64,000 nt of DNA from Microbispora bryophytorum (lineage in GTDB: Bacteria > Actinomycetota > Actinomycetes > Streptosporangiales > Streptosporangiaceae): contig NZ_VIRL01000016.1 in NCBI RefSeq assembly GCF_006874465.1, positions 1 to 64,000 on the forward strand, read 5' to 3'. Positions within the stretch are counted from its first letter, which is position 1. Each line of letters starts with the position of its first letter. Shown in pieces: positions 1 to 64,000 of this stretch. Below the pieces are notes generated by a model that worked only from the letters and a program-made list of their open reading frames with translations, did not search any database and had not been told where the DNA came from. Made by a program: the position numbers and the translations under genes.

Positions 1-319
1 GGCCGGCGAGGGTGGTGAACAGGCCGCCGAGGGTGTGGTCGGCGGTGCCCTTGAGGAAGCCGGCGGTGGGGCTGGCGCCGTTGGTCCAGGCCTTGGCGGC
101 GGGGGTGGCCAGGCCCCAGCCGAACAGTTTGTCCAGGAAGGCCCACAGGAACACCCAGCCGATGGCGATGCGGGCGGCGGCCCACACGTAGCGGACCGGG
201 CCGGCGGTGGTGGCGGGGATCGTGTCGCCGTGTGTGCGGGGGGCGGGGACGGTGACGGCGGTGGGAGCGGCGTCGTGGAGGCGGTGGTTCCTCTGGTTGC
301 GCTCTTGGGTGGTGGCCAT
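1..319 (-). CDS. DoxX-like membrane protein, C-terminus beyond window
   Basis: Partial gene: 106 residues are visible from an ATG whose complement ends at 319, and the frame is open to base 1. A good Shine-Dalgarno (GAAAGGGG on the minus strand) precedes the ATG. About 40 polar residues (MATTQERNQRN...) are followed by VRYVWAAARIAIGWVFLWAFLDKLFGWG, a first membrane helix with the R-x-x-x-G-W-x-F-x-x-A-F-x-D-K-L signature of actinobacterial DoxX / thiosulfate-quinone-oxidoreductase large-subunit-like proteins, then a Gly/Thr-rich loop. The family is membrane-integral and tied to redox or respiratory functions; the substrate cannot be told here. Divergent to the His-rich gene and cydAB. Confidence 0.75.
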   Translation of the reverse strand, partial: MATTQERNQRNHRLHDAAPTAVTVPAPRTHGDTIPATTAGPVRYVWAAARIAIGWVFLWAFLDKLFGWGLATPAAKAWTNGASPTAGFLKGTADHTLGGLFTTLAG

Positions 320-436
320 GACCGGCCCCTTTCAACGTCTTTGCTCTCTTGGTGACGTCTCAAGGAAACCGCGATCGCCGGGTGTGCCACAGGAGCCGTA
401 CGGCACGCTCCGGCCGTCCCGAAGTCCCGTGATCGC

Positions 437-450
437 GGGACCTTCGGCCC
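437..450. promoter_or_regulatory. DosR/DevR-like box in the 430-bp gap
   Basis: GGGACCTTCGGCCC is a 14-bp near-palindrome resembling the hypoxia-regulon boxes (GGGAC-N-N-N-G-N-CCC type) bound by DevR/DosR-family regulators in actinobacteria. It lies between the divergent DoxX-like gene and the His-rich/cydAB genes. A looser copy (AGGTCCATGGGCCCT) is at 509-523, and an inverted repeat GTCCCG/CGGGAC overlaps at 425-441. Apart from these motifs the stretch 320-748 holds no gene I can support. Assignment is by motif similarity only. Confidence 0.45.
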
Positions 451-748
451 AACGGGTTCCCCGGCTGAGGAATGCCGGCGGAACGGATGACGCGGGACCC
501 GTACGGAAAGGTCCATGGGCCCTGCCCGGCCGGTCCGGCAGCCGGGCACCGTTGGACGAGTCCGGCGGTGCGACCGGTCCTCGGCGCTCTGGAGGATCGA
601 CGCGCAGTGGGCAGGCACGGCGCGGTGCCTCAAACGCCGGTAGAGGCTCTCGTCGGCTTGCGCAAAAGCCGGTCGCGGCGCTGCCTCCGGTGCACGCGCG
701 GGGGTACCAACCCACCAGTCCGTGGTTTCCGAGGAGGGGAATCCTCCC

Positions 749-1051
749 ATGAGCACAATGACCGAGCACCATCCGCACACGGAACACGATCACCGGCATG
801 GGCCGGAGTGCGGCCATGTCGCGGTGCCGCACGGCGACCACGTGGACTACGTCCACGACGGCCACCTGCACCGGGTGCACGAGAACCATGTCGACGAGTG
901 CGAGGCGAGCGGGCACGCCGTGCACGACGTGCACGATCACGAGCACGGGCCCGAGTGCGGGCACGTGGCCGTGCCGCACGGCGACCACGTCGACTACATC
1001 CACGACGGGCACCGTCACGTCCGCCACGACGGTCATTGGGATGACCACTGA
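749..1051 (+). CDS. His-rich metal-binding-type repeat protein
   Basis: 100 residues, of which 28 are His and 3 are Cys. Two copies of the module HGPECGHVAVPHGDHVDY-(V/I)-HDGH occupy roughly residues 17-41 and 65-89, separated by a His/Asp/Glu linker; the C-terminus is HDGHWDDH. ATG at 749 is preferred over the upstream GTG at 722 because GAGGAGGGG sits 10 bp before it. The composition argues for Zn/Ni/Cu binding. Related small proteins are often labelled zinc transporter permease in databases, but there is no membrane segment here, so that name would be wrong. It lies 39 bp before cydA, so co-transcription is possible. Confidence 0.8.
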   Translation: MSTMTEHHPHTEHDHRHGPECGHVAVPHGDHVDYVHDGHLHRVHENHVDECEASGHAVHDVHDHEHGPECGHVAVPHGDHVDYIHDGHRHVRHDGHWDDH

Positions 1052-1090
1052 CCTCAGCCCCAGCCGGGGTCTGCCGGCGGGGAGCGGACG

Positions 1091-2458
1091 ATGCGACCGG
1101 CGCTCGCGGCGCCGCTGATCGCCGCGACCGGTCCGGCGGGCGGGGCCGACCTGGTCGCGGCGCGGACCCAGATGGCCCTGTCCCTGGGCTGGCACATCAT
1201 CGTCGCGTGCCTGGGGGTGGGCATGCCCGCCCTCCTGCTGTTCACCGAGTGGCGGGGGCTGCGCCGAGGCGACGACGACTACCTGCGCCTCGCCCGGCGC
1301 TGGGCGAAGGCGGTGGCCGTCCTGTTCGCCGTCGGGGCCGTGTCGGGCACGATCCTCAGCTTCGAGATGGGCCTGCTGTGGCCGGGCCTGATGGGCGCGT
1401 ACGGCCAGGTGATCGGGCTCCCGTTCGCGCTGGAGGGCATCGCGTTCTTCCTTGAGGCGATCTTCATCGGGATCTACCTCTACGCGTGGGACCGGCTCTC
1501 GCCCAGGGCCCACCTGCTGAGCGGGGTGCCGGTGATGGTCGCCGGTGTGGCCTCGGCGTTCTTCGTCGTCTCGGCCAACGCGTGGATGAACCAGCCGCGC
1601 GGTTTCGTCCTCCAGGGCGGCCGCGTCACCCACGTGTCGCCCTGGGCGGCCATGTTCAACCCCGCCACTCCGCCGCAGACCATCCACATGATCGTCGCGG
1701 TGTTCATGGTGTCGGGCTTCGCCACCGCCTCCGTCTACGCCGTGGCTCTGCTGCGCGGGCGGCGGGACCGCTACCACCGCCTCGGCTTCCTGGTGCCCTT
1801 CACCGTCGCGGGGGCGCTGGCGCCCGTCCAGATCCTGGTGGGCGACTACGCCGCGCGTTTCCTCGCCCGCTACCAGCCCACCAAGCTCGCCGCCATGGAA
1901 GGACTGACCAGGACCGGCCCGCACGCGCCGCTGAGCGTCGGCGGGATCTTCGTGGACGGCCGTCTGCGCCACGCATTCGAGATCCCCAACGGACTGTCGC
2001 TGCTGGTGGGCTACAGCCCGGACACCGTCGTGCAGGGGCTGGACCGCACGCCGCCCGCCGACCGGCCGCCCGTCACGCCGGTCCACCTGTGCTTCGACGC
2101 GATGGTCGGCATCGGCGTCCTGCTCCTGCTGCTGGCGGCCTGGCTCGCCTTCAGCTGGTGGCGCCGGCGCGAGATCCCGCACTCCCGCCTGTTCCTGTGG
2201 CCGGCGGCCGCCTCCGGCGTGCTCGCCGCCGTCGCCGTCGAGGCGGGCTGGGTGGTGACCGAGGTCGGCCGTCAGCCGTGGGTCGTGTACGGCAGGCTGC
2301 GCACCGCGGACGCGGTCAACCCCGCGCCCCATCTGTGGGCGGGACTGCTGCTGCTGGTCGCCGTCTACACGGTCCTCACGGTGTCGACGGTGTACGTGCT
2401 GCGGCTCATGGCCCGCGCCCGGCCGGTGGCCGCGCCGCAGGAACGGGAGACGGCCTGA
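1091..2458 (+). CDS. cydA: Cytochrome bd ubiquinol/menaquinol oxidase subunit I
   Basis: 455 residues with about nine membrane helices. The N-terminal LGWHII (His35, position of the heme b595 ligand), the SFEMGLLWPG and ALEGIAFFLEAIF acidic helices, NAWMNQPRGF and the diagnostic GRQPWVVYG motif near residue 400 are all present. Length indicates the short Q-loop form. With CydB it forms the quinol:O2 oxidoreductase of the cytoplasmic membrane that reduces O2 to water at high affinity. SD GGGAG at about 1080. The stop overlaps the cydB start (TGATG). No cydDC assembly transporter follows, so it must be elsewhere or absent. Confidence 0.95.
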   Translation: MRPALAAPLIAATGPAGGADLVAARTQMALSLGWHIIVACLGVGMPALLLFTEWRGLRRGDDDYLRLARRWAKAVAVLFAVGAVSGTILSFEMGLLWPGLMGAYGQVIGLPFALEGIAFFLEAIFIGIYLYAWDRLSPRAHLLSGVPVMVAGVASAFFVVSANAWMNQPRGFVLQGGRVTHVSPWAAMFNPATPPQTIHMIVAVFMVSGFATASVYAVALLRGRRDRYHRLGFLVPFTVAGALAPVQILVGDYAARFLARYQPTKLAAMEGLTRTGPHAPLSVGGIFVDGRLRHAFEIPNGLSLLVGYSPDTVVQGLDRTPPADRPPVTPVHLCFDAMVGIGVLLLLLAAWLAFSWWRRREIPHSRLFLWPAAASGVLAAVAVEAGWVVTEVGRQPWVVYGRLRTADAVNPAPHLWAGLLLLVAVYTVLTVSTVYVLRLMARARPVAAPQERETA

Positions 2459-3471
2459 TGGAGGCGGCGCAGGTCCTGCTCGGGGTCATGTGGGCCGGCC
2501 TGACCCTGTACGCGCTGCTCGGCGGCGCCGACTTCGGCGGCGGCCTGTGGGACCTGCTGGCCGGGGGCAGCCGGGCGGGCCTGCCCCAGCGGCGCCTCGT
2601 CGAGCACTCGATCGGCCCGGTCTGGGAGGCCAACCACGTCTGGCTGATCTTCGTGCTCGTGGTGTTGTGGACCGGTTTCCCGCCGGTCTTCGCGGCGGTG
2701 ATGTCCACGCTCTACATCCCGCTCACGCTTGCCGCGTTCGGGATCATCGGCAGGGGAGCCGCGTTCGCGTTCCGCAAGAGCAGCACCGAGCTGTGGCAGC
2801 AGCGCCTGTTCGGCGCGGCCTTCGCGCTGTCGTCGGTGCTCACGCCGTTCTTCCTCGGCACGGTGGCCGGGGCCGTCGCGTCCGGCCGGGTGCCGCCCGG
2901 CCTGGCCAGGGGAAGCCTGGTGGGCGCGTGGGTCAACCCGACCTCGATGCTGGGCGGCGTCCTGGCGGTGGCCGTCTGCGCCTGCCTGGCCGCGGTCTAC
3001 CTGTGTGACGACGCCGTGCGCTCCCGCCTGCCCGGAATGGCCGAGGTCTTCCGGCGCAGGGCGCTGGCCGCGGCCGCGGTCACCGGTGTGGTCGCCCTCG
3101 GCGGCATCGGGGTGCTGCGCGCCGACGCCCCCCGGCTCTTCACCGGCCTCACCCACCGCGCGCTGCCGCTCGTGCTGGCGAGCGCCGTGCTCGGCGTCGC
3201 CTCCATCGCGCTGCTGTGGCTGCGGCGCTACCTGCTCGTCCGCGGCACCGCGGCCCTGGCCGTGGCCGCCGTGATGTGGGGGTGGCCGGTGGCGCAGTAT
3301 CCGCTCATGCTGCCGCCGGCGGTGTCCTTCCGGCAGGCGGCGGCGGAACCGGCGGTGATCACGGCGGTCCTCGCCGTCGCCGGGGCGGGCGCGCTGCTGG
3401 TGCTGCCGTCGATCGCGTGGCTGCTCGCCGTCCAGCACCGCCTGCCGTTCGAGCGGGGCGGCCCCGGCTGA
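2458..3471 (+). CDS. cydB: Cytochrome bd oxidase subunit II
   Basis: 337 residues, all-helical membrane protein. The opening MWAGLTLYALLGGADFGGGLWDLLAG and the segment GPVWEANHVWLIFVLVVLWTGFPPVF are hallmark CydB sequence. Start overlaps the cydA stop by one base, so the subunits are translationally coupled. Partner of CydA in the bd oxidase; stabilises the heme-bearing subunit. Gene order cydAB without cydCD is seen in several actinomycetes. Confidence 0.95.
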   Translation: MEAAQVLLGVMWAGLTLYALLGGADFGGGLWDLLAGGSRAGLPQRRLVEHSIGPVWEANHVWLIFVLVVLWTGFPPVFAAVMSTLYIPLTLAAFGIIGRGAAFAFRKSSTELWQQRLFGAAFALSSVLTPFFLGTVAGAVASGRVPPGLARGSLVGAWVNPTSMLGGVLAVAVCACLAAVYLCDDAVRSRLPGMAEVFRRRALAAAAVTGVVALGGIGVLRADAPRLFTGLTHRALPLVLASAVLGVASIALLWLRRYLLVRGTAALAVAAVMWGWPVAQYPLMLPPAVSFRQAAAEPAVITAVLAVAGAGALLVLPSIAWLLAVQHRLPFERGGPG

Positions 3472-3537
3472 GCCGCGCCGACGGCCGCCGAGGGCCGTCC
3501 CTACCTGCGGAGATAGGCTGGGCGAAGGGGTCGGAGA

Positions 3538-4953
3538 ATGCGTGATCTGTTGCGGGAGTCGCGCCGCCCCCACCGCGTGCGCGAGCACCCGTACGCCCCC
3601 TGGTTCGCCGTGGGCGCGGTGTGCATCGGCGCGTTCATGGGACAGCTGGACGCGAGCATCGTCACCCTGGCGTTCCCGGCGCTGGAGCGGGAGTTCGGCG
3701 CCTCGCTGGCGGCCGTGCAGTGGGTGTCCCTGGGCTACCTGCTGGTGCTGGTCGCGTTGCTGGCCGGGGCCGGCAGGCTCGCCGACGTGGCGGGCCGAAA
3801 GCTGGTCTACCTCTACGGCTTCGTCGTGTTCACGGTCGCCTCGGCCGCCTGCGGACTGGCGCCGTCTCTGGCGGTGCTGGTGGCCTGCCGGCTGGTGCAG
3901 GCGGCGGGCGCGGCGATGCTCCAGGCCAACAGCGTGGCCCTGGTCGTGTCGAGCGTCCCCCGGGCGCGGATGCGGGCCGGCCTCGGCATGCAGGCGGCGG
4001 CCCAGGCGCTCGGCCTGGCCCTGGGGCCGGCCCTCGGCGGAGTGCTGGTCGCCACGGCGGGATGGCGCTGGGTGTTCTGGATCAACGTGCCGGTCGGCTG
4101 CGCGGCCGTGGTCGCCGGGCGTTACCTGCTGCCGCGCACACGGCAGCGGGGGAGGGGCGGCCGGTTCGACTGGCAGGGGCTGATCCTGCTCGCGGCCTCC
4201 ACCAGCGCCCTGCTGCTCGCCGCCTCCGTGATCTCGGGCTTGGAGCTGCCGTCCTGGTCGGTCCCCGTCCTGCTCGCCGGCGCCGCCGGCGCCGCGATCG
4301 GCTTCTGGCGGTGGGAGGCGCGGGCGCCGTCCGCGCTCATCGACACCGCCCTGCTCCGCGACCGGGTCGTCGCTGCGGGGCTCGCCGGAGCGCTGGGCGG
4401 CTACCTGGTGTTGTTCGGCCCGCTGGTGTCGATCCCGCAGGTCCTCGTGGCCGGTGGGACCGGCGAACTCGTCGCCGGCCTGGTCCTGACGGCCCTGCCC
4501 GGGGGCTTCGCGGCGAGCGCCCTCATAGGCGACCGTCTGCTGCCCCGGGCCTGGGGCGACCGGCGCAGGTGCGTCGTCGGCGCCGTGGCGGCGGCCGCCG
4601 GCTGCGCGCTGCTGGCCGCGGATCCCGCGGCCGAAGGCTGGGCCGTGGCCGGCCTGGCGCTGACGGGCGCGGGGCTCGGCCTGTTCGTGCCCGCCAACAA
4701 CACCGTCGTCATGGCCGCCGTCCCCGAACGGGTGTCCGCCACGGCCGGCGGCATGGTCAACATGGCGCGCGGCATCGGCACGGCGCTCGGCATCGCCGCG
4801 GTGACCCTGGCCCTGCACCTCGCGGGGGGCTCCCACGCGGCGGGCGCCCACGCCGCCCCGGCCGTCCTGGCGGCCGTGGCGCTGCTGGCCGCCCTCACCG
4901 CTTCGGGCAGGGTGGTGCGGCCGGGGGCCGGCCCCTACCCTGGTCGCTCATGA
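3538..4953 (+). CDS. MFS multidrug exporter, DHA2 (EmrB/QacA) type
   Basis: 471 residues with about 13-14 predicted membrane helices. Helix 1 carries MGQLDASIVTLAFPALEREF, the DHA2 motif (usually LDxTIVNVALP), followed by GRLADVAGRKLVYLYGF (motif A) and the helix 5 motif LGLALGPALGGVLVATAGWRWVFWINVP (antiporter motif C). Proton-driven efflux of drugs or metabolites is the family role; substrate unknown. It follows cydB after 66 bp on the same strand with a GAAGGGG-like SD, so it could be read through from cydAB. Confidence 0.88.
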   Translation: MRDLLRESRRPHRVREHPYAPWFAVGAVCIGAFMGQLDASIVTLAFPALEREFGASLAAVQWVSLGYLLVLVALLAGAGRLADVAGRKLVYLYGFVVFTVASAACGLAPSLAVLVACRLVQAAGAAMLQANSVALVVSSVPRARMRAGLGMQAAAQALGLALGPALGGVLVATAGWRWVFWINVPVGCAAVVAGRYLLPRTRQRGRGGRFDWQGLILLAASTSALLLAASVISGLELPSWSVPVLLAGAAGAAIGFWRWEARAPSALIDTALLRDRVVAAGLAGALGGYLVLFGPLVSIPQVLVAGGTGELVAGLVLTALPGGFAASALIGDRLLPRAWGDRRRCVVGAVAAAAGCALLAADPAAEGWAVAGLALTGAGLGLFVPANNTVVMAAVPERVSATAGGMVNMARGIGTALGIAAVTLALHLAGGSHAAGAHAAPAVLAAVALLAALTASGRVVRPGAGPYPGRS

Positions 4954-4977
4954 CGAGCGTGCGAAGGGGCGATCCGC

Positions 4978-5367
4978 GTGAGCGATGAGGATGTGGCCGC
5001 TCTGCTCCGGGAGATCTGCCTCGGCCTGCCGGAGGCCGTGGAGAAGCCGTTCGGGGGCCACACCGCGCCCTCATACCGGGTCGGCGACAGGTTGTTCGCG
5101 ATGACCGGTGAGGACGGGCGGTCGCTGACGTTCAAGGCCGGGCCGGGGGTGCAGGACGCCCTCGTGGCCTCCGACCCGGAGCGTTTCTTCGTCCCGCCGT
5201 ACGTCGGCCGCAACGGCTGGGTGGGCGCGCGCCTGGACGTCGGGCAGGACTGGGACGAGATCGCCGGTCTGATCGAGGACAGCTACCGGCTGATCGCGCC
5301 GAAACGGCTGGTCCGGCTCCTCGACGAACGACCGGCTATTCGGCCGACGCCTCACAGCGGCGGGTAG
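4978..5367 (+). CDS. MmcQ/YjbR family protein
   Basis: 129 residues starting at GTG with GAAGGGG about 9 bp upstream. LCLGLPEAVEKPFGGHTAPSYRVGDRLFAM, then a strand-rich middle and FVPPYVGRNGWVGARLDVGQDWDEIAGLIEDSYRLIAPKRLV match the CyaY-like YjbR fold, in which the K-x-F/W-V-x-(L/A)-R-L segment is typical. Role of the family is unsettled (nucleic-acid binding has been suggested from the fold). Its last 16 bases overlap the 3' end of the convergent GH6 gene. Confidence 0.82.
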   Translation: MSDEDVAALLREICLGLPEAVEKPFGGHTAPSYRVGDRLFAMTGEDGRSLTFKAGPGVQDALVASDPERFFVPPYVGRNGWVGARLDVGQDWDEIAGLIEDSYRLIAPKRLVRLLDERPAIRPTPHSGG

Positions 5368-6686
5368 GCGTTGGCGAGGAGCTGCTGGAACTGCGCCCCG
5401 AACCACTGCCCGGCCTGCGGGGCGTACGGCAGTGCTCCGCTGGGCAGGTAACCGTCGGTCACCTGGGCGTACGCGGGATCGCACATCGGGTCGGGCCGGA
5501 TGCCGTCGGGGGTCGTGACGTTCGTGCCGGAGCCGTCTGAGACACCCGGGGGCTTGATCCACGCGTACGCGTCGACGCCGGCGGCGGGGATGGCCGTGGG
5601 CCGCGCGCCGAGCCCGGCGCCGGCCTGGTTGCACCAGTTGCCGACGCTGTGGCGGCGGTCCGTCCGGGACTCGTCGACGAACCGGTTCACGTCGGTGGAG
5701 GTGCTCGTGCGAGCCGGGCGATACGGGCCGCCCCAGCCGCTGCGCGAAGTGTCGATCACCATGCCGATGCCGGACCCGAAGCCGGCCGCGATGAGCCGCT
5801 GGCGGAACGCCTGGGCGAACGACAACTCGTCCACGTAGTCGTTCCCCGCCACCCACCGTGAGCTCTTCACCGCCAGGCCCATGTGGGTGTTGTAGTACGG
5901 CTCGACCAGGGCGCCGTAGCCCGCGACGTTCACCGTGAAGCCCTCCACGGGCGTCGGGCCGCCCCCGCTCGCGCCCGCGATGCTCGCGAGCAGGTCCGCG
6001 GCCCGCCCGAAGTTGTCCGGATGGCCGACGACGCCGCGACCGGAGGCGTCGAGGTAGACGTACACGTTGGGGATGGCGTGCAGCCGGGTCACCGCGTACC
6101 GCACCGCCGCGGGGTAGGCGCCGCTCGCCTGTACGGCGGAGCAGCGGGAGGTGGCGGCGGGCAGGAGCAGGCCGGGCAGGAAGTCGGGCTCGACGATCGC
6201 CACGATGCGCAACCGCTGGTAGGCCGGGTCGGCGAGGATCTCGGCGATCGGGTCGACGTACTCGCTGCGGTAGCGGTTCAGGCCGTCGGACGTCACGCTG
6301 AAGTCGCCGTTGGAGACCAGGTGGGTGCAGTTCCGGTCGGGCAGGTCGTCGAGCACGATCTGGATCGTGAGCGGGGCCGAGCCGAAGGCGTCCTGCACGA
6401 CGGCCTCGTTCAGATGCGCGCGCAGCCCGGGGGAGGAGGCGGTCCCCGCGATGAGGGAGACGCGGGGGAGCCAGACGCCGGTCGGCTGGCCGGCCACCGC
6501 CGCACCGCCGGGCTCGGCCGCGGCCGACGCCGACCACCAGGGATCGACGTAGCGCTCGGCGGCCACGTAGGGGTTGTCGACGCGGGTGTCCGCAGCTGCG
6601 GGGGTGCCCCCGAGTACCACCGCGACCGGCAGGAGGATCATCGCCGCGACCATCGCCGTGAGACGCGCTCCCAGCCGCACCGCCAT
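5352..6686 (-). CDS. Secreted glycoside hydrolase family 6 (cellulase/cellobiohydrolase-like)
   Basis: 444 residues from an ATG with GGGAGG 5 bp upstream; a GTG 12 bp earlier is the alternative. Signal peptide: Arg-rich n-region, MVAAMILLPVAVVLGG core, ADT cleavage region. GH6 motifs in order: DLPDRNCTHLVSNGDFS, IVEPDFLPGLL (the Asp aligns with the family's catalytic acid), IDTSRSGWGGP, NWCNQAGAGLGARP and WIKPPGVSDG. No carbohydrate-binding module. Odd points: the E of the usual KPxGESDG is V, and the DAGH-x-x-W-L-G-W substrate-site segment reads DASGRGVVGHP. Expected to cleave beta-1,4-glucan extracellularly, but these changes leave specificity open. Confidence 0.88.
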   Translation of the reverse strand: MAVRLGARLTAMVAAMILLPVAVVLGGTPAAADTRVDNPYVAAERYVDPWWSASAAAEPGGAAVAGQPTGVWLPRVSLIAGTASSPGLRAHLNEAVVQDAFGSAPLTIQIVLDDLPDRNCTHLVSNGDFSVTSDGLNRYRSEYVDPIAEILADPAYQRLRIVAIVEPDFLPGLLLPAATSRCSAVQASGAYPAAVRYAVTRLHAIPNVYVYLDASGRGVVGHPDNFGRAADLLASIAGASGGGPTPVEGFTVNVAGYGALVEPYYNTHMGLAVKSSRWVAGNDYVDELSFAQAFRQRLIAAGFGSGIGMVIDTSRSGWGGPYRPARTSTSTDVNRFVDESRTDRRHSVGNWCNQAGAGLGARPTAIPAAGVDAYAWIKPPGVSDGSGTNVTTPDGIRPDPMCDPAYAQVTDGYLPSGALPYAPQAGQWFGAQFQQLLANAYPPL

Positions 6687-6875
6687 GCCGCCTCCCACCC
6701 CGCGAGATCGTCGTCACCACGCACGATTCACCGGACGGGCGGGTGCGTACAGCGCCGTGTCGCGCCGCCCACCGTACGCTCGGGAGCGCCGGCGGGATCA
6801 CCCGCTCTCAACTCGGCGAACGCCGTACCGGCCGATGCCGCTGCCCGCCGCCTCACCTGAAAGCTTCAGTGGTCG

Positions 6876-8252
6876 TCATCGCGCCGGGGCCGGGGGCTGG
6901 GTGACGCGGGCGCCGGTCACGACGAGGCCCAGGCAGACCAGGGCCGCGGCCGCCACCGCCGCCAGCATGACCGGGTAGGAGAGCCACGACGACAAGGTGG
7001 CCAGCACGGTGGGGAGCAGGAAGCCCGCGTAGGCGAGCATGTAGTAGATGCCGGTCAGGCCGGCCAGGTCGTCGGGGCCGGCCATGCGCTGGATCTCCAG
7101 CAGCCCGGAGACCACCGCGATGCCGTAACCGGCGCCCAGGACGGACGCGGTGACGGCCGCGAGCCACGGCGACAGCAGCACCGCGTTCGCCGCGCACAGC
7201 GCCGCGCCGAGGAGCATCACCGCCATCGCCGCCACCGGAGCCCGTCCCGTACGGGTTCCCGCCTCACCCTTGCCGGCCTCGCCCTTGCCCGCCTCGCCGT
7301 TTCTCGCCTCACGGTTTTCCCTATCACCGTGCAGCCACCTGGCCACCGGCTGCACGGCCGCGCCCGTGCCAAGGGCCAGCACGGTCAGCCCGGTCGCGTA
7401 CGCCAGCCCCCAGTCCCCGACGCGGAAGCCCACCAGCTGGGGCATGACCGCGTACGCCAGTCCGGCCGCGCCGAACACCCACGGCGCCATCGGCAGGACC
7501 ACGAGCCGGAACCGCCTGCGGGCCGGCGCGGGGACACGCAGGTCGTCGACCAGCGCCGTGAGGAGCTGCCGGACCGAACCCGACGCGTGCGCGAGCGGCG
7601 GCCGCGTCTCCGGCACCCGCAGGAGCAGCACGGGTATCGCCACGGTGATGAGGAGGTGGACGGCGTACGGGCTCACCATGGGCCACGGCCCCCACTGGGC
7701 CAGCACGCCCGCGACACCCGCGCCGAGACCGAATCCCGCCGTCTGGAACAGGGAGGAGCGGCGGGCGGCGAGCCCGCCGCCGGCCCCGCCCGACAGCTCC
7801 TTCACCCAGCTGCTGCCCACCGACATGGCGATGCCGACCGCGAAGCCGGTGATCAGCCGTCCCGCGTAGATGAGCCAGGCGCTCTGGCCGCCGAAGCTGA
7901 GCACCAGGCTCGCGACGGCCGAGGCGGCGGTGCCGGCCACCAGCACGGGACGTCGCCCGCGCCGGTCGGAGACGGGCCCGGCGAGCAGGAGCCCCGGCAC
8001 GAGTCCGACGACGTACGCGCCGAGGAAGGCGTCGACGCTGAGCGTGGAGTAGCCGCCCAACCGGCGGTACATCAGCAGCAGCGGGGTGAACTGGTTGCCG
8101 CCCCAGCCGCAGGCGAACATCGCCGCGGCGACGGTCCGCCAGGAGTCCGGCCGGGGTGCTTGGGCGGGAGCGCGGGCAGGTGCGTGGGCAGATGCGGTGG
8201 CAGGCGAGGGGGCGGCTTGCCGGGGTTCCGGCATCCGCTGGGTTCGGGGCAT
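6876..8252 (-). CDS. MFS transporter
   Basis: 458 residues, about 12 membrane helices. An Ala/Pro-rich N-tail (repeats of APARAPAQAP type) precedes helix 1 (AAAMFACGWGGNQFTPLL). GPVSDRRGRRPVLVAG is the MFS motif A. The central cytoplasmic loop contains in-frame 15-bp repeats giving GEAGKGEAGKGEAG, a probable slippage product. Lies 45 bp downstream of the gntR-type gene on the same strand and is probably its target. Substrate unknown. Confidence 0.85.
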   Translation of the reverse strand: MPRTQRMPEPRQAAPSPATASAHAPARAPAQAPRPDSWRTVAAAMFACGWGGNQFTPLLLMYRRLGGYSTLSVDAFLGAYVVGLVPGLLLAGPVSDRRGRRPVLVAGTAASAVASLVLSFGGQSAWLIYAGRLITGFAVGIAMSVGSSWVKELSGGAGGGLAARRSSLFQTAGFGLGAGVAGVLAQWGPWPMVSPYAVHLLITVAIPVLLLRVPETRPPLAHASGSVRQLLTALVDDLRVPAPARRRFRLVVLPMAPWVFGAAGLAYAVMPQLVGFRVGDWGLAYATGLTVLALGTGAAVQPVARWLHGDRENREARNGEAGKGEAGKGEAGTRTGRAPVAAMAVMLLGAALCAANAVLLSPWLAAVTASVLGAGYGIAVVSGLLEIQRMAGPDDLAGLTGIYYMLAYAGFLLPTVLATLSSWLSYPVMLAAVAAAALVCLGLVVTGARVTQPPAPAR

Positions 8253-8297
8253 GGAAAAGTCAGACCTTCGCGAGAAGTGTGCGTGAGGAGACGCGGG

Positions 8298-8963
8298 TCA
8301 GCGGTCGTCGCGGCCGGCGGCGTAGGGCGAGCCGTGCGTCGCGGTGAGATGACCGAGCAGGGCCGAGGCGAAGGCCGCGCTGTCGCCGTCGAGGAGGTGG
8401 CGGAGGAGGGCCTCGTGCTCGTCGGCCAGCAGGGACAACCGCTCCGGCCGTGGGCGCAGCGCGGTGATGCTCATCCGCCGCTGCCGGTCGCCGAGCGTGG
8501 CGTAGAACCGGCCGGCCAGCCGGTTTCCCGACGCTTCGACGATGCACCGGTGAAACGCCTCGTCCGCGTCGGCGAACCGGCCGATGTCCGCCGCCTCGGC
8601 GAGGGCCCGCTGACGCCGCAGCAGTTCCCGCATCCTCTCGTGGTGATCGCCGCGCAGGCCGATTCGCGCGATGCGCTCCGCCGCGGACCGCTCAAGGGCC
8701 AGCCGCAACTCCAGGACGTCCGCGGCCTCTCCCGGCGGCACCGGCACCACCACCGCGCCGCGCTTGGGGTGCAGCGCCAGCAGTTCCTCCGACTCCAGCC
8801 GCAGGAACGCCTCCCGGACGGGCGTTCTGCTCACGCGTACGCGTTCGGCGATCTCGCCCTCGCTGATGAGGCTCCCGCCGGGCAGTTCGCCGGACAGGAT
8901 CAGCTCCTTGGTCACGGCGTACGCGGTGTGGGCGGCGGACGGGCGCTTCGCGGGATCGGCCAT
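8298..8963 (-). CDS. GntR family transcriptional regulator (FadR/FCD type)
   Basis: 221 residues. N-terminal winged helix: TAYAVTKELILSGELPGGSLISEGEIAERVRVSRTPVREAFLRLESEELLALHPKRG, the classic GntR reader with SRTPVREA recognition helix. C-terminal all-helical FCD effector domain with the conserved D-x-x-F-H (ADADEAFHRCIVEASGN) and a later H (HLTATHG) that usually bind a metal and carboxylate ligand. A 24-bp perfect palindrome starts 18 bp before the ATG, so autoregulation is expected. It forms a unit with the downstream MFS gene and faces the divergent DAACS symporter gene. Confidence 0.9.
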   Translation of the reverse strand: MADPAKRPSAAHTAYAVTKELILSGELPGGSLISEGEIAERVRVSRTPVREAFLRLESEELLALHPKRGAVVVPVPPGEAADVLELRLALERSAAERIARIGLRGDHHERMRELLRRQRALAEAADIGRFADADEAFHRCIVEASGNRLAGRFYATLGDRQRRMSITALRPRPERLSLLADEHEALLRHLLDGDSAAFASALLGHLTATHGSPYAAGRDDR

Positions 8964-8980
8964 GCGAGGAGCGTAGCAGT

Positions 8981-9004
8981 CATAGATACAAGCTTGTATC
9001 TATG
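8981..9004. promoter_or_regulatory. 24-bp perfect palindrome, likely GntR operator
   Basis: The half-site CATAGATACAAG (8981-8992) is followed directly by its exact reverse complement (8993-9004). The TTGTAT/ATACAA core is typical for FadR-subfamily GntR operators. Position 18 bp upstream of the gntR start fits autorepression; it could also act on the divergent symporter gene. Confidence 0.8.
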
Positions 9005-9067
9005 GGGCCGTCACGGCGGCCGGTGGCGCCGCCCGCCCTGACTGGAGGCTTTTCTCGCGCAGGGGAA

Positions 9068-9083
9068 CGTGATACAGATCACA
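9068..9083. promoter_or_regulatory. CRP-like site upstream of the symporter gene
   Basis: CGTGATACAGATCACA matches the CRP/GlxR consensus TGTGA-N6-TCACA at all but the first base. It lies in the 326-bp divergent region between gntR and the DAACS symporter gene, 207 bp before the symporter start. The rest of 9005-9289 shows no gene. Motif match only. Confidence 0.5.
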
Positions 9084-9289
9084 GAGGAAAGCGGAATTTT
9101 CAGTCGGTTGAGGAGGCTTTGTCGCGGTATGAGGTTCTTCCCGGTGATCGTGTGGCTCGTTGAGCGGCTGCACGTCGACCTGTGCCGCGTGAGCAGTCGT
9201 CTCTGTCCCTGAGCGCGGTCACCACTCCCTTCCCCCTCACCTCGCATGCCGCCTCGGCGTAAGCATGCCCTTCTGCCGGAGTCTCGTAC

Positions 9290-10582
9290 GTGAAGAAACT
9301 CTCCTTTTCCCTGCAGTTGCTCCTCGGTCTGGTGATAGGCGTCGCCCTCGGGTTCGTCGCCCGCGCCGGTGACGTCACCTGGCTCACCGCCACCCTCACC
9401 GAAGTAGGCAAGATCTTCGTCCAGCTCCTCAAGCTCGCGGTCGCGCCGCTGGTCTTCACCGCGGTCGTCGTCAGCGTGGCCAACCTCCGGAACGTCAGCG
9501 GCGCCGCCAGGCTCGCGGGTAAGACGTTGCTGTGGTTCCTGATCACCTCGCTGATCGCGGTGGCCTTCGGCATCGGCCTCGGCCTGATTCTCAATCCCGG
9601 CCAGGGCGTCACCATCTCCACCGCGGGGGCCAAGGCCCCGGAGAGTGCGGGTAGCTGGCTGGACTTCCTGACCGGCATCATCCCGACCAACATCGTCACC
9701 GCCTTCACCGAGCTCAACGTCCTCCAGATCGTCTTCCTGGGGGTCGTCCTCGGCGCCGCCGCCCTGGCGGTCGGCGACAAGGCCGAGCCGTTCCTCGACT
9801 TCAGCCGGTCCATCCTCGACCTGGTGCAGAAGGCTCTGTGGTGGGTCATCAGGCTGGCCCCGATCGGCACCGCGGGTCTGATCGGCAAGTCGGTGGCCAG
9901 CTACGGCTGGGACCTGCTCGCCCCGCTCGCGAAGCTCAGCGCGGGTGTGTACATCGGCTGCCTGCTGGTGCTCCTGGTGAGCTACCCGGTGCTGCTCGCC
10001 TTCGTCGGCAAGGTCAGCCCGCTCACCTTCTACCGAAAGGCCTGGCCCGCGATCGAGCTGGCCTTCGTCTCCCGCTCCTCGGTCGGGACCATGCCGCTCA
10101 CCCAGCGGGTCACCACCGAGCGCCTGGGCGTGGACCGCGGCTACGCCGCCTTCGCGGTGCCGTTCGGAGCGACCACCAAGATGGACGGTTGCGCCGCCAT
10201 CTACCCCGCGCTCGCGGCGATCTTCGTGGCCCAGGTGTTCGGCGTCCACCTCGGTGTGGGCCACTACCTGCTGATCGCGTTCGTCTCCGTGGTCGGCTCG
10301 GCCGCGACCGCCGGTCTGACCGGCGCGATCGTGATGCTCACCCTGACCCTGAGCACGCTGGGCCTGCCCCTGGAGGGCGTCGGGCTGCTCCTGGCGATCG
10401 ACCCGATCCTCGATATGATCCGTACCGCGACCAACGTCACGGGGCAGATGGTGGTGCCCGTCCTGGTCGCCCGTTCCGAGGCCCGTCTCGACGAGGCGGT
10501 CTTCAACGCTCCGCCGCAGCCTCTGGACGAGGCTCCCGTCGTGGTCCGCCCCGCGAAGGGTACCGAACCCGCCCTCGCCTGA
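9290..10582 (+). CDS. Dicarboxylate/amino acid:cation symporter (DAACS)
   Basis: 430 residues beginning at GTG. Eight-helix DAACS fold with two hairpins: MKKLSFSLQLLLGLVIGVALGF, then hairpin HP1 SRSSVGTMPLTQRVTTERLGV (usually SSSAALP) and helix 7 GATTKMDGCAAIYPA (usually GATxNMDGTA). N to K and T to C in the NMDGT motif, plus the altered serine run, mean the cation and substrate sites deviate from DctA/GltP. Cytoplasmic-membrane uptake of C4-dicarboxylates or acidic amino acids coupled to H+ or Na+ is the family role. Followed by a strong GC hairpin. Confidence 0.88.
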   Translation: MKKLSFSLQLLLGLVIGVALGFVARAGDVTWLTATLTEVGKIFVQLLKLAVAPLVFTAVVVSVANLRNVSGAARLAGKTLLWFLITSLIAVAFGIGLGLILNPGQGVTISTAGAKAPESAGSWLDFLTGIIPTNIVTAFTELNVLQIVFLGVVLGAAALAVGDKAEPFLDFSRSILDLVQKALWWVIRLAPIGTAGLIGKSVASYGWDLLAPLAKLSAGVYIGCLLVLLVSYPVLLAFVGKVSPLTFYRKAWPAIELAFVSRSSVGTMPLTQRVTTERLGVDRGYAAFAVPFGATTKMDGCAAIYPALAAIFVAQVFGVHLGVGHYLLIAFVSVVGSAATAGLTGAIVMLTLTLSTLGLPLEGVGLLLAIDPILDMIRTATNVTGQMVVPVLVARSEARLDEAVFNAPPQPLDEAPVVVRPAKGTEPALA

Positions 10583-10611
10583 GCCTCCGTCCCGTCCGCC
10601 GGTGGCGACGG

Positions 10612-10668
10612 CCTCGCCCGCGACTCCCGGTCGTGGGCGAGGACCGTCCGCCCGCCGGCGGCGGGCGG
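10612..10668 (+). terminator. Two adjacent GC-rich hairpins after the symporter gene
   Basis: CCTCGCCC (10612-10619) pairs with GGGCGAGG (10635-10642), and CCGCCCGCC (10648-10656) pairs with GGCGGGCGG (10660-10668). No T-tract follows, as is common for actinomycete terminators. They separate the symporter gene from the peptidase regulatory region. Confidence 0.55.
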
Positions 10669-10679
10669 CATCGCGCGGT

Positions 10680-10769
10680 GATACACGCCTGAGCGGCAGC
10701 GGATACACGGTCTAGGCGGCGTCGACACATACCCCACCCAGCATGGGCACAGTGCGCGAACCGGCGCAC
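10680..10769 (+). promoter_or_regulatory. Regulatory region of the M1 peptidase gene: GATACAC repeats and GTGCGC hairpin
   Basis: GATACAC occurs at 10680-10686 and 10702-10708, exactly 22 bp apart, as direct repeats like those bound by OmpR-family response regulators. Further on GTGCGC (10752-10757) and GCGCAC (10764-10769) form an inverted repeat ending 25 bp before the ATG. The same two motifs occur before the DD-carboxypeptidase gene beyond the two-component system. Confidence 0.5.
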
Positions 10770-10793
10770 CTTCTCCTCTGAGGTGGTTGATCG

Positions 10794-12431
10794 ATGTCCT
10801 CTGCCCGCGTACCCGGCCTGCGACCGCGGCCCGGCACAGACAGCACGCAATCTCGCGAGCCGCAGCCGTCGGGCCCGCAGCCCCGGCCACGTCGGCGCCG
10901 CACGCGGGGATCGCTCACCGCGCTGGCCACGACGGGCGCGCTGGCGCTGGCGCTGTCCGCGTGCGGCGCGGTGGCCCGAGCCGGTGACACCGCCGCGACC
11001 GGCAGGAGCGACGTCCACGCCGGTGCGTCCGCGTCCGCCGCAGGCACGCCCCGGCCCGGCGCCCACAGTGCCGGCGACCCGCTCTTCACCTACCTCGGCA
11101 ACGGCGGGTACGACGTCGTCTCCTACGACGTCCGGTACGACTACCGGGCCGGCACCACGAAGATGAACTCCTCCGTGCGCATCACGGCCACGGCGAAACA
11201 GGCTCTGTCCAGCTTCAGCCTGGATTCGAAGGTGGACCGCGTCGACTCGGTCTCCGTGCAGGGCGAGCGGGCCGCGTTCAAGGCGTCCGGCGAGAAACTC
11301 GTGATCACGCCGCGGCGTGCTCTGCGTGAAGGCGCGTCCTTCCGCGTCGACGTCTCCTACCGGGTCGATCGCAGCGATAACCCGCGGTCGCCCTCCTATC
11401 CGCCCGGGGCGCATTACCTGCAAGCCTGGGTCGAGAAGGACGACGGCTTCGCGGTCATGGGTCAGCCGGACCGCGCCCACATGTTCTTCCCCGGCAACGA
11501 CCACCCCAGCGACAAGGCCCGCTTCACCTTCCGCGTCACCACGCCCAAGAACCTTCAGGCGGTGGCGAGCGGGACACTGCGGTCGCGCAGGACGACCGGG
11601 GGCCGAACCACCTACACCTACACCACCCGCGATCCCATCCCGACCGACGTCGCCCAGGTCGCCGTCGGCCGCTTCACGAAGGTGACGGCGCGTGGGCCGC
11701 ACGGCCTGCCGATCCGCAGCTACGTCGCGACGGACAGCTACAAGGCGGCGAAGCCCCGGGTGGATGACATCCCCGAGCAGGTCGCCTGGGTGGAGAAGGA
11801 GATCGGCCGCAGGTATCCCTTCGAGACCTACGGGGTGCTGGGGGTGCCGGGCGGCTACGACGGCGTCGCTTTGGAATCCGCGACGCTCTCCACGTTCAGC
11901 GCCGAGGGACTGGCGAGCCCGGCCGCGGACATCGCACCGACCATGATCCACGAGTTGGTCCACCAGTACTTCGGTGACGCCGTCTCGGTGCGCAACTGGA
12001 ACGACATGTGGATCAGCGAGGGCCACGCCGACTACTACCAGTTGCTCTATTCGGTGGACAAGGGGTATCGGAAGCTCGACGACGTCCTGAAGCAGCGCTA
12101 CCAGTTCGAGTTCGACAAGCGGCTCGAATCCGGGCCCCCCGCGCGGCTCAAGACGGCGCAGGACGTGCTGACCGGCGGGAACAACGGGGGCCTGCTGATG
12201 CTCGCGGGTCTGCGGCACCAGGTCGGCGACTCCGTGTTCAAGAAGATCGAGCAGACGTTCTACGACCGATACCTGGGCAGGTCCGCGACCACCCGGGACT
12301 ACATCGACGTGGCCAACCGGGTCAGCGGGCGCGACCTCACCTCCTACATCGAAGGCTGGCTCTACGGGGCCAAGGTCCCCCCGATGCCGGGCCACCCGGA
12401 CTGGAAGCCCGCGAAGGCCCCGGCCTCCTGA
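10794..12431 (+). CDS. M1 family zinc metallopeptidase, lipoprotein
   Basis: 545 residues. A basic N-tail (RPRRRRTRGS) leads to a hydrophobic segment and lipobox LSAC (Cys about residue 59), so the protein should be lipid-anchored outside the membrane. Beta-rich N-domain, then GGYDGVALESATLSTF in place of the usual GAMEN exopeptidase motif, and HELVHQYFGDAVSVRNWNDMWISEGHADY, i.e. HEXXH-x18-E zinc site. The lost GAMEN suggests specificity unlike classical aminopeptidase N. SD GAGGTGG. Followed after 102 bp by the response regulator gene; shares upstream motifs with the DD-carboxypeptidase gene. Confidence 0.88.
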   Translation: MSSARVPGLRPRPGTDSTQSREPQPSGPQPRPRRRRTRGSLTALATTGALALALSACGAVARAGDTAATGRSDVHAGASASAAGTPRPGAHSAGDPLFTYLGNGGYDVVSYDVRYDYRAGTTKMNSSVRITATAKQALSSFSLDSKVDRVDSVSVQGERAAFKASGEKLVITPRRALREGASFRVDVSYRVDRSDNPRSPSYPPGAHYLQAWVEKDDGFAVMGQPDRAHMFFPGNDHPSDKARFTFRVTTPKNLQAVASGTLRSRRTTGGRTTYTYTTRDPIPTDVAQVAVGRFTKVTARGPHGLPIRSYVATDSYKAAKPRVDDIPEQVAWVEKEIGRRYPFETYGVLGVPGGYDGVALESATLSTFSAEGLASPAADIAPTMIHELVHQYFGDAVSVRNWNDMWISEGHADYYQLLYSVDKGYRKLDDVLKQRYQFEFDKRLESGPPARLKTAQDVLTGGNNGGLLMLAGLRHQVGDSVFKKIEQTFYDRYLGRSATTRDYIDVANRVSGRDLTSYIEGWLYGAKVPPMPGHPDWKPAKAPAS

Positions 12432-12533
12432 CGCTTCCCTCCACCGTCACGCCGTTAGAGGAGGGGAGCACCAAATGTGTTCTTATAAGCTCACAAGCAC
12501 GCCATTCGCCGCTTTTAGGGAGATATTTCGGGT

Positions 12534-13301
12534 TTGGATGTCAGAAGCGGGCCGCAGACCCGGGTCACCGTACTGCTCGTCGAGGACGACGAGGTGATCC
12601 GCAAGACGGTCGGGATGGCCCTGGAGCGCTACGGCTACGAGGTGTCCACGGCCGGCGACGGCCTGACCGGCCTGGAGCTCTTCCGGGAGGGGCGGCATGA
12701 CCTGCTGTTGCTCGATGTGATGCTGCCCGGCCTGGACGGCATCGGCCTGTGCCGCAGGGTCAGGGAGACCAGCCTGATCCCGATCCTGATGATGTCGGCG
12801 CGCGGCGACTCGCTGGATGTGGTGTCGGGCCTGGAGGCGGGGGCGGACGACTACGTCGTCAAGCCGGTCGACACCGGCGTGCTGGTGGCTAGGATCCGCT
12901 CGCTGCTGCGCCGGGCCACGTTCGCCCCCGATCGTGAGCCCGCTTCCGAGCCCGCTTCCGAGCCCGCTTCCGAGCACGGGCCGGACGATTCCCCGCAGCC
13001 CGCATCCCGGGGGACGGGCGACCTCGTCTTCGGCGAACTGACCATCGACACGCAGGGCCTTGAGGCGCGCCTGGCCGGCGAGCCGGTCGCGCTCGCCCCC
13101 ACCGAGCTCCGGCTGCTGCTTGAGTTCGCGGCTCATCCGGGGATCGTGCTGGACCGGCAGACGCTGCTGCGCAACGTCTGGGACTACGGCTGGGACGGTG
13201 ACAGCCGCGTCGTGGACCTGTGCGTGCAGCGGCTGCGCAAGAAGATCGGGTCCGACCGGATCGAGACCGTCCGCGGTTTCGGCTACAAGCTGCGGCGCTG
13301 A
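12534..13301 (+). CDS. OmpR-family response regulator
   Basis: 255 residues. Receiver domain with acidic pair VEDDE, phospho-acceptor Asp in LLLLDVMLPGLDG, conserved Ser in MMSARG and Lys in VVKPVD. Then a linker with three in-frame copies of EPAS and a C-terminal winged helix (LAPTELRLLLEFAAHPG...DSRVVDLCVQRLRKKIG...VRGFGYKL). TTG at 12534 is the only start that keeps the full receiver; an AGGGAG element lies 11 bp upstream. The histidine kinase gene follows after one base, so they form a pair. Direct GATACAC repeats at both flanking genes make those genes likely targets. Confidence 0.9.
   Translation: MDVRSGPQTRVTVLLVEDDEVIRKTVGMALERYGYEVSTAGDGLTGLELFREGRHDLLLLDVMLPGLDGIGLCRRVRETSLIPILMMSARGDSLDVVSGLEAGADDYVVKPVDTGVLVARIRSLLRRATFAPDREPASEPASEPASEHGPDDSPQPASRGTGDLVFGELTIDTQGLEARLAGEPVALAPTELRLLLEFAAHPGIVLDRQTLLRNVWDYGWDGDSRVVDLCVQRLRKKIGSDRIETVRGFGYKLRR
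12937..12972 (+). repeat. Three tandem 12-bp repeats in the response regulator linker
   Basis: GAGCCCGCTTCC is repeated three times without mismatch (12937, 12949, 12961), each encoding Glu-Pro-Ala-Ser between receiver and DNA-binding domain. The unit length is a multiple of three, so copy-number change would alter linker length without a frameshift. Confidence 0.9.
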
Positions 13302-13302
13302 C

Positions 13303-14652
13303 GTGAGCACCGAGCCCGCCGAGACCCGCCGTACGACGCGGGTCCGGCGGCGGACGCCGCCGGACCCCCTGCACCCGCCGGACCCCCTGCATCCGCCGCG
13401 CACCCGGGCGCCGCTGAATCCCCTGTCGGCACTGGACCCCCGATCGCTGCGATGGAAGATCGCCGCACTGGCGGCCGCGGCGTCCTGCGCGGTCGCCGTG
13501 GCGGTCGGGGTGCTGGTGCACACGACGACGTACGACTGGTCGCTCAATGTGGGCAGGGCCACTGCGCTCCAGGCCCTCATGAGCAAGGCGACCGGCGCCG
13601 GCGGCGGGGACGTGTCAGCCTCCGCCTCCGAGGACCCGGCCGCGCTCCCGCCGGAACTGCTGCGGCAGGTGGCAGTGGGGAAGACCGTCACCTGGTACGA
13701 CGACACCAAACCCGACGAGCCATGGATGTGGGCGGCGGTCCGCGACAACGGTCGCGTGCTGGCCGTCAAGATGGACATGGGTGCCGAGCGGCGCAGCCTT
13801 CAGGCGCTCGACCGGCACATCGTCATGGCCACGCTGGCCGCTCTCGCGATCGTGATGCCCCTCGCGGCGCTGGTCGCCGAACTGTCGAACCGGCGCCTGC
13901 GGCGCGTGGCGGGAACGGTCCGGCGCATCGCGGGCGGAGACCTCGACGCCAGGATCGGGGCGGGGGGCCGGACCCGCGACGAGATCGGCGAGATCTCGGC
14001 GGCCGTCGACTCGATGGCGAGCGCCCTGCAGGAGCGACTGCTCGCCGAGCAGCGCTTCACCGCGGACGTGGCCCACGAGCTGCGTACCCCGCTGATGGGT
14101 CTGATCACCTCGGCGGAGTTGCTCCCGGAGGGAGAGGTCACCGAGCTGGTACGCGACCGGGTCGGGGTGCTGCGCGCGCTCGTCGAGGACCTGCTGGAGA
14201 TCTCCCGCCTGGACGCGGGGGCCGAGCGGGCCGATCACGTGCCGGTGCCGCTGGGCGGGGTCGTCGAGGAGTCCGTGCGCCGGACCGGGCTGCCCGCCCG
14301 GGTGGAGGTGACCGCTCATCCCATGGCCGACACCGACCCGCGCCGTCTCGACCGGATCATCGCCAACCTGGTCGTCAACGCGCACCGCCACGGGCGGCCC
14401 CCGGTCGAGGTGAGCGTGCGCGGCACGACGATCGTCGTGCGCGACCATGGGCCCGGGTTCCCCGACACGCTGCTGGCAGAAGGGCCGCGGCGTTTCCGTA
14501 CGGGCGCGAAGGAACGCGGCAAGGGTCACGGCCTGGGCCTGACCATCGCCCTCGGGCAGGCACAGGTGATCGGCGCCGCCCTCGACTTCGCCAACGCTCC
14601 GGACGGCGGCGCGGTCGCCACCGTCCGCCTCGAAGCCGGCACCCGCGACTGA
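13303..14652 (+). CDS. Sensor histidine kinase
   Basis: 449 residues starting at GTG one base after the response regulator stop. Pro/Arg-rich N-tail with a duplicated DPLHPP motif, TM1 (AALAAAASCAVAVAVGVLVH), an extracytoplasmic sensor of about 90 residues, TM2 (HIVMATLAALAIVMPLAALVAEL), HAMP (RRIAGGDLDARI), H-box VAHELRTPLMGL with the phospho-His, N-box RIIANLVVNAHRHG, G1 RDHGPGFPD and G2 GKGHGLGLTI. Membrane kinase for the adjacent regulator. The signal is unknown; the neighbours (peptidase, DD-carboxypeptidase) suggest envelope sensing. Confidence 0.92.
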   Translation: MSTEPAETRRTTRVRRRTPPDPLHPPDPLHPPRTRAPLNPLSALDPRSLRWKIAALAAAASCAVAVAVGVLVHTTTYDWSLNVGRATALQALMSKATGAGGGDVSASASEDPAALPPELLRQVAVGKTVTWYDDTKPDEPWMWAAVRDNGRVLAVKMDMGAERRSLQALDRHIVMATLAALAIVMPLAALVAELSNRRLRRVAGTVRRIAGGDLDARIGAGGRTRDEIGEISAAVDSMASALQERLLAEQRFTADVAHELRTPLMGLITSAELLPEGEVTELVRDRVGVLRALVEDLLEISRLDAGAERADHVPVPLGGVVEESVRRTGLPARVEVTAHPMADTDPRRLDRIIANLVVNAHRHGRPPVEVSVRGTTIVVRDHGPGFPDTLLAEGPRRFRTGAKERGKGHGLGLTIALGQAQVIGAALDFANAPDGGAVATVRLEAGTRD

Positions 14653-14680
14653 CACCCGGGCACACGGGCACCCGGGGCGC

Positions 14681-14711
14681 GGTGCCCGCCGGAAGGCCAC
14701 CGGCGGGCACC
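14681..14711 (+). terminator. 12-bp stem hairpin after the histidine kinase gene
   Basis: GGTGCCCGCCGG (14681-14692) and CCGGCGGGCACC (14700-14711) are perfect reverse complements around a 7-nt loop, 28 bp after the kinase stop. No U-tract. Likely ends the two-component transcript. Confidence 0.7.
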
Positions 14712-14745
14712 AGCGGGCATTGGCGGGCATCGGCGGGCATCGGCG
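14701..14745 (+). repeat. Imperfect 10-bp tandem repeats
   Basis: Four consecutive 10-bp units related to CGGCGGGCAT run from 14701 to 14740, with a partial fifth unit after. They overlap the 3' arm of the hairpin and precede the DD-carboxypeptidase promoter region. Confidence 0.75.
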
Positions 14746-14760
14746 CGGAGCCGAGGAGCC

Positions 14761-14871
14761 GATACGCGGCGGATACACAGCCGCGCGAGTTTCGAGCGAC
14801 CGCTGACGCACCGTCGCGGCAGCACGGAAATTCGCCCGGCCCAGGGTGGGTGACGTGCGCAAACGGCGCAC
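14761..14871 (+). promoter_or_regulatory. Regulatory region of the DD-carboxypeptidase gene, motifs shared with the M1 peptidase gene
   Basis: GATACGC (14761-14767) and GATACAC (14772-14778) are direct repeats 11 bp apart, one helical turn, versus 22 bp before the peptidase gene. GTGCGC (14855-14860) and GCGCAC (14866-14871) form an inverted repeat around AAACG and end 24 bp before the ATG (25 bp in the peptidase gene). Confidence 0.5.
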
Positions 14872-14894
14872 CGACCACCCCGGAGGTGCCTTTC

Positions 14895-15938
14895 ATGCCC
14901 CCAGCCCGCCTGTCCGCCGTTCCCGCCGGAGAGCGGCCGGGCGACCGCCCGGCCCTGCCGCTCCGCCGCCGTCGCACCCTCCGCCTCGCGGCCTCGATAT
15001 GGGCCGTCATCCTCGTCGTCGCCGCCGTTCGCGGCTGCTTCGGATCTCCTGCGGGCGGCGAGAACACGACAGACGGGGGCCTCGCGGCCGGAATGGCGCT
15101 GCCCTGGCCGCAGGACGGCCAGACGAGCGTCGCGGTCGAAGGTCTCGGCGATCTCGGCAGCAAGGGGGAGCAGGAGCCCGTGCCGATCGCGAGCGTCACC
15201 AAGGTGATGACCGCCTACGTGATCCTCGGCGAGCATCCGCTGAAGGGAGCCGCCACCGGGCCGGTCATCGAGGTCGACAGGCAGGCCGCGGACGAGTCGT
15301 TGTCCCTTGAGGAGTCGAGCGCGCCGGTCAGGGAAGGCCAGAGGTTCACCGAACGTCAGATGCTCGAATTGATGCTGATCCCCTCGGGCAACAACATCGC
15401 CCGCCTGCTCGCCCGCTGGGACGCCGGAACGCAGGAGGCGTTCGTGGCGAAGATGAACCGGGCCGCCGCCGGTCTCGGCATGATTCACACCACCTACACC
15501 GGCGCCAGCGGCATCGAACCGACGACCGTGAGCACCGCCGTGGACCAGTTGAGGCTGGCCCGGCAGGTGATGAAGGACCCGGTGCTCCGCTCGATCGTCG
15601 CCAAGCCCAGGGTCACGATCCCCGGGATTCCCGGCGCGATCGTCAACACCAACACACTGCTGGGCAGATCGGGCGTGATCGGCCTCAAGACCGGTTCCAC
15701 CACGCCGGCGGGCGGCGCCCTGATGTGGGCGGCCGAGGCGGCCGCCGCCGGCCGTACGTGGCTGATCCTCGGCGTCGTCCTGCACCAGCGCGCCGGCTCG
15801 CCCCCCGCGACCGGCCTGCAGGCCGCCCTCGACCGCAGCCGGATACTGATCGACGCGGTCCGTGAGTCGCTCGATTCGGTGGTCGCGGCACAGTCCTTCG
15901 AGCGCCGCCCGGTCGTTCACCCCCAGAGCCTGCCCTGA
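14895..15938 (+). CDS. D-alanyl-D-alanine carboxypeptidase (peptidase S11)
   Basis: 347 residues. Arg-rich N-tail and one membrane helix (LAASIWAVILVVAAVRGCF) place the catalytic part outside the membrane. The penicillin-binding triad is complete: SxxK in PIASVTKVMTAY, SxN as PSGNN, and KTG in GLKTGST. The family trims the terminal D-Ala of peptidoglycan stem pentapeptides, limiting cross-linking. SD GGAGGTG. Lies downstream of the two-component system and shares upstream motifs with the M1 peptidase gene, suggesting a small envelope regulon. Confidence 0.92.
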   Translation: MPPARLSAVPAGERPGDRPALPLRRRRTLRLAASIWAVILVVAAVRGCFGSPAGGENTTDGGLAAGMALPWPQDGQTSVAVEGLGDLGSKGEQEPVPIASVTKVMTAYVILGEHPLKGAATGPVIEVDRQAADESLSLEESSAPVREGQRFTERQMLELMLIPSGNNIARLLARWDAGTQEAFVAKMNRAAAGLGMIHTTYTGASGIEPTTVSTAVDQLRLARQVMKDPVLRSIVAKPRVTIPGIPGAIVNTNTLLGRSGVIGLKTGSTTPAGGALMWAAEAAAAGRTWLILGVVLHQRAGSPPATGLQAALDRSRILIDAVRESLDSVVAAQSFERRPVVHPQSLP

Positions 15939-16005
15939 TCCGGCCGAGCAGGTGGATGCGCGGTCCGGCGTCATGCGGCGCCGCGGACGTCACCTTGTCC
16001 GACCG

Positions 16006-16698
16006 TCACGCCGTCGGCCGGGCCAGTTTGGCGGCCACGGCGTCGAGGACCCAGTCCAGGCCGGTCGCGAAGGACACCTCGGCATCTACCTCCGTGCCGT
16101 CGTGCACGACCTTGGCCAGCGCCGGGAAGCGGCCCGTTGCCAGCATCCTCATCAGATGCGGGCCGGAGGCGCGCTGCCAGTCGCGGTCGGACAGGCCCGT
16201 GGCGCGCTCGGCCCGCAGGTTCGCGATCTCGCGCCTGATCGCGCCGGTGAAGTAGGCGCTGACGGTCTCGACGGCGCGCATGACGGTCTCGACATCGGCG
16301 AGGCCGTCGACGGCGGCCAGCGTGGCCTCCGTCACGGCGAGCGCGTTCGGGCCCAGAGCCGGACGGCCGCCGAGCAGGTCGGCCAGCCATTCGTGACGGC
16401 GGGTGGCATGCCTGGTGCGATGCGCGAGGCCACGCAACGCCTCCCGCCAGTCACCGGGCTGCTCCTCGGGGAGAATCTCGGCGTAGACCTCGTCCACCAT
16501 GAGGTCGAACAACTCCTCCTTGGTGGAGATGTATCCGTACAGCCGCATCGGCCCGACGTCCAGCCGGGCGGCGACCTTGCGCAACGACACCGCCTCCAGC
16601 CCGCCCTCGTCGGCCAGCGCGACGGCGGCGGCGACGATGCGCTCCCGGTCGAGCGGCGCGGGGCGGGGCGGGGGCTCCGGCCGGTCCCACACAGTCAT
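16006..16698 (-). CDS. TetR family regulator
   Basis: 230 residues from ATG at 16698; an in-frame ATG at 16707 would add three. HTH: RERIVAAAVALADEGGLEAVSLRKVAARLDVGPMRLYGYISTKEELFDLMVDEVY, the TetR reader type that carries a TetR_C_1-like ligand domain (ARRHEWLADLLGGRPALGPNALAVTEATLAAVDG). No SD; on the minus strand TACGAT lies 7 nt before ATG 16698, so leaderless expression is plausible. Divergent from the TetX-like monooxygenase gene with only 54 bp between starts; probably represses it. Confidence 0.88.
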   Translation of the reverse strand: MTVWDRPEPPPRPAPLDRERIVAAAVALADEGGLEAVSLRKVAARLDVGPMRLYGYISTKEELFDLMVDEVYAEILPEEQPGDWREALRGLAHRTRHATRRHEWLADLLGGRPALGPNALAVTEATLAAVDGLADVETVMRAVETVSAYFTGAIRREIANLRAERATGLSDRDWQRASGPHLMRMLATGRFPALAKVVHDGTEVDAEVSFATGLDWVLDAVAAKLARPTA

Positions 16699-16714
16699 GG
16701 ATTTCATCGTACAG

Positions 16715-16752
16715 TTGCGATACGCCGAATCAGTTAAATACAGTGTACCGAC
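16715..16752 (+). promoter_or_regulatory. Leaderless promoter with palindromic -10 for the TetX-like gene
   Basis: TTGCGA (16715-16720), an 18-bp spacer and TACAGT (16739-16744) form a good -35/-10 pair; the ATG is 8 nt after the -10, with no SD, so transcription should start at the start codon. The -10 is inside TACAGTGTA (16739-16747), a TACA-G-TGTA palindrome suitable for TetR binding. Confidence 0.6.
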
Positions 16753-17871
16753 ATGAGACATCGTATCGCTGTGGTCGGAGGCGGCCCCGCCGGCCTTACC
16801 TTCGCTCGCGTCCTGCACCGTCACGATCACCCCGTCACCGTCCTCGAACGCGATCCCGCCCCCGACGCCCGTCCCCCGGGCGGCACGCTGGACCTGCACG
16901 AGAAGTTGGGCCAGCTCGCGCTGGACAAGGCGGGGGCGCTGGCGGAGTTCCACGCGCTGTCACGTCCCGAGGGGCAGGCGATGCGCATCCTGGACACCGA
17001 CGGGACCGTCCTGCGCGACTGGAGACCCCGCCTGGGTGAACGGGCCAACCCCGAGATCGACCGCGGGCAACTGCGTGACCTGCTGCTCGGCCCGCTGGAC
17101 GTCCAGTGGGGGCGGGGCGTGGCCGAGGTGGTGCCGGGGACCCGGGACGGCGTGCTGGTCCGCTTCGCGGACGGGGGAGAGGAGGCGTTCGACCTCGTGG
17201 TCGGCGCGGACGGAGCCTGGTCGCGGGTCCGCCCGGCGGTCTCGTCCGCGACGCCGCACTACACCGGCGTCACCTTGGTCGAGACCTCCCTGGACGACGT
17301 CGACACCCGCCACCCCGACCTCGCGCGGCTGATCGGCGACGGTTCCGTGGCCGTGTACGGCGTGAACCGCGGCCTCGTCGCCCAGCGCAACAGCGGCGGG
17401 CACGTCAAGGTGTACGCCCAGTTCCGCGCGCCGCTGGACTGGCATCTGGGCCTGGACCCGGCCGACGCCGAGGCCGTGCGTGCACACCTGCTGGCTCTGT
17501 TCGACGGCTGGGCGGATCCCGCTCTCGACCTCCTCCGCCGAGGCGGCGCCTTCGTCCACCGTCCCCTCTATGTGTTGCCCGTGTCCCACACCTGGGCCCA
17601 CGTTCCCGGGGTGACGCTGCTGGGCGACGCCGCACACCTGATGCCTCCGTTGGGGGTGGGCGCGAACCTCGCGATGCTGGAGGGCGCCGAGCTCGCCGAG
17701 GCCGTCGCCGCCGCCCCCGGCGATCTGGACGAGGCCGTCCGCGCCTTCGAGGAACGGATGTGGGCGCGGGCCGGCAGGTGGGCGAAGATGACGGTGGCCG
17801 GTCTGGAACGCCTCGTCAGCCCGGACCCCACCGACGCCCTCGCGCTCTTCGACGAGATCCAGGGATCCTGA
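16753..17871 (+). CDS. TetX-like FAD-dependent monooxygenase
   Basis: 372 residues, class A flavoprotein monooxygenase. FAD Rossmann motif [29 protein letters not shown], then [21 protein letters not shown] (the LDLH segment is characteristic of TetX-type enzymes), [19 protein letters not shown] motif [16 protein letters not shown], and GD motif [34 protein letters not shown]-dependent hydroxylation of aromatic or polyketide substrates is the family activity; tetracycline inactivation is possible but not shown by sequence. Paired with the divergent TetR gene. Confidence 0.88.
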
Positions 17872-17896
17872 CCGCCGACGCGAGAGCGCCGGCCCG

Positions 17897-17920
17897 AGGC
17901 GGCGGCGACGGCCGCTTTTT
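17897..17920 (+). terminator. Hairpin with T-tract before ligA
   Basis: A GCGGC/GCCGC stem with a GGCGACG loop is followed directly by TTTTT (17916-17920). Ends the monooxygenase transcript about 28 bp before the ligase ATG. Confidence 0.6.
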
Positions 17921-17947
17921 GTCGGTCCCGCCCGGCACCATGACCGC

Positions 17948-20047
17948 ATGACCGAAGCGCCCCCGATCGACGCGATCCACGATGAGACCGCCTACGCCGA
18001 GGCGGTCCAGCTGGCGGCCGACGCGGCCGCGGCCTACTACGGCGACGGCACCTCCCCGCTGGACGATGACGCCTACGACAGGCTCGTCCGCGGCATCGCC
18101 GCGTACGAGAAGGCCCACCCCGGCCACGTGGTGGAGGACTCGCCGACGGGCAAGGTCGCCGGAGTCGTGGGTGACGTCCCGCACATCGTGCCGATGCTCA
18201 GCTTGGACAACGTGTTCGGTCCCGAGGAGCTGGCCGGCTGGACCGCCTCACTGGAACGCCGCCTCGGCCGTCCGGTGACCGCATGGTCGGTGGAGCCGAA
18301 GCTGGACGGGCTGGCGATCGCCGCCCGCTACCGTGACGGCCGCCTCGTCCAGTTGGTCACCCGCGGCGACGGGAGCGCGGGCGAGGACGTCTCCCACGCG
18401 ATCGGCACGATCGCCGGTCTCCCCGGGCGGCTGGCCGACCCGGTCACCGTGGAGCTGCGCGGCGAGGTGATGATGACCGCCCGGCAGTTCGAGGAGGCGT
18501 GCGCGAAACGGCAGGCGCATGACGGGACCACGTTCGCGAACCCGCGCAGCGCCGCCGCGGGCACGCTGAGGGCGCAGGACCGGCCGTACGTGTGCGAGCT
18601 GACCTTCTTCGGGTACGGCGCCTTGCCCCTGCCCGATGACACCTCCGACCTCGCGACGCGGCTCCGGCAGTCGCCGCACAGCCAGGTGATGGACTGGGTT
18701 GCCGGGCAGGGCGTGCGCACCACGGCCGGGACCGCGGTCGCCGGGATCGTCGCGACGACCGTGGAGCAGGTGTGCCTGCGCGTCGAGGAGATCGCGGCCG
18801 TGCGGCCGGAGCTGCCGTTCGGGATCGACGGCATCGTGGTCAAGGCGGATGATGCGCAGGATCAGGCCGAAGCCGGGTTCGGCTCGCGGGCGCCGCGGTG
18901 GGCGATCGCGTACAAGCTGCCCGCCGTGCAGAAGATCACGAAGCTGCTCGGCGTGGAGTGGAACACCGGCCGGACCGGTGTGATCGCCCCGCGGGCGGTT
19001 CTGGAGCCGGTGGAGCTGGACGGCTCCGTCGTGACGTACGCGACGCTGCACAACCCCTCCGACATCACGCGCCGCGGGCTGATGCTGATGGACAGCGTCG
19101 TCGTCTACAAGGCCGGCGACGTGATCCCGCGGGTGGAGTCCCCGGTGGTGCACCTGCGCACCGGCGACGAGCAGCCCATCGTGTTCCCGGAGGTGTGCCC
19201 GGCCTGCGGTGACGAGATCGACACCTCCCAGGAGCGGTGGAGGTGCGTGCGAGGCCGCGACTGCCGCGCGATCGCCTCGATCGGGTACGCGGTCGGCCGC
19301 GACCAACTGGACGTGGAAGGACTGGCCGACAACCGCATCCAGCAGATGCTGGACACCGACCTGATCGCCGACTTCGGCGACCTGTTCTTCCTCACCCGTG
19401 AGCAGTTGCTGGGCCTGGAACGGATGGGGGAGGTGTCCACCGACAACCTCCTGACCGCCATCGACAGGGCCAGGACCCGACCGCTGAGCCGGGTGTTCTG
19501 CGCGCTCGGGGTCAGGGGGACGGGGCGCTCGATGAGCCGCCGCATCGCCCGGCACTTCGGCACGATGGAGGCCATCCGCGCGGCGGACGCGGAGGGGTTC
19601 CAGCAGGTGGACGGCATCGGCCCGGAGAAGGCGCCCGTGATCGTCGCCGAGCTGGCCGAGCTGAGCGACCTCATCGACAAGCTCGTCCGCGCCGGGGTGA
19701 ACATGGCCGAGCCCGGCGTGGCGGCGAAGGTCGGGGACGAGGCCGGCGGCGAGGGCGGCGCGACCACGGCGGCGCCGGGCGGCGACGAGCCGGGCGCTCT
19801 GCCACTGGCCGGGATGACGGTCGTGGTCACGGGCGCGATGAGCGGGCGGCTGGCGGCATTGTCCCGCAACCAGACGAACGAGCTCATCGAGAAGGCCGGA
19901 GGCCGGGCGTCGTCCGGCGTTTCGGCGAAGACCTCGCTGGTCGTCGCGGGAGACAACGCGGGATCCAAGCGGGCGAAGGCCGAATCCCTCGGCGTGCGGA
20001 TCGTCTCCCCGGAGGAGTTCGCCGAGATGGTCGCGCGGCTGCTGTAG
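17948..20047 (+). CDS. ligA: NAD+-dependent DNA ligase
   Basis: 699 residues with the full bacterial LigA layout: Ia domain ([21 protein letters not shown]), adenylation domain with the nucleophile Lys in [31 protein letters not shown] fold, Cys4 zinc finger (CPACGDEI...[10 protein letters not shown]), helix-hairpin-helix repeats and a C-terminal BRCT domain ([16 protein letters not shown]...[25 protein letters not shown]). Seals nicks using NAD+. The isolated setting beside TetR/monooxygenase genes and several divergent residues leave open that it is an accessory copy. No SD; may be leaderless. Confidence 0.95.
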
Positions 20048-20147
20048 GCGACCTTGTCATCGGTGTGCAGCCACATCCGGCGAGCACGCTCCGGGCGCGA
20101 GGTCGCTAAGAAGATCGACAGCCGGCGCGGAGGTCGCCGGGGCGCGG

Positions 20148-20615
20148 TCAGGCGGTGGCCTCGCCCAGCTGTTCGGCCACCCGCTCCAGGCCGCCCCTGA
20201 TGAGCTGCCCGTACTCGTCGTCGCCAAGCGCGCCGATCCCGGCCCGCGCCTGCCGGAGGTGCTCACGGGCGCGGTCGAGATCGCCCAGCTTGCGATAGCA
20301 CTCGCTCAGGTTCAGGTGCAACGACGGATACAAGCCGGCCACGGAGAGCGGCACTCCAGCCTGGGCCACCCGCTCATCGGTGACGAGATCGACGGCGGCA
20401 AGCGCCCGCAGATCCCACATCAGCTCCTGGTGCACGTCGTCCTGCACGTCGGCCATGGAGTGGGCAAGGACACAGACATGCAGCGGGTCGCCCTGCTCGC
20501 CGCCGATGTCGTCCCAGATCTGCGCGAACAGGTCGCGAGCGGCTTCGCGCCGGCCTTGGTGGTGATGTAACTCCACCCCCTGGCCGATCCGGATCATCGT
20601 CGGGTCCGGCGTCAT
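20148..20615 (-). CDS. TPR-like hypothetical protein
   Basis: 155 residues, helical throughout. Helix pairs such as IGQGVELHHHQGRREAARDLFAQIWDDIG and LYPSLHLNLSECYRKLGDLDRAREHLRQARAGI fit tetratricopeptide repeats, the last being the clearest. No catalytic motif. Such small TPR proteins are widespread in actinomycetes without known role. Convergent to ligA. Confidence 0.65.
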   Translation of the reverse strand: MTPDPTMIRIGQGVELHHHQGRREAARDLFAQIWDDIGGEQGDPLHVCVLAHSMADVQDDVHQELMWDLRALAAVDLVTDERVAQAGVPLSVAGLYPSLHLNLSECYRKLGDLDRAREHLRQARAGIGALGDDEYGQLIRGGLERVAEQLGEATA

Positions 20616-20736
20616 AGGCAGTCCTTTACCTTCGCGGCGATCGCGGTCAGCCTACTCGCCTGACGCGCGTGACGACCTTGAAGCCGCCGACCGGTCAGTG
20701 CGTCCTCCGTGGGCATGGCGCGGCTCCCCTGGGAGT

Positions 20737-20805
20737 TACCTCTGGTCACCGAGGTAGTCTTCGTCAACCGCTAACAGGAACATGACTTGGTCACCGTCAG
20801 GTGAC
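20737..20805. promoter_or_regulatory. Two inverted repeats upstream of the HxlR gene
   Basis: TACCTC-N8-GAGGTA spans 20737-20756 and GTCACC-GTCA-GGTGAC spans 20790-20805; both contain TGGTCACCG (20743 and 20788, 45 bp apart). HxlR/DUF24 regulators usually bind such dyads at their own promoters. The second overlaps the likely 5' leader of the hxlR-type gene. Confidence 0.55.
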
Positions 20806-20822
20806 GGAGGAGGCGGGAGCCC

Positions 20823-21245
20823 ATGTCGCACCAGGCCGAGGCGGACAGGGTGCTGCGCTCGTTGGGCAGGGACTGTCTCGAGCACGACCCGGATGTTCTC
20901 CGATCCGTGCTGGACCGGGTCGGTGACAAGTGGAGCCTGATCCTCATCGGGCTGCTCGACAAGGGGCCGATGCGCTTCACGGAGTTGCTGCGGACGGCCC
21001 CCGGTATCTCCCGCCGCATGCTGACGCTGACGTTGCGCAGCCTGGAGCGTGACGGGCTCGTCAAGCGCGTGATCTATCCGGAGAGCCCGCCCCGGGTCGA
21101 GTACGAGGTCACCCCGTTCGGACGCACCCTGTCCGAGCCCGTCCTGGCGCTCACCCGGTGGGCGGCCGACAACCAGGACACGATCCGCGCCAACCGTCAC
21201 GCCTTCGACAAGGCGGCCGGCTTCGACGGCGACGATCTCGGCTGA
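20823..21245 (+). CDS. HxlR-family transcriptional regulator
   Basis: 140 residues. Winged helix with VLDRVGDKWSLILIGLLDKGPMRFTELLRTAPGISRRMLTLTLRSLERDGLVKRVIYPESPPRVEYEVTPFGRTLSEPVLALTRWA, the HxlR/DUF24 signature. SD GGAGG. Members sense redox or electrophilic stress and often control neighbouring oxidoreductases; two flavin/NADP-type oxidoreductase genes follow downstream. Confidence 0.9.
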   Translation: MSHQAEADRVLRSLGRDCLEHDPDVLRSVLDRVGDKWSLILIGLLDKGPMRFTELLRTAPGISRRMLTLTLRSLERDGLVKRVIYPESPPRVEYEVTPFGRTLSEPVLALTRWAADNQDTIRANRHAFDKAAGFDGDDLG

Positions 21246-21648
21246 GACCTGGCCGGTTCACCTCATGTGACCACGGTTCAATTGAAGTTACCGATCAGCG
21301 GCGTGTACTCAGGATTCGGACGGTTTCGAGGCCGGCGGCGAGGTGGGGGTAAGGCCCCGCTCCATGCCACCGGCGTACGTACGGGAGCTGATCGGTATGT
21401 CTGACGTGCCGGAATGGCCGTCCGTCGCGACCCGGGCGAGGTAGGGGACGGGGATCCCGCCCGCCGTCGTGGTGACGGCCCGCTGGTTTCCCCCACCCCC
21501 TGAGCCGGCCGACGGCCGGCGATGATCCGCGCCCTGTCCCCGCTCGGCCAGGCCGCCTGACCCCGTGCCGGGCCGGGGCCGTTCGTGCGACCCGGCCTGG
21601 CACGGCGATCCCCCCGCACACCCCATCACGATCAAAGCAGGAGGAACA

Positions 21649-22713
21649 GTGACCGTCGGAAGGATCGAACACCCCCGCTTCGAGCTGGGGCTCAACTCGT
21701 TCGGGGAGGTGGCGACGGACGGCGGGCGCGTGCTCGACGACGCCGAGACCGTGCGCCTGCTCGTGGAGGAGGCCCGGCTGGCCGAGGCGGTGGGGCTGGA
21801 CGTCTTCAGCCTGGGGGAGCACTACCGGGACGGGCACAACGACTCGGCGACCCCGGTGCTCCTCGCCGCGATCGCCACCGCGACGCGACACATCGGGCTC
21901 GGCACGTCCGTGACGGTGCTGAGCACGAACGACCCGGTCCGGCTGTACCAGGAGTTCTCCACCCTCGACGCGGTGTCCGGCGGCCGTGCCCGGATCGTGC
22001 TGGGCCGCGCCTCCGCGACCGAGTCGTTCCCGCTGTTCGGCTACGACCTGGCGGACTACGAGCGGCTGTTCGAGGAGAAGCTCGATCTCTTCCTGCGACT
22101 CGAACGCGAGGAGCGGGTGACCTGGTCGGGCACGGTGCGGCCGCCGCTCACCGGGCAGCGGCTGCACCCCCGGATGCGGCCGGGAGGCATCCCCACCTGG
22201 ATCGGCGTGGGCGGCAGCCCCGACTCCGTGGTGCGCGCCGCCCGTCACGGCCTGCCCCTCATGATGGCCATCATCGGCGGACGGCCACAGCGGTTCGCGA
22301 GGAACGTCGAGCTGTACCTCACGGCGCTCGATCGCTTCGGCTGTCCCGAACTGCCGATCGGCCAGCACTCGCTCGGCCTCGTCGCGGACACCGACGAGGA
22401 GGCCGTCGAGACCTGGTGGCGTTACTGGCGGCCCGTCGTCGAGGATGTCGCGGCCGAGCGCGGCTTCTACGCGCCGAATCGGGAGCGGTACGAAGCCGAG
22501 GTCGAGCACGGCGCGCTCTTCGTGGGATCGCCGGAGACGGTCGCCCGCAAGATCGTCCGGATGGCCCGTGACCTGCGCTTGAGCCGTTTCGATCTCAAAT
22601 ACGACATCATGCACCTTCCCCGCGACGCCCGCGCCCGCACGATCGAACTTCTCGGCCGCGAGGTCGCCCCGCGCGTACGCGAACTGCTCGCCGCGGACAC
22701 GGTCCACGCGTGA
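21649..22713 (+). CDS. LLM-class flavin-dependent oxidoreductase
   Basis: 354 residues from GTG 21649 with GGAGGAA 4 bp upstream. Luciferase-like TIM barrel: [55 protein letters not shown] and [30 protein letters not shown]. Uses FMNH2 or F420H2; with the next gene resembling an F420-dependent NADP reductase, F420 use is plausible. The 403 bp between the HxlR gene and this start hold an exact TTCAATTGAA palindrome (21277-21286) and no gene I can support. Confidence 0.87.
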
Positions 22714-22736
22714 CCCGCCGACGACCTGGAGCGACC

Positions 22737-23453
22737 ATGAAACCCGGCGACGTTCGCACCATCGGCATCCTCGGCGCGGGCAAGGTCGGCACCGTCCTGG
22801 CCCGCCTCGCCGTCGGGGCCGGCTACCGCGTCCTGATAGCGGGCTCCGGGGAGGCCGCACGGATCTCCCTCACCGTCGAGGTCGTCACGCCCGGCGCGGT
22901 CGCGGTGACCGCGGTGGAGGCCGCCTCCGAGGCGGACGTCGTGGTGCTGGCCCTGCCGCTCGGCAAACATCGCAACGTCCCCGGCGAGGCGCTGCGGGGC
23001 AGGCTGGTGCTCGACGCGATGAACTACTGGCAGGAGGTGGACGGAGTGCGGGACGACCTCACCGACCCGCGTACGTCCTCCAGCGAGATCGTTCAGGCGT
23101 TCCTGCCGCACTCCCGGGTCGTCAAGGCCTTCAACCACATGGGCTACCACGACCTGGAAGACAGCGCCCGTCCCGCCGGCGCTCCCGGCCGCCGCGCGAT
23201 CGCCGTCGCCGGCGACGATCCGGACGACATCGAGGTCGCCGCCTCGATCGTGGACGCGCTCGGCTTCGACCCGGTGATCGTCGGCCCGCTCGCCGAGGGC
23301 GTCCGCATGGAGCCGGGGACGGCGCCGTTCGGCGCGAACGTCGACGCGGCCGAACTGCGCGTCCTGCTCGACCGTTTCCCCGAGTCGCAGCGCGGCGGCG
23401 AGGTGCTCCGCGTGCGCGGCGAGGTGACGTCGTCGCCCCGTCCGACGCCCTGA
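22737..23453 (+). CDS. NADPH-dependent F420 reductase-like protein
   Basis: 238 residues from ATG 22737 (GGAG 6 bp upstream; a GTG at 22710 overlapping the previous stop is the alternative). N-terminal Rossmann motif [41 protein letters not shown], and [13 protein letters not shown] place it in the F420_oxidored/NPD family, which moves hydride between NADP(H) and F420 or acts on other substrates. Adjacent to the LLM gene; they probably work as a pair. Confidence 0.82.
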
Positions 23454-23461
23454 TCCCAAAA

Positions 23462-23480
23462 CGAGGTTAGGCTCACCTAA
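23462..23480. promoter_or_regulatory. IdeR/DmdR iron box
   Basis: CGAGGTTAGGCTCACCTAA matches the 19-bp DtxR-family consensus TTAGGTTAGGCTAACCTAA at 15 of 19 positions, with the core TTAGGCTCACCTAA intact. It ends 24 bp before the siderophore-interacting protein start, so the gene should be repressed when iron is sufficient. Confidence 0.85.
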
Positions 23481-23504
23481 GCAGCCTGATGAAGGGAATC
23501 ACTC

Positions 23505-24356
23505 ATGGCGACGACCGAACCGGCGCGGCGCGCCCCCCGGGCGACCACCGGCGTGGTGAAGCGCACCGAGCGGCTGACCCCGCACATGATCCGGGTGGTG
23601 CTCGGCGGTGAGGGGCTCGCCGGTCTTGAGGCGGGCGAGTTCACCGACCACTACGTGAAGTTGCTGTTCCCGCCGCCGGGAGCGGCCTATCCGGAGCCGT
23701 TCGATGTGGCGGTGATCCGCGCCGAGCTGCCCCGCGACCAATGGCCGAAGACCCGGACCTACACCGTCCGGGCCTGGGACCCGCAGGCGCGGGAGCTGAC
23801 CGTCGATTTCGTCTACCACGGAGACGAGGGACTGGCCGGGCCCTGGGCGCTGCGGGCCCGGCCGGGCGACGTGATCCACTTCCTGGGCCCCGGCGGGGCG
23901 TACGCGCCGAGCGCGGAGGCGGACTGGCACCTGCTGGCCGGGGACGAGAGCGCGCTCCCGGCGATCGGCGCCGCACTGGAGCGGCTTCCCGCGGGGGCGC
24001 CCGCCCGGGTGTTCGTGGAGGTGGAGGGCCCGGAGGAGGAGCAGAAGCTGCGGACGGAGGGCGATGCGGAGATCGTGTGGCTGCACCGCCGCGGCGCGCA
24101 GGTGGGCGAGGCTCTGGTGCGGGCGGTGCGGGCGCTGGAGTTCCCCGAGGGCGTCGTGCACGCCTTCGTCCACGGCGAGGCGAACTTCGTGAAGGAGCTG
24201 CGGCGATACCTGCGGGTGGAGCGCGGCCTGCCGCTGGAGCGGCTGTCGATTTCCGGCTACTGGCGGCGGGGCCGTGACGAGGACGGCTGGCAGTCCTCCA
24301 AGCGGGAGTGGAACCGCGGCATCGAGGAAGAGGAGTCCGTCGCCCTCGGCGGCTGA
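23505..24356 (+). CDS. Siderophore-interacting protein (FAD-dependent ferric-siderophore reductase)
   Basis: 283 residues. FAD-binding domain of the ViuB/SIP family: RLTPHMIRVVLGG, DHYVKLLFPPPG, KTRTYTVRAWDPQARELTVDFVYHG (RxYxVR flavin site) and GPWALRARPGDVIHFLGPGG. C-terminal NAD(P)H domain: WHLLAGDESALPAIGAAL, FVHGEANFVKELRRYL and ISGYWRRGRDEDGWQSSKREW. Reduces ferric siderophores in the cytoplasm to release Fe2+. SD GAAGGGA. An iron box covers its promoter. Confidence 0.93.
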   Translation: MATTEPARRAPRATTGVVKRTERLTPHMIRVVLGGEGLAGLEAGEFTDHYVKLLFPPPGAAYPEPFDVAVIRAELPRDQWPKTRTYTVRAWDPQARELTVDFVYHGDEGLAGPWALRARPGDVIHFLGPGGAYAPSAEADWHLLAGDESALPAIGAALERLPAGAPARVFVEVEGPEEEQKLRTEGDAEIVWLHRRGAQVGEALVRAVRALEFPEGVVHAFVHGEANFVKELRRYLRVERGLPLERLSISGYWRRGRDEDGWQSSKREWNRGIEEEESVALGG

Positions 24357-24510
24357 GGGTCCGGCGGACACCACCCGCCGCAAGCGGGCGTGACGACCGG
24401 GGACACCGCGGGCGGGCGCACCCGGCGCCGGGCTGTTTTAGATTCACGTTACGCGCTCGCGGCTACGGTGACGCCTGACGACGTCTCGGAGAGCGATCTC
24501 GGGAGTGCCC

Positions 24511-24825
24511 GTGTCACAGCGAAAGGTGAAGCGCATGCGCGCCGCCATGCGGCGCGAGGAAGCCATGCGGCGCGCGGAACGCAGGCGGACGACGCGCAGG
24601 GTGACGTATGCCACCGCCGCGGTCGTGGCGGTGGTGGCCGTCGCGACGGGGGTGCTGGTCCTCATCTCCGCCGGAGCGCCGAAGACGGCGACGCCCGTCG
24701 CGAACGCCTCGCCGCATCCGTCCTCCTCGGCCACGAAGGCGGCCACGGGATCCGCCACGAAGGCGGCCACGAAGCCGGCGCCCGAATCGCCCGAATCGCC
24801 TGTGTCGCCGTCCGCCGGCACGTGA
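24511..24825 (+). CDS. Small single-helix membrane protein
   Basis: 104 residues from GTG 24511, preferred because GGGAG lies 5 nt upstream; GTG 24505 would add two residues. A very basic N-terminus (MSQRKVKRMRAAMRREEAMRRAERRR) precedes one membrane helix (VTYATAAVVAVVAVATGVLVLIS) and an outside tail of Ala/Thr/Ser/Pro with ATKAATGSATKAATK repeats. No recognised domain. Function unknown. Confidence 0.55.
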   Translation: MSQRKVKRMRAAMRREEAMRRAERRRTTRRVTYATAAVVAVVAVATGVLVLISAGAPKTATPVANASPHPSSSATKAATGSATKAATKPAPESPESPVSPSAGT

Positions 24826-24890
24826 CGTATGGCATGGCACGGCGCCGATGACGGCCTTCTCGTGCCCGCGCGTGGGCGGACGACCCGGCC

Positions 24891-25142
24891 CTACCCGACG
24901 ACGCCGGAGACGCTGGGCGGCCAGATGCCGACGTTCAGGAGCCGGTGTGCGTAGAAGTAGGCCACGAGCTGACTGCGGTTGCTGCAGGCGTACTGGACGA
25001 GCAGCTTGCTGATGCGCTCCGCCACGGTGTACCGGCTGAGGTGCATCTCTCGGGCGATCCTCGTCGTCGTGTAGCCCCTGGCCAGCATGACGATCAGCCA
25101 CCTGTCGCGATCATTTATCAGGCCGTCGGAAACAAGGTCCAT
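24891..25142 (-). CDS. Stand-alone LuxR/GerE-type HTH protein
   Basis: 83 residues. LINDRDRWLIVMLARGYTTTRIAREMHLSRYTVAERISKLLVQYACSNRSQLVAYFYAHRLL is a LuxR-type four-helix HTH with no receiver or sensor domain. It is divergent from the ABC-YcaO operon and lies next to the box that also stands before the precursor operon, so it is the best local candidate for the regulator of the RiPP locus. That link is inference from position. Confidence 0.75.
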   Translation of the reverse strand: MDLVSDGLINDRDRWLIVMLARGYTTTRIAREMHLSRYTVAERISKLLVQYACSNRSQLVAYFYAHRLLNVGIWPPSVSGVVG

Positions 25143-25274
25143 ATGCAGTCCCGGATCGCCGTTCGACTGAAGGGAGCCTGGTAGGGGTCCCTTTTGCGCG
25201 ACCCTAGAAAGGGGCGCTTAACGATCGGTATGGCCTGACCATGGCCCCGGTTATGGTCCTCCCGGCCACGCTGG

Positions 25275-25347
25275 TAGCCCACGTTTGTGGGGTTGTGTTA
25301 CCTGCTCGTCCCCGGCTCATACTCGACCTGCGACGCGTTCCGGTCAG
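25275..25347 (+). promoter_or_regulatory. RiPP promoter A (copy 1 of the shared element)
   Basis: A 22-bp box, TAGCCCACGTT followed by TGTGGGGTTGT (25275-25296), then 21 bp, CATACTCG (25318-25325), 8 bp, and CGCGTTCCGGTCAG (25334-25347). The box is identical in copy 2 (40394-40373, minus strand) and the spacings are the same. CATACT may serve as -10. The rest of 25143-25274 holds only imperfect dyads (e.g. TAGGGGTC/GACCCTA around 25182-25206). Confidence 0.8.
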
Positions 25348-25410
25348 GCCGGGGACGAGCGGGAGAGCCGCTCACATCGCTCAGGAGCAGACCGAAAGCA
25401 GGAGGGCGAA

Positions 25411-25431
25411 GTGAAGGGCAGGCTGTGTTGA
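25411..25431 (+). CDS. Possible 6-codon leader ORF before the ABC ATPase gene
   Basis: GTG AAG GGC AGG CTG TGT TGA encodes MKGRLC and has the best SD in this leader (GCAGGAGGG, 4 nt before the GTG). Its TGA overlaps the in-frame TTG at 25428 of the ATPase gene (TTGA). It could couple translation of the ATPase, or be a coincidence of a misplaced start; no function is claimed. Confidence 0.35.
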   Translation: MKGRLC

Positions 25432-26366
25432 GAGATGTCGTGACGGCCGTTGGGGTCACCAAGCGCTATCGAGGCAGCGAGAGACCGGCCGTGGACGACG
25501 TCTCCTTCGAAATCGCCGAGGGGGAGACCGTCGGGCTTCTCGGCCCGAACGGCGCCGGCAAGACGACACTCATCAAAATGATCTGCGGGGTCACCACCCC
25601 CACCTCCGGTGAGATCCGGGTCTTCGACGCCGATCCGGTGCGCCAGCCCGTCCTCGCGAAGAGCGGCATCGGGGCGATGCACCAGACCGGTCCCTTCGAC
25701 ATGATGCTGCCGGCGCTCGACAACCTCCGGATCGCCGCCCGGTTCCGCGGGCTGCGGTGGCGCGACGTGCGGCCGTGGGCGTTGGAGGTGTCGGACTTCC
25801 TCGGCCTCGCCGGTTCGATGCAGCGCCTTGTCTTCCAGATGTCGGGCGGCCAGCGGCAGCGGTTGCAACTGGTGCGGGCGCTGCTCACCACCCCGCAGCT
25901 GCTCATCCTCGACGAGCCCTCCGCCGGCCTGGACGTCGCGGGACGGCGCCAGGTCGAGCGCTTCGTGACCTGGCTGCGCGAGGAGCACGGCGTGACGGTG
26001 CTGTGGACCAGCCACCACATCGACGAACTGGAGCGCAACAGCCAACGCGTCCTCGTCGTCGACCGGGGAAAGGTGCTGCGCTTCGCCAAGCCGCGCGAAC
26101 TCGTGGAGGAGTTCGGCAGCACCCACCTGCTGGTGACCGTCGAAGACCCCGCCGCGGGCGGCCTCGTCGCCGCCTGGGCGGAGTCCGCCGGGCTGCGGGC
26201 CAAAGCCGAGGACAACGAGGTGCGCATCGACGACGCGAACGCGCGCGACGTGCTGCCGGAGCTGTCCCGATACTGCCAGGACCACGCGATCGCGATCACG
26301 GGAGTGTCGACCGCCGTGGACTCGCTTGAGGAGGTCTTCCTCCGGATGACCGGAAACGAGGGCTGA
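25425..26366 (+). CDS. ABC transporter ATP-binding protein of the RiPP locus
   Basis: About 313 residues from GTG 25425 (TTG 25428 and GTG 25440 are near alternatives; the reading frame is open further upstream but lacks an SD there). Walker A GLLGPNGAGKTTLIKMI, Q-loop GAMHQTGPFDMML, signature MSGGQRQRLQLVRALL, Walker B LLILDEPSAGLDV, H-loop WTSHHIDEL. DrrA-type ATPase with a C-terminal accessory domain. With the next gene it forms an ABC-2 exporter, probably for the mature peptide or for self-protection. First gene of the ABC-YcaO-TfuA-P450-methyltransferase operon. Confidence 0.88.
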   Translation: MLRDVVTAVGVTKRYRGSERPAVDDVSFEIAEGETVGLLGPNGAGKTTLIKMICGVTTPTSGEIRVFDADPVRQPVLAKSGIGAMHQTGPFDMMLPALDNLRIAARFRGLRWRDVRPWALEVSDFLGLAGSMQRLVFQMSGGQRQRLQLVRALLTTPQLLILDEPSAGLDVAGRRQVERFVTWLREEHGVTVLWTSHHIDELERNSQRVLVVDRGKVLRFAKPRELVEEFGSTHLLVTVEDPAAGGLVAAWAESAGLRAKAEDNEVRIDDANARDVLPELSRYCQDHAIAITGVSTAVDSLEEVFLRMTGNEG

Positions 26367-26368
26367 CG

Positions 26369-27181
26369 ATGGCCGCCGGGCTGCACTTCCACACCGCGCC
26401 CCCCGCCCGGACCGCGAGGGCGGCGGACCTGTCCGCGGTGCTCTACCGGGAGTACGCGCTGCTCGCCCGCAACCGGGTCTACCTCATCCTCGGCCTGACG
26501 CCGATGCTGGTGTACCTGCTGCTGGTGAACACCTCGCTGAGCAACCTCATCAGGGCCGTCGACTACAAGGGCGTCAGCGTGGGGTTCGCGGTCTTCCTGC
26601 TCCCCATGACGCTGGCGATGTCGGTCGTCAGCGCGGCGGGCACGTCCGCGATGGCCGTGTTCCAGGAGGAGATGAGCGGGGTGGCCACGCAGTTGTGGTC
26701 CTACCCCATGCGCCGGTCGCGCTTCCTGCTCGGCAAGATGATCGCCGGAGTGTCGCTCGTGCTGGGGCAGACCCTGCTGGGCCTCGCCGTAGCGGCGATC
26801 ATGTTCGACCTCCCGTTCGGCATGGAGAACTGGCTCGGGCTGCTGACGGCGCTCGCGCTGTCGGCCCTGGCGCTGAACGGGCTGTACCTGGCGGCCGCGA
26901 TCACGATCACGGACTACCAGGCCTTCATGGTGCTGTCGAACGTGTCGATGCCCGTTCTCGTCTTCAGCGCCCCCTCGATGTACACCACCGAGAGCATGCC
27001 GACCGTGCTGCAGTGGATCTCCGTGGTCAACCCGCTGACATACGCGATCAACGGCATGCGGGACGCCGCGGTCTTCGGCTTCGGCGAGGCATGGGTGGAC
27101 CTGCTCGTGCTGGCGATCATGGCGGTCGTCGGCTACGCCGTGGGCGGCCGGGCCCTGCTCAACCGCGCCCGCAACATCTGA
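26369..27181 (+). CDS. ABC-2 type transporter permease of the RiPP locus
   Basis: 270 residues, six predicted helices: VYLILGLTPMLVYLLLV, VSVGFAVFLLPMTLAMSVVSA, then the ABC-2 features AVFQEEMSGVATQLWSYPMRRSRFLLGKMI, VLGQTLLGLAVAAIMF, ALALSALALNGLYLAAAI and LVLAIMAVVGYAVGGRALL. Starts 2 bp after the ATPase stop. Partner of that ATPase. Its last five codons and stop are echoed downstream in a run of 15-bp repeats. Confidence 0.87.
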   Translation: MAAGLHFHTAPPARTARAADLSAVLYREYALLARNRVYLILGLTPMLVYLLLVNTSLSNLIRAVDYKGVSVGFAVFLLPMTLAMSVVSAAGTSAMAVFQEEMSGVATQLWSYPMRRSRFLLGKMIAGVSLVLGQTLLGLAVAAIMFDLPFGMENWLGLLTALALSALALNGLYLAAAITITDYQAFMVLSNVSMPVLVFSAPSMYTTESMPTVLQWISVVNPLTYAINGMRDAAVFGFGEAWVDLLVLAIMAVVGYAVGGRALLNRARNI

Positions 27182-27274
27182 GCCCGCAACATCTGAGCCG
27201 GCGACATCTGAGCCGACGGCAACGCCTGAGCCGGCGACGTCCGGGCCCGCGATATCCGGGCCCGCGACATCTGA
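27167..27274 (+). repeat. Tandem copies of the permease's last codons and stop
   Basis: Unit GCCCGCAACATCTGA (Ala-Arg-Asn-Ile-stop) at the gene end is followed by six diverged copies: five of 15 bp and one of 18 bp, the last ending at 27274. Four of the copies still end in TGA and two have CGG instead. All lie in the frame of the gene. The remaining gap to the YcaO start (27275-27348) holds no other feature I can see. Confidence 0.85.
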
Positions 27275-27348
27275 GCGCACCATCCGAACCCGCCGGCTCT
27301 ATCCGGCACCTCACCTCGGCACCTCATCTCGACCAGGGCAAGGGGACG

Positions 27349-28512
27349 ATGCGGACAGACACCTCCTCCCACTCATGGATCCTCTCCCTTCCTGACCAGT
27401 CGAAGGTCCGGTTGCCGGGGACGGACCGGGCCAGCTCCCCGGCCGCCTCACTGGAGATGGCCGGCCGGGCCGGGCGCAGGGCCGGGATCACCCGGGTCGC
27501 GGACATCACGATGCTCGACACCCTCGGCATCCCGACGTTCCAGGCGATAAGACCCACGGCCCGGACCCTGGCCGTCTCCCAGGGGAAGGGCGTCACCGCC
27601 GACCTGGCGAAGCTGTCGGCGATGATGGAGGCCATCGAACTCTGGCACGCCGAGCAGCCCATGCGGCCGGTCGCCACGACCTCCCCCCGCGAGGTGGCCG
27701 GAAAGCTGGGCTACGACGTCCACGCGCTCCCGCTGTGCACGCCGACCCTGCTGCACGACGGCCTTCCGGTGGACTGGGTCGCCGCCAAGTCACTGGTCGA
27801 CGGGGCGCGGACCCTCGTCCCGAAGGACGTGGTGGAGTTCACCCTCGTCCGCAGGACGGGCTGGAACCCGCCGGTGTTCTTCTCCTCGACCAACGGCCTG
27901 GCCAGCGGGAACACGCAGGCCGAAGCCGTACTGCACGCGTTGTACGAGGTGATCGAACGGGACGCGGTGACGGGCTTCATGATCGGCGGTGACCGAGGCG
28001 TCCGGGTCGACCCGCGCTCGCTCGGGTCGCCGGTCGTCGACGACCTGTGCGTGACGATGGAGCGGGCCGGGGTCCGCCTGGAGGCGAGGTCCCTGACCTC
28101 GCCCACCGGGCTGCCGTGCTTCGTCGCCCGGATCACCTGTGACGACTATCCTCCGCCGTTCCTGGGCTTCGGCTGCCACCTGAGCTCGGACATCGCGCTC
28201 AGCCGCGCCCTCACCGAGGCCGCGCAGGCCAGGCTGGGCTACGTCTCGGGCGCGCGTGACGACCTGCGTCCCGACATCCAGGAGGACCTGGGCGCCAGGC
28301 GCCGGCCGGAGCCGCCGCGGGAGGCCGAAGCGCCGATATCGCCCATGCACGCGCACGAGAGCCTGGTCGACGACCTGGAGGACGTGGTGAAACGGGCCGC
28401 GGTCGCCTTCTCGCACCCGCCCCTCGTCGTCGACCTGACGAGGGAGGACATGGGTGTCCCGGTCGTCAGGGTGCTGGCGCCGGGGAGCCGCGTATGCCCG
28501 GAGGTTTTCTGA
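27349..28512 (+). CDS. YcaO-domain protein (TfuA-partnered type)
   Basis: 387 residues. ATP-site motifs: AKLSAMMEAIELWHAE, SGNTQAEAVLHALYEVIERDAV (about residues 186-208) and LTEAAQARLGYVSGARDD (about 288-305). The C-terminus (SRVCPEVF) lacks the PxPxP tail of azoline cyclodehydratases and there is no fused or adjacent E1/ocin-ThiF partner, while tfuA follows directly; this pattern is known from peptide backbone thioamidation enzymes, so thioamide formation on the precursor is the leading idea. SD AGGGGAC. Stop and the next ATG overlap in a repeated TGATGAG junction. Confidence 0.92.
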   Translation: MRTDTSSHSWILSLPDQSKVRLPGTDRASSPAASLEMAGRAGRRAGITRVADITMLDTLGIPTFQAIRPTARTLAVSQGKGVTADLAKLSAMMEAIELWHAEQPMRPVATTSPREVAGKLGYDVHALPLCTPTLLHDGLPVDWVAAKSLVDGARTLVPKDVVEFTLVRRTGWNPPVFFSSTNGLASGNTQAEAVLHALYEVIERDAVTGFMIGGDRGVRVDPRSLGSPVVDDLCVTMERAGVRLEARSLTSPTGLPCFVARITCDDYPPPFLGFGCHLSSDIALSRALTEAAQARLGYVSGARDDLRPDIQEDLGARRRPEPPREAEAPISPMHAHESLVDDLEDVVKRAAVAFSHPPLVVDLTREDMGVPVVRVLAPGSRVCPEVF

Positions 28513-28552
28513 TGAGCGGGGTCTTCTGATGAGCGGGGATGTTCTGATGAGC
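28494..28552 (+). repeat. Repeated stop-start junction between YcaO and TfuA genes
   Basis: TTCTGATGAGC occurs three times (around 28507, 28524 and 28542) in units of 17 and 18 bp separated by GGGG. Each copy offers a TGATG stop-start overlap; the first ATG dead-ends after five codons, the second (28529) and third (28547) open the tfuA frame. Confidence 0.85.
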
Positions 28553-29917
28553 TCGCCGAACGTGGTCGTCTTCACCGGCCCCACGATCTCCCGTGACGAG
28601 GTCCTGAGCGTCCTGCCACAGGCGCGGGTACGGCCGCCCGTGGCTCGCGGCGACCTTCTCTCCGAGTCCTGGTGCCCGGACGACACCGCCGTCATCATCG
28701 ACGGCTACTACCGCGAGCGGCTGTCGGTGGGCCACAAGGAGATCCTCTGGCTGCTCGACGAGGGTGTCCACGTCATCGGCGCGGCCAGCATGGGCGCGTT
28801 GCGCGCGGCGGAGCTGAGCCCGTACGGCATGAGCGGCGCGGGGACCGTGTTCGACATGTACGCGACCGGCGAGGTCGACGGGGACGACGAGGTCGCCGTG
28901 GTGCACGGACCGGCCGACCGGGGATACCCCGCCGGCACGGTGGCGCTGGTCAACATCCGGTACGGCTGTCGCGAGGGCGCGCGGACGGGCCTGATCCCGG
29001 CGGCGGCCGGGGAGCGGATCGTCCGGGCCGCGAAGGCGCTGCCCTTCATGCGGCGGAGCTGGCGCGAGCTGGACGCGGCGCTGGACGCGGCGGTGGACGT
29101 GGCGGCGGGCTCCGGCGACCGCGACCATCTCGCAACGCTGCAGCGGCTGATCGGCACGGGTGAGTGGGACGTCAAGCGGCTGGACGCGATAGCGGCGCTG
29201 CGGGCGGTCGGCGGGCGCACTGCCGAAGCGTCCAGTGAGAGGTCCGGCGAGGGGTCCGCGGACTGGGAGGCCGGCACGGCGCTGACGGGGATCACCCACT
29301 ACGAGGCGCTCAAATGGCGGTCGAGGCGCGAGTACGCGCCCGGCAGGTGGATGACCGACCTCGACGTCGTGAACGCGGGGCGGCTGTTCGGCGACGACTA
29401 CCCCCGCCTGCACGAGGAGGCGCTGACCGGCCTGCTGACGGACTTCGCCGCGGCCCAAGGCCTCGACCTGGAGGCGTACGCCCGCGCCCGGCTCGGGGTC
29501 GCCGAGCCCGCCGCCCTGCCGTCCGTCCTCGCGTCGTGGCTTACGGAGGCGGAGCTCGCCACCCTCGCCGTCGCCGAGCAGCTCCGGCTGGTCATGGTGC
29601 GGGTCTGGCCGATCTGGCAGTCGGAGGACTGGAGGCCGGTCGTCCTGGAACGGGTCAGGGAGTCGGACCGCTGGCACGAGTGGTCCGAGATCGTCGCCCG
29701 CGCCGACGAGGCCGCGGAGCGGACCCGCGGCAGGCTCGCCGTCCCGCCGCCGGAGATCTGCGCGAAAATCTTCCTGCGCCACTGGCAGCGCAAGGGGACC
29801 ACGGTGGAGGTGGAGCTGGCCCGGCGGGGTTTCACCGGCATGCCGGAGCTGGGGAACACCGTCAGGAGGTTCTTCGCCCTCGACGTCCAGAACGCGCGTG
29901 CCCCGGAGCGTGCCTGA
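28529..29917 (+). CDS. TfuA-like protein
   Basis: 462 residues from ATG 28529 (ATG 28547 is equally possible). TfuA core at about residues 8-150: VVVFTGPTISRDEVLSVLP, VRPPVARGDL, AVIIDGYYRERLSVGHKEILWLLDEGVHVIGAASMGALRAAELSPYGM and GPADRGYPAGTVALVNIRYG. The remaining 300 residues are helical, without a motif I recognise. TfuA proteins act with YcaO to deliver sulfur or otherwise enable thioamidation of backbone amides. Length is large for the family, which is often about 200-450 residues. The end is followed by 21-bp repeats containing TGATGAGCAGGGC. Confidence 0.9.
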   Translation: MSGDVLMSSPNVVVFTGPTISRDEVLSVLPQARVRPPVARGDLLSESWCPDDTAVIIDGYYRERLSVGHKEILWLLDEGVHVIGAASMGALRAAELSPYGMSGAGTVFDMYATGEVDGDDEVAVVHGPADRGYPAGTVALVNIRYGCREGARTGLIPAAAGERIVRAAKALPFMRRSWRELDAALDAAVDVAAGSGDRDHLATLQRLIGTGEWDVKRLDAIAALRAVGGRTAEASSERSGEGSADWEAGTALTGITHYEALKWRSRREYAPGRWMTDLDVVNAGRLFGDDYPRLHEEALTGLLTDFAAAQGLDLEAYARARLGVAEPAALPSVLASWLTEAELATLAVAEQLRLVMVRVWPIWQSEDWRPVVLERVRESDRWHEWSEIVARADEAAERTRGRLAVPPPEICAKIFLRHWQRKGTTVEVELARRGFTGMPELGNTVRRFFALDVQNARAPERA

Positions 29918-29975
29918 TGAGCAGGGCCGCGCGCCTGATGAGCAGGGCGGCGCGCCTGATGAGCAGGGCACGACC
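29915..29975 (+). repeat. 21-bp tandem repeats at the TfuA stop
   Basis: TGATGAGCAGGGCCGCGCGCC begins with the tfuA stop codon and is present twice almost exactly (29915-29935, 29936-29956) plus a 19-bp partial third (29957-29975). Each repeat holds a TGATGAG stop-start overlap, like the YcaO-TfuA junction. Confidence 0.9.
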
Positions 29976-30068
29976 ATGAGCACGGGAGCCGCTGACGCCG
30001 GCCGGGCCGGCCCCGGCGGACGGCCATGTCCGGAACCGTCGGCGCGCCCCGTGAGGAGAGGGTCATGA
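29976..30068 (+). CDS. Possible 30-residue ORF coupled to the P450 gene
   Basis: ATG 29976 opens MSTGAADAGRAGPGGRPCPE and ends in a TGA that overlaps the P450 ATG (ATGA). No SD of quality and no similarity I know. It may only keep ribosomes moving across the gap from tfuA to the P450 gene. Reported as a candidate, not as an established gene. Confidence 0.3.
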   Translation: MSTGAADAGRAGPGGRPCPEPSARPVRRGS

Positions 30069-31330
30069 CCGCGACCACGATCGAGCAGCCGTTCGACCCG
30101 GCGGCCGCGCGGCATCGTCCGAACCCCCACCCGCTGCTCCACCGCATGCGCGAGCACGCGCCGGTCTACCGGTACGTGAGCCCGGTCAGCGGCCGGGTGC
30201 TGTGGTACCTGACGCGATACGCCGACGTGCAGCGGGTGCTGCTCGATCCGGACGTCGGGCGTCAGCTCGACCGGCTGCCGCCCGAACTCGCCGCGCCGCA
30301 CCGCCGGGCGGAGAGCCGTGACCCGCTGGCCATGCTGCGGCGTAACGTGTTCCATCTCGACCCACCCGACCACACGCGCATACGCCGGCTGATGGCGCCG
30401 GCCTTCGGCACCCGTACGGTGGCCGTGCTGGAGCGGCACGTCCAGCGGGTCGCCGGTGAGCTGGTGGACGGCATGGCGGCCGCCGGAGGCGAGGCCGACC
30501 TGATCCGGGACCTGGCGCTGCCGCTGCCGATCCTGGTCGTCGCCGAGCTGCTCGGCCTGCCCTCCGAGGACCGCGCCCGGCTGCGCGGGTGGAGCGACGA
30601 GATCGTGGGCAGCGGGGACGCGTTCCGGGTGCGCCGCGCCGGCATGGAGTTCATGGCGTACGCCGGCGAGAGGATCGACGAGCGGCGGGCGCATCCGGGG
30701 GAGGACCTGCTGTCCCGGCTCGCCGAGGCGGAGCGGGCGGGCGCGATCGGCCGCATGGAACTGATCTCCAGCGTGTTCCAGCTGCTGCTCGCCGGGGACG
30801 AGACGACGGTCAACCTGATCGGGAACGGCGTGCTGGAGCTGCTGCGGCACCCCCGCGAGCTGGAGCGGCTGCGTGCGCGCCCCGAGCTGATCGGCTCGAT
30901 GGTCGAGGAGGCGCTGCGGTACAACGGCCCCGTCGGGCACTCCCGGCCGCTGTACGCCCTCGCCGACGTGGAGATCGGCGGCAGAGCGATCCCTCGTGGG
31001 GACATCGTGGTCCCGGTGCTGCTGGCTGCCAACCGCGATCCGGCGGTCTTTCCCCGGCCGGACGTCTTCGACATCGGCCGCAGCCCGAACCGCCATCTGG
31101 GCTTCGGCCACGGCGCCCACTTCTGCCTCGGCGCGGCGCTGGCGCGGATGCAGGCCGCGGCCGCGATCGGCGCGCTGCTGCACGGCTTCCCCGAGATCGC
31201 CCTGGCGGTCGACCCCGCCGACCTCGAGTGGACGCCCGACCTGTTCCTGCACGGCGTACGCCGCCTGCCCCTGCGGTTACGCGCTCACCGGACACCTGTC
31301 AGCCGCCGAAAGGAGCCGGCCCATGAGTGA
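30065..31330 (+). CDS. Cytochrome P450 of the RiPP locus
   Basis: 421 residues from ATG 30065 with GAGGAGAGG upstream. I-helix LLLAGDETTVNL, K-helix ExxR in EEALRYNGP, and heme loop FGHGAHFCLGAALAR with the thiolate Cys near residue 354. Bacterial soluble class I P450 (CYP107-like style). Oxidative tailoring of the RiPP is the expected role: hydroxylation or cross-linking. Overlaps the methyltransferase start by 8 bp, so the two are tightly coupled. Confidence 0.92.
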   Translation: MTATTIEQPFDPAAARHRPNPHPLLHRMREHAPVYRYVSPVSGRVLWYLTRYADVQRVLLDPDVGRQLDRLPPELAAPHRRAESRDPLAMLRRNVFHLDPPDHTRIRRLMAPAFGTRTVAVLERHVQRVAGELVDGMAAAGGEADLIRDLALPLPILVVAELLGLPSEDRARLRGWSDEIVGSGDAFRVRRAGMEFMAYAGERIDERRAHPGEDLLSRLAEAERAGAIGRMELISSVFQLLLAGDETTVNLIGNGVLELLRHPRELERLRARPELIGSMVEEALRYNGPVGHSRPLYALADVEIGGRAIPRGDIVVPVLLAANRDPAVFPRPDVFDIGRSPNRHLGFGHGAHFCLGAALARMQAAAAIGALLHGFPEIALAVDPADLEWTPDLFLHGVRRLPLRLRAHRTPVSRRKEPAHE

Positions 31331-32357
31331 CCGACCGCGAGGCCTCGCGGGATACGCGAACCTGTCCCGGATGGCCTTCGGCTACGCGTCCTCGCAGATC
31401 CTCTACGCGGCCGTCCGGCTCGGCGTGCCGGAGCTGCTGGCGCAGGGGGACGTACCGGTGACGCGGCTCGCGGAGTCGACCGGGTCGGACCCGCACGCGC
31501 TGGGCCGGCTGCTGCGCGCGCTGGTGGTGCTGGGCGTGGCCGAAGAGGGGGAGCCCGGGTGCTTCACGCTGACCGAGCAGGGGCAGCCGCTGCGCGCCGA
31601 CCACCCGTGGTCGATGCGCTCCAGCCTCCTGCTGCTCGGCGACCCCGACACCTGGCGGGCGTGGGGGGCGCTGACCCACAGCGTTAGGACCGGTGAGGTG
31701 GCGTGGGACCACGTGCACGGCAGACCGCTGTTCGACCACCTCGCCCGCCACCCTGAGCTGTCGGCGGTGTTCAACACAGCGATGCGCGAGGGCACCGAAC
31801 GGATCGCGCCCGCGCTCCCCAGGGCGTACGACTTCAGCGGCGCCCACACCGTGGTCGACGTCGGCGGCGGGAACGGCTCGCTGCTGGCCGCGGTGCTGGC
31901 CGCCACCCCGGGCATCAAGGGAATCCTGTTCGACACCGCCGAGGGGATCGCGGGCGCCGCTGAGGAGCTGCGGCGGGCGGGACTGTCCGACCGGTGCTCC
32001 ATCGAGGCAGGCGACTTCTTCGAGGCGGTGCCCGAGGGCGACGTCATGCTGGTGAAGGGTGTCCTGCACGACTGGGACGACCGGCGCTGCATCGCTCTTC
32101 TGCGCGGTTGCCGCAGGTCGATCGCGGCGGACGGCCGCCTGCTCGTGCTGGAGCCGGTGATGCCGTCCGGTCTCGGGACGCCGGAGGCGGCAGGGGCCGT
32201 CATGAGCGACATCGCCATGCTCGTCTACACCGGTGGCCGGGAGCGCGGCATGACCGAGTTCCGGGACCTGTTCGCCGCGGCGGGCTTCGAGCTGGCCGAG
32301 GTCACGCCGCCGCTGGGAGGCTCGGAGATCCGGGTCCTCGTGTCGAAGCCGGTCTGA
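31323..32357 (+). CDS. SAM-dependent O-methyltransferase (family 2)
   Basis: 344 residues. N-terminal dimerisation winged helix (LAGYANLSRMAFGYASSQILYAAVRLGVPELLA), then SAM motif I VVDVGGGNGSLLAAVLA, motif II GIKGILFDTAEGIAGA, GDFFEAVPEGDVMLVKGVLHDWDD containing the typical H-D-W-x-D catalytic segment, and LLVLEPVMPSG. Small-molecule O-methyltransferase type as in polyketide and RiPP tailoring. SD AAAGGAG within the P450 end. Last gene of the plus-strand operon; its last six codons and stop are echoed three times. Confidence 0.9.
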   Translation: MSDRPRGLAGYANLSRMAFGYASSQILYAAVRLGVPELLAQGDVPVTRLAESTGSDPHALGRLLRALVVLGVAEEGEPGCFTLTEQGQPLRADHPWSMRSSLLLLGDPDTWRAWGALTHSVRTGEVAWDHVHGRPLFDHLARHPELSAVFNTAMREGTERIAPALPRAYDFSGAHTVVDVGGGNGSLLAAVLAATPGIKGILFDTAEGIAGAAEELRRAGLSDRCSIEAGDFFEAVPEGDVMLVKGVLHDWDDRRCIALLRGCRRSIAADGRLLVLEPVMPSGLGTPEAAGAVMSDIAMLVYTGGRERGMTEFRDLFAAAGFELAEVTPPLGGSEIRVLVSKPV

Positions 32358-32420
32358 GTGTCGGAGTCGGTCTGAGTGTCGAAACCGGCCTGAGTGTCTG
32401 AGCCGGCCTGAGTGTCGAAG
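32340..32420 (+). repeat. 18-bp tandem copies of the methyltransferase's last codons and stop
   Basis: GTGTCGAAGCCGGTCTGA (Val-Ser-Lys-Pro-Val-stop) at 32340-32357 is followed by diverged copies at 32358, 32376 and 32394, each 18 bp, in frame and ending in TGA, and a partial copy from 32412. Confidence 0.9.
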
Positions 32421-32505
32421 GGCCGTGGCGTCCCGGACAGATCCCGCGTACCGGGCTGCCCACCGGCGGTGCCGCGGTCGGCCGCGGGGCGGGACGTCGA
32501 TCGGG

Positions 32506-33483
32506 CTAAGGGACAAGGACGATCTTGCCCGTCGTGCGGCGGTTTTCCAGGTCGGCGTGCGCGTCACCGGCGCGGCCGAGGGGATAGCGGGTGATCAGTG
32601 GGTGGAGTACGCCGTCGGCGGCTGCGCGGATCGCGCGGTCCTGCAGCGCGTTGATGGTGCCGGCGCGTTCCAGCATCTGCGGGCCGATCGCCCAGGTGAC
32701 GGTGCAGGCGTGCTCGATGATGTCGTCGGTGGTGATGCGGGTGGCGGCCCCGGAGGACCAGCCGTGCAGGAGAAATCTTCCGCCGGGGGCGAGCAGGTCG
32801 AACGCCTGCCGGCCCGCGGTTCCTCCGACGCCGTCGAACACGATGCCGACTCCTCTGCCCTTGAGGGCGTCGCGCACCGCCTCCGGCCAGTGCGGGTCGC
32901 GGTAGTCGACCGCGATGCCGGCGCCCAGGGACCTGGCCAGCCGAACCTTTTCCGGCCCGCCGGCCACGCCGACGACGATCACGCCCTGGTGGCGTAGGGC
33001 CTGCACGAGCAGAGCGCCGATGCCGCCGGCCGCCGAGGTGACCAGCGCGACGTCGCCGGGCTTGGCGTTTGAGCTGTCGAGGATCCCGAGCGTCGTCGTG
33101 CCCGTGGTGATCACCGCCACCGCGGTTTCCGCGGTCAGATGGTCGGGGATGTGGTGAAGGGCGTCGATCGTCGTCACCGCCTGTTCGGCGTAGCCGCCGT
33201 ACGACTCGAGCGTGCCGACGACCCGGCGGCCCAACCAGCTCCCGTCGACGTCCGGGCCCAGCGCGCTCACGACACCCGCGACCTCACCCCCCAGAACGAC
33301 AGGTAGTTCGGGAGCACTGTGCGGGCCCACGCCGCGACCGGCCCGCAGCGTCGTCTCGATGAAGTGCACGCCGCTGGCCTGCACGTCGATGCGGACCTGC
33401 CCCCTGCCGGGCACCGGTGCAGCGACCTGCTCGTATCGAAGGTTCTCGGCGGGCCCGAACTCGTGGAGCCTGACTGCGTACAC
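32506..33483 (-). CDS. Zinc-independent quinone oxidoreductase (MDR family)
   Basis: 325 residues from GTG 33483 with GAAAGG upstream. VYAVRLHEFGPAENLRYEQVAAPVPGRGQVRIDVQASGVHFIETTLRAG, VLGGEVAGVVSALG, nucleotide motif VTSAAGGIGALLVQALRHQG, IVFDGVGG and C-terminal LENRRTTGKIVLVP fit the QOR/zeta-crystallin branch without structural zinc Cys. NADPH-dependent reduction of quinones or enones. First of a minus-strand trio (with MFS and FMN reductase) sitting between the two RiPP operons; membership in the RiPP pathway is uncertain. Confidence 0.88.
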   Translation of the reverse strand: MYAVRLHEFGPAENLRYEQVAAPVPGRGQVRIDVQASGVHFIETTLRAGRGVGPHSAPELPVVLGGEVAGVVSALGPDVDGSWLGRRVVGTLESYGGYAEQAVTTIDALHHIPDHLTAETAVAVITTGTTTLGILDSSNAKPGDVALVTSAAGGIGALLVQALRHQGVIVVGVAGGPEKVRLARSLGAGIAVDYRDPHWPEAVRDALKGRGVGIVFDGVGGTAGRQAFDLLAPGGRFLLHGWSSGAATRITTDDIIEHACTVTWAIGPQMLERAGTINALQDRAIRAAADGVLHPLITRYPLGRAGDAHADLENRRTTGKIVLVP

Positions 33484-33600
33484 GGATGATGCGCCTTTCT
33501 CGAAAGAGCGGCCGGCCACGCCGGATTCGCCGTACGCGTGCGGGTCCCGGAGCGTGCTGTCCGGTGACCGGCCTGCAACCGGCGCCGTGCCTGCCCGGGA

Positions 33601-35061
33601 TCAACGGGTGCGGACCGCGGTCGCGGTCACCGGCGCCGCGGTCGACGGGCCAGGGGAACGCCGTCGGCGCGGCAGGAACAGCGCGGGTACGCTCGCCAGG
33701 GCCAGCAACGTCACCGCCCACCAGTAGGTGTGCTGGAACGCGGCGGCCTGCTGCCGCTGGCTCGCGGCGTCGGCCATGTGCGAGGCGAGGACCACCGACA
33801 TCAGCGCGGTTCCGATGGATGTGCCGATCTGAGAGACGATGTTGATCGTGGTGCTTCCGGAGGGAACGTCATCGGGGGCCAGCGTGCGGGTCGCCGTCGT
33901 GTTGACCGGCATCATCACCATGCCGACACCGGCGCCCATCACCAGCATCGCCGCGCACAACCGCCAGTAGGGCGTGCCGGGTCCGAGTTGAAGGCCGAAC
34001 AGGGACAGCCCGAGTGCGGCGACCACGATGCCGGAGACGACCATCAGCCGGGGAGACACCCGGTCGATCCGCCGCGTGGCGATCTGCATCGAGGTGCCTA
34101 CGGCGACGGCCAGCGGAACGCCCAGCAGGCCGGACTCGGTCGCGGTGAGTCCTCGTGTCGTCTGGTAGTACATCGGCGTCAGCAGCATCGAGCCGAAGTA
34201 GCCGGCGGGGAACAGCACCATCGTCGCGATGCCGGCGGCGAAGGTACGGTCGCGGAACAGGCGCAACTGCAGGAGCGGGTGACGGGTGGTCAGGCCGCGC
34301 GCGACGAATCCGGCGATCAACAGCAGTCCCGCGACGATGGGCGGCAGCGCGCCCTGCAGCGTGAAGTCGCCGTGCGCGCCGCCGGCGGTCAGGCCGTAGA
34401 TCAGCAGGGCCAGGCCCGGCGACAGCATCAGCAGGCCCGGCACATCCAGCCGGCGCGCCGGCCGCGTCTCGTCGCTTGGCAGCAGCCGCGCCGCGAGTAC
34501 GAGCGCCACCGCGCCGACAGGCAGGTTGACCAGGAAGATCCAGTGCCAGGAAGCGGTGTCGATCAACCAGCCGCCCAGTATCGGCCCGCTCACCGGACCG
34601 ATCAGGACCGGAACACCCAGCACGGCCATCGCCCTGCCCATGTGCTCCCGGTCCGCGGCGCGGATGACCATCGCCATGCCGACCGGCACCAGCAGGCCGC
34701 CGCCGAGCCCCTGCACCACCCGGAACAGCACCAGTGTCTCGATGCCGGACGACAGCGCGGCCACCGCGGAGCCGCCGGTGAACAGGGCCAAGGCGGTGAG
34801 GTAGGTGCGCTTGGCGCCGAAACGGCCCATAGCCCAGGCGGCCACCGGGATCACGGCGCAAAGAGCGAGCGTGTAGCCGGTCGCCACCCACTGCACGGTG
34901 GCGAGTGGCGCGTCGAACACCGTCGCCAGCGGGTGGAGAGCGACGTTGACGATGGTCACGTCGAGCACGGCCATGATCGAGCCGATGACTACGACCACGA
35001 GGGTACGGGCGAGAGCGGCCGGGGGTCCGGCGGTTCGTGCCGGTCCGGTGACGGTGCTCAT
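33601..35061 (-). CDS. MFS exporter, DHA2 family
   Basis: 486 residues, 14 predicted helices. MAVLDVTIVNVALHPLATVF (DHA2 motif D1), GRFGAKRTYLTALALF (motif A), RVVQGLGGGLLVPVGMAMV, GPVSGPILGGWLIDTASWHWIFLVNLPVG (motif C) and TRHPLLQLRLFRDRTFA (DHA2 loop). Drug or metabolite efflux by proton antiport. Stands 6 bp from the FMN reductase gene and 117 bp from the quinone reductase gene; under the divergent TetR by position. Confidence 0.9.
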   Translation of the reverse strand: MSTVTGPARTAGPPAALARTLVVVVIGSIMAVLDVTIVNVALHPLATVFDAPLATVQWVATGYTLALCAVIPVAAWAMGRFGAKRTYLTALALFTGGSAVAALSSGIETLVLFRVVQGLGGGLLVPVGMAMVIRAADREHMGRAMAVLGVPVLIGPVSGPILGGWLIDTASWHWIFLVNLPVGAVALVLAARLLPSDETRPARRLDVPGLLMLSPGLALLIYGLTAGGAHGDFTLQGALPPIVAGLLLIAGFVARGLTTRHPLLQLRLFRDRTFAAGIATMVLFPAGYFGSMLLTPMYYQTTRGLTATESGLLGVPLAVAVGTSMQIATRRIDRVSPRLMVVSGIVVAALGLSLFGLQLGPGTPYWRLCAAMLVMGAGVGMVMMPVNTTATRTLAPDDVPSGSTTINIVSQIGTSIGTALMSVVLASHMADAASQRQQAAAFQHTYWWAVTLLALASVPALFLPRRRRSPGPSTAAPVTATAVRTR

Positions 35062-35067
35062 CGCCCG

Positions 35068-35685
35068 TCACTTGCCGTACGGATGCTCGGCGCGAGCGGT
35101 GCGCAGCGCGCGGCCCCACCACAACAGCTGGTCGACCATGTTCTTCGCGGCACTCTCGCACACCGCCGCATCCAGCGGCCTCCCGTCATCGCCGAGCCGT
35201 GACCAGGGCCCGTGCAGGCTGACGGTGTCACGCACAGTCATGGCGTGCAGCTCGGCGAAGACCTGGCGAAGCTGCTCGACGGCACGCAGCCCGCCCCCCA
35301 GCCCGCCGTAGGAGACGAAGCCGATCGGCTTGGCCTGCCATTGCGTGTAGTGCCAGTCGATGAGGTTTTTCAAGGAGGCCGGAAAGCTGTGGTTGTACTC
35401 GGGCGTGACGACGACGAACGCCTCGGCGGCAGCCAGGCGGGGGCTGACGTCGGCGAGAGCGGCCTGAGTTTCCGGGGCGGGGGCGGGAAGGCCGTCCCAC
35501 CCGGGCATCGACACGGGAAGGTCCAGGTCGGCGATGTCGACGACGTCAAGCTCGATGTCGGTGCGGTGGCCCACATGGTTGGTGAACCATTCGGTGACCG
35601 ACAGGCCGGTGCGGCCGCCGCGGGCGCTTCCGATGATGACGGCGACCCGGAGCGCGGAGTCGTTCGGAGGTGTGTGGCCAGGCAT
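35068..35685 (-). CDS. NADPH-dependent FMN reductase
   Basis: 205 residues from ATG 35685 with AGGAG 7 nt upstream. Flavodoxin-like fold: VAVIIGSARGGRTGLSVTEWF (FMN phosphate loop), VVVTPEYNHSFPASLKNLIDWHYTQWQAKPIGFVSYGGLGGGLRAVEQLR with the typical PEYN motif. Supplies reduced flavin or reduces quinones. First gene of the minus-strand cassette, divergent from TetR with a TACAA/TTGTA operator between. Confidence 0.9.
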   Translation of the reverse strand: MPGHTPPNDSALRVAVIIGSARGGRTGLSVTEWFTNHVGHRTDIELDVVDIADLDLPVSMPGWDGLPAPAPETQAALADVSPRLAAAEAFVVVTPEYNHSFPASLKNLIDWHYTQWQAKPIGFVSYGGLGGGLRAVEQLRQVFAELHAMTVRDTVSLHGPWSRLGDDGRPLDAAVCESAAKNMVDQLLWWGRALRTARAEHPYGK

Positions 35686-35741
35686 CGTGGTCTCCTGGTT
35701 CTCTCGTTGCGTTGCCACGATTCGCAGCACATCGGGTAACG

Positions 35742-35757
35742 TACAACGAGCATTGTA
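35742..35757. promoter_or_regulatory. TetR operator-like dyad
   Basis: TACAA-N6-TTGTA (35742-35757) lies midway between the FMN reductase and TetR starts; a second TTGTA half-site is at 35774-35778. Position and symmetry fit TetR control of both directions. Confidence 0.6.
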
Positions 35758-35811
35758 AAAAGTAAAACGATGGTTGTAATAGACCTCGATCGGCATGTGA
35801 GGGACAAGGCG

Positions 35812-36498
35812 ATGACAAGCACGGGCGCCAAGGGCGAGACAACGACCACCCGGCCGCGGCGGAGCCGGGCGGATAAGGCGACAGCGATCGTGCAGGCCGC
35901 GTGCGAGGTCTTCGGACGGGACGGCTACTCCCGGGCCAGCATCGACACGATCGCCACCGAGGCCGGCGCCTCGACTCGAACCATCTACAACCACTTTCCG
36001 GGCGGGAAGGAGGAGCTGTTCCGCTCCGTCATGCAGTGGAGCTCGGAGCGCGTCAGGGACGAACAGCTCGCTCAGCTGCGCAGATACCTGGATCCGGAGC
36101 GCCCGCCGCATCCCGACGACCTCGAACGCGACCTGCTCGTGCTGGCCCGCGCCTGGGTCGGCCTGATGGCCGACTTCCGCGACCACTTCTCACTGGTGCG
36201 GCACATCTACGCCGAAGCCGGGCACATCCCGCCCGAGGTCCTGGAAGCCTGGCAGGAGGCCGGACCGCGCGCCGTGGGCCGCGAGGTGACCGCCGCCATG
36301 AGCGCGTTGGCCGACCGCCGCCTGATCGACGTCCACGGCGACCCGGCCCAGGCCACCGTCCATTTCATGGCGTTGATCTCGACCGAGATCACGCAACGGT
36401 CCTACTGGGGCCTCAGCCCGCTCCCGCAGGAGGAGGCGGACCGGCTGACCGCAGCCGGAGTGCGGGCGTTCCTCCGGGCGTACGGCTCCGCAGGGTGA
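35812..36498 (+). CDS. TetR family regulator
   Basis: 228 residues from ATG 35812 (AGGGA 8 nt upstream; the frame is open to 35770 without an SD). HTH: KATAIVQAACEVFGRDGYSRASIDTIATEAGASTRTIYNHFPGGKEELFRSVM, followed by a helical ligand domain with WVGLMADFRDHFSLVRHIYAEAGHIPPEVLEAWQEAGP. Likely represses the divergent FMN reductase-MFS-quinone reductase genes. Convergent with the RiPP flavin monooxygenase gene. Confidence 0.88.
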   Translation: MTSTGAKGETTTTRPRRSRADKATAIVQAACEVFGRDGYSRASIDTIATEAGASTRTIYNHFPGGKEELFRSVMQWSSERVRDEQLAQLRRYLDPERPPHPDDLERDLLVLARAWVGLMADFRDHFSLVRHIYAEAGHIPPEVLEAWQEAGPRAVGREVTAAMSALADRRLIDVHGDPAQATVHFMALISTEITQRSYWGLSPLPQEEADRLTAAGVRAFLRAYGSAG

Positions 36499-36585
36499 GT
36501 CGGAGCCGCCCGCGCACCCGGCGATCAACGTCTGGCCGTGGCCGCGTTCGCGGGGTCCCGGCGTGCGTGTGAGATCCAGGGGGTT

Positions 36586-38055
36586 TCAGCCGGTCGCGGC
36601 GGCGAACCGTAAGCGCAGCCACGCGGCCAGGGCCGGGTGCTGCCCGATCGCCTCCTCGCCGGTGAGCAGTGGCTCCGGCCGCCCGGTCAGCACCCGGGCG
36701 ATCTCCGACCTGTCCGTCGCGGTGTCGTCGCAGATCAACGTCTGGACGCCGAAGAACGCGGCGGCGAGGCGCGGGCTGCTCAGCTTCGCCTGGGCCAGGC
36801 GCGTGCGGATCTCGCGTTCGAACGCGTTGGGCTCCCGTCGCGGCGCATCGTCGCCGCCGGCCCGCTCAGCGACCCCTTCTGTGACCTGCTCCCCGGCCCG
36901 CTCCCCGATTCGCGCTGTGGCCCGCGCTGTGACGCGCTGCCCGTCCTGCTCGATTGCCATCCGCCAGGACCGCTCCGCCTCCGCCGCGAGGGCGGCCTGA
37001 AGCCCGGCGAACAGGGACGGCCCGATTCCGTGCCGCGCGAGTTCGTCGCGCAGCCTGAGCGCGCCCAGCGCGGCGACCGACATCCCGTGCGAGTGGATGG
37101 GATTCACCGCGACGGCGGCGTCGCCGACGACGGCGAAACCGGCGGGCAGGCGCGCCCGCTCGAAGAACCGCCTCCTGTTGACGGTGTCGCGGTACGGCCA
37201 GACGGCACCGAGGGGGGTGGCCTCCGCCATGAGGTCCGCCACGATCGGGTGGCGCAGCGAGCGCGCGAAGGCCGTGAAGCCCTGCTCGTCCGTCGGCGGC
37301 TCGCCGCCCCGGGTGCCGGTCAGCGTGACGATCCATCGGCCGTCCTCGACGGGGAACAACGTCGCCCCCCGAGCCGGCTGTCCCTTCGCCGTCCCCGGGT
37401 GCAGCATGATCGCCGGGATCGCGGCGGCCAGGTCGCCGGGCGCCTGGTAGAGGCGCGTCGCGTAGGCCAGTCCGGTGGCGACCGACACCTCCTCGATGTC
37501 CCCAGCGCCGACCCCGGCGAGCCACCGGGGCGCGTGCGACCGGCGTCCCGTCGCATCGACGACGAGGTCCGCGCGTACGGTCTCGGGCGGGGCGCCCCGC
37601 CGGCTGACCGAGACTCCGGTGATGCGGGCCTCGTCTCCGGTGAGCCCGAGCGCCCGCGTGTCCTCCCAGACCTCGACGTCGCCGCCGCCGAGCGCGCGCC
37701 GCCGCACCACCTGGTCCAGCAGCCCGCGGGTGCAGGAGATCAGGTGGGCGTCGGTGCGCAGACGGCGGAACCAGCCGTCGGCGGAGAAGATGAGGGCGTC
37801 GCCGGGCAGGCCGCGCAGGTGCGCGCCGTTCGCGAGGAGGGCGTCGACCGTCCCGGGCAGCAACGCGTCCAGCGCCCGCGCGCCTCCGGCCACGAGCACG
37901 TGACTGTGGTGCGACTGGGGCAACCCCCGCCGCGGACGCGGACCGGACGGGTAGCGGTCGCCTTCGACCAGGACCACCTCGTCCGCGTGCCCGGCGAGCA
38001 CCGCGGCGGCGAGCACTCCCGCGAGGCCGCCGCCGAGGACGACCGCCCTGCTCAT
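36586..38055 (-). CDS. FAD-dependent monooxygenase of the RiPP locus
   Basis: 489 residues from ATG 38055; a GTG at 38136 gives a 27-residue repetitive extension (TGTVSTGTLSTGT), and neither start has a good SD. AVVLGGGLAGVLAAAVLAGHADEVVLVEGD is the FAD motif; RRGLPQSHHSHVLVAGGARALDALLPG, LVVDATGRRSHAPRWLAGVG and FAVVGDAAVAVNPIHSHGMSVAALGALRL (GD motif) place it with squalene-epoxidase-like/geranylgeranyl-reductase-like oxidases. The halogenase WxWxIP motif is absent. A presumed late oxidative tailoring enzyme; last gene of the precursor operon. Confidence 0.87.
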   Translation of the reverse strand: MSRAVVLGGGLAGVLAAAVLAGHADEVVLVEGDRYPSGPRPRRGLPQSHHSHVLVAGGARALDALLPGTVDALLANGAHLRGLPGDALIFSADGWFRRLRTDAHLISCTRGLLDQVVRRRALGGGDVEVWEDTRALGLTGDEARITGVSVSRRGAPPETVRADLVVDATGRRSHAPRWLAGVGAGDIEEVSVATGLAYATRLYQAPGDLAAAIPAIMLHPGTAKGQPARGATLFPVEDGRWIVTLTGTRGGEPPTDEQGFTAFARSLRHPIVADLMAEATPLGAVWPYRDTVNRRRFFERARLPAGFAVVGDAAVAVNPIHSHGMSVAALGALRLRDELARHGIGPSLFAGLQAALAAEAERSWRMAIEQDGQRVTARATARIGERAGEQVTEGVAERAGGDDAPRREPNAFEREIRTRLAQAKLSSPRLAAAFFGVQTLICDDTATDRSEIARVLTGRPEPLLTGEEAIGQHPALAAWLRLRFAAATG

Positions 38056-38077
38056 CGGGTGAGGCCGGGCGGAAGAG

Positions 38078-38146
38078 GTGCCGGTCGACAGAGTGCCGGT
38101 CGACACGGTGCCGGTGAACGGGGTGCCGGCTGACACGCTGCCGGCG
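38078..38146 (-). repeat. Imperfect 13-15-bp repeats between the PqqD-like and monooxygenase genes
   Basis: On the plus strand GTGCCGGTCGACA-type units recur about five times from 38078 to 38146 (e.g. 38089, 38106). On the minus strand they read as in-frame Ser-Thr-Gly-Thr repeats if translated. Similar junction repeats mark the other operon of the locus. Confidence 0.75.
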
Positions 38147-38152
38147 GACGCG

Positions 38153-38464
38153 TCACGACAGCGACTCTTCCTTGACCGCGGGCTCCTCGGCAGGGACCTC
38201 CTCGATGAGGCCCTGCTCGATCATCGCGCCGATGAACTCCTCGACGTCGGTCACGATGCGCCTGCTCATCGCGGAGTTGCTGCCCGCGAAGTCGCGGGAC
38301 AGCTTGAACATGACCGGCTCCCGTTCGCCGTCGCTCGCCACCAGCCTCCAAATCCTGGAGCCGGTGTCGTTCAGGCTGTGAAAGTCGCCCGTCTCGGTGT
38401 GGTAGAGCGAGATGCCCTCCCCGGTCTCCTGCCAGATCACGGCCTCGCTGATCCGCAGTGACAC
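38153..38464 (-). CDS. PqqD-like RiPP recognition element protein
   Basis: 103 residues from GTG 38464, 6 nt after GAGGAGG; the next ATG is out of frame. RISEAVIWQETGEGISLYHTETGDFHSLNDTGSRIWRLVASDGEREPVMFKLSRDFAG...VEEFIGAMIEQGLIEEV is the PqqD winged helix-turn-helix: N-terminal strands, the conserved LN-x-T-G-x-x-I-W motif and C-terminal helices. Such proteins bind the precursor leader and present it to the radical SAM enzyme. Starts 11 bp after the radical SAM stop. Confidence 0.9.
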   Translation of the reverse strand: MSLRISEAVIWQETGEGISLYHTETGDFHSLNDTGSRIWRLVASDGEREPVMFKLSRDFAGSNSAMSRRIVTDVEEFIGAMIEQGLIEEVPAEEPAVKEESLS

Positions 38465-38475
38465 ATCGACCTCCT

Positions 38476-39939
38476 CTATACCGGCGTGATGGGAAGCAAC
38501 TCGCCGACCCTGACGGTGTCGCGCGAGGGGCGAACATAGGTCTTCCAGTCGTCGAAGACGGGATGGACGTCGCCGTTGGCGACCAGGCGGGGCGTCGTCA
38601 TCGCGCGGTCGTCGGCGGCGAGCTCCGACGGGGCGATACCGGCCTCCAGCCACAGCTGGGTGGCGATGCCGTGCCGCAGGATCCGGCACTGGTGGCGGCT
38701 GTTGCGCCGCAGGTCCCCGGACTCCGCCATGTGCGCGGCCCGGCATCCGCCGCCGCAGGACGCCTTGATGTAGCACTTCGCGCAGTCGGCGTGGTAGTCG
38801 CCGTCGAGCACGGTGCTGGTGCGCATCCCACGCAGGAGCGGCCCACCGAAGATCTCCGACAGCTGCTGCCGCCGTATGTTGCCCGCGTGGTGCGACCGTC
38901 CGGTGACGAGCTTGCACGGGTAGACGTCGCCCAGCGAGTTGATGTAGATCTCGTTGCCGCCCATCCCGCAGTTGGCCTTCACCGAGCAGGGCGTCAACGG
39001 CCTCGGGCCGTCCGGCAACAGCTTGCCGGCGGCTGGAGACGTCCAGGTGATCTGCTGGATCCGCATGTGGTCGTCCCAGCCGAAGTCGTACTCGTCGGTC
39101 TCGCCCCGGCCCAGGTCGTTGTGGTACATCAGCCGGATGCTGTGGACCTCGAGTCCCTCGGCGAACTTGGCGAAGTCCTCCAGCTCCTCGACGTTCTCGG
39201 AGGTGACGATGTGGTTGATCCGCGGCACCACGCCGGCGTCGTTGAGCAGCCGCAGGGCGTGGTAGGTCCGGGCGAAGGAGCCGGCGCCGCGGGTGCGGTC
39301 GTGGGTCTCGGCCGTGCCGCCGTCGACGCTCACCGTGACCATGCCGAACAGCTCGGCGAACCGCTTGGCCTGGGCGGGCTTCCTGATCATCGTGGCGTTG
39401 GTGATGATGTTCGACGTCAGCCCGCTGTCGTTGGCGTGCTCCACGATCCGGAACAGGTCCTTGCGGAGCATGGGCTCGCCGCCGGTGAAGATCATGGTCT
39501 TGGCCCCGAAGGCGGCGACCTGGGAGACCAGGTCGAGCGATTCTTCGGTGGTGAGCTCCCCGGGGAGGCATTTCTCGGAGGAGGCGTAGCAGTACGGACA
39601 GCGGAGGTTGCAGCCGTCGGTGATCGCGTAATACACCTGGCGGAGCGCCGGCTCCCTGATGCTGAGCTTCGGACGGTTCCCGTTGTAGTAGACGATGCAG
39701 TTCAGGATGAGCTTGGCGAGGGTCCGATCGGTCTCGTCGGTCTCGTCGAGGGGGGGCGGCTCCCCGCCCGCCCGGGGACGGGCCAGGGCCGCCAGGATGG
39801 CGAACTCGCGTGCGTCGAGGACGTACCGGCCGCCCACCTGCGGGTTGACGACCAGGTACTTCCCGTCGTGCACGAAGTAGGTCAGGTCTGCCGGTACGTC
39901 GATCAACGAGCGGTTCCGGGCGAGTTTCCCAGGCATCAT
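38476..39939 (-). CDS. Radical SAM/SPASM peptide maturase
   Basis: 487 residues. Residues 1-90 (YFVHDGKYLVVNPQVGGRYVLDAREFAILAAL) look like a second leader-recognition domain. Radical SAM cluster C110-x3-C114-x2-C117 in DGCNLRCPYC, GGEP at 152-156. SPASM with Cys318, 324, 342, then C386-x2-C389-x5-C395-x3-C399 and C418, a complete auxiliary-cluster pattern. Enzymes of this class form thioether (sactionine/ranthionine), C-C or C-O links on peptides. Second gene of the operon, right after the candidate precursor, with which it should act. Confidence 0.93.
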   Translation of the reverse strand: MMPGKLARNRSLIDVPADLTYFVHDGKYLVVNPQVGGRYVLDAREFAILAALARPRAGGEPPPLDETDETDRTLAKLILNCIVYYNGNRPKLSIREPALRQVYYAITDGCNLRCPYCYASSEKCLPGELTTEESLDLVSQVAAFGAKTMIFTGGEPMLRKDLFRIVEHANDSGLTSNIITNATMIRKPAQAKRFAELFGMVTVSVDGGTAETHDRTRGAGSFARTYHALRLLNDAGVVPRINHIVTSENVEELEDFAKFAEGLEVHSIRLMYHNDLGRGETDEYDFGWDDHMRIQQITWTSPAAGKLLPDGPRPLTPCSVKANCGMGGNEIYINSLGDVYPCKLVTGRSHHAGNIRRQQLSEIFGGPLLRGMRTSTVLDGDYHADCAKCYIKASCGGGCRAAHMAESGDLRRNSRHQCRILRHGIATQLWLEAGIAPSELAADDRAMTTPRLVANGDVHPVFDDWKTYVRPSRDTVRVGELLPITPV

Positions 39940-40023
39940 TCCCCTTTACGCTCCCAGCCGCAGGTGCGGCCCCAAATTCTGTGGGTGACGCGCGGCAGGA
40001 GCCGCACCCGCGAACCGTTCTGA

Positions 40024-40305
40024 CTACTCTGCTCCGGACCCGGAGCCCGACCAGGCCCCGCACAGGCACTTGCCCTCGACGGGAGCCACATAGGTGTGGG
40101 CCTCGACCTCGGGCCGGGACCACTCGCCGCCGGCACCGGCGTGCGCCAGCACACCGGGCAGTGCGTCGGGGAGCTTGTCCTTGAGCGAGATGAGCAGGTC
40201 GACTTCCTCCCGGGTCAAGGTGGCGAACGCCTCCTCGACTTCGGCGGCCAGCGGGCTGTTCAGGATGCCGGCTTCACGCAGAGCTTCCCTCGGATCGAAG
40301 GCCAT
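40024..40305 (-). CDS. Candidate RiPP precursor peptide
   Basis: 93 residues with SD GAGGTGA. Residues 1-50 form an amphipathic leader (REALREAGILNSP, then LTREEVDLLISLKDKLP) reminiscent of leader families that feed radical SAM clusters (I recall an annotation 'aroma-sacti cluster domain' for similar starts; unverified). Residues 51-78 are Gly/Ala/acidic, and the C-terminus is KCLCGAWSGSGSGAE with the only two Cys (80, 82), a Trp (85) and Ser-Gly repeats. First gene after promoter B and directly before the radical SAM maturase. Core start and final product are not determinable from sequence. Confidence 0.82.
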   Translation of the reverse strand: MAFDPREALREAGILNSPLAAEVEEAFATLTREEVDLLISLKDKLPDALPGVLAHAGAGGEWSRPEVEAHTYVAPVEGKCLCGAWSGSGSGAE

Positions 40306-40321
40306 GCCTTCACCTCTCTGT

Positions 40322-40394
40322 CTGACGGGAATGCGGTGTATGACGAGTATGTGCTGGTAGGAGATGGGTGAGACAACCCCACAAACGTGGGCTA
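40322..40394 (-). promoter_or_regulatory. RiPP promoter B (copy 2 of the shared element)
   Basis: On the minus strand the 22-bp box (40394-40373) is identical to 25275-25296, followed after 21 bp by CATACTCG (40351-40344) and after 8 bp by CGCATTCCCGTCAG (40335-40322; 12 of 14 identical to copy 1). The precursor ATG is 16 bp further on. The divergent remainder 40395-40621 holds no gene. Confidence 0.82.
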
Positions 40395-40621
40395 GCCGCG
40401 ATCGGCGGCGGCGCGGTCGTCAGGCGGCGCCGGGCACATCGAACGGCGGGCGCCCGCTCATCGCGTCTCCAACCCGGCGCGGGGGACCGGCCGATGACGC
40501 GCCACTACGGTCGCCGGGCGCCTGCCGCCGAGCGGCGACTCTTCTCGTCACGACACGGCACCGGTCTGCCCTCAGCAGACATATCGACAGGTCACGGGGT
40601 TATCGCGGATACAACTGCGCC

Positions 40622-41230
40622 ATGAGTGTTTCACCGAGTACGAGTTACCGGGATCGGCTGAACGAGAAGCTGTTCCAGCAGCGGACCCTGTTGCTGACCG
40701 GAGAGGTCGACGACGAGATGGCCGAGCGGGCGTGCGCCGAATTGGTGCTGCTGGCCTCGGCGGATCCCGAACGCGACATCATCCTCTACATCAATTCGCC
40801 GGGAGGGTCGGTGCTGGCCGGCTTGGCGATCTACGACACGATGAAGCTGGTGCCGAACGACGTGGTCACCGTCGCGCTGGGGATGGCGGCGAGCATGGGC
40901 CAGGTGCTGCTGGCGTCCGGCACCCACGGCAAGCGGATCAGCCTCGCGCACAGCCGGATCATGATGCACCAGCCGTCGGCGGGCATCGGCGGCACGGCGA
41001 TCGACATCTCGATCCAGGCCGAGAACCTCAAGTACATGAAGCGGCAGTCCGAGGAGATCCTCGCCGCGGAGACGGGACGCACGATCGAGGAGATCGCCGC
41101 CGACAGCGACCGGGACCGCTGGTTCACCCCGGAGGAGGCCCGCGACTACGGGATGATCGACACGATCGTCGACTCCTTCCACAACATCGCGCCGTACGCC
41201 GTTCCCAACCGGATGGGGTTCTCGTCATGA
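40622..41230 (+). CDS. clpP: ATP-dependent Clp protease proteolytic subunit (first of pair)
   Basis: 202 residues. [54 protein letters not shown], catalytic Ser in [14 protein letters not shown], His in [10 protein letters not shown] and Asp in [20 protein letters not shown]. No SD; GATACAACT lies about 10 nt before the ATG, so leaderless expression is possible. Forms mixed tetradecamers with the next gene product and pairs with ClpX/ClpC ATPases. The gene pair plus PopR-like regulator resembles clpP3-clpP4 of Streptomyces rather than the housekeeping clpP1P2-clpX locus. Confidence 0.93.
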
Positions 41231-41814
41231 GCCAGTACACGATCCCGTACGTGGTCGAGAAGACCCCGGTGGGGGAGCGGTCGTTCGACATCTTCAGCCG
41301 GCTGCTCAACGAGCGCATCGTCTTCCTCGGCACGGAGATCGACGACGGCGTCGCCAACGTGGTGATGGCACAGTTGCTGCACCTGGAGGCGGAGAGCCCG
41401 GACCAGGAGATCAACCTGTACATCAACTCCCCGGGCGGCTCCTCGACCGCGATGCTCGCGATCTACGACACCATGCAGTTCATCCGGGCGAAGGTCGCGA
41501 CGTACTGCATGGGCCAGGCGGCCTCCGCCGCCGCGGTGCTGTTCGCCGCCGGCGCCCCCGGACGGCGGTTCATGCTCGGCCACTCCCGCGTGCTGCTGCA
41601 CCAGCCGTCCACGCAGGGGCAGGGCACGATCTCCGACCTGACCCTGCAGGCGGCCGAGGTGATGCGCGTGCGCGCGCAGACCGAGGAGATCCTCAGCCTT
41701 CACACCGGGGTGGACGTCGCCCGGCTGCGCGAGGACACCGACCGGGACCGCATCTTCGGCGCTCGCGAGGCCGTCGAGTACGGCCTGGCCGACGAGCTGA
41801 TCATGACCCGCTAG
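41227..41814 (+). CDS. clpP: ATP-dependent Clp protease proteolytic subunit (second of pair)
   Basis: 195 residues; ATGA overlap with the previous stop. [56 protein letters not shown], Ser in [14 protein letters not shown] (usually GQAASMGA), His in RVLLHQPST and Asp in [21 protein letters not shown]. Triad intact. The Ala in place of Met-Gly after the nucleophile is unusual. Convergent with the XRE regulator gene 12 bp further on. Confidence 0.93.
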
Positions 41815-41826
41815 TAGCCGTAGCCC

Positions 41827-42204
41827 TCACGCCGCCAGCAGCTGCACCCGTGGCGTACCGGCCGATCCGCGCGTCGCGATCCGCCTGGAGGCCGTGATCC
41901 GCCGGACGGCACGGGTGAGCAGGTGCTCGATCGGCAACCCGAGGGCGTCGCACACCGAATGCAGCATCTCCGACGACGGCTCCTTGCGGCCGCGCTCGAC
42001 CTCCGACAGATACTGCTTCGACATGCCCACCGCACGCGCCACGTCGTCGAGCGTGCGGTCCTGGTCCAGCCGCTCGTCGCGGAGGATCTCCCCGTACACC
42101 GTGCGCAGCAACGGGTCCGGGCCGTCGGGGATCGCCGGGTCGCGCTCCTTGCCGGCCCGGCGCGTCCGGATGTCGATGACCACTGATCGGCCCGAGACTG
42201 CCAT
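41827..42204 (-). CDS. XRE family regulator, ClgR/PopR-like
   Basis: 125 residues from ATG 42204. HTH_3 domain: VYGEILRDERLDQDRTLDDVARAVGMSKQYLSEVERGRKEPSSEMLHSVCDALGLPIEHLL, very close to ClgR/PopR proteins. C-terminus VQLLAA ends in two Ala; in PopR and ClgR such Ala tails make the activator a ClpP substrate, giving feedback. Next to the clpP pair it is expected to activate. CTGCCA-TGCC-TGGCAG (42198-42213) overlaps its start codon. Confidence 0.85.
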   Translation of the reverse strand: MAVSGRSVVIDIRTRRAGKERDPAIPDGPDPLLRTVYGEILRDERLDQDRTLDDVARAVGMSKQYLSEVERGRKEPSSEMLHSVCDALGLPIEHLLTRAVRRITASRRIATRGSAGTPRVQLLAA

Positions 42205-42366
42205 GCCTGGCAGTCTGGCACGTCCGGACCTCCGGCGGACCGTCTGTTCGCGCACAGGTGAGCGACCCCCCCGGGCCGCCCATGAGCGGGCGTGCTGTCT
42301 CGCCCGACTCATCGGAAGTCTCCGTGAACGACGCCTCGTCTGACCCGCCGATGCCGTACCCCGGCG

Positions 42367-43104
42367 TCAGGGGGTGAGCCGGTGACCGCCCAGCGAGATC
42401 GGCGAGTCGGGTACGTGCGCGACGAAGTCGAAGTTGGGCGGCGGCCCGACCCTGCGCTCCAGGGTCTTCACCACGTGCCTGACGTCGTCGTGCGGGCCTG
42501 CGATGTAGAAGGGCTTGCCGTCCTTGCCGAAGGTGACCGCCGACTTCGCCTCCCACGCGCCGAGGTGTCCGGCCGCCCCGGCGAAGTCCGCCGTCGGCTC
42601 GAAGCCGAGATCACGGGCGTAATTCACCGCGCCGAAGACGAGGTGCCGCACCAGGTCGAGCGGCGCCTCACGCCAGCCGTGCGAATAGATCCTGAACCAC
42701 TTGGGGAGGAAGCGGTGCAGCTCCACCTCGCTCATCACGTCGGGGCCGAGGGCGTGCTTGACGCCCAGGCAGTAGACGTCGACGAGGTAGGCGCAGACCG
42801 ACAGCTTGTCCCAGCCGTGCTTGCGCGCCACCACCACGCTCACCGTGCCCGCGGTCTCCTGGCCGGCCGGGGCGTCGTCCGCCCAGCCGGTCGTGCCCGG
42901 CACGCCGAGTCCCTCGCCCCAGCCGACGTTGATCCAGCACCCCGCGAGTTCGGGCTCGGCGGCCTGCCCGCCCGTCTGCTCGGCCACCGCCCTGACGTAC
43001 GGTGCGACCGCCGCCGGCGCCATGCCCAGGGCGCGGGCGATCTGCTTGGGAGAGTGGCCCTGTCCGCGGAGCTCGCGGACCTTTTCCAAGATCGAGCTGT
43101 CCAT
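42367..43104 (-). CDS. HTH-domain hypothetical protein
   Basis: 245 residues. N-terminal sigma-70-region-4/resolvase-like HTH: ILEKVRELRGQGHSPKQIARALGMAPAAVAPYVRAVAE. The remaining 190 residues (CWINVGWGEGLG...VSVVVARKHGWDKLSVCAYLVDVYCLGVKHALGP...SAVTFGKDGKPFYIAGPHDDVRHVVKTLERRVG) form an unnamed conserved domain common in actinomycetes. Function unknown; divergent from kptA. Confidence 0.75.
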   Translation of the reverse strand: MDSSILEKVRELRGQGHSPKQIARALGMAPAAVAPYVRAVAEQTGGQAAEPELAGCWINVGWGEGLGVPGTTGWADDAPAGQETAGTVSVVVARKHGWDKLSVCAYLVDVYCLGVKHALGPDVMSEVELHRFLPKWFRIYSHGWREAPLDLVRHLVFGAVNYARDLGFEPTADFAGAAGHLGAWEAKSAVTFGKDGKPFYIAGPHDDVRHVVKTLERRVGPPPNFDFVAHVPDSPISLGGHRLTP

Positions 43105-43233
43105 AGGGTCCGAAGCCTATCGGCTGTCCCTGACGGGCCGGGGTGCGGAAGACCATATGATGATCTTGACGCTTATGGGGCTCACTTACGGACCGAGCCG
43201 GCTCAACGGCAGGGCAGCGGGCGCTGGAGGAAC

Positions 43234-43779
43234 ATGGACGAGCGGCGGTTGGTGCGGGTCTCGAAATACCTGGCCAAGCACCTGCGGCACCAGCCCGAGC
43301 GCATCGGCATCGAACTCGACGCGCACGGCTGGGTGGACATCGACGCGCTGCTGACGGCGGCGGCCTCGCACGGGTTCCCGATCTCGCGTGCCGAACTGGA
43401 GCAGGCGGTCGCCGGCAACGACAAGCGGCGGTACGTGATCGAGGACGATCGGATCCGGGCCAGTCAGGGGCACTCGGTGCCCGTCGACCTCGACCTGCCG
43501 GTGGTCGAGCCGCCCCCGATCCTCTATCACGGCACGGTCGCCCGGAATGTGGAGGCGATCCGCGCGGAGGGGCTGCGGCCGATGGCACGCCATCACGTCC
43601 ACCTGTCGCCGGACCGGGAGACCGCCACCCGCGTCGGCGCGCGCAGGGGTGAGCCGGTCGTGCTCGTGGTGGACGCGGCTGCGATGCACGCCGCCGGACA
43701 TCACTTCCGGGTGAGCGCCAACGGCGTCTGGCTGGTGGATCACGTCCCGCCGCACTTCATCGGGTGGAGCAGCGACTGA
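43234..43779 (+). CDS. kptA: RNA 2'-phosphotransferase (Tpt1/KptA family)
   Basis: 181 residues, SD CTGGAGG. VRVSKYLAKHLRHQPERIGIELDAHGWVDIDALL, RYVIEDDRIRASQGHS, ILYHGTVARNVEAIRAEGLRPMARHHVHLS and VLVVDAAAMHAAGHHFRVSANGVWLVDHVPPHFI contain all family motifs, including the H/R residues of the 2'-phosphate and NAD+ sites. Transfers an RNA 2'-phosphate to NAD+, giving ADP-ribose 1'',2''-cyclic phosphate. Bacteria lack the tRNA-splicing route that needs it in yeast, so its cellular target here is unknown. Confidence 0.93.
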   Translation: MDERRLVRVSKYLAKHLRHQPERIGIELDAHGWVDIDALLTAAASHGFPISRAELEQAVAGNDKRRYVIEDDRIRASQGHSVPVDLDLPVVEPPPILYHGTVARNVEAIRAEGLRPMARHHVHLSPDRETATRVGARRGEPVVLVVDAAAMHAAGHHFRVSANGVWLVDHVPPHFIGWSSD

Positions 43780-43878
43780 GAGACGGCCGTTCTGGGCGGG
43801 AATCGCCATTGGAGGGGGCATAGGCAGGCCGCGTATTTCAGTGGCGACTTGCGGATATCCGCCCTATATCGTTCCTGC

Positions 43879-46008
43879 GTGGAAGATCTCATCATTGCCC
43901 GGCGTCTGCGTGTTCCGGTCGACGACGCTGGGGACGACACGCCGGGTTGGGGTGGGGTGGCTGCCCGGCAGCTCGACGCGGCGCTGCTCAGCGTCGGCTT
44001 CACGTGCTCACCGGCGCTGCTCGGCCGCCTGACCCGGCTGCCCGGCGAGCAGGTGATCGACCTCGGCGTACGCGTCCTGGCCGCGGTGCGCCGCCTGGTC
44101 GGTGACCACGTCGAACACAACGCCTACTTCGTCGACTTCCCGAAGAACGTGCCGGACACCCTGGAGTTCTGGGCGGGGCTGCTGCGCGAGGCCGTGCTCG
44201 ACCCGGTCGCCGCCACCCGCCTCCAGCCGGGCACCCTCAACCTGCTGGACCTGCCGCGATACGGCGGCTACCAGCACACCTACGCCGATCTGCTGGCCGC
44301 GCACGCCGAGCTGATCCCCCTGGTCAAAGACCGGGTGACCGTGCTTGAGCTGGGTGGAAGCCTGCGAGACGAAGCGCGGGAGCTCTACCTCTCGCTGGCC
44401 GGCTCCGAGATCCCGCTCGCCGCCGAGGACCTGGCCGCTCTGCGCGCGCTGGCCGCCTTCTGCGCCGACTTCGGGGCCGACTACAGTGCCGACGACCAGC
44501 CCGAGCACGTCCCCGTACGCGAGAACCGGGCCGTCGTCAACGAGGTGCGGCTGGCCACCCGGCAGCCCCTGCTCGTCGACACCGTGACGGACGTGCTCCG
44601 GCTGGCCGCGCTCTGCTCCGATGGCGATGTGACCCTGTCCACCCCCACCCGCCTGCGCTCCTTCCGCCGCGCCGAACGCCGCATCCTGCTGGCCGCCCTG
44701 GACGCCGTCCCGGCCGCCAAGCACGGGGACGTGCTTCGCCACCGGGAGCAGTGGAAGCGGCTCGGCGAGCGGCTGCACCCCCACGAGTACCCGCAGTTTC
44801 CTCGGGCGGCTCAGGTCTTCGACGTGGCCAGGGGCGTGCGCGAGGCGGCGAGCTTCGGCGGCCGGGTCGAGGCCGCGCTGGCCGCGGGACGTACCGACGA
44901 GGCCGTCTCGCTGCTGGAGCACACACCCGGCGCACTGCTGCGCCGCCTCGATCATCTGCTGCGGGCGGGTGACGGCTCTGCCGTGCTGGAGGCGGCGGAG
45001 AGGTCGGTCGCCCGTGCCTCCGGCCGCGTGCTGCTGTCTTTGCGGGAGCACCTGCAGAACCGGTTCGCTCCCGTGAACCGGGTCTTCACCAACCGGTCCG
45101 GCAGAGCGTGGACCACACCTGACACCCGTGCCCCGCTTGATGAGGAGACCCTCAGCCGGACGCTCGCGATCCTGGACGAGGAGATCGGCCGCCGTCTGCC
45201 CGACCTCGGCGAGTTGATCGTCGACCCCGCCGTCCTCGACGTGGCGCTGCCCCTGTCGGGTAAGGCGGTCGCGCCGGGGCTCGGGATGCTGCCCCGCGGC
45301 TCGTTGTCGCCCGTGGACGGTGAGCTGCTCCGATTCTTCGTGCACTGGCAACAGGCCGAGCGGCGCACCGACTACGACCTGTCCGCGCTCATGCTCGACG
45401 CTGGCTATGACAACCCGACCAACATCTCGTGGACGTCCTACGCCAACGAGTTCGCGACCTACTCGGGTGACCTCACCGAGGCCCCCGACGGCGCCTCGGA
45501 GTTCATCGACGTGCGTCTGTCCCACGCCACCAAGCCGATCATCATCCCCCAGGTCCACATCTACGCGGGGGAGCCGTTCGAGGAGGCCGCCGAGGCGTTC
45601 TTCGGCTATATGACCAGGGACGCCGCCCAGGAGGGCAGGCCGTTCGAACCGCGTACGGTCCGGATGAAGTCCGACCTGCGCGGATCCGGCCGCGTCGCGC
45701 TCCCGCTCGTCTTCCTTCGCGGGGACGACGGCGTGTGGCGGGTGAAGTGGCTGCACCTCTACCTGTCGGGCCGTCCAGCGTTCAACCAGGTGGAGGGCAA
45801 CCGGGTCACCGCGTCGCTGCTCGTGCGCTCGATCGTGGAGCGGGACTACCTCCGGGTCGGCTACCTGGCCGGCCTGCTCCGGGCCAAGTCCTCCGCGTCC
45901 TCAACGGGCGGGCACCTCACGTACATCGGGCTTGAGGCGCCTGCCGACCTCCCGGAAGGGGCGCGGGTCTACACGCCCGCCACGCTGCACGAGTTGATCC
46001 CGGCCTGA
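43879..46008 (+). CDS. SCO0854-like protein with TerD-type C-terminal domain
   Basis: About 709 residues from GTG 43879; TATATC at 43865-43870 is 8 nt upstream and no SD exists, so it may be leaderless. TTG 43849 would add ten residues. Residues 1-480 are helical (VEDLIIARRLRVPVDD, DHVEHNAYFVDFPKNVPDTLEFW, LLDLPRYGGYQHTYADLLA). The C-terminal third (RRTDYDLSALMLDAGYDNPTNISWTSYANEFATYSGDLTEAPDGASEFIDVRL) resembles the TerD/CABP fold. Matches what I remember as the MXAN_6230/SCO0854 family; no RING Cys cluster is visible. Role unknown, possibly stress-linked. Confidence 0.7.
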   Translation: MEDLIIARRLRVPVDDAGDDTPGWGGVAARQLDAALLSVGFTCSPALLGRLTRLPGEQVIDLGVRVLAAVRRLVGDHVEHNAYFVDFPKNVPDTLEFWAGLLREAVLDPVAATRLQPGTLNLLDLPRYGGYQHTYADLLAAHAELIPLVKDRVTVLELGGSLRDEARELYLSLAGSEIPLAAEDLAALRALAAFCADFGADYSADDQPEHVPVRENRAVVNEVRLATRQPLLVDTVTDVLRLAALCSDGDVTLSTPTRLRSFRRAERRILLAALDAVPAAKHGDVLRHREQWKRLGERLHPHEYPQFPRAAQVFDVARGVREAASFGGRVEAALAAGRTDEAVSLLEHTPGALLRRLDHLLRAGDGSAVLEAAERSVARASGRVLLSLREHLQNRFAPVNRVFTNRSGRAWTTPDTRAPLDEETLSRTLAILDEEIGRRLPDLGELIVDPAVLDVALPLSGKAVAPGLGMLPRGSLSPVDGELLRFFVHWQQAERRTDYDLSALMLDAGYDNPTNISWTSYANEFATYSGDLTEAPDGASEFIDVRLSHATKPIIIPQVHIYAGEPFEEAAEAFFGYMTRDAAQEGRPFEPRTVRMKSDLRGSGRVALPLVFLRGDDGVWRVKWLHLYLSGRPAFNQVEGNRVTASLLVRSIVERDYLRVGYLAGLLRAKSSASSTGGHLTYIGLEAPADLPEGARVYTPATLHELIPA

Positions 46009-46024
46009 TATCGTGCTGACCGCA

Positions 46025-46153
46025 AGGCCATGGGAGGGCTTCCTTCTCACCTCTTTGGATCCGGTCTGCCCGTACGGGCGCCGGGCTGGTTCTAGCTCTC
46101 CCGCTTTCCTTGCGCTCCGGCGGGTGAGGCCATTCGGGGCTTCCTTCTCACCT
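46025..46153 (+). repeat. 28-bp direct repeat in the 350-bp gap before the Rpn gene
   Basis: AGGCCAT-N-GGGCTTCCTTCTCACCT occurs at 46025-46052 and again at 46127-46153 (one base shorter, differing only around the middle). ACCTGGTTCAATTCCAGGT (46151-46169), a dyad with a TTCAATT loop like a tRNA T-arm, directly follows copy 2. The gap 46009-46360 contains no gene; its end (46285-46325) is unusually AT-rich. Confidence 0.7.
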
Positions 46154-46360
46154 GGTTCAATTCCAGGTAGGTCTGTAAGGGCCTGCTGGCGAAATCAGCT
46201 TCCGAGCCTTCCTCGCCCGTCCGGCCGGCGAACGGTCCCTACAGGAGACAAGCGACAGACCCGCTCCCGTCTCGCAGTCTAAAATGGCGGAGAGTAACGA
46301 GATAATCACAGATTGTTATAGCGACCCCCTTGTCGATCTCGGTGTGGATACGGTCACGCA

Positions 46361-47266
46361 GTGGCACTAGCCGAACACGAAGCCCTCGTCCGCCTGTTCT
46401 GCGAACGACCCGACCTCGCCGCCGACCTGCTGACTCGGTCTCTCAGAGTTCAGCTGCCCGACTACGACTACGCGGGTCTCGAATCGGCCGATCTCACCGA
46501 GGTCACACCCACCGAACGTCGTGCCGACTCGGTCATCGTGTTCCGCCGTAAACGGCCGGAGGCCGACCCCCAGCCCGTTCTCGCTGTCATCGTCGAGGTC
46601 CAACGTCGCCAGGACCCCGGCAAGATGTGGTCCTGGCCGATGTACCTCGTCAGCCTGCGCACCCGCCTTGAATGCCCGGTCATTCTGCTGGTCGTGTGCC
46701 CTGAAGCGTCGGTCGCCCGCTGGTGCGCCCGCCCGATCGAACTGGGTCATCCTGGCCTGGTGCTGAAACCGCTGGTCGCCGGCCCGAACGAGGTACCCGT
46801 CATCACCGACCCCGGGCAGGCGGCCGAGGACATCGAGCTCGCGGTGCTCTCGGCGATTCACCACGCCGCCACGCCGGAGGGCCCCGAGATCCTCAACGCT
46901 CTGTTCGCCGCGCTGCACAATCTCGACCGAGACCTGGGGGGTATGTACGCTGACATGGTTCGTGCGGCGCTGCCTCGAGGGGTCTGGGATCACTTGGAGG
47001 AGCACTTGAAGAGCGAGACCTACGAGTACCTCAGCGACTGGGCCCGCGAGAACATCGCCAAGGGCAAAGCGGAAGGCAAGGCAGAAGGCAAGGCGGAGGG
47101 ACAGGCCGAGGCGATCTTGACGGTGCTGTCGGCCCGAGGCATCGAGGTGTCCGAGGACATTTCCGAAAAAATCCGAAAATGCCATGACCTGGACAGGTTG
47201 GCCGCCTGGCTTCGAGCAGCCGCCACGGTCGACTCCTCTGACGCGTTGCTCGATGACATCTCCTGA
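46361..47266 (+). CDS. Rpn-type PD-(D/E)XK nuclease
   Basis: 301 residues from GTG 46361. ALVRLFCERPDLAADLLTRSL, then the nuclease core RADSVIVFRRKRPEADPQPVLAVIVEVQRRQDPGKMWSWPMYLVSLRTRLECPVILLVVCP with the D...E-V-Q pattern, and a coiled C-tail with GKAEGKAEGKAEGQAEA repeats ending LRAAATVDSSDALLDDIS. Members of the Rpn/PDDEXK family are DNA nucleases linked to recombination and are often multicopy. A broken second copy lies 230 bp downstream. Confidence 0.8.
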   Translation: MALAEHEALVRLFCERPDLAADLLTRSLRVQLPDYDYAGLESADLTEVTPTERRADSVIVFRRKRPEADPQPVLAVIVEVQRRQDPGKMWSWPMYLVSLRTRLECPVILLVVCPEASVARWCARPIELGHPGLVLKPLVAGPNEVPVITDPGQAAEDIELAVLSAIHHAATPEGPEILNALFAALHNLDRDLGGMYADMVRAALPRGVWDHLEEHLKSETYEYLSDWARENIAKGKAEGKAEGKAEGQAEAILTVLSARGIEVSEDISEKIRKCHDLDRLAAWLRAAATVDSSDALLDDIS

Positions 47267-47339
47267 CGCCGTCCCGTGACGTGGCCCCCACTGCGGGGGC
47301 GTCACAGAATGCCGCCGGGCTGCTCCTCGAGTCCGCAGG

Positions 47340-47500
47340 CGAAAGGCTCCGCTATGGATGTCGTCCCCTGGCGGTTCGCACCCACGGCCCTCGAGTGAGC
47401 CTGCCTTCATTGCATGCGCGCGGAGGAAGCCCATGATCGCGCACTTCCGCTCGTACGCGCAGTACCGGGGCCGGCCGGCGTGGTCGCCTTGCCCGAAGGA
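47340..47500 (-). pseudogene. Remnant of an HNH endonuclease 3' part
   Basis: On the minus strand the segment around 47425-47460 reads CAYERKCAIMGFLRAHA, matching the intact HNH protein (HAYERRCAITGD ... DEVFLRT) but with about 100 residues deleted between CAI-x-G and FLR. The following bases (47340-47430) are about 80% identical to the flank 47850-47942 behind the intact HNH gene. This is the copy that once faced the intact Rpn gene. Confidence 0.65.
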
Positions 47501-47824
47501 CATGGTGCGTGCGGCGCTGCCCGGAAAGATCTCGACCACTTGGAGAAGCATGTGAACACCAAGACCTACGAGTACCTCAGCGACTGTGCCCGCGAGAACT
47601 TCGCCAAGGGCAGAACCGAGGGCAGAGCCGAGGCACAGGCAGAAGGCAAGGCCGAGGCCATGGCAGAGGCCGTCGTGATAGTCCTGGACGCCCGGGACAT
47701 ACAGGTGCCCGACGAGTTGAAGGACAAGATCCTCGTGTGCCGTGACTTCGATCGGCTGAACGCCTGGATCGCGGCGGCCGCCACGATCGAGTCCTCGGAC
47801 GCACTCCTCGACGAGGAGCTCTGA
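47501..47824 (+). pseudogene. 5'-truncated, frameshifted Rpn nuclease copy
   Basis: Begins MVRAALP like residue 195 of the intact Rpn protein, loses one base near 47524, and continues in the next frame as KDLDHLEKHVNTKTYEYLSDCARENFAKGRTEG...IAAAATIESSDALLDEEL, matching the intact C-terminus (HLEEHLKSETYEYLSDWARENIAKG...LRAAATVDSSDALLDDIS). The nuclease core is absent. A downstream ORF alone could give about 90 residues, but no sensible start exists. Confidence 0.8.
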
Positions 47825-47926
47825 CGCTGACCACCGGTGATATGGCTGCCGGAAGGCTCTGCGATGTACGTCGTCCCACGGCGGTTCGCATCCACGGCCT
47901 TCACCTGTGCGCCGTGCCTTCCTGAC

Positions 47927-48877
47927 CTACGTGCGGAGGAAGACTTCGTCGAGATGCCACTCGAGGGCCTCGCGGTTCGGCCGGTCGCGAGGGCGGTCGG
48001 GGACGGTTATCTCTTGTCCGGCCCGCCGGTAGAACTCCTCGCCGTTGCCGAACTCCTCGCGCAGGCGAGGGCTGACCAGTAATCGGTGCCTGGGGTCGAC
48101 CGCCAGATAGCCGCGGTCGAAGAGCGTGTGCACGTCCGAGCGGAGCAGGAGCCCGTTGTCCAGCCGGTGCTCGCCTCCCGCGGTGACCGGGCGGATGTGC
48201 GCCGCCTGCAAGACCGGCCTGATCCGGTCACCGGTGATCGCACAACGCCGTTCGTACGCGTGCAGGACCACAGCCTGGAAGGCCCGCTGGCCCAGCCTGC
48301 GGGGCGCCAGCCGAGGGTCGCCGAAGACGGGCCCATGGCGGTGCCACGGCTCGGACAGGTCGACGTGTTCAGCGATCCCCGCGCGGTTCAACAGGTCGTA
48401 GAAGTAGCCCGCGGCCAGGTGGGCGGCCAGGTCGTAGCTCTTGCCCTGGACGATGTTCGACGCGAATTCGGGCGGCGGGCCGGCGACACGGTCGTCCGGA
48501 TAGAAGAAGACGTCGCGGATGATGACGCAGCCGATGACCGGGTCCTCGCCCGGTTTCATCGGCTGGCTGCGGTACCGGCCGACCTGCCGATGGAGCTCGA
48601 CCAGGCTCGCGGCGCCGTTGCCCTCACCGAAGAACTCCCAGGCCTCGGAGACTCGGAGGGGTGCGAACCCGCTGAAGAAACCCCCGCCGACCACGCGGTT
48701 GTGCGGGTAGTGGGTCTTGAAGAAGAACGGCTCGCCGTGGTCGATCGCACGGAACTCCCGCCCGCTGGACGGCCGCCAGAAGTTGACCTCGCTCAAGTCC
48801 GGACGTCCGGCCAGAAAGCGGTACCAGCTCGTGTCAGTCACCCCGACGTACGCCTTCACAACGGCCATTGTGCCCAT
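47927..48877 (-). CDS. HNH endonuclease with PUA-like N-domain
   Basis: 316 residues from ATG 48877 (GGAG 10 nt upstream; ATG 48868 is an alternative). N-domain AYVGVTDTSWYRFLAGRPDLSEVNFWRPSSGREFRAIDHGEPFFFKTHYPHNRVVGGGFF resembles modified-base-reading folds found in putative restriction enzymes. C-terminal HNH: AYERRCAITGDRIRPVLQAAHIRPVTAGGEHRLDNGLLLRSDVHTLFDRGYLAVD with the H-I / N-G-L / H-x-L-F-D catalytic pattern. Probably a modification-dependent restriction enzyme. Follows the PUA-like gene by 39 bp on the same strand. Confidence 0.83.
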   Translation of the reverse strand: MGTMAVVKAYVGVTDTSWYRFLAGRPDLSEVNFWRPSSGREFRAIDHGEPFFFKTHYPHNRVVGGGFFSGFAPLRVSEAWEFFGEGNGAASLVELHRQVGRYRSQPMKPGEDPVIGCVIIRDVFFYPDDRVAGPPPEFASNIVQGKSYDLAAHLAAGYFYDLLNRAGIAEHVDLSEPWHRHGPVFGDPRLAPRRLGQRAFQAVVLHAYERRCAITGDRIRPVLQAAHIRPVTAGGEHRLDNGLLLRSDVHTLFDRGYLAVDPRHRLLVSPRLREEFGNGEEFYRRAGQEITVPDRPRDRPNREALEWHLDEVFLRT

Positions 48878-48916
48878 ACATGATCGACTCCGCCAGGGTG
48901 CCGCGGCGTAGCGGAG

Positions 48917-49444
48917 TCAGGCGCGAGCAGGCGTTTGCCGCACAGGCCGAATCGAGGACAGGTATGCCGGGATGACCAAGGCGGGTTCGCGGGCGACGCC
49001 GCCGAGTTCGCGTTCGAGCCGGGCGGCGTCGGATGCGCTCAGCTCGAGCAGGGGACGCCGAAGACGGATGGACCAGGACTTGGCGTCGGGGAAGGCATCC
49101 AGCCCTGGAACGAGGGGCCCCAGCTCGACCCCGGTGAGGTATGGCGCAAGCGACCGCAGGCCGATGTCGCACCCACGGGTGAAATCCCGGCCCGCTATCG
49201 TTACCGCCTTCTCGTAGGCGATCACCTGCGAGGTGACCTCGGCCATGCCGATGATCCTCGTCCGGTCGCGGGTCGGGTTGTGCCAGCAGCCACGGGTGGT
49301 CAGGACGAAGAGATCGTCCCCCACCTTGAGCCGGTTCACCTCGCTGCGACTGGTCGGCGGGAAGGCCATCCGGGACTCGCGCAGCACCCAGGCGACGGCC
49401 TCCCGCTCCCCGAGGATCAACAGGTACGCGGTCACGATCGGCAC
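48917..49444 (-). CDS. PUA-like (EVE/ASCH-type) domain protein
   Basis: 175 residues from GTG 49444 (GGAGA about 9 nt upstream); TTG 49465 is a longer alternative. IVTAYLLILGEREAVAWVLRESRMAFPPTSRSEVNRLKVGDDLFVLTTRGCWHNPTRDRTRIIGMAEVTSQV has the strand order and the L-K-V-G-D-x-x-F/V element of PUA-like barrels, which bind modified nucleotides. Forms a two-gene unit with the HNH endonuclease. Family assignment is from pattern only. Confidence 0.55.
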   Translation of the reverse strand: MPIVTAYLLILGEREAVAWVLRESRMAFPPTSRSEVNRLKVGDDLFVLTTRGCWHNPTRDRTRIIGMAEVTSQVIAYEKAVTIAGRDFTRGCDIGLRSLAPYLTGVELGPLVPGLDAFPDAKSWSIRLRRPLLELSASDAARLERELGGVAREPALVIPAYLSSIRPVRQTPARA

Positions 49445-49549
49445 GGTATCGGATCTCCGGGGCAAGCCCGTAGAGACGGAGGACGGGACCGTCCGCTACC
49501 ACTGGGTGGACGGCCGGGAGGCCGCGTCGGGGACGAGCGGCGGACCGGG

Positions 49550-51142
49550 TCAGCGGGGGACGATCGGCAGCGTGACGTACGAGTCGGGGAAGACCTTCTG
49601 ACGCTGGACGACGAGGTCTGCCTCGGTCGCGCCGATCTGGCCGGTGCCGGTGTTGCGGTCGAATCGGGGGAAGTTGGAGCTGGAGACCTCCACCCGGATC
49701 CGGTGGCCGGCTTTGAAGACCTGGCTGGTGGCGACCAGGTCGATGGTGAAAATCCCGGACGACTCGGTGACGCGGACGATGCCGTCGATCACGCTCATCG
49801 CCCGGCCGTCCGGATAGACGTCCACGAGCTTAGCCGTCCAGTCCGTCGAGGCGGCCGAGGTCTCGGCGTGCAGGGCCACCGACACCGGGCCCGTCACCTC
49901 GACGTCGGAAGTGAGCACCTCGGTCGAGTAGCAGAGCACGTCGGGCCGCCGTTCCACGTCCCGCTGGTCCTGCGGTCCGACGTTGGTGGGGTCGGGCAGC
50001 AGGGTCGGGCCGCCGACGGTCGGGACCGGGTCGCGCGGGTCGAAGGTGAAGGTCGCCGGCTCGGACGCCGAGGAAGGCTCGGGGGAGAGCAGGCCGCCGG
50101 TGTGCAGGAAGTAAGGGGTGCCGACGGCGCGCTCCAGCGGCCAGGCGTCCTCGTCCCGCCAGACGTCGTCGCCCATCACGAAGATCTTCACGGCGGGGCC
50201 GGTGTCCTCGCCCTTCAGGAACGCGAGTTCCCTCTGCTCCAGCCCGATCGCCTGGGCGGAGGCGGCGCCGCCGAAGAACAGCCGTCCGGTGCCCGCGGCG
50301 CCCGGCGCGAGGTGGGACCAGGGGCCGACGACCAGGGGGCCGCCCAAGCGGCGGTGGTTCTCCAGCGTTCCGCCGAGGAACAGGTCGAACCAGCCCGCCA
50401 CGTGCATGACGGGCACCGCGACGCGGTCGTGGCGCAGGATCTCGGCCAGGTCCTCCCAGTAGGCGTCGCGTTCCACGTGCGAGGTCCAGTCGCGCCACCA
50501 GGGAATGCCCGGGATGTCGCCGACCGGCAGGGTGCGTGCCGCGGCGTCCTGGTCGCCCAGCACGGGAAGAACCGCGGCGAGCCCCGCGCCGGTAGCCTCG
50601 CCCGCCTCGGCGGCGTGCAGCAGGCCGAGCATGGTCTGAAAGGCGCCCCAGTTCAGGGCCGAGCCCAGCGCGAACGCGCCGCCGTGATACTTGAGGCCGT
50701 CGTGGAAGTCGTGCGGCGTCATCGAGGCGACGACGGCCTTGAGCCCGGGCGGGCGCGTCACCGCCGCCTGCAGCGCGCATCCGGCGAGGTAGGACGTGCC
50801 GCTCATCACGACCTCGCCGTTCGACCAGGGCTGCGCGGTGATCCAGGCGATCGTGTCGTGGCCGTCCGCGCCCTCGTCCACCCAGGGCCGGAACTCGCCG
50901 TCGCTGCTTCCGCGCCCCCGGCAGTGCTGCAGCACCACCGCGAACCCGGCCCGCAGCGCGGGTGTCACCGGCGCCGTCCGGAACGAGTCCTCGCCGTACG
51001 GCGTGCGCATGAGCAGGGCCGGGAACCGGCCGCCGCCGGCCGGCCGGTGGACGGTGCCCCGCAGGATGGTGCCGTCCCGCATCGGCATCGGAACATCGTG
51101 CTCGACGGCGACCGGAAGCGGGGGGCGGTCGAGCTTCGGCAT
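49550..51142 (-). CDS. CocE/NonD family hydrolase
   Basis: 530 residues. N-terminal alpha/beta hydrolase: VPMPMRDGTILRGTVHRPAGGGRFPALLMRTPYG, VVLQHCRGRGSSDGEFRPWVDEGADGHDTIAWITAQPWSNGEVVMSGTSYLAG (nucleophile Ser in GTSYLAG), HVAGWFDLFLGGTLEN (Asp region), GPWSHL (His). C-terminal jelly-roll (X-Pro dipeptidyl-peptidase C-type): HRIRVEVSSSNFPRFDRNTGTG. Cleaves esters or amides. Ends a three-gene operon with DUF3237 and an FAD monooxygenase, suggesting catabolism of an aromatic ester. Confidence 0.92.
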   Translation of the reverse strand: MPKLDRPPLPVAVEHDVPMPMRDGTILRGTVHRPAGGGRFPALLMRTPYGEDSFRTAPVTPALRAGFAVVLQHCRGRGSSDGEFRPWVDEGADGHDTIAWITAQPWSNGEVVMSGTSYLAGCALQAAVTRPPGLKAVVASMTPHDFHDGLKYHGGAFALGSALNWGAFQTMLGLLHAAEAGEATGAGLAAVLPVLGDQDAAARTLPVGDIPGIPWWRDWTSHVERDAYWEDLAEILRHDRVAVPVMHVAGWFDLFLGGTLENHRRLGGPLVVGPWSHLAPGAAGTGRLFFGGAASAQAIGLEQRELAFLKGEDTGPAVKIFVMGDDVWRDEDAWPLERAVGTPYFLHTGGLLSPEPSSASEPATFTFDPRDPVPTVGGPTLLPDPTNVGPQDQRDVERRPDVLCYSTEVLTSDVEVTGPVSVALHAETSAASTDWTAKLVDVYPDGRAMSVIDGIVRVTESSGIFTIDLVATSQVFKAGHRIRVEVSSSNFPRFDRNTGTGQIGATEADLVVQRQKVFPDSYVTLPIVPR

Positions 51143-51151
51143 GAGGGCTCC

Positions 51152-51661
51152 TCAGGTCAGGGCATAGGCGTCGTAGCGTACGGCGGTGGCCACGCGGGCG
51201 GCCGTGGCCACCGCGAGGGTGCGGTTGAGCCAGAGATACCGATCGTCGCCCGTCTCGAAGCGGCAGAACAGCCGGAAGTAGTACTCCGCCGGGTCCACGT
51301 CCTCGCCCCGCGCGAGGCGGCCGAGCACCTCGGGGGAGCCGTGCCGGACTCCGCTGGTGGTGATGTAGACGTGCGCGCCGTCGTGGGTGCGCAGCGTGTA
51401 GCGCGTGTCGATGCTGATCATGCCGTCGGCGTGCACGACCTGCCAGTCGGCCCCGCCGGGCAGCACGGTGCCCGACAGGCGGGGACCGTCGAACGTGCCG
51501 CCCACGATGTTGACCACACGGCGGTGGCCCCACTGCGAGTCGCCGAGGTCGAGCATGGGGTCGAGATCCACGCGGAACGTGGCGAGCGGTTCCAGATTCA
51601 CGGGTGGCAAATCCACGGGTCGCAGGTTCACGGGTGGCAGGTCCACGGGTCGCGGGTTCAC
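51152..51661 (-). CDS. DUF3237 family protein with repeated N-terminus
   Basis: 169 residues from GTG 51661. The family part starts at LEPLATFRVDLDPMLDLGDSQWGHRRVVNIVGGTFDGPRLSGTVLPGGADWQVVHADGMISIDTRYTLRTHDGAHVYITTSGVR, a clear DUF3237 barrel. Before it two 10-residue copies of VN(P/L)RPVDLPP come from a 30-bp tandem repeat that also spans the junction with the monooxygenase gene (4-bp overlap). DUF3237 genes often accompany aromatic or steroid degradation; biochemical role unknown. Confidence 0.85.
   Translation of the reverse strand: MNPRPVDLPPVNLRPVDLPPVNLEPLATFRVDLDPMLDLGDSQWGHRRVVNIVGGTFDGPRLSGTVLPGGADWQVVHADGMISIDTRYTLRTHDGAHVYITTSGVRHGSPEVLGRLARGEDVDPAEYYFRLFCRFETGDDRYLWLNRTLAVATAARVATAVRYDAYALT
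51595..51660 (-). repeat. 30-bp tandem repeat at the DUF3237 start
   Basis: Plus-strand unit beginning GATTCACGGGTGGCAA (51595-51624) is repeated as GGTTCACGGGTGGCAG (51625-51654) with a partial third copy at 51655. Each minus-strand unit brings a GTG that could serve as start, so the annotated start is not certain. Confidence 0.85.
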
Positions 51662-52839
51662 GATGCGGCACTCCGATCGACGCTCCAGGAGGGGCGTTCG
51701 CTGAGTGAGGCGGGGTCGAACCCGGCCGTGCGCTTGTAGGACGCGGCGATCTCCGCCCGTTCCCCGTGGGGGATGACCTGCTCGACGTCGTCGAACCCGC
51801 CGGGCGCGCGTTCGTGAGCCAGCTTCATGACGACCTCCGGGCCCATCTCGCGGTTGGACAACTGCAGCGCCGTCGTGGCCGGGCGGCGCGTCTCCTCGTA
51901 GTCCGCCAGGTCTCCCCGGGCGAGGGCCCACGCCAGCACCCGGGCGTCGATGATCGCCTGGGAGGCCCCGTTGGAGCCGATCGGGTACATGGCGTGCGCC
52001 GCGTCGCCGAGGAGCGTGACGTCGCCGAAGGTCCAGCGGGGGAGTGGGTCGCGGTCCACCATCGGGTACTCGTACGCGGTCTCGGCCCCGGCGATGATGC
52101 CCGGCACGTCGAGCCAGTCGAAGCGCCAGCCGGCGAAGTGCCTGCCGATCTCGGCCAGGTCGGCGGGGCGGTTCCAGTCCCCCCGGTCGGCGGCCTCGCC
52201 GTCCAGCGGCCGCTCCGCGATCCAGTTGATCAGTGTGCGCTCGCCGGTCTCGATCGGATAGGCGACGAACTTCTGCGTGCCGTCGCCGGCCATGATCATG
52301 GATCGGCCGGTCAGGAACGGCTCGCCGTAGGTGACCCCCCGCCACAGGACCAGGCCGTTCCACGGCGGCGGGCCCTCGCCGGGGTACAGGTGGGCCCGCA
52401 CGGCCGAGTGGATCCCGTCCGCGCCGATCAGCAGGTCCTCGTCGCCGGGGCCGGTGATCCGGCTGCCGGTCCGCACAGCGTCCGGGCCCAGCCGCTCGAC
52501 CACCGCCTCCAGCAGGAGCATCTGCAGCGTCCCGCGGTGGACGGAATACTGCGGCCAGGCGTAGCCCGCGGCCAGTCCCCGGGGTTCGGACCAGATCGGC
52601 GTGCCGTAGCGGTTGAAGTAGGCCAGCTCGGCGGTGGCCACGCCGATCTCCGCCAGGCGGCCGGCCAGTCCCAGCTCGGTCAGCTCCCGTACGGCATGAG
52701 GGAGGATGTTGATCCCGACGCCCAGCGGACGGATCTCGGAGGCGGCCTCGTGCACGGTCACGTCCTCGAACCCCGCGGCGTGCAGGCTGAGCGCGGCGGT
52801 CAGTCCGCCGATGCCCGCTCCGGCGATGACGATGCGCAC
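51658..52839 (-). CDS. FAD-dependent aromatic monooxygenase
   Basis: 393 residues. RIVIAGAGIGGLTAALSLHAAGFEDVTVHEAA (FAD), RPLGVGINILPHAVRELTELGL, QYSVHRGTLQMLLLEAV, LLIGADGIHSAVRAHLYP (DG motif) and [34 protein letters not shown] (GD motif) match salicylate-hydroxylase-like flavoproteins. NADH-dependent ring hydroxylation is expected. First gene of the operon facing the MarR gene; TTGTTA-N6-TAACAA lies in between. Confidence 0.9.
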   Translation of the reverse strand: MRIVIAGAGIGGLTAALSLHAAGFEDVTVHEAASEIRPLGVGINILPHAVRELTELGLAGRLAEIGVATAELAYFNRYGTPIWSEPRGLAAGYAWPQYSVHRGTLQMLLLEAVVERLGPDAVRTGSRITGPGDEDLLIGADGIHSAVRAHLYPGEGPPPWNGLVLWRGVTYGEPFLTGRSMIMAGDGTQKFVAYPIETGERTLINWIAERPLDGEAADRGDWNRPADLAEIGRHFAGWRFDWLDVPGIIAGAETAYEYPMVDRDPLPRWTFGDVTLLGDAAHAMYPIGSNGASQAIIDARVLAWALARGDLADYEETRRPATTALQLSNREMGPEVVMKLAHERAPGGFDDVEQVIPHGERAEIAASYKRTAGFDPASLSERPSWSVDRSAAS

Positions 52840-52858
52840 AGGCGCCTCCGGAAAGATG

Positions 52859-52876
52859 TTGTTATGGCCGTAACAA
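52859..52876. promoter_or_regulatory. MarR operator-like palindrome
   Basis: TTGTTATGGCCGTAACAA has perfect 6-bp arms around TGGCCG. It sits in the 75-bp gap between the monooxygenase operon and the divergent MarR gene, the expected place for a MarR site controlling both. Confidence 0.75.
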
Positions 52877-52914
52877 TATCCACGACACCTTTACGGCTAC
52901 GCAAGACTTGAGCG

Positions 52915-53481
52915 GTGAACAGCGAGCCCGACACCCGGCCGGACCTCGGCGTGGATCTGCCGCCGGATCTGCCGCCGGATCTCCCGCCGGACCTGCGCTA
53001 CGCGGCCTACGCGCGCGAGCGGCTGGCAGGCATGTCGCCCGCGGCCGACCCCGAGGCGTTCACGCTGGCCTACCACCTGCTCCAGCTCGCCTACCTGCTG
53101 GTCACCGACCTGGAGACCCGCATCCATCGCCCGCGCGGCCTGACGCTGCCCGGGTTCCGGCTGATGTTCAAGCTCTGGCTGCTCGGCCCCACCCAGCCCG
53201 TACGGCTCGCCGAGATCTCCGCCATGTCGCGGTCCGCGGTGACCAATGCCGTCAACACCCTCGAACGCGGCGGCCTGGTCGAACGCCGGCCGGTGCCGGA
53301 GGACGGCCGCGCGGTGGTCGTCACGCTGACCGCGGCGGGCGAGGCGGCCGTGCGTGAGGCCTTCGCCGAGCAGACCCGCAGAGAGCGGGAGTGGTTCGCC
53401 TGCCTCGGCCCCGCCGAGCGCGAGCAGATGACCGCCTTGCTGGCCCGGATCCTCCGCGTCCGGCCGGCGGATCTCTCCTGA
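52915..53481 (+). CDS. MarR family regulator
   Basis: 188 residues from GTG 52915. After DLGVDLPPDLPPDLPPDLRY (12-bp repeat-derived) comes a helical dimer part and the winged helix LMFKLWLLGPTQPVRLAEISAMSRSAVTNAVNTLERGGLVERRPVPEDGRAVVVTLTAAGEAAV, standard MarR. Likely derepresses the divergent monooxygenase-DUF3237-CocE operon in the presence of its aromatic substrate. A leaderless or weak-SD start. Confidence 0.9.
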   Translation: MNSEPDTRPDLGVDLPPDLPPDLPPDLRYAAYARERLAGMSPAADPEAFTLAYHLLQLAYLLVTDLETRIHRPRGLTLPGFRLMFKLWLLGPTQPVRLAEISAMSRSAVTNAVNTLERGGLVERRPVPEDGRAVVVTLTAAGEAAVREAFAEQTRREREWFACLGPAEREQMTALLARILRVRPADLS

Positions 53482-53581
53482 GCGGGGACGAACCAGGGCG
53501 GTCGCCCAGAAGCTACGCGTACAGTTCTCGCAGGCGTCCCCGGGGGCGGGACGCGCCCGCTTCACCGTGAGGACCGCACGC

Positions 53582-53782
53582 GTGGCCGTTTCCGAGCAGT
53601 TCCCGCCGTTCGCGGCCCCGGACGCCGACGTCGCAGCCGAGGGCGAGCCCGGTGGCACGGGGCCGGACCCGTTCCCCGGGGACATCCACTGGTACGACCT
53701 GCCGGACGACGACGCCGCGCCGGAGGAGGACGATCACCTCACCCCGGGAAGGCGCCTGTGGCGGGCGCTGAGGCGGCGCTGA
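53582..53782 (+). CDS. Small acidic hypothetical protein
   Basis: 66 residues from GTG 53582 with GAGGA 8 nt upstream (GTG 53567 would add five). Acidic middle (PGDIHWYDLPDDDAAPEEDDH) and basic end (LTPGRRLWRALRRR). No known domain or signal peptide. Codon pattern (GC-rich third positions) suggests it is real, but confidence is modest. Convergent with the FAD/Fe-S oxidoreductase gene. Confidence 0.5.
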   Translation: MAVSEQFPPFAAPDADVAAEGEPGGTGPDPFPGDIHWYDLPDDDAAPEEDDHLTPGRRLWRALRRR

Positions 53783-53798
53783 GGCGCCTGCCAGGCGC

Positions 53799-56627
53799 TC
53801 AGGTGGTGACCTGGTCGAGCAGTTCGAGCAGGTGGTGGTAGGTCTTCCCGGTGGCGCGGGTCATGCCGATCTCGCACGTGCGGTTGACCGACGCGTGGGC
53901 GGCGAAGCCGCCCCCGGCCACCGAGGCGGCCTCGGCCCGGGTGGCGGAGGCGGTCAGTTCCGGGTGCAGCAGCCCCCGGTCGCCGGCGAAGGCGCAGCAC
54001 TGCCAGCCGTCGGGGACGACGATCTCCTTCGCCACCGCCTCGGCCACCTTGGCGATGGCGGCGTCGAGGCCGAGCCGGACGGACGAGCAGGTCGGGTGCA
54101 GGGCGAGCGAGGCCAGCCTGCGATCCTCCGGCGGCTGCGGCAGGCGAGGGAGGACGTGTTCGGCCACGAAGGTCACCGCGTCGAGCACCCGTACGGCGGG
54201 GGAGGCGGCGGCCACGAGCCGTTCGAACCCTTCAGTGCAGGAGGCGGCGTCGCTGACGACCGGAAGCCGGCCGCCGTCGGTCGCCGTCAGAAGTGTCTCC
54301 CGCACCCGGCGGCCCATCACCTCGTAGCCCTCGCCGAAGCCCTTGGAAGACCACGGCGTGCCGCAGCACATTCTCCCGACGCCGTCCGGAACGCGCAGCC
54401 GCAGACCGGCCCGCTCGGCGAGCCGCCGTACCGCGGCCATGACACCGGGACCGCCGTCGGCGGGGGCGAACAGCGTGTTCAGGCACGACGGCACATATAC
54501 CGCGTCGGCCTCGTGACGCGGCGCGGGGCGGCGGGGCGTGCCGCCGCGCGGCAGGTCACGGCTCCACTGGGGGACGGTGTCGGGGTCGCCGACGGCGCGG
54601 GCCGTCCGGCTCGCTCCCTCGGCGAGCCCCGCCGGGGCCGCGGCGGCCGCGTCCATCGCGAGGTCCATGGCGCGGGTCACCGCGCTCCAGTGCTTCGCGG
54701 CGGTCTTCCAGCCCGCCCGCGCCGCTCGCCCGTGACGTTCGCCGCGCAGGCGCTTGGTGAGGTCGCCGGTGTTGATCAGTACGGGACAGGCCGTGGCGCA
54801 CATGCCGTCCACGGCGCAGGTGTCGACGGCGTCGTAGCCGTACTCCTCCTCCAGTTGCCGGGCGAGCGCGTGGTCCCCGGCCGCGCGGGCCGCGGCGATC
54901 TCGCGGCGCAGCACGATGCGCTGGCGCGGCGTGGTGGTGAGGTCGCGGCTGGGGCAGACCGGCTCGCAGTAGCCGCACTCCACGCACCGGTCGACCTCGG
55001 GCTCGACGCTGACGACGGTCTTGAGGTCGCGCAGGTGCGCCTTCGGGTCGTCGGTGAGCACGACGCCGGGGTTGAGCGTGCCGGCCGGGTCGCACAGCCG
55101 CTTGATCTCCCGCATGACCTCGTACAGCTCGTCGCCGTACTGGCGGCGGACGAAAGGGGCCATGACCCGGCCGGTGCCGTGCTCGGCCTTGAGCGTGCCG
55201 CCACGGCCGAGCACGGCGGCGACCATCTCCTCGGTGAACTCGGCGTAGCGGTCGAGGTCGGTGCCGAAGCGCTCGTTGAGCATGAAGTGCAGGTTGCCGT
55301 CCTTGGCGTGCCCGAAGATCACGCTGCGCTCGTACTTGTGCCTGGCGAACAGCTCGGCCAGGTCGCCGCAGAGATCCGCCAGTGCGGGCACCGGGACGGC
55401 GACATCCTCCAGCAACGCCGTCGTGCCGCTGGGCCGGGCCCCGGCGACCGCGGCGTACAGGTTCTTGCGGATGCGCCACAGGGCCGCCCGGCCGGCGCTG
55501 TCCCGGCTGAGCCGCACGGGGGCGGCGAGGTCCAGCCGGGCGAAGACCCGCCCGGCCTCACGCTCATGCGCGGTGAGGGCTTCGGGGTCGGGCTCCTGCC
55601 ACTCCACCAGCAGCGCCGCGTGCGACCGCACATCCAGGGCGCGCAGCGGCTCGTCGGCCTTCGGGTCGAGCCGGGCCACCCGCAGCGACTCGGCGTCGAG
55701 CAGCTCGACGGCCGCGGGGCCGGCCGCGACCAGCTCGGGCGTGGCGGCCATCGCCTCCCGCAGCGAGGAGAAGATCAGCAGGCCGGTCGCGGCGTGCCGG
55801 TGCGCCGGCACGGTGCGCAGCACGGCCTCCGCGACGAAGCCCAGCGTGCCCTCGCTGCCCACGACGAGATGAGCGAGGATCTGGGCCGGCGAGTCGTGGT
55901 CGAGGAAGCTGTTGACGCCGTAGCCCATCGTGTTCTTGATGGCGAACTGCGCCGTGATCCGGCGTACCGAGTCCGGGTTGCCGCGGATGCGGTCGCGCAG
56001 CCGTTCCAGGCCCTCGGCCAGGGCGGGTTCGAGGGCGCGTAGCCGAGCGTCGGCGTCGGGCGCGCCGGTGTCGATCACGGTGCCGCCGGGCAGCACCAGG
56101 ACCATCGACTCCAACGTCCGGTAGGTGTTGGCGTGGGTGCCGCAGGTCATCCCGCTGGAGTTGTTGGCCACCACCCCGCCGATCGTGCACGCCGACTCAC
56201 TGGCCGGGTCGGGGCCCAGCCGGCGGCCGTAGGCGGCCAGGCGGGCGTTGACCTGCCGCAGCACGGCCCCCGGCCGCACCCGCACCCGCTCGCCGTCGCC
56301 GAGGACCTCGATGCCCCTGAAGTGGCGGCGGGTGTCGACCAGCAGATGGCCGGTGACGCCCTGCCCGGACAGGCTGGTGCCGCCGGACCGGAAGGTCAGC
56401 GGCAGCCCGGTCCGCATCAGCGCCGCCACCTGCGCGGCGCTTTCCGGCACCACGACGGCCTGCGGGGTCAGCAGATAGTGCGAGGCGTCGTGCGCCATGC
56501 CCAGGCGGTCGCTCGCCCGCGCCCGGGTGATCCCCGGGACGGCGGCCTCCACCGCCGCCAGCACGGCGGGGTCGGACGGCGCCGGTCGTCGCGGTCCTGC
56601 GGGGGTTCCGGCATCGGTGAGGCTCAT
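53799..56627 (-). CDS. FAD-linked oxidase / Fe-S protein fusion (D-lactate or glycolate dehydrogenase-like)
   Basis: 942 residues. N-half: FAD_binding_4 PCMH domain (LPLTFRSGGTSLSGQGVTGHLLVDTRR, CTIGGVVANNSSGMTCGTHANTYRTL) and FAD-oxidase C domain (HAKDGNLHFMLN, LKAEHGTGRVMAPFV). C-half: two [4Fe-4S] motifs, CVECGYCEPVCPSR and CAVDGMCATACPV, then CCG domains (MCCGTPWSSKG, CCAFAGDRG). This GlcD-GlpC style fusion oxidises 2-hydroxyacids and passes electrons toward quinone. ATG 56627 is used although its SD is weak. Follows the alcohol dehydrogenase gene by 40 bp. Confidence 0.92.
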   Translation of the reverse strand: MSLTDAGTPAGPRRPAPSDPAVLAAVEAAVPGITRARASDRLGMAHDASHYLLTPQAVVVPESAAQVAALMRTGLPLTFRSGGTSLSGQGVTGHLLVDTRRHFRGIEVLGDGERVRVRPGAVLRQVNARLAAYGRRLGPDPASESACTIGGVVANNSSGMTCGTHANTYRTLESMVLVLPGGTVIDTGAPDADARLRALEPALAEGLERLRDRIRGNPDSVRRITAQFAIKNTMGYGVNSFLDHDSPAQILAHLVVGSEGTLGFVAEAVLRTVPAHRHAATGLLIFSSLREAMAATPELVAAGPAAVELLDAESLRVARLDPKADEPLRALDVRSHAALLVEWQEPDPEALTAHEREAGRVFARLDLAAPVRLSRDSAGRAALWRIRKNLYAAVAGARPSGTTALLEDVAVPVPALADLCGDLAELFARHKYERSVIFGHAKDGNLHFMLNERFGTDLDRYAEFTEEMVAAVLGRGGTLKAEHGTGRVMAPFVRRQYGDELYEVMREIKRLCDPAGTLNPGVVLTDDPKAHLRDLKTVVSVEPEVDRCVECGYCEPVCPSRDLTTTPRQRIVLRREIAAARAAGDHALARQLEEEYGYDAVDTCAVDGMCATACPVLINTGDLTKRLRGERHGRAARAGWKTAAKHWSAVTRAMDLAMDAAAAAPAGLAEGASRTARAVGDPDTVPQWSRDLPRGGTPRRPAPRHEADAVYVPSCLNTLFAPADGGPGVMAAVRRLAERAGLRLRVPDGVGRMCCGTPWSSKGFGEGYEVMGRRVRETLLTATDGGRLPVVSDAASCTEGFERLVAAASPAVRVLDAVTFVAEHVLPRLPQPPEDRRLASLALHPTCSSVRLGLDAAIAKVAEAVAKEIVVPDGWQCCAFAGDRGLLHPELTASATRAEAASVAGGGFAAHASVNRTCEIGMTRATGKTYHHLLELLDQVTT

Positions 56628-56667
56628 GATCTCAAGGTTTCCGTCCGGAGGCGCCCATGCGCCCCCT

Positions 56668-57681
56668 TTATCGCCGAGGGTCGATATGGATCTTCGGGCC
56701 CGGACCCGCGCCGGCCGGGCGGTGTCCCGCCAGCACGCCGGCGGCGTCGTCCAGGCCGACGGTGGCGGCCACGAGCGGTCGGGCGTCGACCGATCCGTCC
56801 GCGTACGCCTCGATGGTCCCGGCCAGACCGGCCGATCCGCTGAGCACGCCGACGGCGGTGACGTCCCCGAACACGATGTCGCGGGTGTCGATGCGGCTGG
56901 GAGACCCCGCGAGACCGACATAGACTACCCGGCCCGCGGGCCTGACCAGGTCGAGCGCGAGCGCCGGCAGGTCCGCCGCGTTGGACGCGTCGACCACGGC
57001 GTCCCACGGCAGGGACGGCAGTGACGATCGGGTCCACGCGCCCGCGAAACCGAGGTCGCGGGCCGGCCGGAGCGTGGACTCGTCGCGGCCCATCAGATGC
57101 ACCTGCGCGCCCCGGGCCCGCGCGAGCAGCGCGACGAGCAGGCCGATCGTGCCCGTGCCCAGCACCAGCAGCCGATCGCCGGTGTGCAGGGCGGCGCCGC
57201 GCACCGCGCGCAGGGCGCTGCCGCCGGGTTCGACCAGCGCGCCCATCGTCGCGTCGATCGTCTCGGGTAGCGCGTGCAGGGCCCGCGCCGGTACGGCGAG
57301 CCGCTCGGCGAGCGCCCCGGGGAAGCCCTTGCGAATGCCGATCTCGGCCCGGTCGGGGCAGATGTGGTGCAGTCCGTCGCCGCAGAGGCGGCAGCGCCCG
57401 CAGCCGAGCTGGGTGTCGGCGGTGACGCGGCGGCCCAGCCAGCGGGGGTCGACGCCCTCCCCGAGCGCGGTGACGACGCCGCACCACTCGTGGCCGGGGC
57501 GCATCGGATACCAGGCGTGGCCGGAGTGCAGATAGCTCATCTCGCCGGTGAACAGCTCCACGTCGGTGCCGCAGACGCCGACCCGCTCGACGTCGACGAC
57601 CACCTGCCCCGCCGCCGCGACCGGCGGCCCCACGTCCACGACCTCGGCCCTGCCGGGGCCGGTGATGACCAGTGCCCGCAC
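56668..57681 (-). CDS. Zinc-dependent alcohol dehydrogenase (sorbitol/threonine DH-like)
   Basis: 337 residues from GTG 57681; the preceding bases have no SD. GQVVVDVERVGVCGTDVELFTG, MRPGHEWCGVVTALGEGVDPRWLGRRV, LGCGRCRLCGDGLHHIC (structural zinc Cys), ALVEPGGSALRAV and LVLGTGTIGLLVALLARARGAQVHLMGRD (NAD(P) Rossmann). Medium-chain dehydrogenase acting on a polyol, sugar or amino-alcohol. Between SMP-30 lactonase and hydroxyacid oxidase genes, so a sugar-acid oxidation route is plausible. Confidence 0.9.
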   Translation of the reverse strand: MRALVITGPGRAEVVDVGPPVAAAGQVVVDVERVGVCGTDVELFTGEMSYLHSGHAWYPMRPGHEWCGVVTALGEGVDPRWLGRRVTADTQLGCGRCRLCGDGLHHICPDRAEIGIRKGFPGALAERLAVPARALHALPETIDATMGALVEPGGSALRAVRGAALHTGDRLLVLGTGTIGLLVALLARARGAQVHLMGRDESTLRPARDLGFAGAWTRSSLPSLPWDAVVDASNAADLPALALDLVRPAGRVVYVGLAGSPSRIDTRDIVFGDVTAVGVLSGSAGLAGTIEAYADGSVDARPLVAATVGLDDAAGVLAGHRPAGAGPGPKIHIDPRR

Positions 57682-57760
57682 TACGGAGAGGAGGGGAGGG
57701 GCGCGACGGCGCCGATGTGGGAGAGGGGCAAGGTTCTGTCTCCTCGACGGGGATCGGGGC

Positions 57761-58660
57761 TCATGTCCGAGGCGGCACCCAGTAGGGCGTCGCCAGGCCG
57801 CGTACGCCGACTTCGGCGGTGAACAGGCGCCCGGCCCCCGGGTGCTCGGCCGGATCGACCCCACCGGCGGACGTGGTGATGACGAGGACGTCGAGATCCG
57901 GTCCGGCGAAGGCGGGGCAGGTGACGTTGGGCGCCCCGACCTCGACCGTGGCGAGCAGGCGCCCGCCGGGATCGCGGCACTCCACCCGGCCGCCGCCGAA
58001 GACCGCGATCCACAGGTTGCCCTCGGCGTCGACGCACATCCCGTCGGGCATTCCTTCGGTGAGCGTGAACAGCTCCCGCCGCGGCCCGGTCCGGCCGGTG
58101 GCCGCGTCGTAGTCACGCTCCCACACCACGTGCGGGGTGCTGTCGATGTTGTAGAGGCGGTCGCCCGCGGGGCTCCAGGCCAGGCCGTTCGACAGGGTCA
58201 GGTCGTCGTCGAGGCGGACGCAGGTCGTGCCGTCGAGGCGGACCAGCACATCCTGGCCCTCCCGGTCGTCCAGCGCCATGCTGCCGATCAGGAAGCGCCC
58301 GGCCGGGTCGACGGCGCCGTCGTTGAGTCTGCTCGGCACGCCGCGAGGCAGCACCCGGGCGATTTCGGTGCGGCGGCCGGCGGTGTCGACCCGGGTGAGG
58401 ACCTCGCGCTCGGCGACGACGAGCTCCCCGCCGGCGGAGACGGCGACCGCGCCCACCGTGGTGCCCGCCGCGCCTCCGAAGGTGTGGACCGCGGTGGCGG
58501 CGACGGCGCCGGTCGCGGGGTCGAGCCGTCCCTCGTGCACCGCCCCCGCGTCGATGTCCACCCACAGCAGGCGCTGCCTGCCGGGATCCCACACGGGGCC
58601 CTCGCCGAGGGAGCACACCTCGGCGGAGGCCTGGGCGGCGGTGAACCGCCTGATCGTCAT
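57761..58660 (-). CDS. SMP-30/gluconolactonase family protein
   Basis: 299 residues, six-bladed propeller. Metal ligands recognisable: Glu in SLGEGPVWDP, Asn in SRLNDGAVDPAGRFLIGSM, Asn in LSNGLAWSPAGDRLYNIDS and Asp in GMPDGMCVDAEGNLWIAVFGGG. Hydrolyses sugar lactones. With the downstream alcohol dehydrogenase and 2-hydroxyacid oxidase it would form a sugar oxidation-lactone hydrolysis series. SD GGAGG. Confidence 0.92.
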   Translation of the reverse strand: MTIRRFTAAQASAEVCSLGEGPVWDPGRQRLLWVDIDAGAVHEGRLDPATGAVAATAVHTFGGAAGTTVGAVAVSAGGELVVAEREVLTRVDTAGRRTEIARVLPRGVPSRLNDGAVDPAGRFLIGSMALDDREGQDVLVRLDGTTCVRLDDDLTLSNGLAWSPAGDRLYNIDSTPHVVWERDYDAATGRTGPRRELFTLTEGMPDGMCVDAEGNLWIAVFGGGRVECRDPGGRLLATVEVGAPNVTCPAFAGPDLDVLVITTSAGGVDPAEHPGAGRLFTAEVGVRGLATPYWVPPRT

Positions 58661-58745
58661 CGGACCTCCTGACCGGCGGCGAGCGCACGGATGGACGGCA
58701 GGTCGTCGGGAACCACCCGCCTTCGAGCGGGCGGAGGCGAGATCA
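58657..58745 (-). CDS. Possible 29-residue ORF coupled to the SMP-30 gene
   Basis: ATG 58745 opens MISPPPARRRVVPDDLPS and ends in TGA overlapping the SMP-30 ATG (ATGA). TAGTAT lies 7-8 nt before the ATG, so it could be read from a leaderless mRNA. No similarity recognised; could be a regulatory leader. The remainder of 58746-58980 shows no gene. Confidence 0.35.
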
Positions 58746-58980
58746 TGTTCCGGATACTAAGGCCGATTTCGGGCGGGAGGAAAGGTCTCACCGCGATCTG
58801 GGACCTGACCCCGTGCGGCACGCACCCGAACGAGGTTCGCCGGTGCCCCCGGTTCCTTCTCTGCGCGGCGGCGCTCACCAGATCGACGAGGCGGCCCGGA
58901 GGAATGCGACGCCGGCGTCTCCTCACATTCCCGGGTGTTGCGTCGTCGTACTGCTGACGACAGGAAGGAGTGGCGAAAAC

Positions 58981-59523
58981 ATGTCGACCACGACCACGCT
59001 CAGCGAGCTGACCGGTGATTACGTCCTCGACCCCGCCCGCACGACGATCGGGTTCGTCGCCCGGCACACGATGGCCAGCAGGGTGCGCGGGCGCTTCACC
59101 GAATTCGAGGGCGGCGCCTCCCTCGACGGCGACGACCCGTCGAGGTCCAGCGTCCGGCTCACCGTTCAGGCCGGCAGCGTCCAGACCCGCAACTCCCAGC
59201 GCGACGACCATCTGCGCGCCAGGTTTCTGAAGGTGGACGCCCACCCGGCCCTCACCTTCACCTCGACCGAGGTGGAGCGGACCGCCGGCGCCGGCTTCAA
59301 GGTCACCGGTGACCTGACCATCCGCGGCGTGACCAGGCCCGTGACGGTGGACGTCGAGCTGACCGGCGTCGAGAACGGCCCGGGGGGCGCTGCCCGAGTC
59401 GGGTTCAAGGGAAGCCTCATGATCGACCGCACCAGTTGGGGGGTGAACTGGAACGCCGTGACCGCGGTCGCCGTCAGCCCGAAGGTGCTGCTGGAGTTCG
59501 ACGTCACCGTGATCCGGCGGTAG
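58981..59523 (+). CDS. YceI family protein
   Basis: 180 residues, SD AGGAAGGAG. TGDYVLDPARTTIGFVARHTMASRVRGRFTEFEGGASLDGDDPSRSSVRLTVQAGSVQTRNSQRDDHLRARFLKVDAHPALTFTSTEVERT is the lipocalin-like YceI barrel that binds polyprenyl or lipid-like ligands. No signal peptide, so the protein is cytoplasmic here, as in many actinomycetes. Function of these forms is unknown. Confidence 0.92.
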   Translation: MSTTTTLSELTGDYVLDPARTTIGFVARHTMASRVRGRFTEFEGGASLDGDDPSRSSVRLTVQAGSVQTRNSQRDDHLRARFLKVDAHPALTFTSTEVERTAGAGFKVTGDLTIRGVTRPVTVDVELTGVENGPGGAARVGFKGSLMIDRTSWGVNWNAVTAVAVSPKVLLEFDVTVIRR

Positions 59524-59577
59524 GACCCCCGTCGCGCGGGTCGTGTGCGTCCCGCGTAGCGAGCTCGCGGAGGCGGG

Positions 59578-60144
59578 TCACCTGCCCGCCGCCACGGCTT
59601 TCAGCTCGTCGAACGACTCCCGGACGATCTGCGACATGTCCGGCTCGCCGGGGTCGCCGATCCACCGTTCGAACGCGATCTTGAAGACGGCGATCCCCGC
59701 CTCGGCGGCCAGGCTCGCGGCCGGGTCCGTGACGCCGCGCCGCCGCAGCGCGTCGGCGAGCGCCGCGGACAGCGATGCGAGCTTGATCAGCTCCCGTTCC
59801 CGCAGTTCGGCGTTGGCGGCGATGACGGTGTGCCGCCGCCGGGCGCTCTCATGGCGCTCCCGGAAGATGGCGCCGATGCTCTCGACGGCTCCGGCGATCA
59901 CGTCGATCGGCGCGGCCGAGTCCGGCACGGCGGCGACGGCGTTCACGAGGTGGTCGCGCAGTGTTCCCGAGCCCCAGAACAGCACCTCGCGCTTGTCGGC
60001 GAAGTGCCGGAAGAACGTGCGCTCCGTCAGTCCCGCCCGCTTGGCGATCTCCGCCACCGTGGTCTGCTCGTACCCGCGTTCGATATAGAGCTCGATCGCC
60101 GCCTTCTCGAGGCGGCCGCGCGCGTTCGGCTCCCATCGACCCAT
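59578..60144 (-). CDS. TetR family regulator
   Basis: 188 residues. HTH: RLEKAAIELYIERGYEQTTVAEIAKRAGLTERTFFRHFADKREVLFWG, then a ligand domain with RRHTVIAANAELRERELIKLASLSAALADALRRRG. Divergent from the SDR gene; two near-identical 17-bp boxes lie between. Probably represses the SDR gene and itself. Confidence 0.9.
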   Translation of the reverse strand: MGRWEPNARGRLEKAAIELYIERGYEQTTVAEIAKRAGLTERTFFRHFADKREVLFWGSGTLRDHLVNAVAAVPDSAAPIDVIAGAVESIGAIFRERHESARRRHTVIAANAELRERELIKLASLSAALADALRRRGVTDPAASLAAEAGIAVFKIAFERWIGDPGEPDMSQIVRESFDELKAVAAGR

Positions 60145-60162
60145 GCCTCGGATCCTAGCCGG

Positions 60163-60209
60163 ATGACAGTGACTGACATCGGTGCTACGTTGATGACAGT
60201 CACTGACAT
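60163..60209. promoter_or_regulatory. Paired TetR operators
   Basis: ATGACAGTGACTGACAT (60163-60179) and ATGACAGTCACTGACAT (60193-60209) differ by one base and are 30 bp apart (three helical turns). Each has a CAGT-N-ACTG dyad core. They fill the gap between the TetR and SDR starts. Confidence 0.8.
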
Positions 60210-60262
60210 GGCCGTCCGCTCCAACCCGGCGCGGAGGGCAATCGACCGCTTGGAGTTACCTC

Positions 60263-61189
60263 ATGCGTGTGTTCGTCACCGGCGCCTCCGGCTGGATCGG
60301 CTCCGCCGTCGTCCCCGAGCTGATCGGAGCGGGGCACGAGGTCGTGGGCCTGGCGCGGTCCGACGCGTCGGCCGCCGCGCTCACCAGGGCCGGGGCGCAG
60401 GTGCGCCGCGGCACCATCGACGATCTCGACACCCTGCGGAGCGCGGCCGCGGAGTCGGACGGTGTGATCCACCTCGCGTTCAAGCACGACATCGCCTTCA
60501 CCGGCGACTTCCAGGGCGCCGCCGCCGCGGATCGCCGCGCCGTCGAGACGTTCGGCGAGGTGCTGGCGGGCTCCGACCGGCCGCTCGTCCTCGCCTCCGG
60601 CATCCTCGGGCTCGCGCCGGGGCGGGTGGCGACCGAGCGGGACGGGCGGGATTCCGGCTCCGCCGGGGCGCACGACGACGGCCCGCGGGTCCGGCAGGCC
60701 ACCGCGCTGAGGACGCTGGACCTCGCCTCCGACGGCGTCCGCTCGTCGGTGCTGCGCCTGCCCCCGACCGTGTACGGCGAGGGAGACCACGGCTTCATGG
60801 CGGCACTGGTCGGCATCGCCCGCGACAGGGGCGTCTCCGGTCACGTCGGCGACGGGTCCAACCGCTGGCCGGGGGTGCACCGGCTCGACGCCGCGCACCT
60901 GTTCCGCCTCGCGCTGGAGAAGGCTCCGGCGGGTTCGGTGCTGCACGCGGTCACCGACGAGGGCGTGCCGATCCGCGCCGTCGCCGAGGTGATCGGCCGC
61001 CACCTTGGACTGCCGGTGGTCTCGATCCCCAGCGAGGAGGCGGGCGAGCACTTCTCCTGGCTGGGCGCCATGATCGGAGCCGACGCCCCGGCGTCGAGCG
61101 CGCTGACCCGTGAACTGCTGGGATGGCAGCCGGTTCAGCCGGGGCTGATCGACGATCTGGACAAGGGCCACTACTTCCGCGCCGGGTGA
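60263..61189 (+). CDS. NAD(P)-dependent atypical SDR / epimerase-like protein
   Basis: 308 residues. MRVFVTGASGWIGSAVVPELIGAGHEVVGLARSDASAAALTRAGAQVRRGTIDDLDTLRSAAAESDGVIHLAF has the extended-SDR GxxGxxG nucleotide site. The usual YxxxK is not obvious, so catalysis may be reduced or different. VYGEGDHGFMAALVGIARDRGVSGHVGDGSNRWPGVHRLDAAHLFRLALEKAPAG is typical of the family. Under the divergent TetR. Confidence 0.87.
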   Translation: MRVFVTGASGWIGSAVVPELIGAGHEVVGLARSDASAAALTRAGAQVRRGTIDDLDTLRSAAAESDGVIHLAFKHDIAFTGDFQGAAAADRRAVETFGEVLAGSDRPLVLASGILGLAPGRVATERDGRDSGSAGAHDDGPRVRQATALRTLDLASDGVRSSVLRLPPTVYGEGDHGFMAALVGIARDRGVSGHVGDGSNRWPGVHRLDAAHLFRLALEKAPAGSVLHAVTDEGVPIRAVAEVIGRHLGLPVVSIPSEEAGEHFSWLGAMIGADAPASSALTRELLGWQPVQPGLIDDLDKGHYFRAG

Positions 61190-61222
61190 CCGGCGACCGC
61201 TCGGCGTGCCGGTGCGGGATCG

Positions 61223-61870
61223 TCAGGGGCGGGGGAGGGCGATGGAGGTCGCGATGTGCCCGTCGCTCACCACCCACCGGCCCGGCAGGGTGTTCGTCGC
61301 GATGGCCGGGTCGGCTTCCAGGAGCCGTGCGCGGAACGTGCCCGAGGGCTCGATGTCCACGATCGCCCCGGTGAAGTCGAGCCAGCGGCCGGTCAGCGGG
61401 AACCACACCTTGTAGACCGACTCCTTGGCGCTGAACAGGATCCTGTCCCAGCAGACCTCGCCGTCCGCGTCGCCCATCGCCCGCAGGGCCGCGATCTCCT
61501 GAGGGGAGGCGATGGTGGACAGGACCTCATCGGGCAGGGGTTCGTGCGGTTCCGCGTCGATGCCGACCGCGCGCGCGACGTCCGCGGAGGCGACGGCCGC
61601 CGCGCGATAGCCCGAGCAGTGCGTGATGCTGCCGACCGTGCCGGCGGGCCAGACGGGCGCGCCTCGCTCGCCGCGCGGAATAGGCACCGGCGTGACGCCG
61701 ATCCGGGCCAGCGCGAGCCTGGCGCAGTGGCGTCCGGTGACGAACTCGCGCCGCCGCCGGTCGACCGCCCGCGCGATGAGCGGCCTCTCCTCCGGGAACA
61801 GCGTCTCCTCCGGCACGTCGCCGAACTTCTCGGCCGACGCCACCCACGGAGGCAGGATCTCGTCGATCAC
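61223..61870 (-). CDS. 4'-phosphopantetheinyl transferase (EntD/Sfp type)
   Basis: 215 residues. Motifs: FPEERPLIARAVDRRRREFVTGRHCARLALARIG, IPRGERGAPVWPAGTVGSITHCSGYRAAAVA, AVGIDAEPHEPLPDEV (Mg2+ Asp/Glu) and ILFSAKESVYKVWFPLTGRWLDF (KESxxK). Moves the phosphopantetheine arm of CoA to carrier-protein Ser. No NRPS or PKS genes are in this window, so it must serve clusters elsewhere. Confidence 0.93.
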   Translation of the reverse strand: MIDEILPPWVASAEKFGDVPEETLFPEERPLIARAVDRRRREFVTGRHCARLALARIGVTPVPIPRGERGAPVWPAGTVGSITHCSGYRAAAVASADVARAVGIDAEPHEPLPDEVLSTIASPQEIAALRAMGDADGEVCWDRILFSAKESVYKVWFPLTGRWLDFTGAIVDIEPSGTFRARLLEADPAIATNTLPGRWVVSDGHIATSIALPRP

Positions 61871-62003
61871 GCGGCGGTTCCCGGCGCCGCGAACATCCCC
61901 TCCACCGACGCGGACATGTGTGGAGAGTACAGATCTCCGCGCCGCAGCGGAAGATCGATTCAGGCGGCCGTACGGGCGGGGCCCATCGCGCGGAGGACCC
62001 TCG

Positions 62004-62975
62004 CTAGCGGCGATCCCGGACGGTCAGGTCCTTCCCCTCCTCGCGGCGGTTCCGGTACTCGCTCGCGCCCACGGAGACCACGAGGCAGGCGCAGATGACC
62101 GCGAGCGACAGCCATACGGGGATCTTGTACACGTCCGCCAGGAGCATCTTCGCGCCGACGAACACGAGGATCGCCGCCAGGCCGTACCGCAGATAGCCGA
62201 AGCGGTGCATGGCCCCGGCCAGCAGGAAGTACATCGCGCGCAGCCCCAGGATCGCGAACGCGTTGGAGGTGAAGACGAGGAACGGCTCGGAGGTGACGGC
62301 GAAGATCGCCGGAATCGAGTCGACGGCGAAGACGATGTCGCTGGTCTCCACCGCGACCAGGACCGCCAGCAGCGGCGTCGCGGCCCATCGGCGCCCCGGC
62401 CGCCCGTCCTGCCCGTCCATGTCCTGCCGTACGAGGAACCGCTGGCCCTGGTAGGAGCCGGTGACGGGGATGAGCCGGCGCATCGCGCGCAGCACCGGGT
62501 TGCGGTCGGGGTGCACCTCGATCGCCGAATGCCTGGCCATCTTCACGCCGGTGTAGAGCAGGAACGCCCCGAAGATGTACAGGATCCAGTGGAAGCGGTC
62601 GATCAGGACGGCGCCCGCGCCGATGAACGCCGCGCGGAAGACCAGCGCGCCGAGCACGCCGAAGAACAGCACGCGATGCTGCAGCTCGCGTGGGACCGCG
62701 AAGAACGAGAACAGCAGCGCGATCACGAAGACGTTGTCGACGGCCAGGGACTTCTCGATGAGATAACCGGCCAGGTATTCCCCGCCCGCCTCCGGCCCCC
62801 AGACGAGCCAGACCACGACCCCGAAGCCGAGACCCAGGGCGATCCACACGCCCGACCAGCCCAGCGCCTCGCGGATGCCCACCACGTGGGCCCGGCGATG
62901 GGCGAACAGGTCCACGGCGAGCATGGCCAGGATGACCGCCAGAACCGCGGCCCAGATCCATAGGGGCACAGACAT
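62004..62975 (-). CDS. TerC/Alx family membrane protein (Mn2+ exporter-like)
   Basis: 323 residues, nine predicted helices. WIWAAVLAVILAMLAVDLFAHRRAHVVGIREALGWSGVWIALGL, EYLAGYLIEKSLAVDNVFVIALLFSFFAVP and AVLVAVETSDIVFAVDSIPAIFAVTSEPFLVFTSNAFAILGLRAMYFLL contain the conserved acidic membrane residues (E-K-S-L-A-V-D-N and E-T-S-D-I-x-F-A-V-D). The family exports or handles Mn2+. A yybP-ykoY-like leader lies directly upstream. Confidence 0.92.
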   Translation of the reverse strand: MSVPLWIWAAVLAVILAMLAVDLFAHRRAHVVGIREALGWSGVWIALGLGFGVVVWLVWGPEAGGEYLAGYLIEKSLAVDNVFVIALLFSFFAVPRELQHRVLFFGVLGALVFRAAFIGAGAVLIDRFHWILYIFGAFLLYTGVKMARHSAIEVHPDRNPVLRAMRRLIPVTGSYQGQRFLVRQDMDGQDGRPGRRWAATPLLAVLVAVETSDIVFAVDSIPAIFAVTSEPFLVFTSNAFAILGLRAMYFLLAGAMHRFGYLRYGLAAILVFVGAKMLLADVYKIPVWLSLAVICACLVVSVGASEYRNRREEGKDLTVRDRR

Positions 62976-63004
62976 CGTCTACCTCCTCACCGCCCCATGG
63001 GCGG

Positions 63005-63118
63005 GCTCGGAAGGCCGACGGTCTCCCCGTGCCACCGCCAGCGGTGACCCTCGCGCCGGGACGCCTTACGCGGCGGCCGTGATGACGACGCAGAGGAAGC
63101 CGGGTACTCCCCCTCGAT
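63005..63118 (-). ncRNA. yybP-ykoY (Mn2+) riboswitch candidate
   Basis: Minus-strand leader of the TerC gene. It carries GGGGGAGTACCC near 63112-63101, then CGTCGTCATCACGG (63091-63078), a GC-rich paired centre and GGGGAGACCG (about 63029-63019). These conserved blocks in this order match the Mn2+-sensing riboswitch class that commonly controls terC/alx. It ends about 30 bp before the ATG. Assigned by eye; a covariance search would settle it. Confidence 0.75.
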
Positions 63119-63141
63119 CTTTCACCAGAGTATTCATGCAA

Positions 63142-63450
63142 TCAGCTTCGTACGTCAACCGCCGCCCCGAGCAGTTCGAGGAGCTCGCCGATGTGCCGGT
63201 GCCGCTCTATCGGGTGGCGGAACGGGGCCAGCGGGTTGATCGTGTAGTGGTTGCGCCGCCCCACACGCTCACGGTGCAGGTAGCCCGCCGCCTCCAGGTC
63301 GGAGACGATCGTCTGGGCCGCCCGCTCGGTGATCCCGACCGACTGGGCGACGTCCCGTAGCCGGCTGTCGGGATCGCGGGACAGCGCGAGCAGGACGTGC
63401 GCGTGGTTGGTGAGGAACGTCCAGCCGCCCGCGGGGGAGGAGGTACTCAT
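63142..63450 (-). CDS. Winged-helix regulator
   Basis: 102 residues. TFLTNHAHVLLALSRDPDSRLRDVAQSVGITERAAQTIVSDLEAAGYLHRERVGRRNHYTINPLAPFRHPIERHRHIGELLELLG is a MarR/ArsR-like winged helix without metal ligands. SD GTATGAG-type weak. Followed by the TerC leader on the same strand. The gap 63451-63660 has nothing I can name. Confidence 0.82.
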   Translation of the reverse strand: MSTSSPAGGWTFLTNHAHVLLALSRDPDSRLRDVAQSVGITERAAQTIVSDLEAAGYLHRERVGRRNHYTINPLAPFRHPIERHRHIGELLELLGAAVDVRS

Positions 63451-63660
63451 ACCTCATTATGCGATGGCGGAGTCGCGGCAGCGGGGGTCGGTCACCCCGT
63501 CGCCGTGCCCGCCCGGGTCGCGGGCGACAGAAGCACGAGCCGCGCGCGGCATCCTCACCTCGCGCGCCAACGGCCTCGCCGAGGCGCCGCGCGGGCGGCT
63601 GGCCCGTGGTCCCCGGAGTGACCGTGCACGACCGGGGCGCGCGGCATGCGGCGTCGTGGG

Positions 63661-64000
63661 CTACAAATTCCAGTCGATGATCGGCCCCGCGGGCACGATG
63701 CGCATCGGGTTGATCTTCGGGTGGGTGCCGTAATAGTGCCGTTTGATGTGGTCGAAGTGCGTCGTGCCGCCGAAGGCCGGGTCCGCGTAGAGGTCCCGTG
63801 TGTAGCGCCAGAGGTTGGGGTAGTCGGCCAGGCGGCGGAGGTTCGCCTTGAAGTGGGTCACGTAGACCGTGTCGAACCGGGCCAGTGTGACCCACAGGCG
63901 GACGTCGGCCTCGGTGAGCCTGTCGCCGAACAGGTAGCGGCTGCCGGCCAGGCGCTCCTCGAGCTCGTCGAGCGCCGCGAACAACGTCGTCACGGCCGCG
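63661..64000 (-). CDS. Glutathionyl-hydroquinone reductase-like protein, C-terminal part
   Basis: Partial: the frame stays open to the window end, with 113 C-terminal residues visible. LEERLAGSRYLFGDRLTEADVRLWVTLARFDTVYVTHFKANLRRLADYPNLWRYTRDLYADPAFGGTTHFDHIKRHYYGTHPKINPMRIVPAGP is the GST-C domain of the ECM4/YqjG (Xi-class) family, with the typical TH-x-x-x-I-K-x-H-Y-Y motif. In actinobacteria such enzymes use mycothiol rather than glutathione to reduce conjugated quinones; that is inference. Confidence 0.9.
   Translation of the reverse strand, partial: AAVTTLFAALDELEERLAGSRYLFGDRLTEADVRLWVTLARFDTVYVTHFKANLRRLADYPNLWRYTRDLYADPAFGGTTHFDHIKRHYYGTHPKINPMRIVPAGPIIDWNL

Follow-up and report, generated by a model that had tools for sequence, protein, structure and literature searches.

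Judged by sequence comparison, two convergent operons of a Microbispora locus, lying within the 64,000-nucleotide stretch of DNA analysed here (the window), belong to one pathway, and the resulting RiPP cluster probably makes a thioamidated CxC sactipeptide from one precursor on which both enzyme sets act. At this locus and its relatives we observed consistent family memberships, co-inheritance of the genes, an operator sequence common to both operons and a conserved precursor. All ten genes listed in the initial annotation were confirmed by Pfam and NCBIfam models in the order and on the strands given there (Table 1), with an ABC ATPase, permease, YcaO, TfuA, P450 and O-methyltransferase (OMT) on the forward strand and, convergent with them, the precursor, a radical SAM/SPASM enzyme, a PqqD protein and an FAD monooxygenase (FMO) on the reverse strand. 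The outer ends of the locus, at 25275 and 40394, are two identical, oppositely oriented 19-mers that the initial annotation had not mentioned.

Table 1. Features of the locus, with positions in the window and the model matches or locus counts for each.
Feature	Position	Strand	Basis or context
LuxR-type single-domain HTH regulator, 83 aa	24891..25142	-	PF00196 GerE 1.8e-5, PF13384 6.2e-6, both above cut-off
Operator copy 1, 19 bp, core CCCACGTTTGTGGG	25275..25293	-	upstream of ABC/YcaO operon
ABC transporter ATPase, DrrA-like	25425..26366	+	Pfam/NCBIfam; in 38/39 loci
ABC-2 permease	26369..27181	+	PF01061 2.5e-23
YcaO	27349..28512	+	PF02624 2.4e-68; TIGR00702 over cut-off
TfuA, C-terminal half largely helical	28547..29917	+	PF07812 1.3e-40
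Cytochrome P450, accessory	30026..31330	+	PF00067 1.2e-28; in 30/39 loci
OMT, accessory	31323..32357	+	PF00891 8.4e-48; in 24/39 loci
Insertion, four genes: zinc-type oxidoreductase, MFS, FMN reductase, TetR	32506..36498	.	between convergent operons
FMO, polyether-epoxidase-like	36586..38136	-	homologue in 38/39 loci
PqqD-type RiPP recognition element, stand-alone	38153..38470	-	PF05402 8.1e-8, 32.9 bits (cut-off 23.4); in 38/39 loci
Radical SAM/SPASM sactipeptide maturase, StsB family	38476..39939	-	NF045574
Precursor peptide, 93 aa, leader domain, W-x-x-P motif, core CLCGAWSGSGSGAE	40024..40305	-	NF045559
Operator copy 2, 19 bp	40376..40394	+	about 70 nt upstream of precursor

Comparison with relatives showed that the two operons are inherited together. 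In 37 of 38 radical SAM loci (radical SAM identity at least 66%; 2 Winogradskya and 7 Streptomyces loci included), a YcaO orthologue sits no more than 15.7 kb away in the same contig, the reverse of what the initial annotation had named as evidence against its proposal, namely relatives in which the operons never co-occur. Across 341 genomes of the family, 29 hold a radical SAM orthologue (at least 71%) and 29 a YcaO orthologue (at least 65%); 28 hold both, always on one contig. Within the genus Microbispora, 7 of 15 genomes carry both and the other 8 neither, at these identities. As a control, none of 17 more distant YcaO matches (at most 46%) shares a contig with a radical SAM match, 15 being in genomes without one and 2 on separate contigs. 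All ten genes form a single co-directional run in Winogradskya, from the ABC ATPase to the FAD enzyme, with a largest gap of about 95 nt; in Streptomyces, ABCa and FMO lie about 9.5 kb apart. Streptomyces ISL-94 and TBY4 at first seemed to lack YcaO, but this was an artefact of 10-kb flanks: a TfuA search and longer stretches revealed YcaO (62%), TfuA (58–60%), permease (64–66%) and ABC ATPase (69–70%) on the same contigs. Five more genomes gave the same gene picture; they were assigned to Streptomyces through one hit (G1008) that agrees with TBY4 in contig number and position and was counted once, as TBY4. A phylum-wide sample of 396 genomes, which served for judging rarity and for reaching Streptomyces, held an StsB match (E ≤1e-150) in the source genome alone. 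Because the loci are related by descent, these counts are not independent. Counting against the one-pathway reading, only 20 of 34 splits are common to the radical SAM and YcaO trees, and several disagreements have support of at least 90.

By homologue matching, the 4-kb spacer between the operons is an insertion confined to this strain among the cluster loci compared. None of its four genes has a match at more than 38% identity over more than 45% of length in the 38 other cluster loci, the MFS gene finding a weaker 31% match in one of them (L089) below these thresholds, and the four genes probably lie outside the pathway. This insertion could be taken to mean that two unrelated clusters sit side by side by chance, an explanation made extremely improbable by the co-inheritance across genomes and by the operator common to both operons.

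The 19-mer operator has 2 matches allowing up to 3 mismatches, against a mean of 0.00 in 100 shuffles, and these two are the only perfect copies of its 15-base core in the assembly. In a scan of 42 loci with a relaxed pattern, derived from sites already inspected, 38 of 38 loci had a site with at most 1 mismatch 69–74 nt ahead of the precursor, and a site was found upstream of ABCa in 28 of the 38 loci having that gene. The reversed pattern, run as a control, gave 0 matches. On the opposing side, the scan found the ABC/YcaO genes of Streptomyces and Winogradskya without an operator. The LuxR-type HTH gene has a homologue in 39 of 39 loci (same thresholds as for the insertion), and its 83-aa product is a candidate operator-binding activator. 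In most Streptosporangiaceae members the cluster is split into two convergent operons that have an operator in common and are probably served by a single LuxR-type activator.

The precursor scores 135.8 bits with the StsA-related CxC family (NF045559, cut-off 75) versus 17.5 bits with StsA proper (NF045558, cut-off 42). WxxP and C-x-C-[GAS]-x-W-S-G-[SA]-G occur in all 43 core-bearing precursor ORFs (41 distinct, two loci having been fetched twice); since core-bearing ORFs were defined by the leader domain plus C-x-C-x-x-W, only the tighter pattern and WxxP count as results. A weak leader match in L067 (E 2e-4) was excluded by the 1e-5 cut. Among 975 ORFs of 20–140 aa inside the cluster bounds, with up to 35% overlap with listed genes allowed, no second conserved precursor was seen by eye; the other small-ORF groups were rejected as antisense shadows, apart from two that proved to be the operator read in translation.

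The 37/38 co-occurrence, the common operator, the single Winogradskya run and this lack of a second conserved precursor in the loci led us to assign the two operons to one pathway. The initial annotation's proposal that both operons act on one peptide is thereby upheld as far as the pathway goes; the action of YcaO on that peptide we infer. The same four results weigh against a regulon with two products, in which the radical SAM enzyme, PqqD and FMO would make a sactipeptide while YcaO, TfuA, P450 and OMT serve a different substrate, either an unlinked peptide or a protein. Such a division would fit the N. candida locus, which keeps the precursor with its core motif intact, the radical SAM enzyme, FMO and P450, and in which YcaO, TfuA and OMT were not found. 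It would also fit G155, where YcaO/TfuA and the HTH gene are present and the radical SAM enzyme and precursor absent, as well as the ribosomal protein thioamidation known elsewhere (PMC13063428, in the passages considered here). A separate contig of N. candida carries a more remote YcaO/TfuA pair (41%/32%) that may or may not act in trans, and shared flanking genes suggest that G155 holds a remnant of the cluster. We consider two products unlikely and favour one pathway acting on one precursor, for which we infer what each enzyme acts on, where the modifications fall, the step order, the activator and the role in export.

At the leader, the PF05402 match of the stand-alone PqqD protein, together with the WxxP-type site, points to a RiPP recognition element, which would bind the 93-aa, StsA-related CxC precursor through W-x-x-P; an interaction of StsC with WxxP has been measured for StsA, according to the part of PMC12710340 used here. 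By predicted secondary structure, the N-terminus of the radical SAM enzyme may also resemble a recognition element, an observation given no weight here. This enzyme scores 912.7 bits with the StsB model (NF045574, cut-off 625), and the CX3CX2C and SPASM cysteine spacings, searched as simple patterns, are each present in 41 of 41 homologues. Its predicted structure (mean pLDDT 75.4) is nearest in fold to 5why, SkfB and SuiB. In place of the initial annotation's broader SPASM assignment (thioether or carbon links), the enzyme thus passes a curated sactipeptide maturase cut-off, and it would join the two core cysteines to alpha-carbons of the Ser/Gly-rich tail. Formation of beta- or gamma-thioethers, as in ranthipeptides, or of C–C links is an unlikely alternative: the bond is not fixed by sequence family, and antiSMASH labels such clusters ranthipeptide in the sections of PMC8120280 considered, whereas the PapB ranthipeptide model gives 87.3 bits, the best fold match (5why) is a structure titled for sactipeptide thioether formation, and the Cys-before-acceptor layout is like that of StsA-like peptides. 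At three distant StsB loci the encoded peptides are short and StsA-like and lack the core Trp; no YcaO match was found in their genomes at 1e-60, and no FMO in the 17–20 kb examined.

Adjacent YcaO and TfuA genes exceed the PF02624 and PF07812 cut-offs, and TfuA was found in all 38 loci with YcaO. By similarity, YcaO would be of the thioamide-forming type, scoring 205 bits with TIGR03266 versus 109.8 bits with the SagD-type TIGR03604, with MJ1094 as its nearest solved structure (7.7e-29); it falls below the equivalog cut-offs for McrA-glycine thioamidation (365 bits for TIGR03266; 166.3 against 235.2 bits for NF033432). The TfuA model (mean pLDDT 80.6, pTM 0.51) matches M. acetivorans TfuA 6xp8 (E 2e-12, TM 0.82 by target and 0.41 by query), the sole match at E ≤0.001, and its C-terminal half gave no convincing structural match. 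A core rich in Cys and Ser might instead be converted by YcaO to azolines or carry another amide change; against this stand the constant company of TfuA, the thioamidation-model and MJ1094 matches, and the other nine cluster genes, which match no cyclodehydratase partner or azoline dehydrogenase family, and we regard it as very unlikely. YcaO and TfuA would convert at least one backbone amide of the same core to a thioamide. Since the core motif is intact in N. candida where a local YcaO is missing, no core residue among the precursors compared tracks the presence of YcaO, and the thioamide therefore cannot be placed at a particular site.

Core Trp and FMO occur together in 38 cluster loci, and neither was seen at three StsA-type loci in the stretches examined. 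The nearest solved relatives of FMO are Lsd18/LasC (5.8e-93) and MonCI (7.4e-81), and this epoxidase-like flavoenzyme may oxidise the invariant core Trp. Because Trp and flavoenzyme go together, we also put forward, as a reading of low probability, that FMO epoxidises the Trp indole and that a neighbouring backbone thioamide or amide traps the epoxide, which on a scaffold with two alpha-thioethers would give a thioamide-indoline sactipeptide; to our knowledge, this bond type has not been seen in RiPPs. P450 oxidation and O-methylation, included in the product proposed by the initial annotation, turned out to be accessory: the 24 OMT loci all fall within the 30 P450 loci (39 loci in total), and in the Streptomyces stretches examined neither a P450 nor an OMT like those of the window was seen. 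The P450 (nearest solved PksS, CYP267B1 and PikC) would hydroxylate the product in lineages that have both enzymes, and the OMT (nearest solved CalO6, 8.2e-104) would cap that hydroxyl; the ABC pair would serve product export or immunity. With two monooxygenases in the cluster, the +16 Da shift named in the initial annotation would fit a hydroxylation (+15.995) as well as a thioamide (+15.977), and telling them apart takes high resolution or isotope patterns. Quick motif patterns, too narrow or with incomplete rows and given no weight for or against any assignment, were matched by YcaO in 8/38 (EAIE) and 33/38 (ExxER), TfuA in 1/38 (FxGPT), P450 haem in 22/30, FMO GxGxxG in 24/35 and one radical SAM pattern in 28/41 sequences.

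If the proposed pathway holds, backbone thioamidation and radical thioether linkage would meet on one short, almost invariant core, together with Trp oxidation. The conserved operator offers a handle for switching the cluster on, and the natural variants (N. candida without local YcaO, TfuA and OMT, and the Streptomyces stretches described above) offer comparisons for assigning steps.

The initial annotation's claim that no described RiPP combines all these features proved too strong, because the passages of PMC8120280 considered here report the architecture in predicted gene cluster families, with radical SAM, PqqD, P450 and O-methyltransferase genes accompanying TfuA/YcaO in Sphaerisporangium, Microbispora and Herbidospora. 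These families resemble ours in YcaO-TfuA, SPASM radical SAM enzyme, stand-alone PqqD, P450, OMT, a precursor containing multiple Cys and Ser residues and the inclusion of Microbispora itself; they differ in being reported in silico and labelled ranthipeptide by antiSMASH, and the likeness is one of description. The FAD enzyme, the StsA/StsB family assignment, the common operator and the Streptomyces and Winogradskya members go beyond the account in those passages. No characterised product of such a cluster was found in the open-licence PMC literature. With the StsA/StsB/StsC system (NF045558, NF045574) the cluster has in common an StsB-family radical SAM enzyme, a stand-alone PqqD and the WxxP leader motif, and with the StsA-like peptides of L090–L092 a Cys followed by a Gly/Ala/Ser tail; it differs in a precursor that falls short of the StsA cut-off, passes the one for the CxC sister family and has a long leader domain and core Trp, and in the addition of YcaO, TfuA, FMO, P450 and OMT. 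The YcaO-TfuA pair is also found in the thioviridamide, thiovarsolin and thioamidated thiopeptide pathways, in which we know of no radical SAM thioether step. Finally, the polyether epoxidases Lsd18/LasC and MonCI, closest to the flavoenzyme, act on polyketide alkenes, whereas the flavoenzyme is proposed here to act on Trp in a peptide.

All genes named in the initial annotation were borne out by our gene calls, based on codon composition (the starts of YcaO, TfuA, PqqD and the O-methyltransferase were corrected), and by Pfam and NCBIfam scans of the window, which lies on a 198-kb contig, one of the 137 that make up the 7.85-Mb genome. In the NCBIfam scan, the 93-residue precursor exceeded the cut-off of NF045559 (‘StsA-related sactipeptide RiPP’, CxC), and the radical SAM (rSAM) protein scored far above that of NF045574 (StsB family sactipeptide maturase). 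For YcaO, the score against TIGR03266, a thioamidation model, surpassed that against the SagD model, yet it was below the TIGR03266 cut-off; the solved structure closest to this protein is MJ1094. The closest solved relatives of the flavoenzyme are the epoxidases Lsd18/LasC and MonCI. The window also carries a tRNA gene, and the same genome holds a second YcaO gene elsewhere (see table).

The cluster is real and single, it is probably co-regulated, and its genes have largely been inherited together. The earlier proposal that both operons act on one peptide is well supported as regards the unity of the pathway, while its chemistry we can still only infer.

Within the genus, orthologues of YcaO and rSAM were both present in 7 of 15 genomes and both absent from the other 8, most of the 15 holding more distant YcaO matches. 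Across 341 genomes of the family, which we take to be Streptosporangiaceae, rSAM matches were detected in 32 (threshold 1e-80) and YcaO matches in 45 (1e-60). Three of the rSAM matches were just 51–54% identical; in 28 of the remaining 29 genomes, the contig with rSAM also encoded a YcaO of at least 65% identity. In the sole exception, Nonomuraea candida, the YcaO and TfuA genes are missing from their place between permease and P450 and the O-methyltransferase is absent too, making the locus a natural knock-out; a distant YcaO/TfuA pair lies on another contig of this genome. Conversely, one of 29 close YcaO genes has no rSAM: locus L089 (genome G155) retains TfuA and YcaO, the latter preceded at 113 nt by an operator, and has neither rSAM nor precursor; because some of its flanking genes match those of complete loci, it looks like a remnant of one. 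No rSAM match was present on the contigs of the 17 family YcaO matches at 46% identity or less. Beyond the family, both genes occur in two Winogradskya, Streptomyces ISL-94 and TBY4, and five further genomes taken as Streptomyces. Overall, YcaO accompanies rSAM in 37 of 38 loci (span 4.8–15.7 kb), which are linked by descent and so do not represent independent events; they cover eight genera (six groups in the family sample, Winogradskya and Streptomyces).

The rSAM and YcaO trees share 20 of 34 splits over 37 common rows. In each tree, Streptomyces and Winogradskya sit together, adjacent to L076, L078 and L084, a placement that fits transfer of the two genes as a pair. Some conflicts between the trees carry support of at least 90, so partial exchange within the family may also have occurred.

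An identical 19-mer occurs once before each operon, and the outer ends of the two copies coincide with the bounds of the stretch flagged in the initial annotation (25275–40394). Its 15-base core, with one mismatch allowed, matched three sites in the assembly, both perfect ones being those of the cluster; the reversed control matched two. We then scanned 42 loci (998 kb), including L089 and three distant Sts loci, with a relaxed 16-base pattern, drawn after seeing sites, at no more than one mismatch, and obtained 85 sites against none for the reversed pattern. A site precedes the precursor in all 38 loci, one each time at 69–74 nt (only with one mismatch in L067, L075, L076 and G939). For the ABC ATPase, 28 of 38 loci have a preceding site; under this pattern the ABC site is missing from seven Streptomyces, two Winogradskya and L078, and the distant Sts loci have no site. 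Three of the 85 sites have no assigned gene. In 13 loci (L068–L074, L079, L080, L082, L083, L085, L086), a second operator-like site lies 102–141 nt upstream of the precursor. The palindrome adjoins a TTGT stretch in the window and others, followed further on by ATACTC at many precursors, a layout suggestive of a LuxR-type class II site; an 83-residue LuxR-type protein, with homologues in 39 of 39 loci, is a candidate binder. Separately, next to the ABC gene there is a SARP/BTAD regulator whose group (c0, by single linkage) covers 30 of 36 loci; its N-terminal part is ATP-grasp-like, with PF14243 below cut-off.

rSAM and YcaO lie on opposite strands in 26 of 37 loci and on one strand in 11; in Winogradskya, the ten genes from ABC ATPase to FAD enzyme, plus an S9 peptidase, form a single run with gaps of at most ~95 nt. 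Counts over 39 loci are 38 for each of monooxygenase, PqqD, rSAM, ABC ATPase and precursor, 30 for P450 and 24 for the O-methyltransferase, which never occurs without P450. The four genes between the operons of the window, an insertion seen in this strain alone among these loci, had no match above our thresholds in the other 38.

Coordinates of additional features
Feature	Location	Start	End
tRNA-Ala (GGC)	window	57602	57691
Four-gene insertion between convergent operons	window	32506	36498
Second YcaO gene	G000:C93	308812	309837
SARP/BTAD regulator	L079	2508	4316
YcaO/TfuA gap, N. candida	L081	7130	7292
Coreless leader copy (equivalents in other loci)	L079	14994	15197

C-x-C-x-x-W occurs in 43 precursor-like ORFs (41 distinct) that contain the leader domain. 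All of them also carry C-x-C-[GAS]-x-W-S-G-[SA]-G and W-x-x-P, the motif through which an StsC element binds the StsA leader according to the available part of PMC12710340. Neither core nor WxxP is present in the remaining 31 ORFs with this domain (29 distinct). A coreless copy of the precursor’s leader domain (NF045560, ‘aroma-sacti’ domain), likewise without WxxP, was seen in 29 of 38 loci and not in seven Microbispora, L076 or L078; it ends mostly in QELKLV or HDLKLL, is divergent from the precursor in several loci, and is possibly a regulator or decoy.

No product of the cluster was found in the open-licence PMC literature, and the accessible portion of PMC6511847 does not treat it. By eye, short peptides upstream of the rSAM genes in the distant Sts loci (L090–L092) have W-x-x-P, CxCxC and a Gly/Ala/Ser tail and no core Trp; these genomes gave no YcaO match and the locus stretches no monooxygenase match. 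A core with two Cys and a Trp thus accompanies the additional enzymes. We propose that the flavoenzyme oxidises the core Trp. The mechanism of TfuA is covered, for thioviridamide-like products, in the available part of PMC13185837. The initial annotation knew of no described RiPP combining all these enzymes, a claim to novelty that is reduced because a 2021 report (PMC8120280) precedes it: its accessible text describes two gene cluster families in Sphaerisporangium, Microbispora and Herbidospora with TfuA/YcaO, a SPASM rSAM enzyme, stand-alone PqqD, P450 and O-methyltransferase.
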